From: Chitinophagaceae bacterium
GTDB lineage: Bacteria; Bacteroidota; Bacteroidia; Chitinophagales; Chitinophagaceae
NCBI GenBank assembly: GCA_947447825.1
Contig: CANFLL010000048.1
Coordinates: forward strand, 1-33,026
Length of the DNA: 33,026 nt
Reading direction: 5' to 3'
Positions 1-33,026 of the stretch are shown here, in pieces. The notes under the pieces are model-generated. The model searched no databases, was not told the origin of the DNA, and saw nothing but the letters and a program-made list of their open reading frames with translations. A program made the translations under genes and the position numbers. Positions within the stretch are counted from its first letter, which is position 1. Every line of letters begins with the position of its first letter.

Positions 1-270
1 CAATATCAATCGGTAGAATATTTAATTAAAGAGTTCTTTTATAAATATATAAGTTCTGCTTATAGATATTGGTGAAGAACACCAACATCGGCGAGAATCA
101 GACAAATTACTTTATCCCTTATAAATATCCATACTATTCCATCACCAATCATCCCCATCCAAAAATAAATCCTCCACTAATTTATCCAAATTCTAGTCTC
201 CCTTTTTTTCGCACCACACATTTTACTATAAATTTTGCGTGCCAAAATTTTTAAACACCCTTAAATTGCT
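1..270. other. Intergenic, no recognisable gene
   Basis: I see no supported gene here. A 61-codon open frame at 69-254 has low-complexity composition (Pro, Asn, Tyr, Ile), no family motif, and stops inside AT-rich sequence, so I treat it as chance. No promoter or terminator could be assigned. Confidence 0.5.
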
Positions 271-590
271 CCAATTCATGCAAGTCCTTTTTCTGAGACA
301 CGTGAATTTGTGGTGAAATAGGGGTCTATCATTCTGGAGAGGCATAAAACAGGACAAATTCATGTGTCTTTTTTTTCTGGGTCTGACGAATTAGCACGAA
401 TACATGTGTCCCAGTTTTCTGAGTGGCATGTATTTGTACCAATTCATGTGTCCCAGTTTTTGGAGAGGCATGAATTTGCACCAATTCACGTGTCCCAGTT
501 TTTACGGTGCCTTGTATTTGCACAAATTCATGTGTCCCTGTTTTCTGGGTCTGACAAATTAACGCAAAATTGGGCATGTCCAAAACTTAG
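271..590. repeat. 42-bp tandem array built from inverted 21-bp halves
   Basis: The motif CATGTGTC (or CACGTGTC) recurs at 361, 403, 445, 487 and 529, exactly 42 bp apart. A degraded copy begins near 271 with CCAATTCATG. A second marker, GGTCTGAC, occurs at 380 and 548, four periods apart. Within each unit the second half resembles the reverse complement of the first: AATTCATG is followed by CATGAATT or CATGTATT, so dyad centres alternate every 21 bp (about 437.5 and 458.5). Because 42 is a multiple of three, both strands stay open for more than 80 codons across the array. The encoded 14-residue repeat has no start context or recognised family, so I call it DNA repeat rather than gene. Confidence 0.8.
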
Positions 591-632
591 AGAGGGAATG
601 GTATTGTTTTTATCTTCTCCATAATATCTTGC

Positions 633-657
633 CGTCAATGCGAGGCACGAAGCAACC
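633..657. repeat. Degenerate dispersed GCGAGG-ACGAAGCAA repeat
   Basis: The segment reads TGCGAGGCACGAAGCAA near its centre. It resembles a short repeat scattered between genes in many Bacteroidota genomes, usually seen as TTGCGAGG-ACGAAGCAA. Only one copy lies in this window, so the assignment rests on recall of that sequence. Function unknown. Confidence 0.4.
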
Positions 658-821
658 ATTTTCATAATTCCATTAATTTAAATACGCAAAGGAGATTGAT
701 TATTTATATGTTTGGCCTTCATTGAGGCACCTAACAAAAGAAAGGAACTAGCAAGCAAAATAGATTTCATCATGTGTAAGCACATTAATATTAAAAAACG
801 TAACTATTCAGGGGATATTTA

Positions 822-945
822 ACCACAAAGGTGACTAAGGCTTTCACCAAGAACACAAGGATTGTGTTGTATTATCTCTTCAGTACTACCATTGGGGAAC
901 TCTAAACCTTAGTGTCCTTAGTTTTTTCCTTGTGTACTTTGTGGT
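822..945. repeat. Imperfect inverted repeat, ACCACAAAG family
   Basis: The left arm (822-860) begins ACCACAAAG and the right arm (907-945) ends CTTTGTGGT. Between these ends the arms share further pieces such as CACAAGG/CCTTGTG and CTAAGG/CCTTAG. The sequence resembles the dispersed ACCACAAAG..CACAAAGG repeats common between Bacteroidota genes. The arms are diverged and the loop is about 46 nt, so it looks like two old copies facing each other rather than a working hairpin. Confidence 0.45.
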
Positions 946-1107
946 GAAACTAAACAACTTATAAAAAAACCTAGTAAGGAAAAGCTGCAATAATCAACTA
1001 CTAACTAAAACATAATCGCTTACTTAATTTGTTTGACCTCAACGTAATGAATTCTACCCTCAAGAAAAAACTTCACAAATAATTGTCTTTTTGTACTTCT
1101 TAAATAC

Positions 1108-1153
1108 ATGACGAGTTAACTGCTTATAAAATGACGAGTTAACTGCTTATAAA
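1108..1153. repeat. Two perfect 23-bp tandem copies
   Basis: A 23-bp unit beginning ATGACGAGTTAACTGC occurs at 1108-1130 and again at 1131-1153 with no mismatch, which points to a recent slippage duplication. It contains the palindrome GTTAAC. It lies about 350 bp upstream of the TIG-repeat gene. The rest of 954-1502 holds no gene that I can support. Confidence 0.8.
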
Positions 1154-1502
1154 TGTATAGTTAGGGATAGGCAGAGCGAATTATCGAACTTCTTTTAAGT
1201 AAACTGCTGCTGGACAATATTTCTAGATATATCGAAAAAAGACAGTTTTTTATCCACAAATGTCATATTTATCTAAAAAAATGAACTGAAAAGGTAATTA
1301 TCTGAATGAAAAACATTACTTTGCGCCAGTATGCAAATTTTACTTCGGAAAGTAGCGATTAATCAGTAAGTACAATCAGCTTGATAAAAGTGAAATTGTC
1401 GGTTAAAGATGATTACTTATCAGACATATAAGGGAATCAATAAGGGTTCAGGAATCAGTAACAAAGACAGTCAATTAAAAATTCAAACAAAAACAAGTTT
1501 AT

Positions 1503-4500
1503 ATGCTTCAAACTCAACACAACTACAAAAAACTTTTTACCATTGCTTTCTTGGCTTTGTTTTTTTCTTTTTTTGCTGAGCTAACTCAGGCGCAAACAAT
1601 TTCATCTATTTCTCCTTTAAAGGCTTGTGTGGGAGGAACTGTTACTTTAACAGCGCAATCGAATGGTGGTTTTACTGGAGCAACTTCCGTAACTTTTGGC
1701 TCTACCACCGCCTCTTTCACCATTACAAATAGTGGTAACACAATTACGGTTACCGTACCAAGCATTACAGCAAGTGCAAGTGGAACCGCTGCTTCAATTA
1801 AGGTAGGATCTGGAACACCTAAATCTGGATTCTCTTGCGTTACATTACCTACTGTTTCAAACATTGTTGGAACTGGTATTTCTGCAAATTCTGGTAGTAC
1901 AACAGCTGTCAGTGGTATTATCGGCGGAACTATTACTATAAGTGGTGGCAATTTTACTTCATCGGGGACTTCATTAGTTTCTTCTCTCACAATTAATGGT
2001 ATAAATTGTTTATCAGTAGCATCTGTTGGAGTCAATTCAATTGCTATTAACTCAAATAGTCTTGGTTTATATGGTTCATTTCCATTTCAACTAACAATTG
2101 CAGGGAAAACATTCACAACAACAAACAATTTTTCTTGTACACCAACTGTTACAGGGCTTTCAACAAGTGATTTTGCTAGTGCCCCTATTTTTGCGGGTAC
2201 TGATAAGGTTGTAACTATTACAGGGTCAGGCTTCAATGGTGCTACAGCAGTTACATTTGGAAACATTGCTGCCACTGATGTCAGTGTAATTAGTAATAAT
2301 AGCATCACTGCTAAAGTAGCATCTGGAGCTTCTGGAACAGTAGCAGTAACAACTTCCGGAGGAACAAACACTACTTCTCCCAGTTTCACATTTGTTTCTC
2401 CCTCAACAGTAACTGCTTTTTACCCAGCATCTGCTAAAACAGGAAGCAAAGTTACCATCTCAGGAACAAACTTTGTTAGCGGTGCTATCAAATCTGTTCA
2501 GTTTGGTGGTACGGATGCAGCTTCTTTTACAGTTGATAATTCAACTACTATTTCTGCGGTAATAGCAGCAGGTGCTTCTGGAAGCGTAACCGTGACCACA
2601 GTAACAGGAACCTATACTTCACCGGGCTTGTTTACTTATTTAGCAGTACCTACCATCAGTAGCTTATCGTCTTACACTATTTACGGTGGCGATGTAATTA
2701 CAATTACTGGAACCAATTTTAGTGGCACTACAGATGTTCAGTTTGGTGGTGTTTCTGCTGCCTTCACAGTGGTTAGTAGCTCAAGTATTACGGCAACAGT
2801 ACCTTCTGGTGTAGTTGGAGCCGCAGATGTAACAGTTGTAAATCCATCAGCAACATCAAATATTGTATCATCAACTGTAAATAACAAATGGACTGGAACA
2901 CATTCTTCCGATTGGAGTGATGCTTTAAATTGGACTGCAGGAATAAAACCAGATGCCGAAGAAGCCTATGTTCCTTCAGGTTTAACTACAAATCCTATTT
3001 TGAGTGGTGATGAAGTTATAAATAATTTAAAACTCGATGGTACATTGGCAATAAATGGTAACACCTTGTATTTGGAAAATACCCCAACTGGTTCTGGTTC
3101 GTTTATAGGTTCTACTACTTCTACTTTGCAAATGGATGGAACAGGTACAGTTAAATTTGTTTCTGGCAATAATGATCTTTTAAATTTATATGTAACAGGT
3201 AGTATGACTTTAGGAAATGCCCTTAATCTTTATGGAATTCTAAATGTTGGTTCTGGTACGTTTAACACAGGCGGATTCTTAACCCTTAAAAATACTAGTT
3301 ATTCTCAAAACGCCATGGTGGCAACTGTAGGAGGAACCATTTCAGGGAATGTAACAGCAGAAAGATTTATTCCTAGAAATACCAATTTTAGACCATTTAT
3401 TGATCTTAGCCCAATTGTATACGGGGGAAGTATATTTAATAACTGGCAAGAGGGTGGTGTTAATTCTAATGGCTATGGCTTAAAAATTACTGGCATTAAA
3501 GGTTATTGGGATAGTGCAGATGCTGTGAAAGGATTTGATGCCTCACCAACAGGTAATGGGTCTATGCAGACTTATACTAATGGTGTTTGGGCTTATCCTA
3601 CTAGTACAAAAACTATGATTCTAGATCCTACAAGAGGCTATAGAGTATTAGCAAGGGGAAATAGGGCGCAATCATTATTTACGTCTCAACCAGCTATAAT
3701 GACTAGTGATGTTAACTTGCGCACTACTGGAACGTTAATTACAGGCGATGTAACATATACTACTTCTAGTGTAACAAGTGCAAATGGCTTCAGCTCCTCA
3801 AATCATTTAAATGCTACTACTAACTCATTTAGCTTTATAGGTAATCCTTTTGCTAGCACTGTTAGTTGGTCTAGAATTTTAAGTGGCTCTAGTGGTGTAA
3901 CCTCGTATTACTATTACCTAGATCCAAATGTAATGAGTGGAACAAATACAAGTACATATATAAGTTATTTGGATGATGGAACTGGAACTGGTACAGGTAC
4001 AAGCAGTGATGGAAGCTCCTCTGTATCTGATGACATTCAAGTGGGTCAAGGATTCTTTATTCAGCAGGATGGTTCTGGCACTTCTCCTGTGTTAGTTATT
4101 CCTGAGTCTGCAAAGACGGCAGGTGTCAACTCGCCTACAGCTGTATTTGGTGTTAAAACGCCAATCAATAAACTTGCTTTAAATCTATTTAGAGATGGCA
4201 GATCGATAGATGGAACTGTATCAACGTTTAAAGTTAGTTTTAGTAAAGCCATAGGCAAGGGAGATTGTCCTAAATTATTTAATTCTGGAGAGAATTTAAT
4301 GGTTAACAAAGGAAATCGTAGTTTATCAATAAGTGGCTTTGGCTTACCATCAGCAAGTGACACTATTAATTTACAATTATTTAATACTGCTAAGAATTAT
4401 AATTATCAGTTGAAGTTTAACGCAAACCAATTTAATGGTAATGGCTTTTCAGCAGTTTTAAATGACAGTTATCTAAATAATAGTACCAAGATTGCAAGTG

Positions 4501-5120
4501 ATAGCACCCTAGTTAGTTTCACTACCACTAATGATTCTGCTACCAACGTTAATAGGTTCTATGTAACCTTTGTGCCTATCACATTGCCAGTAACTTCAAT
4601 TGTGGTTAAAGCATCACCAACAAGCAGTAATTATGTTTTGCTAACTTGGACTTCTCTGTCAACCAATGTTTCTTCTTTTGTTATTCAGCGTTCTACGAAT
4701 GGTAGAGATTATGTTAATGTTGCTACCGTTAATTCAGGTATAAAAAGCTTCACTGACTCATCTGTTTTGTCTGGTCAACTATATTACAGAGTTAAGGCTA
4801 TAAACGTTAATGAATCGGTAGGATTCAGTGATGCAGTTAGCGTTTCATTAATTAAGGCAAATTCTGGCATAGTTGTATATCCTAACCCCGTTTATGGTAG
4901 CTATTTCAATATTGAATTGAACCAAGCTGCAAAAGGAAACTACAGTGTTCAGTTGTATTCTGTTTTAGGTAAAAAGGTATTTGCAAAAGAGGTAAGTCAT
5001 ACTGGTGGAAAATTCAATAAAACAATATCTGTAGATAGCAAACTAGCTGCTGGTACCTATTTCATTAAGCTAACAGGAGATAATGGGTTGGTTTATCAAA
5101 AAGAAATAGCCGTTAAATAA
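1503..5120 (+). CDS. Secreted IPT/TIG-repeat surface protein with T9SS sorting domain
   Basis: A 1205-residue exported protein. Residues 1-31 form a signal peptide ending near TQAQ. About five IPT/TIG immunoglobulin-like repeats follow (roughly 34-465), recognisable from recurring phrases such as VTITGSGFNGATAVTFG and ITITGTNFSGTTDVQFGG. From about 470 there is a WTGTHSSDWSDALNW segment, often seen in Bacteroidota cell-surface proteins, then a long beta-rich region with no catalytic motif that I recognise. A fibronectin-like stretch near 1040-1110 leads into a T9SS C-terminal domain (1123-1205) starting IVVYPNPVYG. Such proteins cross the outer membrane and are anchored or released. Role is inferred as adhesion or matrix binding; the ligand is unknown. 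It is followed after 15 nt by a small anchored protein, probably co-transcribed. Confidence 0.85.
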   Translation: MLQTQHNYKKLFTIAFLALFFSFFAELTQAQTISSISPLKACVGGTVTLTAQSNGGFTGATSVTFGSTTASFTITNSGNTITVTVPSITASASGTAASIKVGSGTPKSGFSCVTLPTVSNIVGTGISANSGSTTAVSGIIGGTITISGGNFTSSGTSLVSSLTINGINCLSVASVGVNSIAINSNSLGLYGSFPFQLTIAGKTFTTTNNFSCTPTVTGLSTSDFASAPIFAGTDKVVTITGSGFNGATAVTFGNIAATDVSVISNNSITAKVASGASGTVAVTTSGGTNTTSPSFTFVSPSTVTAFYPASAKTGSKVTISGTNFVSGAIKSVQFGGTDAASFTVDNSTTISAVIAAGASGSVTVTTVTGTYTSPGLFTYLAVPTISSLSSYTIYGGDVITITGTNFSGTTDVQFGGVSAAFTVVSSSSITATVPSGVVGAADVTVVNPSATSNIVSSTVNNKWTGTHSSDWSDALNWTAGIKPDAEEAYVPSGLTTNPILSGDEVINNLKLDGTLAINGNTLYLENTPTGSGSFIGSTTSTLQMDGTGTVKFVSGNNDLLNLYVTGSMTLGNALNLYGILNVGSGTFNTGGFLTLKNTSYSQNAMVATVGGTISGNVTAERFIPRNTNFRPFIDLSPIVYGGSIFNNWQEGGVNSNGYGLKITGIKGYWDSADAVKGFDASPTGNGSMQTYTNGVWAYPTSTKTMILDPTRGYRVLARGNRAQSLFTSQPAIMTSDVNLRTTGTLITGDVTYTTSSVTSANGFSSSNHLNATTNSFSFIGNPFASTVSWSRILSGSSGVTSYYYYLDPNVMSGTNTSTYISYLDDGTGTGTGTSSDGSSSVSDDIQVGQGFFIQQDGSGTSPVLVIPESAKTAGVNSPTAVFGVKTPINKLALNLFRDGRSIDGTVSTFKVSFSKAIGKGDCPKLFNSGENLMVNKGNRSLSISGFGLPSASDTINLQLFNTAKNYNYQLKFNANQFNGNGFSAVLNDSYLNNSTKIASDSTLVSFTTTNDSATNVNRFYVTFVPITLPVTSIVVKASPTSSNYVLLTWTSLSTNVSSFVIQRSTNGRDYVNVATVNSGIKSFTDSSVLSGQLYYRVKAINVNESVGFSDAVSVSLIKANSGIVVYPNPVYGSYFNIELNQAAKGNYSVQLYSVLGKKVFAKEVSHTGGKFNKTISVDSKLAAGTYFIKLTGDNGLVYQKEIAVK

Positions 5121-5135
5121 ATTAGTAACTACAAA

Positions 5136-5426
5136 ATGAAAAATATGAATCGTAAGACAATTTTATTAGTAATACTTTGTATCCTTTTTAAATTTAATGT
5201 GGATGCTCAAATTGATGTTGGAGGATTAGGCACTAGTACAAGTACTACCAATGGGGTAGGTGGGGATGTTTCTGATCAAGTAGGTGCATCTGGAACTACA
5301 GGTGGCAGTCAGGGCGCACAAGTGCCGATTGATGGAAGTATTGCTATTTTAATTGCTGCTGGTGTAGCTGCTTTAGGCTTTAAGCTCTATAAGACTCATA
5401 GAGAACTGGCAAATGTTACTATATAG
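5136..5426 (+). CDS. Small secreted protein with PID-type C-terminal anchor
   Basis: 96 residues. An N-terminal signal peptide (about 1-25, ending VDAQ) precedes a Gly/Ser/Thr-rich linker (26-65). The C-terminus has VPIDGSIAILIAAGVAALG followed by basic residues (KLYKTHR). This short PIDG motif plus a single membrane segment plus a basic tail matches, from memory, the PID-CTERM class of small Bacteroidota proteins, which often sit beside large secreted proteins. It starts 15 nt after the TIG protein and is followed by a strong terminator, so the two form a transcription unit. Function unknown; a partner or anchor for the upstream protein is only an inference. No RBS is visible, as usual for the phylum. 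Confidence 0.75.
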   Translation: MKNMNRKTILLVILCILFKFNVDAQIDVGGLGTSTSTTNGVGGDVSDQVGASGTTGGSQGAQVPIDGSIAILIAAGVAALGFKLYKTHRELANVTI

Positions 5427-5464
5427 TTACACTATTTTGTAGCAATCACTCTACAATAATTAAT

Positions 5465-5496
5465 AAAAAGGACTTCCTGTTAAGGAAGTCCTTTTT
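5465..5496 (+). terminator. Intrinsic terminator after the TIG/PID pair
   Basis: A perfect 14-bp stem: AAAAAGGACTTCCT at 465-478 of the 5-kb line, loop GTTA, and AGGAAGTCCTTTTT at 483-496. The T-tract suits the plus strand. The A-tract on the other side would also let it act on minus-strand transcripts arriving from the protease gene. Confidence 0.9.
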
Positions 5497-5645
5497 CGTT
5501 TATAAGTATTGTGAATTTAACAGTCACAAACAAACTTCATTTCGCCGCATTTGTGTTGACTAAATTGTTTGATACTGAAAAGGACCTAATCAAAATCCAT
5601 TTTTGAAAGGGCTTCTTAATTGTCATTTGCCATTGTTGTTCTCCA

Positions 5646-5714
5646 CTGTCATTTCGCAGAAATCTCTTTCACAAAATGAATTCTATTATAAAAGTGATTT
5701 CTACGAAATGACAG
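5646..5714. repeat. Inverted repeat of the TGTCATTTCG family
   Basis: Arms at 5646-5666 and 5694-5714 pair over 21 bp with two mismatches. The outer end is CTGTCATTTCG and the loop is 27 nt. The sequence resembles the TGTCATTTCG..AGAAATCTC dispersed repeat known from many Bacteroidota genomes. It sits just downstream of the 3' end of the minus-strand protease gene and could contribute to mRNA 3'-end formation. Confidence 0.65.
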
Positions 5715-5735
5715 GTAGATACAAGGCATAACTTA

Positions 5736-8700
5736 TTACTTATCCATTTTTATTAATTTCTTCACCACCTTTTTATTGCTATAGATCAATTCTAAAGTGT
5801 AGAAGCCAGCTTCAAGATTGGTCAACGAGACCAATTGTGTTGTTGATGCTAGCCCGTTATAATTAATCTCTTTCACTTTTCGGCCTCTGCTATCAACTAC
5901 TATTACATTTTGCAGATTGGTGGGTATCAAATAATGTTGTATTGTAAGATTGTTTTTAAATGGATTTGGATACACCAATAACCCTTTTTCTTGCAATGGA
6001 GAAGGAAGTGTTTTGGCATAAACCTGAATGTTATCAATATAAATATTGTTACTTCCATTTTCAATATCCCTAAATCTAAACCTAATTTGATTGCCTCCTG
6101 CTGTAATTCCTGCTACTGAAATGCTGTCTCTTCGCCATTGATTGGCAGTAGGTACAAAGTCCTGATAGGTAGGTGCTGTTGTTTGCAGAGAATCACCCCA
6201 CCTCTTGTAGATTGTTGTCCAAGTAAGTCCACAATCTTTGGTGAAATCAATTTGAAGAGTATCAATTCTTGGAGTATTTATTGAATCGGCCTGAATAGCG
6301 GCCGCCACATCAAACAAAAGGAATAAACTATCTATCTGATGGCTAATATTGATAGTAGGACTTATTAAATCTTGATAAAAACCATAGTTATTATAGGCAA
6401 AATTTTGAGCATAGGCAGATCCTTTTCCATTACTCGATGCAAAATTAGAGTGCAGCCAAGAAAAGTTATTGCCGGCTTGTTGGGCTGTTTGCCAGCCCGT
6501 ATTATTAAGTAGGCTATCTTCAAAATTTTCAATAAAAGGCAGCGTATCTTTTGGTAGAACGGTAATGGTAGTAGTCAATGTATCATTCGTAGTATTATTA
6601 TCTATACCATTATTAGGTAAAGAAGAAAACACTTTTAGGGAATGAACTCCCACAGATGCTTGAAAGGATAAATTGAGGTTTGTTGAATCCCCGGCAGTAA
6701 GGTTATGGGTTAATTGTACAAACTTAACCTCGTTATTATCCAACTGATAGCCAACATTACAGGATTTAATAGTATTTATTCCAACATTTTTAATGATGGC
6801 ATCGGCAATGGAGCTACTACTGCACGCACTATCTGATGGCAGATATACCTTAGAAATTGTAGCATCAATTTGGTAATGCAAGGCAACATTTATATTATCT
6901 AAAAACAAATTATTTCCTTTGCCATTATAACCCCTAAAGCCAATTACAATTTTATCTGACGACTTAAATGTGGAGAGGTTAATGGTATCTTGTTTCCATT
7001 TACTAAGTCCTCCAAAAGGATAAAACTTTTGATGGGCAGTATCCGAAAAGGTCGTTAAATCCTTACCACCTTTTCTCCAAACGGAAGTGTAGGTATTGCC
7101 ACAATCATTACTCACCAACACTTCTAGCGAATCAGAATAGGGGAGTAGGTTAGGGACATACTGATAGGCATGAAAAAAAGTTAGGGTAATGTTATCTGCA
7201 CCTTTCACCCATAGTTGCGGGCTAGTAAAAGTGTCCACAGCACCTAATTGTTTGTTGTATTGATAATTATATAAACACATCGAATAATCATCGCCAGCCC
7301 CTGTGCTACTTGTATCATTTGCCGTATGAATCCAACTGCTAAAATCGTATTTCGTGTTAGTGCCATGCCATAGTTTAGTAGGAAATAAGGGTGGATAATT
7401 AAATGATTGCTTCATGGCACTATCACCAATTTGCCTGATGATGGGTTTTGCAAAGCACTCAGCAGTTTTGGAAAAAGAATATTTATTGTCTGTGGATGAT
7501 ACCCATATTTTAAAACTATATTGATTTTCTCCTTCAGAAATCGGAAAATTGAGGCTATTGCCATTCCCTTTATAAACCACAACGCCTCCACCCATCAGCG
7601 TATCACTTACATTGTATGTGGTGCCATCAACCAATGAACCAATATTGCTATTGTTATTATAAACCACAACAACATTACTATTTTGAGGATTTGTCCAGTT
7701 CACTTTAATATATTCACACTGAAAATTAGCTGTAAAGTTGCTGATGGTGTTACTTCTTTTAGAGGCCAATGATTGTGCTTTTTTTAAGGCAGTGTAAGCA
7801 TTGAGCCTACCAGTTCCTAGCATTTTTAGATAGCTAGGATTTTCAGGATAGTTATTATCAGTGGTAGACAGTATTATTTCTCGAACATCATTGGCTGATG
7901 CTTTCCCTTTTAGTACTGAAGCTACCAATGCGGCCACCCCTGCCACATGTGGTCCTGAATAGGATGTGCCAGGACTTGAGCTATAACCAAAGTTGTCCAG
8001 ACCATAAATGCCGCCACCCATGTAGCCTTCGCCGCCAGGAGCAGAAAGGCTAATCCAGTTGCCATAATTGCTATATGTTGATCTTCTATCTTGGTTGTTG
8101 GTGGCTGCCACGCTTATTACACGTTCATATCCTCCCGGATAAATGCGCCAGTTTTTGCCATTATTGCCACCTGCAAAAACTACAATTCCTCCATTCAATA
8201 CTCCTCCTCCGCCATTATCGCAGAAATAGTCTATTGCATCCAGCACGGCTTCTTCATAAACATAAGGTTCATCATACCCCCAACTATTACTGCTAATAGC
8301 CACGCCATGATCTGCGGCATAAATAAATGATTCCGCAAAGCCACCAGAAGTATCGTGAGGACCAAAGGTTTCGCAGCTCACCAAACGAATGCCCGAGTTA
8401 GCAGTACCGTCACCACCAGCAATGCCGCTCATACCAATGCCATTATTTCGTACTTCTGCAATGATGCCGGCGCAATGTGTGCCATGGCTAGTGTTCAATG
8501 TGAGCGAATCTGTGTTTGCTAAGAAATTATGAGTGAGGCTTGGGGCAATGTTTTGAGAGATGTCTGCATTGTTTATATTGATGGCATTGTCGTGCACAGA
8601 AACCAATACACTTGGGTCGCCGGTTGAAATTCCCCAAGCATTCAACATAGAAATATCTTTTCCTGATGTTCCATTCGATTGCCCTGTATTATTCAAATTC

Positions 8701-9248
8701 CATTGCAAATAAAATGAAGGGTCATTTGGTGTATTGGGCAAAGGGGGATTGCCTTGAATGGATGCTTTATAAACAGGCTCAACCACATCGAACGCCCCTG
8801 TTAGTTGATAGGCTTTCATTACTTCTTTAACATCAATATTGCCATTAAAGGCAACATTAAACCATAGGTCTAGACCCCATGCCTGATGTTTTGCATATAG
8901 TTCTCCATCCTGCATGATGCAACCAAAGAGTGCATTAGACTTGTTTAGATGATATTTTTTATTGAGAGAATCAACTTTAGGTATGCCAAAAATAAGATTG
9001 CCCCAAGCATCATTATTGAAGTGGTAGAGGTTGTTGCGAAAACGAGGTTGAAACTTTAGGTTCAAATTATTAGCTCTATAAGCTGTGGTTGGTATTCTTT
9101 CAAGGTTAATTTTAGGCCTATTTCCTTTTGAAACTATGGGAAGAATGGGCTGACCAAATAAAGAATTTCCTAATTGAAGGCAAATGAATAAGATGATATA
9201 TTGTTTGCATAAATCAGTACTCTTTAAATTAAATATGGGTTGATTCAT
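5736..9248 (-). CDS. Secreted subtilisin-like (S8) serine protease with T9SS sorting domain
   Basis: 1170 residues. An N-terminal hydrophobic export segment (about 17-33) and a propeptide-like region precede an S8 catalytic domain (about 175-490). The triad is intact: Asp220 in VSVHDNAIN, His255 in SHGTHCAG and Ser429 in GTSYSGPHVAGVAAL. Asn362 in AGGNNGK is the expected oxyanion-hole residue. Downstream are two jelly-roll-like segments (near 610-800 and 930-1080), each with an NIxxDNI-type ending, separated by a CARDB-like region near 805-915. A T9SS C-terminal domain beginning LLVYPNPFKN occupies 1090-1170. It probably degrades extracellular protein. It stands alone, convergent with the TIG/PID unit. 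A TATCTTAG box upstream of the start is a weak promoter candidate. Confidence 0.92.
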   Translation of the reverse strand: MNQPIFNLKSTDLCKQYIILFICLQLGNSLFGQPILPIVSKGNRPKINLERIPTTAYRANNLNLKFQPRFRNNLYHFNNDAWGNLIFGIPKVDSLNKKYHLNKSNALFGCIMQDGELYAKHQAWGLDLWFNVAFNGNIDVKEVMKAYQLTGAFDVVEPVYKASIQGNPPLPNTPNDPSFYLQWNLNNTGQSNGTSGKDISMLNAWGISTGDPSVLVSVHDNAININNADISQNIAPSLTHNFLANTDSLTLNTSHGTHCAGIIAEVRNNGIGMSGIAGGDGTANSGIRLVSCETFGPHDTSGGFAESFIYAADHGVAISSNSWGYDEPYVYEEAVLDAIDYFCDNGGGGVLNGGIVVFAGGNNGKNWRIYPGGYERVISVAATNNQDRRSTYSNYGNWISLSAPGGEGYMGGGIYGLDNFGYSSSPGTSYSGPHVAGVAALVASVLKGKASANDVREIILSTTDNNYPENPSYLKMLGTGRLNAYTALKKAQSLASKRSNTISNFTANFQCEYIKVNWTNPQNSNVVVVYNNNSNIGSLVDGTTYNVSDTLMGGGVVVYKGNGNSLNFPISEGENQYSFKIWVSSTDNKYSFSKTAECFAKPIIRQIGDSAMKQSFNYPPLFPTKLWHGTNTKYDFSSWIHTANDTSSTGAGDDYSMCLYNYQYNKQLGAVDTFTSPQLWVKGADNITLTFFHAYQYVPNLLPYSDSLEVLVSNDCGNTYTSVWRKGGKDLTTFSDTAHQKFYPFGGLSKWKQDTINLSTFKSSDKIVIGFRGYNGKGNNLFLDNINVALHYQIDATISKVYLPSDSACSSSSIADAIIKNVGINTIKSCNVGYQLDNNEVKFVQLTHNLTAGDSTNLNLSFQASVGVHSLKVFSSLPNNGIDNNTTNDTLTTTITVLPKDTLPFIENFEDSLLNNTGWQTAQQAGNNFSWLHSNFASSNGKGSAYAQNFAYNNYGFYQDLISPTINISHQIDSLFLLFDVAAAIQADSINTPRIDTLQIDFTKDCGLTWTTIYKRWGDSLQTTAPTYQDFVPTANQWRRDSISVAGITAGGNQIRFRFRDIENGSNNIYIDNIQVYAKTLPSPLQEKGLLVYPNPFKNNLTIQHYLIPTNLQNVIVVDSRGRKVKEINYNGLASTTQLVSLTNLEAGFYTLELIYSNKKVVKKLIKMDK

Positions 9249-9410
9249 TGCCTTTCGTATGATTAATCAATTGCTAAGATAAGAGGAGAACGGAAAAAGT
9301 AATCGTTTAGTAATAATCTCCCATCATCTTAAAATAATTGGAAAATTAAATAGCTCAACAAATAGTTACAATGCCAAATGACCACAAAAGCAAAGTTTTT
9401 ATTTTATTAA

Positions 9411-9477
9411 GCACTAAGGGCAAAAAAAGTGTAAGCAAGTTGACCCTTTTTTTGATTTCCCCAAAGGTTTATACCCA
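9411..9477. repeat. Diverged direct repeat, copy 1
   Basis: A 67-bp stretch starting GCACTAAGGGC aligns without gaps to 10175-10241 starting GCACTATGGAC. I count about 50 of 67 positions identical. Shared anchors are GTAAGC and CTTTTTTTGAT. Similarity continues weakly upstream (TAGTTACAATGCC against TAGTCACAATTGCC). The pair brackets the 21-bp array in this gap. Confidence 0.6.
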
Positions 9478-9612
9478 GAATGGAAGTAGTTAGTCCTCTT
9501 ATTTGCTGTACTATACATTTGCTTAAAAAATATAGTAAAGGACCTAATCACTGTTTCCTTTAATCTAATCTTACCAAGCTTCCTATTCTTGTAGAAAATG
9601 CCATAAAAGTCA

Positions 9613-9638
9613 ATCAGGTTTTATTAATAATACCTGAT
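9613..9638. repeat. 26-bp near-perfect palindrome
   Basis: ATCAGGT at 9613-9619 pairs with ACCTGAT at 9632-9638. The centre TTATTAATAA is itself palindromic, so only one base pair of 13 is mismatched. It could be an operator or a cruciform. The nearest genes are 365 bp and 1.05 kb away, so no target can be named. Confidence 0.55.
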
Positions 9639-9686
9639 AATCAATTCTTTAAACTCCTTACCAGAGGTCTGGCACTTTAATGAAAT

Positions 9687-9980
9687 GCCACTTTTCCTCT
9701 ATGAGACCCAATTGGTTTTGTCTTAGAACCAATTGGATCGAAGATAAGTCTGGTTGAAACAAACTTGTTTTCAATCGATTTTTAGCCCAATACAAGCAAA
9801 TTAGCCACTAATTCACTTGCTTTTTCCCATCAATCATCTGGTTTTGTGATAATACCAATTGGTTCAAGGATATAATCAGCTAAAATAGGGTCAAATTATG
9901 CCTCTTTAAACATGCATTCAATTGGTATTAAGACAAAACCAATTGGTTTTAAAATGAATGTTACTGGTAATAAATCAGAG
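9687..9980. repeat. Degenerate 21-bp periodic array with CCAATTGG palindrome core
   Basis: CCAATTGG occurs at 9708, 9729, 9855 and 9939, and TCAATTGG at 9918. Every interval (21, 126, 63, 21) is a multiple of 21. Intervening units keep phase although their cores have decayed, for example CTGGTTTTGT in the unit at 9834 and CTGGTAATAA in the unit at 9960. The region has stops in all frames, so it is not coding. Units flanking the perfect cores share a GGTTTTGT or GGTTTTA tail. This is an old array with a strictly kept phase. Confidence 0.75.
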
Positions 9981-10174
9981 CGGACTGTGTTTTCAACTGA
10001 AACAGTAGAGTTTAAGGTCGATCAATCAGGCATTTTATTAAATACAATTGTGGAGAACCCCTAATTAATGGATAGTTGTGTTCATGACTGATTATGCACA
10101 TATCTATATACAGTCACGTTCAGTAAAGTTAAATAACAAGTAGTCACAATTGCCTCATACAAAAATTAGATTAG

Positions 10175-10241
10175 GCACTATGGACTAAAAAAGGGTAAGC
10201 TATTCAAAACTTTTTTTGATACCCCGAAAAGCTTATTCCTA
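10175..10241. repeat. Diverged direct repeat, copy 2
   Basis: Second copy of the element at 9411-9477, in the same orientation and 764 bp downstream. No transposase remnant was found between the copies. The stretch 10242-10606 beyond it shows no gene that I can support. Confidence 0.6.
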
Positions 10242-10606
10242 CTAAAGCAATCGCTAGAGTTTTAGAAATAACAATAGGAAATTCTTCTTCGGAGTATTTG
10301 GAAAGGCATTCTTCAAAGAAAATAACTAGTATTCCTTTAGGCTGTAAGCTTCAGCATAGTAGCCGAAAATGTGGTATGGACGATTATACTGAAAGGATTT
10401 GAAGAATTTGAATTGATTACAATATTAAAAATGGCTTTGTTAATGGAGAATCAAGCTTTCCACTTTAAGGAATTTGGCCTTGTTGGAAATTTAACTTTAG
10501 CTACATCTTGGTTACACTTCTATAAATCTTGTTGCTTATTTCATTGAGAAATATCATCCAATTATAATAAAGCTATGCTCGAATTGGTAGTTAAATTATT
10601 TCCAAT

Positions 10607-10620
10607 ATGATTAAAATCAG
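10607..10620. promoter_or_regulatory. FNR/CRP-type site upstream of the cbb3 operon
   Basis: ATGATTAAAATCAG contains TGAT-N4-ATCA, the inner core of the FNR consensus TTGAT-N4-ATCAA. Its centre (10613.5) lies about 52 bp before the predicted -7 box and so near -62 to -65 from the expected transcription start, a class I-type activator position. The same core occurs upstream of focA. Known biology: FNR-family proteins activate cbb3 genes at low oxygen in many bacteria. The regulator itself is not in the window. Confidence 0.6.
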
Positions 10621-10664
10621 TTTTTAGACTAAGGATTGTCACTACCCACCTGTGTTCCGCCAAA

Positions 10665-10672
10665 TACTTTTG
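10665..10672 (+). promoter_or_regulatory. Predicted -7 box of the cco operon
   Basis: TACTTTTG matches the Bacteroidota -7 consensus TAnnTTTG exactly and ends 22 nt before the ccoS start codon. No TTG stands 19-21 bp upstream, so the -33 element is poor. That fits a promoter that depends on the FNR-like activator site upstream. Confidence 0.5.
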
Positions 10673-10694
10673 ACCCCTAATAAAACAACATACA

Positions 10695-10874
10695 ATGGGC
10701 GTACTAATTATTTTACTGATAGCCAGTATCAGCGTTGCGGCAACTTTCTTGGTAGCCTTCCTTTGGGGAGTTAAAAACAAACAATTCGATGATGATTTCT
10801 CGCCCCCACGTCGCATCCTTTTCGACGATACACCCTCTGTTCACCATTCTGAAAACACTTCAATTATCAATTAA
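10695..10874 (+). CDS. ccoS: CcoS, cbb3 oxidase maturation protein
   Basis: A 59-residue single-pass membrane protein, MGVLIILLIASISVAATFLV at its N-terminus. The membrane segment (about 2-24) is followed by the family signature FLWGVKNKQFDDDFSPPRRI and then LFDD. CcoS is required to place heme and copper cofactors in cbb3 oxidase. The start at ATG 10695 gives the full usual length. It ends 20 nt before ccoNO and is first in the operon. The first gene of many homologous clusters, the copper ATPase ccoI, is not found upstream. Confidence 0.92.
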   Translation: MGVLIILLIASISVAATFLVAFLWGVKNKQFDDDFSPPRRILFDDTPSVHHSENTSIIN

Positions 10875-10894
10875 ATAAAACAAACATCGACTCT

Positions 10895-13045
10895 ATGCAA
10901 GTAGAAAAATTTTATTACGACAACAAAACGGTTAAATGGTTTGCTTATGCAGTTCTTGTATGGGGACTAGTAGGTATGCTAGCAGGTTTATGGATAGCCG
11001 TAGAAATGTACTATCCTCCGCTAAGTATGGGATTTGCGCCTACCACCTTTGGCCGTATGAGACCCGTTCATACCAATGCGGTCATTTTTGCCTTTGTGGG
11101 CAATGGTATTTTTATGGGTGTTTACTATTCATTGCAACGCTTGTGTAAGGCAAGAATGTTTAGTGATGCCCTCAGTAAAATTCACTTCTGGGGATGGCAA
11201 TTAATTATTGTTGCTGCCGCCCTAACCTTATGGGGGGGATGTACTTCAGGTAAAGAATATGCAGAATTGGAATGGCCTATTGATATTGCCATCACCCTTG
11301 TTTGGGTAGTGTTTGGTATCAATATGTTTGGTACAATCATTAAAAGAAGGGAGGCGCATTTGTATGTAGCTATTTGGTTTTATATTGCTACTTGGGTTAC
11401 GGTGGCTATGTTGCACATTGTGAACTCGATGGAGCTTCCTATATCTTTCTTAAAAAGCTACAGTATGTATGCTGGTGTGCAAGATGCGTTGGTTCAGTGG
11501 TGGTATGGGCATAATGCTGTGGCTTTCTTTTTAACTACTCCCTATTTGGGCTTGATGTATTACTTTCTTCCTAAGGCAGCTAATCGTCCTGTTTATTCGT
11601 ACAGGTTGTCTATTATTCACTTTTGGGCGTTGATATTTATATATATATGGGCAGGTCCTCACCACCTTTTATATACAGCTTTGCCTGATTGGGCACAATC
11701 TCTAGGTACAGTTTTCTCTATCATGTTGATTGCGCCAAGTTGGGGTGGTATGTTGAATGGTTTATTCACTTTGCGTGGTGCATGGGATAAAGTTCGTGAA
11801 GAACCTGTGTTGAAGTTCTTAGTTGTAGCCGTTACTTGTTATGGTATGGCAACTTTTGAAGGGCCAATGCTAAGTTTGAAGAATGTGAATGCCATCTCTC
11901 ACTTTACCGACTGGACAATTGCACACGTACATATTGGTGCATTAGGTTGGAATGGATTTATGACATTTGGAGTGTTGTATTACTTAATTCCTAAGATGTG
12001 GAATACTCAATTATACTCTAAAAAATTAGCTGGAACACACTTTTGGTTGGGTACTATAGGTATTGTTTTATATGCAATTCCATTGTATTGGGCAGGTTTT
12101 ACGCAAGCGATGATGTGGAAGACCTTTACACCAGAAGGACAATTAAAATTCCAATTCTTGGAAACAGTAACACATATCCTGCCTATGTATATTGCCAGAA
12201 GCATTGGTGGTGCTGTTTATATTTCTGGCGTTGTGGTGATGACTTATAACTTGATTAAAACTATTGGTCAAGGAAGTTTCATTGCTGATGAAGCTGCCGA
12301 AGCAGCACCATTGCCAAAAGTATTGCATGCACATAGTAACGAACATTGGCACAGATGGATTGAAAGAAGACCTCTACAAATGTTGGTACTAAGCCTTATT
12401 GCAGTAGCCATTGGTGGTGCAATAGAAATGATTCCTACTTTTCTAGTGAAATCTAACATTCCAACTATCAGCAGTGTGAAACCGTATACTCCATTGGAAC
12501 TTCATGGACGTGACATTTATATTCGTGAAGGATGTTATTTATGCCATTCTCAAATGGTTAGACCATTTCGTGATGAGGTTGCTCGTTATGGAGAATATTC
12601 AAAAGCAGGTGAATTTATATATGATCATCCATTCCAATGGGGGTCAAAAAGAACTGGGCCAGATTTGGCAAGGGTAGGAGGTAAGTATCCTGATAGCTGG
12701 CACTACAACCACATGCAAGATCCTCAATCTATGTCTCCAGGTTCAATTATGCCTTCTTACGGTTGGTTATATGAAGATGAGATAAATGCCTTCCAAACAC
12801 CAAAAATGATTTGGGCCATGAGAAAGCTTGGTGTTCCTTATCCAGAGGGATATGAAGACGAATGCAACAAAGACATGCAAAAGCAAGCCACTGAAATTGC
12901 TAACAGATTAAAAGGCGACAAACTAGTAGTTAAGCCTGAAAAAGAAATTGTGGCTTTGATTGCTTATTTGCAAAGATTAGGTAAAGACATTAAAGCTGCG
13001 CCTAAACAAGAGACCTCTAACGAAGCTGCTGTACCAGGAAATTAA
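10895..13045 (+). CDS. ccoNO: Fused CcoN-CcoO, cbb3 cytochrome c oxidase subunits I/II
   Basis: 716 residues. Residues 1 to about 475 are CcoN, the heme-copper catalytic subunit with about 12 membrane helices. Ligand candidates are His59 (low-spin heme), His206 in YGHN, His256 and His257 in GPHHLLY (with His206, copper B), His344 and His346 in AHVHIG (hemes). Tyr316 is the expected cross-linked tyrosine and Glu322 lies in FEGP. After a linker and one helix (about 492-518), residues 530-716 are CcoO, a membrane-anchored monoheme cytochrome c with Cys547-Cys550-His551 (CYLCH) and a likely axial Met619 in SIMPSY. The enzyme reduces oxygen to water with high affinity and pumps protons. The fusion is common in Bacteroidota but absent from the proteobacterial model systems. 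Confidence 0.97.
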   Translation: MQVEKFYYDNKTVKWFAYAVLVWGLVGMLAGLWIAVEMYYPPLSMGFAPTTFGRMRPVHTNAVIFAFVGNGIFMGVYYSLQRLCKARMFSDALSKIHFWGWQLIIVAAALTLWGGCTSGKEYAELEWPIDIAITLVWVVFGINMFGTIIKRREAHLYVAIWFYIATWVTVAMLHIVNSMELPISFLKSYSMYAGVQDALVQWWYGHNAVAFFLTTPYLGLMYYFLPKAANRPVYSYRLSIIHFWALIFIYIWAGPHHLLYTALPDWAQSLGTVFSIMLIAPSWGGMLNGLFTLRGAWDKVREEPVLKFLVVAVTCYGMATFEGPMLSLKNVNAISHFTDWTIAHVHIGALGWNGFMTFGVLYYLIPKMWNTQLYSKKLAGTHFWLGTIGIVLYAIPLYWAGFTQAMMWKTFTPEGQLKFQFLETVTHILPMYIARSIGGAVYISGVVVMTYNLIKTIGQGSFIADEAAEAAPLPKVLHAHSNEHWHRWIERRPLQMLVLSLIAVAIGGAIEMIPTFLVKSNIPTISSVKPYTPLELHGRDIYIREGCYLCHSQMVRPFRDEVARYGEYSKAGEFIYDHPFQWGSKRTGPDLARVGGKYPDSWHYNHMQDPQSMSPGSIMPSYGWLYEDEINAFQTPKMIWAMRKLGVPYPEGYEDECNKDMQKQATEIANRLKGDKLVVKPEKEIVALIAYLQRLGKDIKAAPKQETSNEAAVPGN

Positions 13046-13059
13046 ACTACACTAATGAT

Positions 13060-13092
13060 TGATAATTGACAATTACCAATTGTCAATTATCA
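13060..13092. repeat. Perfect 15-bp hairpin repeat in the ccoNO-ccoQ gap
   Basis: TGATAATTGACAATT (13060-13074) and its exact complement (13078-13092) flank a 3-nt loop. The same AATTGACAATT word makes the hairpin at 16582-16647 in this operon. It resembles the AT-rich palindromes found between many Bacteroidota genes. Its position suggests an effect on mRNA stability or partial termination after ccoNO. It has no T-tract. Confidence 0.8.
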
Positions 13093-13123
13093 GTTTTAAA
13101 TTTTCAATTTTAAATTAACTACG

Positions 13124-13285
13124 ATGAAATTCATTCATTACCTCGAAAAGATAAGCGCAGTAAGTGCGTATGGTATAGCCTCTTTTGTCATCTTCGGTTC
13201 ATTCTTTCTGATAATGCTTGTTTGGGCTTTGAAGGCAGATAAGAATATGATTGATGAAATAAAAAACATACCTCTAAATCTCTAA
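13124..13285 (+). CDS. ccoQ: CcoQ-like small cbb3 oxidase subunit
   Basis: 53 residues: a short N-terminus MKFIHYLEKISAVSAYGIAS, one membrane helix (about 15-36) and a charged tail ALKADKNMIDEIKNIPLNL. The position between ccoNO and ccoP, the size and the topology match CcoQ/FixQ, which stabilises the assembled oxidase. Sequence identity to proteobacterial CcoQ is low, as is usual, so the call rests mostly on context. The stop is 28 nt before ccoP. Confidence 0.75.
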   Translation: MKFIHYLEKISAVSAYGIASFVIFGSFFLIMLVWALKADKNMIDEIKNIPLNL

Positions 13286-13313
13286 TTAAGTCTCTAACTA
13301 TCAAATAAAGTAT

Positions 13314-14489
13314 ATGCAAAAGATATTAAAAAACAGTATGATTACAACTGGGTTGCTTTTATGTAGCATCTCCAGAATATGGGCCGCAGATGGACCTAAA
13401 CCACCATCTTCTTTAACAAATCCATTTGTAGAAATACTTGCTGTAGTTATTGTAGGTCTGGCTATTGTGATTGGTTTCTTAGCTAAAATTGTGATTCAGT
13501 CTGCATTGTTGCGTGTTGAAAAAGAAAAAAAAGAATCAGCAGGAACTAATAGTACTGCCACCTTCTTTACCATTCTTTTCTTATTGTTTTCTGTAAATGT
13601 TTTCTCTCAAGATAAAGCTGTCTCAGATACCACTGCTGTTGCCAAACCAACATTGGCTAGTCAATTAAGTGGAGTTTCCGAAACTGCTTACTACTTGTTA
13701 AGTAGTGTGGTAGTACTTGAAGTACTGATTGTTGTGGTTTTATTATTTATGCTAAAAACTTTTATTTCTTCTGAAAAGAAAGCATTGGCAAAAATTGCTT
13801 CAATAGAAAATGCAGTGCCTACACTTAATTGGTGGGATAAGTTCAATAATTTTAAACCTATTCATCAAGAAGTTGATCTCGATTTGGGTCATGATTATGA
13901 TGGTATCAGAGAATTAGATAATAATTTGCCTCCATGGTGGTTGTATGGTTTTTATTGCTGTGTAATTTTTGCAGCTATCTATTTGTGGGAATACCACGTT
14001 TCTAAATCAGCTCCTTTAAGTAAGGAAGAATATGAAATCTCAGTTGCCAAAGCAGATGCTGAAAAGGCTGTTTACTTAGAAAAGGCAGCAAATAATGTTG
14101 ATGAAAACACCGTTAAGCTGCTGAAAGACCCAGAAAGTTTGGCTGCTGGAAAAAAGAATTTTGAAACTATTTGTGCTGCTTGTCATACGGCTACTGGTGC
14201 TGGAAATGTTGGGCCAAACCTTACAGATGATTACTGGTTGCATGGAGGCAATGTTAAAGATGTTTTCAAATCTATTAAATATGGATGGCAAGAAAAGGGG
14301 ATGAAGAGTTGGAAAGATGATTTTTCTCCAATTCAAATAGCTCAATTAGCCAGTTATGTAAAATCATTGCATGGCTCGAACCCTCCTAATCCTAAAGCTC
14401 CTCAAGGTACTTTATATGTGGAAGAAGGAAGTAAAGCATCTGCTGATTCTACTAAAAAAGATAGTAGTGCCGTTAGTATTATGAAGTAA
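13314..14489 (+). CDS. ccoP: CcoP, cbb3 oxidase cytochrome c subunit (single heme)
   Basis: 391 residues. Unusually long hydrophobic N-terminus: a signal-like segment (about 9-25), a helix at 37-64, a second signal-like helix at 83-98, and a helix at 128-149. The conserved FixP N-terminal motif follows as HDYDGIRELDNNLPPWW (193-209), with the anchoring helix at 210-228. A single cytochrome c domain carries Cys287-Cys290-His291 (CAACH). Model proteobacterial CcoP has two hemes, so the electron-entry chain here is shorter. The tail is Ser/Lys rich. ATG 13314 is the first start after ccoQ. Function: passes electrons from periplasmic donors to CcoO and CcoN. Confidence 0.93.
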   Translation: MQKILKNSMITTGLLLCSISRIWAADGPKPPSSLTNPFVEILAVVIVGLAIVIGFLAKIVIQSALLRVEKEKKESAGTNSTATFFTILFLLFSVNVFSQDKAVSDTTAVAKPTLASQLSGVSETAYYLLSSVVVLEVLIVVVLLFMLKTFISSEKKALAKIASIENAVPTLNWWDKFNNFKPIHQEVDLDLGHDYDGIRELDNNLPPWWLYGFYCCVIFAAIYLWEYHVSKSAPLSKEEYEISVAKADAEKAVYLEKAANNVDENTVKLLKDPESLAAGKKNFETICAACHTATGAGNVGPNLTDDYWLHGGNVKDVFKSIKYGWQEKGMKSWKDDFSPIQIAQLASYVKSLHGSNPPNPKAPQGTLYVEEGSKASADSTKKDSSAVSIMK

Positions 14490-14527
14490 TGAATGCTTTT
14501 TTGAGTCATAAACTTTAAAGTACGATA

Positions 14528-14640
14528 CGAAGACAATAAAGCATCACCATAAGTAAAAAAGGAAGATGCAAAGGCAATAAAGCATCATCTACATCGATTA
14601 AAGCTTGAGTTAATACGAATAAAGCAAGAATAAAGTAACA
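14528..14640. repeat. Weak TAAAGC periodicity in the ccoP-ccoG gap
   Basis: The gap of 164 bp has no gene. CAATAAAGCATCA occurs at 14534 and 14575. The word TAAAGC occurs at 14537, 14578, 14599 and 14620, with TAAAGT at 14631, giving spacings of 41, 21, 21 and 11. This echoes the 21-bp spacing of the other gaps but is short and AT-rich enough to be partly chance. Confidence 0.35.
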
Positions 14641-14653
14641 ACAAGCAAACAAA

Positions 14654-16075
14654 ATGAATCACAGTAACACACACACAGACATTGATGAAGACGAATCGTT
14701 CCGTGACAGAATAGCTACTGTGGATGAGCATGGAAGTAGAAAGTGGGTATTTGCTCAAAAGCCTAAGGGAAGCTTTTATAACTACAGAACGTATGTTAGT
14801 TGGTTCTTTTTTGTAGTCTTTTTTGCACTTCCATTTGTTGAATACAATGGGCAGCCCTTGTTTCTATTCAATATTACTAGTGCTAAGTTTATCATATTTG
14901 GTAAGATATTCTGGCCACAAGACTTTTTTATCTTCGGCTTAACGATGGTGACTTTTGTTGTGTTCATCATCTTGTTTACTGCTGCTTTTGGAAGATTGTT
15001 TTGTGGTTGGATATGCCCTCAAACAATATTTATGGAAATGCTATTCCGTAAGGTTGAATATTTAATTGACGGTGATGCCTCCGCACAACGGTTGTTGAAA
15101 GATGCCCCTTGGACATCAGAAAAGATTGTGAAAAGGGTATCTAAGCATACTATTTTCTATGTTTTATCTTTTGTAATTGCGAACTTCTTTCTATCCTACA
15201 TTATTGGGATGAAAGAATTGTGGAAGATAATAGTGGAACCCATTAGTGAACACATTGTAGGGTTTTCTGTCATCGTAATTTTCTCTAGTGTATTCTATGG
15301 CGTATATGCATTCTTTAGAGAGCAGGTTTGCACAGTGGTGTGTCCTTATGGAAGATTACAGAGCGTATTACTTGATAGAAATTCTATGATTGTAGCCTAC
15401 GATTATCATCGAGGCGAACCTCGTGGTAAGTTTACTAAGCAAGAAAATAGTGGTTTGGGTGATTGTATAGATTGTTTTCAGTGCGTGAAAGTTTGTCCCA
15501 CAGGCATTGATATTCGTAATGGCACACAGATGGAATGTGTGGGATGCACTGCTTGCATCGATGCCTGCAACAATATGATGGCAAAAACCAATAGACCATT
15601 AGGGTTGGTAAGGTATGTTTCTGAAAACAATATTGCCGATAGAACCACATTGAAATATACTACCCGTATGAAGTTTTATACCGGTTTATTGGCTACCTTA
15701 ATTATAATTCTTACCACATTACTAATGACCCGAAAAGATGTTGATGCAACCATAATGCGCACACCAGGTATGTTGTTTCAGGAAGTGGGTAATGATAGTA
15801 TTTCTAATCTATATAATATTAAAATTGCCAATAAAACAATAAAGGCAATACCCTTAACGCTGCGTATGGAAGACAAGGAAGGACTAGTTAAAATTATTGG
15901 TTCAACCATTATTCCTGCAAAGAAAGAAGATGAGAGTGCTGGTAATTTCTTTGTTGTTATGCCAAAGACTGCCTTACACAATCGTAAAACAAAAATTAAA
16001 ATTGGTCTCTATGAAGGTGAAAATCGTATTGATGTAGTCAGTACCAACTTCTTGGGACCGGTAAACAGTGATTAA
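14654..16075 (+). CDS. ccoG: CcoG (FixG/RdxA), cbb3 oxidase accessory ferredoxin
   Basis: 473 residues. A soluble N-terminus precedes membrane helices at about 45-64, 90-113, 167-186 and 203-222, with another near 338-356. Between and after these lie FCGWICPQ (Cys117, Cys121) and VCTVVCPYGR (Cys226, Cys230). Two [4Fe-4S] ferredoxin motifs follow: Cys271, 274, 277 and 281, and Cys295, 298, 301 and 305. The C-terminal third is the Ig-like FixG domain. CcoG acts as a cupric reductase that supplies Cu(I) for oxidase assembly in model bacteria. It lies downstream of ccoP and 73 nt before ccoH, as in other clusters. Confidence 0.95.
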   Translation: MNHSNTHTDIDEDESFRDRIATVDEHGSRKWVFAQKPKGSFYNYRTYVSWFFFVVFFALPFVEYNGQPLFLFNITSAKFIIFGKIFWPQDFFIFGLTMVTFVVFIILFTAAFGRLFCGWICPQTIFMEMLFRKVEYLIDGDASAQRLLKDAPWTSEKIVKRVSKHTIFYVLSFVIANFFLSYIIGMKELWKIIVEPISEHIVGFSVIVIFSSVFYGVYAFFREQVCTVVCPYGRLQSVLLDRNSMIVAYDYHRGEPRGKFTKQENSGLGDCIDCFQCVKVCPTGIDIRNGTQMECVGCTACIDACNNMMAKTNRPLGLVRYVSENNIADRTTLKYTTRMKFYTGLLATLIIILTTLLMTRKDVDATIMRTPGMLFQEVGNDSISNLYNIKIANKTIKAIPLTLRMEDKEGLVKIIGSTIIPAKKEDESAGNFFVVMPKTALHNRKTKIKIGLYEGENRIDVVSTNFLGPVNSD

Positions 16076-16148
16076 TTATAAGTGGTTATTTGTTAGAAAA
16101 AATACAACTTAGCCACCAATGCCCAATCACTAACTAATAACTAAAGAA

Positions 16149-16589
16149 ATGAACTTCGGAAACAAATTATTACTCGTATTTGCCGCCTTTGCAGGGCTAT
16201 TGTCTTACATGGCTTATCGTTGTTTTGCTGTGCCAATAGATTTGGTAAGCACAGAATACTATAAAGATGAAATCTCCTACCAAGATGTGATTGATGGCAC
16301 TAAGAATGCAAATGCACTGAGTGGTAAAACCGTTGTTACTACAAATGGTAAAGATGTTTCGGTTCAATTGCCTTTTGAAATGAAAAGGCATCAGGTAAAA
16401 GGGACTATCTTTTTTTATAGTCCTTCGCATATTGAAAATGATAGGCATTTTAAACTCACCACAGATAATGATGCCAAGCAATTAATTGATGTGAAGAACT
16501 TAAAGAAAGGAAACTATACGGTGAAAATTGATTGGAAAGAAAACAACAATCACTATTACGCAGAAAATCAGTTAACAATTAATAATTGA
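16149..16589 (+). CDS. ccoH: CcoH/FixH family cbb3 assembly protein
   Basis: 146 residues. One N-terminal membrane helix (about 6-24) is followed by VPIDLVSTEYYKDEISYQD, the FixH-type motif, then a beta-rich extracytoplasmic domain ending YTVKIDWKENNNHYYAENQL. FixH/CcoH stays associated with the assembling oxidase. The last three codons and the stop (16587-16589) lie inside the left arm of a palindromic repeat (16582-16599), so the natural C-terminus may have been altered by that repeat. Confidence 0.88.
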   Translation: MNFGNKLLLVFAAFAGLLSYMAYRCFAVPIDLVSTEYYKDEISYQDVIDGTKNANALSGKTVVTTNGKDVSVQLPFEMKRHQVKGTIFFYSPSHIENDRHFKLTTDNDAKQLIDVKNLKKGNYTVKIDWKENNNHYYAENQLTINN

Positions 16590-16647
16590 CAATTGATAAC
16601 TTGAAAATTATGTGCTGCGCAGTTATCTATTATCAATTGTCAATTAT
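16582..16647. repeat. 18-bp perfect inverted repeat across the ccoH/TauE junction
   Basis: Arms at 16582-16599 (starting ATAATTGACAATTG) and 16630-16647 are exact complements around a 30-nt loop. The ccoH stop lies in the left arm and the first ATG for the next gene (16610) lies in the loop. The inner loop also contains CTGCGCAG. It shares its core word with the hairpin at 13060-13092. It may control or couple translation of the downstream gene. Confidence 0.85.
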
Positions 16648-17347
16648 CAATTTGCTTCCTGCTTTCATTTTGGGATTAATCAGCAGTTTACACTGTGTAG
16701 GTATGTGCGGACCATTGGCAATGGCAATGCCGATTCAGCAATTTTCTGCTGCCAAAAAGAGTATAAGTATCTTACTTTATCATGCTGGGCGCATCCTCAC
16801 CTATACATTACTAGGCGTACTCTTTGGACTATTGGGGCGGCATCTATTCATTGCCGGTTTTCAGCAAAAGGGTTCCATCATTTTGGGAAGTGTTATATTG
16901 GTTGTAGCATTATTTCAGAAAATTCTCAGAACTTCATATACACCCCCTTTTATTCAGTCATTTACAGAGGTACTCCATCAAACAATACGTTATTTGTGGA
17001 GCAAACATTCCACATTGAGTTCCTTTTTGTTGGGGATTACCAATGGTTTATTGCCCTGTGGTATGGTTTATTTTGCTTTGGCTGGAGCATTAAGTAGTAG
17101 CACCATTATAGGAAGTGTGCTGTTTATGGTATTGTTTGGTGCTGGCACATTACCTCTAATGTTTTCGGTTCATTTTGCTGGCACAACTTATCTCTCCCTA
17201 TCATTCCGAAATAAAACCAGAAAATTAATTCCTTTCTTCATTGCCAGTATGGGTGTGTTATTAATTCTGCGTGGATTAAATTTAGGCATTCCTTATATAA
17301 GTCCATTTTTAGGAAATGAAACTGGAAAGGTTATTTCTTGCCATTAA
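16610..17347 (+). CDS. TauE/SafE-like membrane protein of the cco cluster (heavy-metal transport type)
   Basis: About 245 residues with six or more hydrophobic helices. The motif LGLISSLHCVGMCGPLAMAM near the N-terminus and TNGLLPCGMVYFALAGA in the middle mark the COG2836 branch of the TauE/SafE family. This branch often ends cbb3 clusters and is suspected of copper handling; the substrate is unproven. Start is uncertain: TTG 16586, ATG 16610 (in a hairpin loop) or TTG 16652. The last would give MLPAFILGLISSLHCVGMCG, the form typical of the family, and leave the whole palindrome intergenic. I list the ATG. It is the last gene of the operon. Confidence 0.85.
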   Translation: MCCAVIYYQLSIINLLPAFILGLISSLHCVGMCGPLAMAMPIQQFSAAKKSISILLYHAGRILTYTLLGVLFGLLGRHLFIAGFQQKGSIILGSVILVVALFQKILRTSYTPPFIQSFTEVLHQTIRYLWSKHSTLSSFLLGITNGLLPCGMVYFALAGALSSSTIIGSVLFMVLFGAGTLPLMFSVHFAGTTYLSLSFRNKTRKLIPFFIASMGVLLILRGLNLGIPYISPFLGNETGKVISCH

Positions 17348-17479
17348 AAGGAGTGACACTTAGAATTAAAAAATCCTCAAAATGGCAAGGAAAATAAAAA
17401 CTTTAGTAAAGTAAATATAGACACCTTGAAAAATGTAAATATTAAAGGATTTACTTAACATGAATATTTTTAGCCTTTT

Positions 17480-17504
17480 AAGAGAATTAGAAGCTAATTC
17501 TTTT
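17480..17504 (+). terminator. Probable terminator of the cco operon
   Basis: AGAATTAG and CTAATTCT (8 bp, extended by a G-U pair and two A-T pairs) flank a 3-nt loop and run into TTTTCTTTAT. It lies 130 nt after the last cco gene. The stem is AT-rich, so strength is uncertain. Confidence 0.5.
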
Positions 17505-17538
17505 CTTTATCACAAACGGTGCAAGCGATAATACAGGC

Positions 17539-17555
17539 TGATTAGAATCTAATCA
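17539..17555. repeat. Perfect 17-nt palindrome in a convergent gap
   Basis: TGATTAGA and TCTAATCA are centred on a single A. It sits between the ends of the cco operon and the minus-strand LysM gene, 44 nt past the latter's stop, so it may be a weak 3'-end hairpin or a binding site. No poly-T tract follows. Confidence 0.45.
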
Positions 17556-17598
17556 TAGGAATGAACTAAACAGTGGATTGGTATTTTATTTAAAGTAA

Positions 17599-19287
17599 TC
17601 AATAATCAACTGCCACACTAAAGCGTGCATCAGAAATGCCCAGCGCGCTTGCCGAAGCAGAATTTAACCTCAATAGCAACCCTGCATCTTCCTTAATGTT
17701 TGGTAATGGTCCCATCACCTTCGCACAGATACTTTTGTTATTAGCCGTAATCCTTACTATGGACCCTTGATTTACATCGTTTATTAGCACATAATATTTT
17801 TTGTCATTCCAACCACTGTTCGATTTAAAGGCCGCAGCATCGCCGGAAACAGTGTTTTTATTAATGTTTTTTCTATTAAAATAACCAGCATAAAAACCCT
17901 CCTCATCTGCATACTTTGCATATTTAGGAATTGGTTTTGGATCTAGATTGATGGTATTTTCTTTTCCCTCTGCAACTTTAGCAATAAGGCTATCTTTTGT
18001 AATAAAAGGCTTATTCGCTTTTACTGCAACCACAGAATCAAGTTTTGCTGTTTTAAAGGTATCCTTTGCAAATACAGTGTTTGATGAATCAATGTTAGGT
18101 TTAAAAACACCAGTAGTATCTACTACTTCAACAGGTTCATTATGCTGAGTCGTATCCCTTGCAACAAAGTGTGGTAAACTTTTTTTCTGCTGAATGCTAG
18201 GAATTGGCTTAACAACTTGATTGGTATCTTTTTGCGGAACAAGTACTTTTTGTGTGGTAATCTCCTGACCCACAGTAATGATTTGACCTGGTTGAACTTT
18301 GTCATCACTCATTCCATTCCATTGCATCAATTGTGCTTCGGTAGTTTTAAATGTCTTGCTTATCCTGTAAAGATTATCTCCTTTTGTCACCGTATATTTA
18401 ACCGGCAAAGCTGTTTTCACAACACTTAACACAGGTGCAACCATTGCTTTAGGCTTAACAGAATTAATGGGCTTTAATGGAATACTAAGTTTTTCATCTA
18501 TTGTTGTAGTTGTTGCTATCGCTGTCTTATTATTTTCACCATCTGGAATTTTAATTGATTCTCCCACTTTCAGCACACTCTTTCCGTTCATGCCATTCAA
18601 ACGCATGATGTCGCCAACATTGGTTCTGTTTGCTTTGGCAATGGCGGATAATGTTTCCCCTTCTTTTATTACATGCAATAAATTATTACTTTCTGGCTTA
18701 ACCTCTGAAACAGCAACGGGCGAAGTGGGAATCTTTTTTTCTTGTGTCGGAACAATCGAACTAGGCAATTTTGTTTGTGGAGTTAGCGTTGCAGCATTTT
18801 TATTCGAAACTTCTGGTAATTTAATGCCTACTCCTGCTTTCAAAACACTTTTCCCATTCATGCCGTTCAGTCGCATGATGTCTCCCACGGTTGTATTGTT
18901 TGCTTTTGCAATGCTCGAAAGTGTTTCTCCTTCTTTTATAACATACAAAGACTCGGCATTTTGTTCAGTAGTAGCAACAACTTCTGCAGCCGGTTGATTA
19001 ACTGTAGCATTAATTGCAGTAGCTGCTTTTGGTGTGTTCTTTACTTCAGATTTCGCCATTGGCAATTTGATACTTTTGCCAACCCTCAAAAGGCTTTTTG
19101 GCGTAATGTTATTTAGCTGCATAATTACAGCCACAGTGGTATGATTCTGTTTGGCAATTCTTTCAACAGTTTCTCCAGCTTTAATGGAGTGAAGAAAATA
19201 TTCTTCTTCCTGAGCCTTCAAACAATTCGTAAAAAACAAAAAGCTCAGTGGCAACACTAAAGCTTTGATAGTATATGATTTAACCAT
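17599..19287 (-). CDS. Secreted protein with four LysM domains and an RlpA-like C-terminus
   Basis: 562 residues. Signal peptide about 1-25 (ending CLKAQ; the Cys22 context is not a clear lipobox). Four LysM peptidoglycan-binding domains lie near 32-76, 115-158, 205-248 and 297-340, joined by Thr/Pro/Lys-rich linkers. A long disordered linker (340-460) leads to a double-psi beta-barrel-like C-terminus (about 464-562) with GFYAGYFN and VRITANNKSICAKVMGPLP, resembling RlpA-type proteins. LysM 2 and 3 are almost identical (VGDIMRLNGMNGKSVLK in both), a recent internal duplication. Likely a cell-wall-binding protein of the periplasm or envelope. It begins 22 nt after the methyltransferase gene and is probably co-transcribed with it. 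Confidence 0.85.
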   Translation of the reverse strand: MVKSYTIKALVLPLSFLFFTNCLKAQEEEYFLHSIKAGETVERIAKQNHTTVAVIMQLNNITPKSLLRVGKSIKLPMAKSEVKNTPKAATAINATVNQPAAEVVATTEQNAESLYVIKEGETLSSIAKANNTTVGDIMRLNGMNGKSVLKAGVGIKLPEVSNKNAATLTPQTKLPSSIVPTQEKKIPTSPVAVSEVKPESNNLLHVIKEGETLSAIAKANRTNVGDIMRLNGMNGKSVLKVGESIKIPDGENNKTAIATTTTIDEKLSIPLKPINSVKPKAMVAPVLSVVKTALPVKYTVTKGDNLYRISKTFKTTEAQLMQWNGMSDDKVQPGQIITVGQEITTQKVLVPQKDTNQVVKPIPSIQQKKSLPHFVARDTTQHNEPVEVVDTTGVFKPNIDSSNTVFAKDTFKTAKLDSVVAVKANKPFITKDSLIAKVAEGKENTINLDPKPIPKYAKYADEEGFYAGYFNRKNINKNTVSGDAAAFKSNSGWNDKKYYVLINDVNQGSIVRITANNKSICAKVMGPLPNIKEDAGLLLRLNSASASALGISDARFSVAVDY

Positions 19288-19309
19288 TTTATTCTATTTA
19301 ATAGTAAAA

Positions 19310-20653
19310 TTAATCTTTTAGTATTCTCCATGCTTGTGGATAATAATTATTCATTCGATTGGGTAAAACTTTTGCCCATCCTAATGGCAATTCACAGTGT
19401 TTTACTAAGTTCCATCCCAAAGCCGATTCCACAAACAAGTCTTGCCTTCTTAAATATTGCAATGCTTGTTTTTTATCAAGTTCAAGCGAACCAAAGCCAT
19501 TAATTGGCAGGTGACTCATGGCCAATTCGTGGTGAGGAATGATGTCTTTTCCCTTTATTGTGCCAATTTCTATCCCTGCTTTTTTAATGTATAAATGTTT
19601 TGCTAATACTTGTAAGGAAGGCAACCATCCCACTTCGATTGTTTTGATGGCATCTGACTGTTTAAAGAAGGTGTACTTATCTGACAGAGGAATAAATGTA
19701 GCTATAGTTTCCAATTCTGTTTTATTTAAGGTGGCGAGTTTTTGCGCTGAATAATACCCATCCATTCCACCTTTTTTTTTTGTAAAGGCCGCAATAAAAA
19801 AACCTTCTCCTTTAGTTAAATAAGGATAAAATCTATACCCAAAAGCAGCATGATTGTCTGATTGTGTACAAACTACACCCCACTTGTCTGGCACATTAAG
19901 TTGCAAACTCTCCAGTTCATTTGTTGTCATTAATTTGTCCAATACATCTTCGTCTTCCAGTTTGCTATAACTACAAGTGCTATAAATTAATAAACCACCT
20001 TGTTTAAGACATGGTAAAATATCATTTACAATTCTTTCTTGGCGTTGGCTACACAGCTTCACATTGTTTTCACTCCATTCATCAATGGCGTCATTATCTT
20101 TTCTAAACAATCCACTTCCACTGCAAGGAGCATCTATCACAATTACATCAAAAAAGTTTGTCAGGACACTAAAATGTGATGGGTCATTATTCGTTACCAC
20201 TACGTTTGCGCTTCCCCATTTCGTTATATTTTCTACCAAAATGCTCGCACGGGCTTTTATTACTTCATTGCTTACCACCATTCCATCGGTAAAATAGCTT
20301 GCCAATAAAGTACTCTTGCCGCCAGGTGCTGCACATAAATCCAACACTTTTAGTCCTGTTGTTTTATTACCAATTGATTGTTTAAGCACTTCCCATAAAA
20401 ACATACTACTTGCTTCTTGCACGTAATAACAGCCAGCATGAAACAGAGGGTCAAGTGTAAAAGAGGGTCTTTCGGTAAGATAATAGCCATCATCGCACCA
20501 TGGAACTGGATTTTCAGTAGCTCTATCTACTTTCTTAGCAGGATTTAAACGTATTGATGTAACTAGCTGGCCAGCATTATGCACGGCTTCGAAAGCGGCT
20601 TTATCAAACCCTTTTATTCCTTTAAGCGACTCAATGAGTAGAGGTGGTAACAC
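19310..20653 (-). CDS. rsmF: RsmF-like 16S rRNA cytosine-C5 methyltransferase
   Basis: About 447 residues from GTG 20653. A short N-terminal RNA-binding region (ending SIRLNPAKK) precedes a SAM-binding core: LDLCAAPGGKSTLLAS, DVIVIDAPCSGSGLFRKD and YSTCSYSKLEDEDV. The two cysteines in APCSG and STCS are the catalytic pair of the NOL1/NOP2/Sun family. The C-terminus (ALGWNLVKHCELPLGWAKV, then MNNYYPQAWR) matches the RsmF/YebU PUA-like domain rather than RsmB. An upstream ATG at 20800 would add 49 residues that do not look like the family, whose members usually start just before the LPPLLIESL-type segment, so I prefer the GTG. The substrate cytosine cannot be read from sequence. Confidence 0.88.
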   Translation of the reverse strand: MLPPLLIESLKGIKGFDKAAFEAVHNAGQLVTSIRLNPAKKVDRATENPVPWCDDGYYLTERPSFTLDPLFHAGCYYVQEASSMFLWEVLKQSIGNKTTGLKVLDLCAAPGGKSTLLASYFTDGMVVSNEVIKARASILVENITKWGSANVVVTNNDPSHFSVLTNFFDVIVIDAPCSGSGLFRKDNDAIDEWSENNVKLCSQRQERIVNDILPCLKQGGLLIYSTCSYSKLEDEDVLDKLMTTNELESLQLNVPDKWGVVCTQSDNHAAFGYRFYPYLTKGEGFFIAAFTKKKGGMDGYYSAQKLATLNKTELETIATFIPLSDKYTFFKQSDAIKTIEVGWLPSLQVLAKHLYIKKAGIEIGTIKGKDIIPHHELAMSHLPINGFGSLELDKKQALQYLRRQDLFVESALGWNLVKHCELPLGWAKVLPNRMNNYYPQAWRILKD

Positions 20654-20851
20654 GAGGCGAAGATAAGTGTTGCGAACATCTGAATATCCCCTGTTTGATA
20701 ACAAGCTAATTTCTTGCGGGAAAAAGTGATTACTTCCAACATGAAAGATAATGAATTCTTTTACTCTACTTTTTAAAGTATATTCAGAAAGGCGTTCCAT
20801 GAACTACTAAATAGTATTTTGATACGACCTTTTTATTCTTGAGTGCCTGAG

Positions 20852-20915
20852 TTAAAATAAACGTCACTTTTCTTTTAACTATTCAGCTAACGAATAGCAG
20901 TGTCGTTTATTTTAA
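20852..20915. repeat. Inverted repeat, 16 of 17 bp paired
   Basis: Arms at 20852-20868 (starting TTAAAATAAACG) and 20899-20915 (ending CGTTTATTTTAA) pair with one mismatch around a 30-nt loop. It is upstream of the methyltransferase gene. It could be a dispersed palindrome or a cruciform; no T-tract supports a terminator. Confidence 0.65.
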
Positions 20916-21087
20916 GGCTACTGCTTAACAGAATAAAATCCTTGTGTTATTTGTAAAATTCCGAGTTTATTATATGGCAAAATAAGCCCTAAGAGTAACC
21001 ATAATTATCAAATTTGAGTGTGAAAAAGAGGGGTTTTGTTTAATTAAAGGGATGAAATAGCCAAGATAGCTTCATTAAACGTATTAA

Positions 21088-21308
21088 AGTGCCTCCAAGG
21101 AAACATTTGAGGAGTCCAACGAAACTGTTGAGGAGTTCCAAGATTTACCCGAGGAACTCCCCGACAAAGTTTAGGAGCTCCTCAACAATGTTTTGGTACT
21201 CCCAGTAAAGTTCTTGGAGTACCAAGAATTTGTTTAGGAGTTCCTCGAGATGTTCGAGGAACTCCTCGAAAGTTTCCTTGGCATCCTAAACATATTCGTT
21301 GGGGACAA
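21088..21308. repeat. 21-bp tandem array with GGAGTTCC/GGAACTCC quasi-palindrome cores
   Basis: Ten units start at 21088, 21109, 21130, 21151, 21172, 21193, 21214, 21235, 21256 and 21277, exactly 21 bp apart, with a weak eleventh at 21298. Each clear unit has a 10-nt core such as GAGGAGTTCC, GAGGAACTCC, TAGGAGCTCC, TTGGTACTCC or TTGGAGTACC followed by an 11-nt variable spacer. Cores appear in both orientations, and GGAGCTCC is a perfect palindrome. Part of the minus strand stays open (21182-21391, heptapeptide repeat of GVPR/GTPK type) because 21 is a multiple of three, but no start, motif or neighbour supports a gene. Confidence 0.88.
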
Positions 21309-22128
21309 TAAAAACTTGCATCACGAAAATAAGTATGGCCAGCTAAAGGAAGAAAAGTTGTTGGATGAGTTTGAGGATTATTGGTTGCCACTGGAGGTTA
21401 TCAGACAGTAGTCCCCAATAAAATGTGTAGCACTTACAAATTTTTAACGGATTATTGTTTACTTCCTAATTGAAGTTGTAAACAATAAGATAAGTGGATA
21501 CAGAATGAAAATGTATTGAAAATATTAAGTTAAATAGCTTGAATTTGGAGATAGGTATCTCTATATTTGTATAGACGCAACTGTAATGTGGCTGTATCAA
21601 GTGTAGAATTTTATCCAAGTGAAGATGAAATCAACGTAAAAAAAGACGTTATAAAGTTGGATTAAAACCTCTTGAGTAATATGCAAGAGATTTTGGATTT
21701 AATAGGTGCTTCCAGTTAAATATGTAACAAAACCAAAAGACTTATTTCTAAAATAATTGTAGAAAATAAGTAGATAATGGAACAATAAACATAGAAATCA
21801 GCAGAGGGAATATAATTCAGGATGAGGAAGTAATTGTAAAATTAGTACATTGAATAAGCAATGAAGATAGACTCTAGCTTAGGCTAGCTGCCGCCAATAT
21901 CTAGGTTTTGGTTGCGCCCTAAGGGCAAGTAATTAAAAACCTAGTTGTCATGTATTAGCAAATTATGTAGCTCTTATTTGGCAAGCAGTCAATAGAATCT
22001 TTTATGAGGTAGTATTTTTGATTTGTATAAAACAGAAAGCTAGTGTCAAAAAAAATGCATAGTTATGATAGTGCATAACAGTTGTTTATTAATGCCACAC
22101 TAGTTTGCGTGCCTAACATTTTGTTTTT
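21309..22128. other. Intergenic stretch, no supported gene
   Basis: Stops are frequent in all frames and no protein family could be recognised. It holds the nested hairpin described separately. A TATTTTTG box at 22013-22020, 108 nt before the lyase gene, matches TAnnTTTG but lacks a well-spaced TTG, so it is only a weak promoter candidate for that gene. Confidence 0.5.
21901..21944. repeat. Nested hairpin
   Basis: Outer arms CTAGGTTTT (21901-21909) and AAAACCTAG (21936-21944) are exact complements. Inside them GCCCT-A-AGGGC (21916-21926) forms a second palindrome. The surrounding sequence is AT-rich, so the GC-rich centre stands out. It may be a dispersed element or a structured RNA; no partner copy is present in the window. 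Confidence 0.5.
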
Positions 22129-24618
22129 ATGAAAAATAGCTACACTTCGATACTGTTCTTAATTCTTTCTCTCTTTTTTTCAATTGGTTCTTATGCAAAT
22201 GTTCCAGGTGGGGGCAGTGGAGCGGGGCCCGATGTAACAGTTACGTCCACATCAACTACCATTACTTTAAAAAATGGTATAGTCTCTGTTACAATCAACA
22301 AGGCATCTGCAATGGTTACCAACTACACCTTCAATAATACCAATCTGCTAGCTGGAGGATATAGAGGTGGCCAATTATATTGGTCGTCAATGAGTCCTGG
22401 TGGTGGCGTATGTGAGTTAACAGCAGATCCTTCTACAAATGGAGGTAATTATGCTGAAGTGAGGTTTCGTAAAATATGGAAAGGAGATTCTTTGTCAGTA
22501 CCGCTTGACTTGGATGTCTATTATTCATTGCCTAGGGGAACACAAGGCTTATATGCTACAGCCATATTGACACACCAAAATAATTATCCAAGTGCCAATA
22601 CTGGAGAGTGGAGAATGGCAGGCTATGTGGGTGCAACTTTTAACTGGTTGAGTGTAGATTCTTTGCGCAACAAACAAATTCCTTACTATAATGGTGGAGA
22701 TTCTTCAACTTCGGTTCCTTGGGGAGGTGCACCAAAGGAAGTTACCCGTTGGTTATCTGGAATCTATGCTAACAAATATGAATGCAAATATGATTACAGT
22801 GCCGATTTTGGAACAACTGATGTTTGGGGTTGGAGTAGTACAACCAAAAATTTGGGTATTTGGATTACTGCACCAAGTAAAGAATATTATAATGGTGGTC
22901 CAATGAAGCGCGAACTGACTTGCCACGTTGGACCTACAATTTTAAATATGTTGAATGGCGGACATTATGGTATGGGAGATTCTTATGTAGGGGATAGTGG
23001 CGTGTATTCTCAAAAAGTGTATGGTCCATTTTTAATTTATTGCAACAGTGTTCCTGCTGGCACCCCTCAAGCTTGGAAGGCTTTATGGGAGGATGCAAAA
23101 GCACAAGCAAAAGCAGAACAAAATGCTTGGCCATTTACTTGGTTTACAAATCCAGCATACAAGCACGACTCAAGTCGTGGTGTTGTTAAGGGGCATTTGG
23201 TTATTAATGACACTAACCCTAACATTTCAGCAGCAAATAACTGGGTAGGATTATCTCGTTCGCAAACTGGAGTGCCAGTTAAAGAATTTCAGCTATTTGG
23301 AACACCCTACGAATTTTGGGCAAAAACGGATAGTGCTGGGTATTTTATTATACCTCATGTGATAGCAGATTCAGGTTACAATTTCTATGCTTTTGGACCT
23401 GGTTGTGCAGGGCAGTTAACAAAGGCAAGTTTTGTTAAAATGAATGCTGGGGACACCTTAAATCTGGGCGATGTTATTTGGACTCCCGACAGAATTGCAC
23501 CTACAGTATGGGAAATTGGAATTCCAGACAGAAATGCAACAGAGTTCTTTCATGGCAATGATTGGTTTACAAGTAACACTTATCCAGATTCTAACTGGGC
23601 AATTTTTATGAATTATCCTCGCGAATTTCCGAATGATGTAAATTATACCATTGGAAGCAGTAACTGGACTAAAGATTGGAACTTTGTGCAGAATTATGAT
23701 AATAGATATTATAAAACAGCTCCAGTTTGGAAAGTAAATTTCAACCTTACAAATGCACCAACTGGTAGCAACGCATCTTTGTATGTTGCTGTGGCAGCGG
23801 CAAATAGTGCAGGGTTTATTGTTTTCGTTAATGGCAATAGAATTACTAAAGCTACTACAGGTACCTACTTTCCTAATTATTCGGATGCTATGATTCGTAA
23901 AGGTATTCATGGCGCATTTGGAGATGTACGGCTAACATTTCCTGCCAAATATTTAAAAGCTGGAAATAATCAGATAACACTTTCCTTACGCATTACTGGT
24001 GGAGGCACTGATGGAGATATAATGTACGACTATTTGCGTTTGGAAGCATCAGGTACAAGTATAAGTAATCCACTTCCAATCAAGTTTCTACCGTTGTCTG
24101 TAAATAAAGAAAACACATTTGCGGTATTACATTGGGCAACTGTTGCAGAACAAAACAATGATCATTTTGAAGTGGAACGTTCTGCAAATGGGAGCGTTTT
24201 TTCAAACGTAAATAGTATTATGGCCAAAGGAAATAGTACAACACTGACTGAATATAGTTTCACAGATATTCAACCTTTAGTTGGTACTAGCTATTATCGT
24301 ATTAAACAAGTTGATAAGGATGGAAAGTTTGCTTATGGCAATGTAGTCACCTTAAATACAACAAATAGCAATTCATTAAAATTATATCCTAATCCTGCTA
24401 AAGGAAATGTAACACTTAGCTTTTCTGCAAAACAAGCTGGGATTTTAATGGCAAACATAATTGATGCAAATGGTATTGTCGTTAAAGAGATTAAGATAAA
24501 TGCAGTTGTTGGTCTGAACAATAATCAGATTGATGTTTGTGGTTTAAATTCAGGTAGCTATACAATAGTTTTACGGAACAAATTGCAAAGCATAACTAGT
24601 AAGTTTGTGAAATTGTAA
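22129..24618 (+). CDS. Secreted rhamnogalacturonan lyase-like protein (PL4 type) with T9SS domain
   Basis: 829 residues. Signal peptide 1-24. Residues about 35-345 resemble the beta-sandwich catalytic domain of family 4 polysaccharide lyases; Lys220 in YECKYDYS and His279 in NGGHYGMGDS are candidate catalytic residues by analogy with characterised rhamnogalacturonan lyases. A fibronectin-like domain (about 355-455) and a carbohydrate-binding jelly roll starting at PDRNATEFFHGNDW (about 463-650) complete the three-domain PL4 layout. A further fibronectin-like module (655-740) and a T9SS sorting domain (746-829, LKLYPNPAKGN) follow. It would cleave the rhamnogalacturonan I backbone of pectin outside the cell. 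No SusC/SusD pair or other carbohydrate genes are nearby. Confidence 0.85.
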   Translation: MKNSYTSILFLILSLFFSIGSYANVPGGGSGAGPDVTVTSTSTTITLKNGIVSVTINKASAMVTNYTFNNTNLLAGGYRGGQLYWSSMSPGGGVCELTADPSTNGGNYAEVRFRKIWKGDSLSVPLDLDVYYSLPRGTQGLYATAILTHQNNYPSANTGEWRMAGYVGATFNWLSVDSLRNKQIPYYNGGDSSTSVPWGGAPKEVTRWLSGIYANKYECKYDYSADFGTTDVWGWSSTTKNLGIWITAPSKEYYNGGPMKRELTCHVGPTILNMLNGGHYGMGDSYVGDSGVYSQKVYGPFLIYCNSVPAGTPQAWKALWEDAKAQAKAEQNAWPFTWFTNPAYKHDSSRGVVKGHLVINDTNPNISAANNWVGLSRSQTGVPVKEFQLFGTPYEFWAKTDSAGYFIIPHVIADSGYNFYAFGPGCAGQLTKASFVKMNAGDTLNLGDVIWTPDRIAPTVWEIGIPDRNATEFFHGNDWFTSNTYPDSNWAIFMNYPREFPNDVNYTIGSSNWTKDWNFVQNYDNRYYKTAPVWKVNFNLTNAPTGSNASLYVAVAAANSAGFIVFVNGNRITKATTGTYFPNYSDAMIRKGIHGAFGDVRLTFPAKYLKAGNNQITLSLRITGGGTDGDIMYDYLRLEASGTSISNPLPIKFLPLSVNKENTFAVLHWATVAEQNNDHFEVERSANGSVFSNVNSIMAKGNSTTLTEYSFTDIQPLVGTSYYRIKQVDKDGKFAYGNVVTLNTTNSNSLKLYPNPAKGNVTLSFSAKQAGILMANIIDANGIVVKEIKINAVVGLNNNQIDVCGLNSGSYTIVLRNKLQSITSKFVKL

Positions 24619-24639
24619 GGAAGAATTTATTGTTGAAAT

Positions 24640-24679
24640 AAAAAGGGATGCTTCATCATTAACGAAACATCCCTTTTTT
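24640..24679. terminator. Bidirectional terminator between convergent genes
   Basis: AAAAAGGGATG (24640-24650) pairs with CATCCCTTTTT (24668-24678) over 11 bp, with A- and T-tracts on either side. It lies 22 nt after the lyase and 8 nt from the end of pflA, so it can serve both strands. Confidence 0.85.
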
Positions 24680-24686
24680 ATATATC

Positions 24687-25478
24687 CTAGTTCACCGTTA
24701 CTTCCTTAAAATATTTTTTGAAAATAGCCTCTGTTTGATTAATTATTTCTCTTGAAGGTGAAGGCACAACTTTTAGTAGGTATTCCATCTTCAATGCTTC
24801 CCATTTGTGTACACCCAATAAATGATAGGGCTGTATTTCTATTTTTTCAATGGTTTTATAATGTTTAAAATGCTTGCCCAATTCGTGTAAGTATGCTTCT
24901 TGGTCACTCCAACCTGGCACCAAAACATACCTCAACCACATTGGCTTTCCGGTGCTTTCTCTGTATTCCGCAACTTTAAGTACACTGCTGTTAGATACAC
25001 CCGTAAGTTTATGATGCCAATCATCGTTGATATGTTTTATATCCAATAGTAGCAAATCAGTCTCTTCTAACAATGCCTCCACTTCATGGTTTAATAGCCT
25101 TCCATTGGAGTCTAAAGCTGTATTTATGCCTTCCTCGTGTAGTCTCTTAAATAATGTTAATAGCTTGTTTCTTTGCAATGTTGGTTCTCCGCCGGAAATT
25201 GTTACTCCACCGTTTTCTCCGAAATAGGGTTTTTGATGGATTGCGAGTTGAACTATTTCCTCTATCGATTTGAATGTGCCACCATAAATATCCCATGTAT
25301 CTGGATTAGCACAGTATAAACAACGAAATTGACAACCTTGTGCAAAAACAACCATCCTAATGCCAGGGCCATCGTGTGTGCCAAAAGTTTCTATTGAATG
25401 TATCCTCAAACAATCGGGGCGGTCTTCATGAGTTAAACTTATTTCTTGTGGCAAAAGCCATCCTTCAGGTATCTTCAT
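24687..25478 (-). CDS. pflA: Pyruvate formate-lyase activating enzyme
   Basis: 263 residues, radical SAM enzyme. The cluster motif is Cys49-x3-Cys53-x2-Cys56 in QGCQFRCLYCANPDTW, preceded by FGTHDGPGIRMVVF, the family hallmark. GGVTISGGEPTLQ is the SAM-binding GGEP motif. It installs the glycyl radical on PflB using S-adenosylmethionine. It is the last gene of focA-pflB-pflA, 95 nt after pflB, with a hairpin in that gap. Full length for the family. Confidence 0.96.
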   Translation of the reverse strand: MKIPEGWLLPQEISLTHEDRPDCLRIHSIETFGTHDGPGIRMVVFAQGCQFRCLYCANPDTWDIYGGTFKSIEEIVQLAIHQKPYFGENGGVTISGGEPTLQRNKLLTLFKRLHEEGINTALDSNGRLLNHEVEALLEETDLLLLDIKHINDDWHHKLTGVSNSSVLKVAEYRESTGKPMWLRYVLVPGWSDQEAYLHELGKHFKHYKTIEKIEIQPYHLLGVHKWEALKMEYLLKVVPSPSREIINQTEAIFKKYFKEVTVN

Positions 25479-25514
25479 ATTTTAATAAACTATTTCATTC
25501 AAAAATAGGAAAAG

Positions 25515-25540
25515 AAAAGGGACTTGGAAAAGCCCCTTTT
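25515..25540 (-). terminator. Hairpin with U-tract between pflB and pflA
   Basis: On the transcribed minus strand AAAAGGGGCTT and AAGTCCCTTTT pair over 11 bp with one mismatch around a 4-nt loop and run into UUCUUUUCC. It looks like an intrinsic terminator inside the operon. Partial read-through would keep the activase well below PflB; alternatively it protects the focA-pflB message. Confidence 0.65.
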
Positions 25541-25573
25541 TAATATAACAACCTTATGACAAAACAGCTAACG

Positions 25574-27814
25574 TTATAAGCTTTCGTGAAAAGTTCGTGC
25601 AATAACTTCTAGTTGATGTGCTTTTGATAATCGAATGAAGTTTACAGCATATCCAGAAACCCTTATTGTAAGTTGAGGATACTTTTCTGGATTCTGATAT
25701 GCATCCATCAGTGTTTCTCTGTTTAATACATTCACATTAAGATGCTGTGCATTCTTGAAGAAATATCCATCTAATAAAGCAACTAGATTTTCAACCTGAA
25801 CCGAGTTGGTGTTTCCTAAAGATTTGGGAACTACAGAAAATGTATTTGAAATTCCATCTTGAGCATATCTATATTCCAACTTTGCAACACTATTCAATGA
25901 AGCTATAGCTCCATTGGTATCCCTTCCATGCATTGGGTTTGCTCCGGGGGCAAATGGTTCCCCTGCATTTCTTCCATCGGGTGTAGCACCTGTCATTTTT
26001 CCATACATTACATTTGATGTTATGGTTAACAAGGACATGGTAGGGACTGCATTTTTATAAGTTTTATGTGACTTTAATTCGTTAAAGAAGAACTCAGCAA
26101 TTTCTTGTGAAATAATATCAACCTTGTCGTCGTCATTACCATACTTTGGAAAGTTTCCTTCTATTTCAAATGAAGTAGCTAATCCTAATTCATTTCTAAT
26201 TGCTTTTACTTTTGCATATTTTATTGCAGAAAGTGAATCGGCAATGATTGATATACCTGCAGCACCATAAGCAATGTCAATACCGGGATCAGTATCAATA
26301 AAAGCCATCTGAGATTTTTCGTAGTAATACTTGTCGTGCATATAATGAATGATGTTCATTGCTTTGCTATACACTCTCGCTACTTCTTTCATCGTCAATT
26401 TGAAGTTTGCAAGCACTTCGTCATAATTTAGTATGTCATCTTTCAAAGCTGGTATTCCTTTCAAGACGGCTACTCCTTCCTTCTCTTCGCAACCAGCATT
26501 CAATGCTAGCAACAATGTTTTTGGAAGATTAGTTCTTGCTCCAAAGAACTGAATACGTTTACCTATTTCTTGATAGGAAACGCAACAAGCTATTCCATAA
26601 TCATCGGAATGTCTGTTTGGGCGCATCAAGTCATCATTTTCATATTGGATGGAAGAAGTGTCTATTGAAACCTTTGCGCAAAACTCTTTAAACCCTTCAG
26701 GTAAGTGTTTACTCCATAATACAGTAAGGTTTGGTTCGGGTGAAGCACCAAGATTATACAATGTTTGCAAGAATCTGAAAGATGTCTTGGTTACTTTTGT
26801 TCTGCCATCATCAAATTGTCCGCCCAAAGCTTCGGTTACCCATGTAGGATCACCACCAAATATTTCATCATAAGCACCAGGGCGAAGATGGCGAACCATA
26901 CGAAGTTTCATTACAAATTGATCAATCAGTTCTTGTGCTGCAATTTCGTCCAATCGACCTTCGGCTAAATCTCTTTCAATGTAAATATCAAGAAAAGAAG
27001 CCACATTTCCCAAGGACATAGCTGCACCATCTTGTTCTTTAACAGCCGCCAAGTAAGCCATATAAACCCATTGCACTGCTTCTTGTGCAGTCTCAGCAGG
27101 TCGATTAAGATCTAAACCATAAATGGCACCTAATTCAATAATGTCTCTCAAGGCGAGTATCTGGTCATTTACTTCCTCTCTTAACCTAATTTGATGCTCT
27201 GTCAATTCTCCATCAATAGCTTGTTTGTCTGCTTGTTTAGCAGCAATTAATTTGTCGCAGCCGTACAAAGCCAAACGGCGATAATCACCAATAATTCGTC
27301 CTCTTGCATAGTTGTCTGGCAATCCAGTTAGGATTCCTTTAGAGCGGAAAGCCATTATTTCAGAATCATAAGCAGAAAACACTGCACTATTGTGGTCTTT
27401 TACATAATCAAAAACACGTTTTACTTCATAAGCTACCGTTTCTCCCCTTTCTTTCGCTGCATTTTCTACTACCCTGATTCCACCAAATGGCTTAATAGCT
27501 CTTTTAAGTAATTGATCAGTTTGAAGCCCAACTATTTTTTCAAGATTCTTAGCAATGTAGCCAGCTTCATGACTAGTTATTGTTGAAATCTTTTGTGTAT
27601 CTATTGCTAGGCATCCATTGTTTTCTCTTTCTTTTTTCATTGCAACTAAACAAATATCCCACAGTTGTTTAGTTGCTGGAGTTGCTGCTTCTAAAAATGA
27701 AGCATCTCCATGGTAAGGGGTAATATTTCTTTTTACAAAATCTTTTACTTCAATACACTTGTTCCATGAACCTTGTTCAAAGTCCATTAGAAGATTTTCT
27801 GTTACTTGTTTCAT
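25574..27814 (-). CDS. pflB: Pyruvate formate-lyase
   Basis: 746 residues, close to the usual 750-760. It converts pyruvate and CoA to acetyl-CoA and formate without oxygen. The catalytic cysteine pair is Cys410-Cys411 in [10 protein letters not shown]. The glycyl radical site is Gly721 in [10 protein letters not shown] near the C-terminus. [18 protein letters not shown] is also typical. The start [17 protein letters not shown] fits the family. It lies 50 nt after focA. The enzyme is destroyed by oxygen once activated, so its presence implies anaerobic or microaerobic growth phases. Confidence 0.97.
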
Positions 27815-27864
27815 AATTGTATTTTTAAATGTTGTTATATTTTATATTTTATTTTCCATTAACG

Positions 27865-28677
27865 TCAATCATCTTGGTATTTTCTAGCCTCATATACCTG
27901 CTCATTAAACATAAACCAGTATGGTAAAGCTACTAGCACAACACCCCCTATAATGTTTCCGAGTGTTGCTGGCAATAGATTGACAATTAAAAATTGATAG
28001 AGGCTAATATGTGCGCCTAAAAACATTGCTGTAGGAAAAAAGAACATGTTTGCAACACTGTGTTCCATTCCAAATACTACAAAACACATTACGGGAAACC
28101 AAAGTGCAAGTATTTTGCCGCCAATTTCTTTTGCTGAATAGGAAATCCATACAGCCATACAAACTAGCCAGTTGGCTACAATGCCTTTAACGAATGTTAT
28201 CCAAAAGCAGCTTTCTATTTTGTGTTCAGCAAGTTTTATGGTTGAATTCCGCCATGAATCAACAGACAAAATACCTGTTTGAAAGGCAATGAAATAGGCT
28301 ACAAATAAAGCTCCGATGAAATTGCCAAGATATACAATACTCCAAACACGGAAAATACTTTTGATAGGTAATTGCCGATGGAGTACACCAAACGGAATAA
28401 CTGCACAGTCGCTTGTGAATAATTCTGCCCCACCAATTACTACTAGTATCAACCCAACAGGGAAAAGAGAGCCGAAAAAAAATTTTGTGATGCCAGGGTT
28501 AGATGCGGCTATGCCTGGCATTCCGCCAACGACCACTAATGATAGTAATCCACCTAAAGCAATATACGAACCTCCTAAAAGAGAATATATTAGTAGTTTT
28601 ATATTTGTAAAAGCATTTTTTTGTTGAGCACTTTTGCAAAACTGTATTGCAATTTCGGAGGGAGCTAGATAACTCAT
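27865..28677 (-). CDS. focA: FocA-type formate channel
   Basis: 270 residues, FNT family, six membrane helices expected. The central pore histidine is His206 in GMEHSVANMFF and the loop threonine is Thr88 in GGAELFTSD. FLGAHISLYQFLIVNLLPATLGNIIGG near the C-terminus is the other family signature. It exports or imports formate made by PflB. As first gene of the operon it follows an FNR-like site and a -7 box. The tail lacks other domains. Confidence 0.95.
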   Translation of the reverse strand: MSYLAPSEIAIQFCKSAQQKNAFTNIKLLIYSLLGGSYIALGGLLSLVVVGGMPGIAASNPGITKFFFGSLFPVGLILVVIGGAELFTSDCAVIPFGVLHRQLPIKSIFRVWSIVYLGNFIGALFVAYFIAFQTGILSVDSWRNSTIKLAEHKIESCFWITFVKGIVANWLVCMAVWISYSAKEIGGKILALWFPVMCFVVFGMEHSVANMFFFPTAMFLGAHISLYQFLIVNLLPATLGNIIGGVVLVALPYWFMFNEQVYEARKYQDD

Positions 28678-28702
28678 AAGCTATTTATCTTCTGTTGTTA
28701 GG

Positions 28703-28710
28703 CGAAACTA
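28703..28710 (-). promoter_or_regulatory. Predicted -7 box of focA-pflB-pflA
   Basis: On the minus strand TAGTTTCG, followed by CC, matches TAnnTTTG with one change. The same TTCG variant appears before purB (TACATTCG). It ends 25 nt before the focA start codon, giving a leader of about 20 nt. Confidence 0.45.
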
Positions 28711-28732
28711 TATTTGTGAGCCTTGGGAAAAT

Positions 28733-28746
28733 ATGATTTTTATCAT
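28733..28746. promoter_or_regulatory. FNR/CRP-type site upstream of focA
   Basis: A perfect 14-bp palindrome, ATGAT-N4-ATCAT, which contains the FNR core TGAT-N4-ATCA. Its centre (28739.5) is about 42 bp upstream of the transcription start expected from the -7 box, the classic class II activator position. The cbb3 operon has the same core. Known biology: FNR activates focA-pfl in Escherichia coli. Confidence 0.65.
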
Positions 28747-29655
28747 TGGTCAAACTGATTAAAATATAATGGCTATTATCAGAACTTTTGACTTCAAGAG
28801 CTATAGATTATTTTATCAAAAAAGAGTGGATAGTTTTTGTGAGACGCAATTATGGACGACTATTTTCCAGTCGTCAAGCAATTTTATTTCATTTTAGCTT
28901 TTATTGGTTATATGGTTTAGTACAAGACGTCGCTAAGGACTTGCTTGTTTATACTTATATGTAAGATAACCTACTATCATTTCATCAATCTACACACGTT
29001 ACGCATAAAGAACTGCTAAATGAATGATTTTTTACTTTTGCGATTTGTAAAACTTCGTTGATATTTATATATACTATTTGATTCGTAGCCTTTTTCAGAC
29101 TACAGCAATAAGGTTTCACCTGAATAAATCAACACAATCTACAAAAAGTGATTGGGAGTGGAGGAGTATTGCAAGACGATAAAAAGCAATTTTAGCTTTG
29201 CAAATTCACTACGAAAAACTTTCAAGATTCAATCAAACCATTTTATGCTGACTATCATTACCTATATAAAGCAGGAACGGGTTCGATAATGAACTGGGAA
29301 GAACCATTTTGCTAGGAAGGCAATTTACTTGCGGAAGATAGAAATGTGCCTTATAAAAGTTTGGAAAAGATTTATTCGGTAAAGAATGTGGCTTAACATA
29401 TAGTTGCTGAAGAACTAGGAAAAAATGTGAACTAACAGTTGCATTAACATGTCGTTGTGCTTAAGGTGAGTAATGAAGTCAATTTTTAATCAATAATCAG
29501 GCAGCTTATAATACAATTTAAATATCTATCACTTTGTGATAATTTTTTTTCGATAACGTTTTCTTTGGCACAAGATTAGAAATGAAAGTTGGTAGAAAAA
29601 CACCATCTATTACTTACTGATGGAAGTTGAGAGGATAAAATGAAGGGCGTATTAA
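28747..29655. other. Intergenic, with a possible gene relic at 29148-29430
   Basis: No intact gene. From about 29148 one plus-strand frame reads protein-like text (such as FYADYHYLYKAGTGSIMNWE and LLAEDRNVPYKSLEKIYSVK) broken by four in-frame stops, which could be a decayed gene; the family is not recognised. A 7-bp hairpin GACGACT/AGTCGTC lies at 28855-28875. TATCAC-TTT-GTGATA at about 29529-29543 is a small palindrome about 113 nt before the receiver gene. Confidence 0.35.
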
Positions 29656-30123
29656 ATGACATTAAAAATTAGGATTATGAGACAGTTACATATCATGCTT
29701 ATAGAAGGTAATCCAGGTGATGTAATCATTACCAGTGAAGCACTCAATGAAACAAAGGCAACAAGAAAAATTAGCATCGCAACAAATGGTGATGAAGCTA
29801 TGCACTATTTTGAAGAACTAATTTTTAATAAAAATGCCGATTATCCTGATATAATTTTCATGGATACTTATTTGCAAAACACCGATAGCTATCATTTACT
29901 AAATTACATTAAATCAACTAATTCTTTAAGGCACATACCAGTAATTATTTCTACTGATTCTGCTTATGAACAAGACATAAATTATGCTTATCAAAACTTG
30001 GCTACAGCTTTTGTAAGTAAGTCTTCGCAGGTAGATGTTTACTTCAATCATATTTCAAAAACCATTGAATACTGGACAACGGTTGCTTCTCTACCAACGC
30101 TTAATACACATTTGTCTACATAA
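29656..30123 (+). CDS. Stand-alone response-regulator receiver protein, partly degenerate
   Basis: 155 residues; ATG 29677 (MRQLHIMLIEGNPGD) is an equally good start giving 148. A single receiver domain of the Rcp1/CheY-like type. The phosphoacceptor is Asp70 in PDIIFMDTY; Ser99/Thr100 in VIISTDS and Lys122 in FVSKSS keep the switch residues. The acidic pocket normally read as E-D is Glu17-Gly18 here, so one magnesium-binding acidic residue is missing, and the proline after the lysine is absent. No output domain and no kinase nearby. It may be a phosphate shuttle or a receiver that binds partners without normal phosphorylation. Confidence 0.8.
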   Translation: MTLKIRIMRQLHIMLIEGNPGDVIITSEALNETKATRKISIATNGDEAMHYFEELIFNKNADYPDIIFMDTYLQNTDSYHLLNYIKSTNSLRHIPVIISTDSAYEQDINYAYQNLATAFVSKSSQVDVYFNHISKTIEYWTTVASLPTLNTHLST

Positions 30124-30126
30124 AAC

Positions 30127-30177
30127 AGTTAACAAGAATACTGATGATAGTGAGCCATTCTTCACTTATCGTTAACT
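30127..30177. terminator. Possible shared 3' hairpin between receiver gene and mqnA
   Basis: AGTTAAC (30127-30133) and GTTAACT (30171-30177) close a larger fold. Inside it AGTGA and TCACT can pair. It lies between convergent genes, where a two-way terminator is expected, but it has no clear T-tract. Confidence 0.3.
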
Positions 30178-30178
30178 A

Positions 30179-30916
30179 CTAAATGATTTTTTTTAAAAAC
30201 AACTCCAATCCATTTCTACTTTCTTCCGTAAGGTGGTAGTTGATGTTTTGATTGTAGTAGGTGTTCAGATTATAGCTAGAATAATCTCCCTGTTCCTCAA
30301 TGACTTCTTCTATGTGCGCTAGGCCAGAAAGGTTTGCTTCATTAAATTCTGCAATAAAATCTGATGGCAATTGCTTATTAGCCACCCATGCTGCAAAAAC
30401 AAAAGGAAGCCCCGTATGCAGTTGCCAGGCAGTTGCCAGATCGTAAATATAGGTGGAAGAAGCCCTTTGTGCCAATGCTCTATCCCCAATAACTACACCC
30501 GCAGTAGTGCCTTTGATGAGTTGCTGATAATTTGGTTTTGCATCTTCAAACGCCACTTCTTTTTGCCAATATTCCTTCAATAATAGTTTAAAAAGTGCTA
30601 CAGATGTGCGGCTCTGATAGTCTAGTAATACCTTCTCTACCTGTTCAATGGGTACTTCACTAAACAAACACACGGAAGCCACTTCTCCTACAGCACTAAT
30701 GCAAACATCTGTAATGATATGTGCATTAGTAAGCTTTGGGATAATTGCAACTGGCACTAAACCTACATCTATCTTGTCCTCCAATAACATGTTGGCAATT
30801 GCCGCAGGATATTGTTCAATCAACTCAATCATATCTATTAAGCCACTCCTTTTAATGCCATACAACAGTGGTTTAGTATTTAAATAACTCACTGCCCCTA
30901 CCTTTATTTTCTTCAA
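30179..30916 (-). CDS. mqnA: Chorismate dehydratase, menaquinone biosynthesis (MqnA)
   Basis: 245 residues. The N-terminus KIKVGAVSYLNTKPLLYG is the family hallmark; VGLVPVAIIPKL and AGVVIGDRALAQ are the other conserved blocks, and the protein has the two-lobe periplasmic-binding-protein fold. MqnA removes water from chorismate to give 3-enolpyruvylbenzoate, the first step of the futalosine route to menaquinone. No other mqn gene is in the window. It is divergent from purB with 115 bp between; TTTCTTTG on the minus strand (30936-30943) is a weak -7 candidate. Confidence 0.88.
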   Translation of the reverse strand: MKKIKVGAVSYLNTKPLLYGIKRSGLIDMIELIEQYPAAIANMLLEDKIDVGLVPVAIIPKLTNAHIITDVCISAVGEVASVCLFSEVPIEQVEKVLLDYQSRTSVALFKLLLKEYWQKEVAFEDAKPNYQQLIKGTTAGVVIGDRALAQRASSTYIYDLATAWQLHTGLPFVFAAWVANKQLPSDFIAEFNEANLSGLAHIEEVIEEQGDYSSYNLNTYYNQNINYHLTEESRNGLELFLKKII

Positions 30917-30952
30917 AAGTCTTTATTTTTCGTGCCAAAGAAAAGATTTTTA

Positions 30953-30984
30953 TTGTGGTTAAAAATCAGTAATAGTACATTCGC
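30953..30984 (+). promoter_or_regulatory. Predicted purB promoter
   Basis: TTG (30953-30955), a 20-bp spacer and TACATTCGC (30976-30984) fit the Bacteroidota layout TTG-N19/20-TAnnTTTG with one mismatch in the -7 box. The start codon lies 48 nt downstream. Confidence 0.5.
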
Positions 30985-31031
30985 AACCTTTCAAAGCATT
31001 ATTCTTCGTAATTCATAATTTTTAATTCAGC

Positions 31032-32378
31032 ATGGAACTGAACAATTTAACAGCTATTTCGCCTGTAGACGGTCGTTATCGTAAGCAAGTAGACTTTTTG
31101 GGTAATTATTTCTCTGAGTTTGCGCTCATCAAATACCGCGTTTTTGTAGAGATAGAATATTTTTTGTTTTTAGCTGATAAAAAATTATTTAAGCTTTCTC
31201 CTAAAGCAAAACAAAAACTAAAAGCTATTACGGATAATTTTAGTTTAGAAGATGCTCAGTCTATAAAAGATATTGAAGCCGTCACTAATCATGACGTGAA
31301 AGCTGTGGAATATTTTATCAAAAAGCATTTTGAAGCCATTGGCATAGAGCCTTTGAAAGAGTGGGTTCACTTCGGTTTAACTTCACAAGATATCAACAAT
31401 ACCGCCATCCCCCTTAGTTGGAAAAACTGTATGGAGTTGGATTATCTGCCAGCCATAGCAAACCTGCAAGCTGTGCTGCAACAATTGGCTACCAACTGGA
31501 AAACCATTTCTATGCTTGCTCGCACTCATGGTCAGCCAGCATCACCCACCGTTTTAGGAAAAGAGATTATGGTATTTGTAGAGCGTTTGGCTAATCAGGT
31601 ACAGCTGTTTTCTTACATTCCTTATGCGGCAAAGTTTGGTGGAGCCACAGGTAACTTCAATGCACATCATATTGCTTTTCCAGAAAAAGATTGGGTGAAA
31701 CTAGGAAATGATTTTGTTGATAATCGCCTCGGATTACAACGAATGCAGTTCACTACACAGATTGAACATTACGATAATTTGGCTGCCCATTGTGATGCCA
31801 TCAAGCGCATAAACAATATTTTGATAGATTTGTGTAGAGACATCTGGACATATATCAGTATGGATTATTTTAAGCAGAAAACGAAAGAAGGTGAGGTAGG
31901 GTCGTCTGCCATGCCACATAAGGTTAATCCGATTGACTTTGAAAATGCAGAAGGTAATTTAGGGGTAGCCAATGCCTTATTAGAACATTTTGCGGCTAAG
32001 TTGCCCATAAGTCGTTTGCAGCGCGATTTAACAGACAGTACTGTTTTGCGCAATATAGGTGTGCCAATTGCGCATACACTATTAGCTGTTAAAAGCTTGC
32101 ACAAAGGGCTTGGCAAATTGTTACTCAATGAAAACAAGATTAGTGATGAACTAGAAAACAATTGGGCAGTAGTTGCCGAGGCTATACAAACCGTTTTGAG
32201 AAGGGAAAACTACCCCAATCCATACGAAGCTTTGAAGGGATTAACTCGTGGAAATCATTCCATAAATAAAGAGTCGATACACAGTTTTATAGAAAGTCTA
32301 GCTGTTAATAACGAATTGAAAGAGGAGCTAAAAGCCATTACACCTGCTAACTATGTAGGCATTATGGCAGCATATTAA
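31032..32378 (+). CDS. purB: Adenylosuccinate lyase
   Basis: 448 residues. It catalyses two steps of purine synthesis: SAICAR to AICAR plus fumarate, and adenylosuccinate to AMP plus fumarate. The fumarase/aspartase superfamily signature SSAMPHKVNPIDFEN lies at 291-305, with the catalytic serine at 291 or 292. ARTHGQPASP (His166) is the general-acid region and WVHFGLTSQDINNTA (111-125) is a further conserved block. Length and motifs match the Escherichia coli PurB type. It is transcribed alone and ends at a strong terminator. Confidence 0.97.
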   Translation: MELNNLTAISPVDGRYRKQVDFLGNYFSEFALIKYRVFVEIEYFLFLADKKLFKLSPKAKQKLKAITDNFSLEDAQSIKDIEAVTNHDVKAVEYFIKKHFEAIGIEPLKEWVHFGLTSQDINNTAIPLSWKNCMELDYLPAIANLQAVLQQLATNWKTISMLARTHGQPASPTVLGKEIMVFVERLANQVQLFSYIPYAAKFGGATGNFNAHHIAFPEKDWVKLGNDFVDNRLGLQRMQFTTQIEHYDNLAAHCDAIKRINNILIDLCRDIWTYISMDYFKQKTKEGEVGSSAMPHKVNPIDFENAEGNLGVANALLEHFAAKLPISRLQRDLTDSTVLRNIGVPIAHTLLAVKSLHKGLGKLLLNENKISDELENNWAVVAEAIQTVLRRENYPNPYEALKGLTRGNHSINKESIHSFIESLAVNNELKEELKAITPANYVGIMAAY

Positions 32379-32397
32379 TATTAAATAATTGATAACT

Positions 32398-32440
32398 AAG
32401 AATCCCTTGCAGTGGTAAGTTGCAAGGGATTCTTGTTTAA
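32398..32440 (+). terminator. Intrinsic terminator of purB
   Basis: AAGAATCCCTTGCA (32398-32411) pairs perfectly with TGCAAGGGATTCTT (32421-32434), a 14-bp stem with a 9-nt loop followed by GTTTAAAA. It starts 19 nt after the purB stop. Confidence 0.85.
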
Positions 32441-32688
32441 AAGTAAAATCATCCTAAGCACAATTCAGTTAAGCAAATAGATTTAAAAAAGAATAAACTA
32501 AGATGTCATTTTTCTATGTCAGATTGTGTTTTTACGTGACAAGTGATTAATTTAAAACGTTGTACTTTAAGAACGAAAATGTGGGCGTATAAAAGGGGGG
32601 GATTTCACTCTTCCCACTTATCAGCCACTCAAATTGTATTGATTGTATGTTTTATAGGCATTCTGCTCCAAATTGTTCAATCAAATCG

Positions 32689-32875
32689 TCACGGCATTGC
32701 CGTTTATGAGTCAAAAAGGGCAATGAATGCCTCATAAACGGCAATGAAAGACTCATAAACGGCAACCGGATGGGGTGTTCTTTGCCGTTTATGGGCTAAA
32801 GTTGGCAAACATTATTGAATCGTTTGCTCCTATTATCTCATAAGGAGCAAACAATCAGCCATAAACGGCAACCGT
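32689..32875. repeat. GCCGTTTATGAG array, partly 21-bp periodic, both orientations
   Basis: CTCATAAACGGCA occurs at 32731 and 32752, 21 bp apart, with a similar in-phase unit at 32710 (16 of 21 positions equal). The reverse orientation TTGCCGTTTATG occurs at 32697 and 32782, 85 bp apart, and another forward copy CATAAACGGCAACCG lies at 32860. A 10-bp hairpin GTTTGCTCCT/AGGAGCAAAC (32822-32831 with 32843-32852) sits inside and has CTCATA in its loop. No gene spans it. Confidence 0.7.
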
Positions 32876-33026
32876 TTTTAAAAGGCATTCCCTGTAATTG
32901 CTGCGCATCTTTTTGATATTGCAATATATTTATATTTGATTTAACTGGATTTTACGTTACAGGTTCATCTTTTATTGAAAACAATCATTTTTTGATGGTT
33001 AATGTTCTTATTGGGCATACCTCTCC

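What the first reader, a model, noticed from the sequence alone, without database searches (positions are those of the whole stretch)
271..32875. Intergenic arrays with unrelated cores but one 21-bp pitch
Four gaps (271-590, 9687-9980, 21088-21308, 32689-32875), and weakly a fifth (14528-14640), carry repeats spaced by 21 or 42 bp. The cores differ completely: AATTCATG, CCAATTGG, GGAGTTCC, GCCGTTTATGAG. A constant pitch with changing sequence suggests that spacing is the selected or generated property. 21 bp is two helical turns, so cores would sit on one face of the DNA. The clearest cores are palindromic or alternate in orientation. This could be a family of locally generated binding arrays, curved-DNA elements, nucleoid-protein sites, or the product of a slippage process that copies in 21-bp steps. 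I know of no named element like it.
Basis: partly seen in the sequence, partly recalled or inferred. Interest (0 to 1): 0.72.

Follow-up and report, generated by a model that had tools for sequence, protein, structure and literature searches.

The report
Bacterial repeat arrays sharing 21-bp spacing
Gaps between genes in this bacterium and its close relatives carry short repeat arrays whose letters differ from array to array but whose repeat step is again and again 21 base pairs or a multiple of it, so spacing and mirror symmetry recur while the sequence is rewritten.

Summary
In two separate 400-kb samples of the same genome, intergenic autocorrelation peaks at 21, 42, 63, 84, 105 and 126 bp, with smaller heptamer peaks at 14 and 28. 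About 300 arrays per genome follow by extrapolation. Of 72 arrays of 100 bp or more, 40 are 168-230 bp long. 96 distinct arrays fall into 66 unit families, and 42 families compared show no shared sequence. Dyad symmetry is strongly enriched. 61 of 66 families have no 7-bp substructure. Arrays are modular: one leader precedes six unrelated array families, and one array is rewritten between flanks 98-99% identical. Closest known relative: BrickBuilt, a 23-nt minisatellite in a Porphyromonas gingivalis MITE. Best explanation: satellite-like cassettes copied and exchanged in a locked 21-bp register. Why 21 is unsettled: inherited register, helical-phase selection and a measuring generator all remain open. 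Against: only one of five ortholog pairs shows units clearly more alike within an array than between species, indels are not rarer than in other repeats, and covariation within units did not replicate.

The parts
271..590 (.). Array 1: about 7 units of 42 bp (21-bp units alternating with their near reverse complement, core AATTCATG/CATGAATT)
   Evidence: Lag 42 z 14.1; TRF 357-550 period 42; two further copies at 76%
96..662 (+). Dispersed element holding array 1 (3 copies in the genome)
   Evidence: BLAST to the C24 and C28 copies, 79%; alignment A1
9704..9960 (.). Array 2: core CCAATTGG; outer ends form a 31-bp inverted repeat (9708-9738 / 9916-9946, 90%)
   Evidence: second copy on C165 at 69-70%; not reported by TRF
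21088..21308 (.). Array 3: about 9-10 units of 21 bp, core GAGGAACTCC/GGAGTTCCTC
   Evidence: Lag 21 z 11.4, 42 z 8.0, 63 z 6.1; dyad symmetry reached by 0 of 300 column permutations; copy on C82 at 90%
21000..21577 (+). Dispersed element holding array 3 (2 copies)
   Evidence: 584-bp BLAST match to C82, 80%
32689..32875 (.). Array 4: 21-bp units with core TTGCCGTTTATGAG and its reverse complement, in both orientations
   Evidence: Lag 21 z 5.5; TRF 32711-32765 period 21; about 12 places in the genome
32538..32883 (+). Dispersed element holding array 4; conserved flanks, varying numbers of 21-bp units between copies
   Evidence: Multiple alignment of 12 copies, four of them cut by contig ends
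14490..14653 (.). Weak array 5 in the ccoP-ccoG gap (AATAAAGCAT repeats)
   Evidence: Lag 21 z 5.2-5.6; not reported by TRF; no 21-bp array in the corresponding stretch of G004

Best explanation
These are dispersed intergenic minisatellites of an unusual kind: cassettes of about 8-11 units of 21 bp with mirror (dyad) symmetry. Arrays change by in-register exchange between units, in direct and inverted orientation (slippage, fold-back template switching or gene conversion). Sequence therefore drifts array by array while the unit length stays locked, and the 42-, 63- and 84-bp periods are higher-order repeats of diverged 21-bp units, as in eukaryotic alpha satellites. Whole arrays are also swapped into and out of fixed flanks (a leader, MITE-like elements), so flank and array evolve separately. 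SHOWN: genome-wide 21-bp pitch, dyad symmetry, a preferred length, sequence-unrelated families, different arrays behind one leader, rewriting of at least one array between conserved flanks. INFERRED: the exchange mechanism, that pitch is kept because copying is in register, and any cellular role.
For: Pitch 21 and multiples in two own-genome samples and in G004; TRF agrees (35 repeats at 21 and 18 at 42, against 2 at 20 and 2 at 22). 89 of 96 distinct arrays have their best lag at 21, 42 or 63 (they were detected at lags 21-84, so this is not independent). Orthologous array C24/C20: nearest array-free bins 98% and 99% identical, array 75% identical, uniform 21-bp units in the own genome, alternating 42-bp units and 42 bp longer in G004. 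Beside one orthologous gene the two species carry unrelated arrays (L139/L274). One leader with six array families. A chimeric array holds two families in one register (L246). In three of five ortholog pairs (L131/L279, L134/L273, C24/C20) the array is more diverged than the surrounding match. Arrays fold more stably than column-permuted copies (median z -2.8; 37 of 56 below -2, none above +2).
Against: Local homogenisation is clear in only one of five ortholog pairs (L131/L279: units 0.81 and 0.76 alike within, 0.62 between species); two pairs are about even (L147/L286, and the own side of C24/C20), and two go the other way (L132/L276 within 0.80/0.77, between 0.96; L134/L273 within 0.69/0.69, between 0.83). 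In L132/L276 the array changes more slowly than its surroundings. No relation between families could be detected (861 pairs of 42 families: mean 0.3916, mirror control 0.3923), so descent from one 21-bp ancestor is not shown. In-register copying alone does not explain dyad symmetry or the length near 200 bp. Compensatory change inside units appeared in one run (108 against 93.7 +/- 5.1) but not in two re-runs with other selections (66 against 67.2; 37 against 34.8 +/- 3.6). A second genus of the family (G032) has a similar array. I lowered this confidence from 0.42 to 0.38 when rechecking the ortholog figures.
Confidence: 0.38

Rival explanations
1. Selected binding arrays: a protein (nucleoid protein, gyrase-like enzyme or cooperative dimers) recognises dyads on one face of the DNA every two turns, largely independent of their sequence; spacing and symmetry are under selection while the sequence drifts.
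For: Sharp 21-bp pitch, dyad symmetry in 17 of 33 and 14 of 21 arrays at p<0.05, preferred length (40 of 72 arrays of 100 bp or more at 168-230 bp); two ortholog pairs keep array length exactly with 8 and 31 substitutions and no indel.
Against: No shared motif (no 6-mer recurrent in more than 5 of 66 families); indels in repeats of period 20-22, 41-43, 63 or 84 are not clearly rarer than in other repeats (1.48% against 1.80%); no 10-11-bp composition rhythm; arrays lie in all gap types about as the gaps do.
Confidence: 0.26
2. A dedicated generator makes each array anew at a locus by copying in steps of 21 nt (an enzyme that measures length, or fold-back priming that expands hairpins), so the pitch belongs to the machine and the sequence to the local seed.
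For: Families with no detectable relation but one pitch, strong hairpin bias, unrelated arrays beside one orthologous gene and behind one leader. Hairpin-based extension of repetitive DNA by polymerases in vitro is discussed and cited in PMC13061963 (abstract and passages seen).
Against: No candidate enzyme found; Y1 transposases are few (0-7 matches per genome) and 2 of 10 fetched Y1 loci have a lag-42 repeat nearby. Families shared between loci show that existing arrays are also copied.
Confidence: 0.2
3. Ordinary heptamer repeats (STRR) read as multiples of 7.
For: Lag 14 and 28 peaks exist, heptamer-like repeats are common in other Bacteroidota (by eye), and 5 of 66 families are heptamer-like.
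Against: The other 61 families have no lag-7 or lag-14 signal (z -3.0 and -1.8).
Confidence: 0.04
4. Decayed or living genes coding for 7-residue repeats.
For: 21 and 42 are multiples of 3; open frames 80 against 69 +/- 6.6 and arrays with an open frame 44 against 37.8 +/- 3.0 in column-permuted controls; 17 of 96 arrays lie in open frames of 100 codons or more; in 3 of 11 leader arrays I read an uninterrupted frame from the leader ATG (by eye).
Against: The excess is slight; stop-free frames differ between copies; the arrays are dyad-symmetric; other multiples of 3 are less frequent (18: 4, 24: 5, against 35 at 21 and 18 at 42).
Confidence: 0.04

Closest known systems
BrickBuilt MITE of Porphyromonas gingivalis (PMC4596501; abstract and passages seen)
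   Same: Bacteroidota; intergenic tandem repeat inside a dispersed element with leader and tail; repeat number varies
   Different: One 23-nt unit, 19 copies in strain ATCC 33277, 1 to 22.8 units; here dozens of unit families at 21 bp, dyad-symmetric, with different arrays behind one leader and about 300 arrays by extrapolation
REP/BIME elements with RAYT transposases (PMC2817692; abstract read)
   Same: Extragenic palindromic units, regularly spaced, in alternating orientation, dispersed, fast-evolving
   Different: REPs are tied to cognate rayt genes; here cores are unrelated between families and no consistent link to Y1 transposase genes was found
Prokaryotic satellites (PMC6749651; parts 1 and 2 of 5 read)
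   Same: Scattered, mutually unrelated satellites, as reported for Methanobrevibacter ruminantium
   Different: Only 18 bacteria had more than 4 satellites/Mb, and the parts I read report no common pitch of this kind; here TRF finds 66 repeats of period 21/42/63/84 in 833 kb (a different definition)
TAACTGA heptamer repeats (PMC4679880; abstract and Bacteroidetes section read)
   Same: Abundant intergenic direct repeats, also in some Bacteroidetes
   Different: A 7-bp unit of one sequence; 61 of 66 families here have no 7-bp substructure
Alpha-satellite higher-order repeats of eukaryotes (recalled, no call)
   Same: Fixed monomer length, diverged monomers, higher-order multiples, concerted evolution
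   Different: Bacterial, about 200 bp long, dyad-symmetric

Membership tests
Minisatellite / tandem repeat | Head-to-tail copies of a unit of about 10-100 bp | tested here: met
   TRF and autocorrelation
MITE carrying a minisatellite (BrickBuilt-like) | Dispersed element with conserved flanks around the array | tested here: met
   Array-4 element, array-1 element, leader elements; not shown for most arrays
MITE carrying a minisatellite (BrickBuilt-like) | Terminal inverted repeats with target-site duplication | tested here: inconclusive
   Array-2 ends are inverted repeats; outer parts of the array-4 element look inverted by eye; no target duplication or empty site was established
REP/BIME | Palindromic units at regular spacing, in alternating orientation | tested here: met
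   met in part of the arrays
REP/BIME | A repeat family linked to a rayt gene flanked by its REPs | tested here: not met
   66 families; Y1_Tnp matches in 12 of 13 genomes, but a lag-42 repeat near only 2 of 10 fetched Y1 loci; the other Y1 matches were not examined
CRISPR array | Identical repeats separated by unique spacers, next to cas genes (recalled) | tested here: not met
   Whole units are similar, without unique spacers. Cas genes were not searched genome-wide; none among Pfam hits of 17 window ORFs
Heptamer STRR | 7-bp unit | tested here: not met
   No lag-7/14 signal in 61 of 66 families; 5 are heptamer-like
Coding repeats (7 residues) | Open frame preserved beyond chance | tested here: inconclusive
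   80 open frames against 69 +/- 6.6
Nucleoid-protein or operator array | A protein binds the array | not testable with these tools
   Needs pull-down or ChIP
Known structured RNA | Match to an Rfam family | tested here: not met
   No match at gathering scores in the window; other loci not scanned

The most novel reading that the evidence does not exclude
A process in these bacteria makes or reads DNA arrays by geometry alone: dyads every 21 bp (two turns) for about 20 turns, with no sequence requirement. Each locus can therefore hold a different, quickly rewritten repeat while keeping the same physical shape.
Probability: 0.3. Interest if true: 0.87.

Novelty: new variant of a known kind. Interest (0 to 1): 0.72.

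Why it matters
Minisatellites are normally recognised by their sequence. Here a bacterial genome keeps many arrays in which unit length, symmetry and total length recur while the sequence does not. That is a natural set of replicates for asking what fixes a repeat length: inheritance, copying machinery or helical geometry. It would also give a bacterial model of higher-order repeats, and it may explain some of the contig breaks in these assemblies.

Tried and rejected
Heptamer origin: rejected for 61 of 66 families. Coding: disfavoured, with a slight unexplained excess of open frames (50 against 42; 80 against 69). Convergent-gap or terminator role: arrays lie in divergent, co-directional and convergent gaps about as the gaps do (16, 36, 10 against 62, 144, 33). 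Selection against indels: not supported (1.48% against 1.80%; two ortholog pairs have 0 indels in 39 substitutions against a background of 41 per 454, but the other three pairs do have gaps, partly from unequal extracted ends). Within-unit compensatory change: positive, not with other selections; counted as unsupported. Common ancestry of families: not detectable. A universal 6-mer: none. Phage carriage: two exact array patterns gave no hit in viral contigs. Rfam: none in the window. Gene behind the leader: no match above Pfam cut-offs and none in PHROGs or NCBIfam at a convincing E-value; no homolog in the sampled stretches, with two leader loci as positive controls. Papers: eight searches showed no title or abstract reporting many unrelated arrays with one 21-bp pitch; they cover open-licence PMC only. 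Sampling notes: the first own-genome set included stretches with known copies (C2, C24, C28), the second at least one (C30); 5 of 20 G004 stretches were chosen for array-4 hits. The family/order set is labelled 24 genomes by my script but holds 26 (40 stretches, some very short). Clustering used arrays of at least 100 bp; two arrays were listed twice, so its 98 entries are 96 arrays, 17 of them in open frames. Dyad tests used arrays of at least 140 bp or of at least 120 bp and non-ORF, with at least 3 units.
Full report
WHAT WAS CHECKED. The window (33,026 bp, contig C48 of a 4.65-Mb, 187-contig genome) is from a Bacteroidota bacterium. Its genes include proteins with C-terminal Por secretion tails, a cbb3 oxidase operon and pyruvate formate-lyase. 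Its purB is closest, at 75-77% protein identity, to metagenome genomes labelled Bacteroidetes or Chitinophagaceae (nearest records may be left out there). Array 1 peaks at 42 with a deficit at 21 because successive 21-bp units are near reverse complements.

IT IS GENOME-WIDE. I took twenty 20-kb stretches of the same genome. Intergenic DNA (gaps between open frames of 100 codons or more) peaks at 42, 84, 21, 126, 63 and 105; smaller peaks are 85 (one array with an 85-bp period), 14 and 28. A second set of twenty stretches, taken afterwards as a replication, gave the same: near-matching 10-mers number 1028 at lag 42 and 928 at lag 21, against a median of 13 over all lags and a maximum of 19 in shuffled gaps. 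Non-ORF arrays number 25 and 28 in the two 400-kb sets, or about 300 per genome by extrapolation. Tandem Repeats Finder, which allows indels, finds 143 non-overlapping repeats in 833 kb: 35 have period 21, 18 have 42, 8 have 63, 5 have 84 and 5 have 41; 2 have 20, 2 have 22, 17 have 14 and 5 have 7.

HOW FAR IT EXTENDS. The congener G004 has the same peaks, with some weight at 41 and 43 (5 of its 20 stretches were chosen for array hits). Ten other congeners together have 10 arrays, 7 of them non-ORF, in 245 kb. By genome, 21/42 segments were seen in G001, G002 (one weak), G003, G007, G010 and G011, and not in small samples of G005, G006, G008 and G012; G006 does have arrays by search. In 26 other genomes of the family and order (636 kb) there are 3 arrays, two of them in G032, where a 401-bp array looks like the same alternating layout by eye. 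In 80 purB neighbourhoods across Bacteroidota (664 kb) there are 6 non-ORF arrays, none of 140 bp or more, and most of the seven stretches I printed look like heptamer repeats.

ANATOMY. Of 72 arrays of at least 100 bp in the own genome and G004, 40 are 168-230 bp long, with four at about twice that. At least one long one is two unrelated arrays back to back (L138). Consensus units show dyad symmetry beyond column-permuted controls in 17 of 33 arrays at p<0.05 (14 at p<0.01) and in 14 of 21 arrays of the replication set (11 at p<0.01). Arrays fold better than column-permuted copies of themselves (median z -2.8; 37 of 56 below -2, none above 2). Excluding 5 heptamer-like families, there is no lag-7 or lag-14 signal, so 21 is not three sevens. 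Arrays sit in co-directional, divergent and convergent gaps about as the gaps do.

SEQUENCE IS FREE. 96 distinct arrays cluster into 66 families, 52 of them single entries. 89 of the 96 have their best lag at 21, 42 or 63, though they were found by lags 21-84. No 6-mer recurs in more than 5 of the 66 families. A rotation- and strand-free comparison of 42 families gives the same score as its mirror control (0.3916 against 0.3923). Pitch, symmetry and length are what the families share.

ARRAYS BEHAVE AS CASSETTES. 16 listed places reach its inner end; I examined 14. Twelve run at once into a 21-bp array (two of these are near-copies in G003), one is cut by the contig end, one has no array. Eleven of the arrays were clustered and fall into six families, although the leaders before them are 78-100% identical to the query. 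(b) 16 of 25 own arrays could be placed in G004 by a flanking gene. An array lies at the corresponding place in seven (numbers 3, 4, 9, 13, 15, 21, and the heptamer array 18); the others have none there, or the flank is not conserved. In number 13 the two species have unrelated arrays beside the same gene; conservation of the far side was not shown. (c) In number 15 the nearest array-free 250-bp bins are 98% and 99% identical, but the array is 75% identical, uniform in one species and alternating in the other, and 42 bp longer in G004. (d) One unit family, TTTTGTCGCATCCGAGG, occurs in 6 of 13 genomes; I printed 20 of its 27 listed places, and by eye they keep the 21-bp step; L246 changes from this family to another in mid-array without losing register. 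(e) Against fast turnover: pair number 4 is 213 bp in both species and 96% identical, inside an 87.7% match.

WITHIN AGAINST BETWEEN. In five ortholog pairs, units within an array are clearly more alike than orthologous arrays in one (number 3), about even in two (15 on the own side, 21) and less alike in two (4, 9).

WHAT IT IS NOT. Coding: 80 stop-free frames against 69 +/- 6.6 in permuted arrays, a slight excess that I cannot explain but far from a coding signal. A known RNA: no Rfam match in the window. RAYT/REP: Y1 transposases occur in 12 of 13 genomes but are few, and 2 of 10 fetched loci have a lag-42 repeat nearby.

INTERPRETATION. I favour satellite-like cassettes that change by in-register copying and exchange, including inverted exchange that keeps dyad symmetry. 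This accounts for shared pitch, higher-order multiples, rewriting and swapping. It does not explain the preferred length or why 21 was chosen. Two rivals remain serious: selection for helically phased dyads, and a generator that measures 21 nt. Tests that might have separated them were weak: indel depletion was not seen, no 10-11-bp composition rhythm was seen, and within-unit covariation was seen once and not reproduced twice.

COMPARISON. The nearest described element I found is BrickBuilt of P. gingivalis, a 23-nt minisatellite with leader and tail in a MITE (PMC4596501, abstract and passages seen). It has one unit sequence; here there are dozens, with different arrays behind one leader. 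A survey of prokaryotic satellites (PMC6749651, parts 1-2 of 5 read) reports scattered unrelated satellites in a few species but no common pitch of this kind in those parts. Eight searches of open-licence papers listed no report of this pattern; subscription papers were not searchable.

Noticed in passing
L300:1919-2551, L293:1877-2512, L303:1877-2512 and others: Behind 11 leader arrays translated: an ORF of about 211 aa (MN[KQ]VI...) in 6, shortened forms in L309 (80 aa) and L301 (cut by the contig end), a different 230-aa ORF in L292 and L311, none in L291. No convincing Pfam, PHROGs or NCBIfam match.
   Followed up: partly
L242:1333-1365 (query positions 44-76): A REP-like hairpin (AAGGCTTCGCTgaGAGCGAAACCTT) is scattered widely through the genus; it accounts for most rows of the capped list.
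   Followed up: no
L129:10089-17122 versus L162:12340-20000: A 2.9-kb inversion between G000 and G004 has 21-bp arrays at or near breakpoints, suggesting that arrays recombine.
   Followed up: no
G000 contigs C91, C65, C10, C39, C29, C40; L176, L187, L202: Several contigs begin or end within or next to arrays, so short-read assemblies may under-count them.
   Followed up: no
window 787-951: Fold-back repeat with ACCACAAAGG...CTTTGTGGT arms; a related stretch lies in another own-genome locus.
   Followed up: no
window 1108-1153: Perfect tandem pair of a 23-bp unit.
   Followed up: no
L212 (G002), 1295-1424, downstream of purB (which is on the minus strand of the locus): The gap downstream of purB holds a 21/42-bp array with a long central palindrome in G002 too, by eye unrelated to the window's array 4.
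   Followed up: partly
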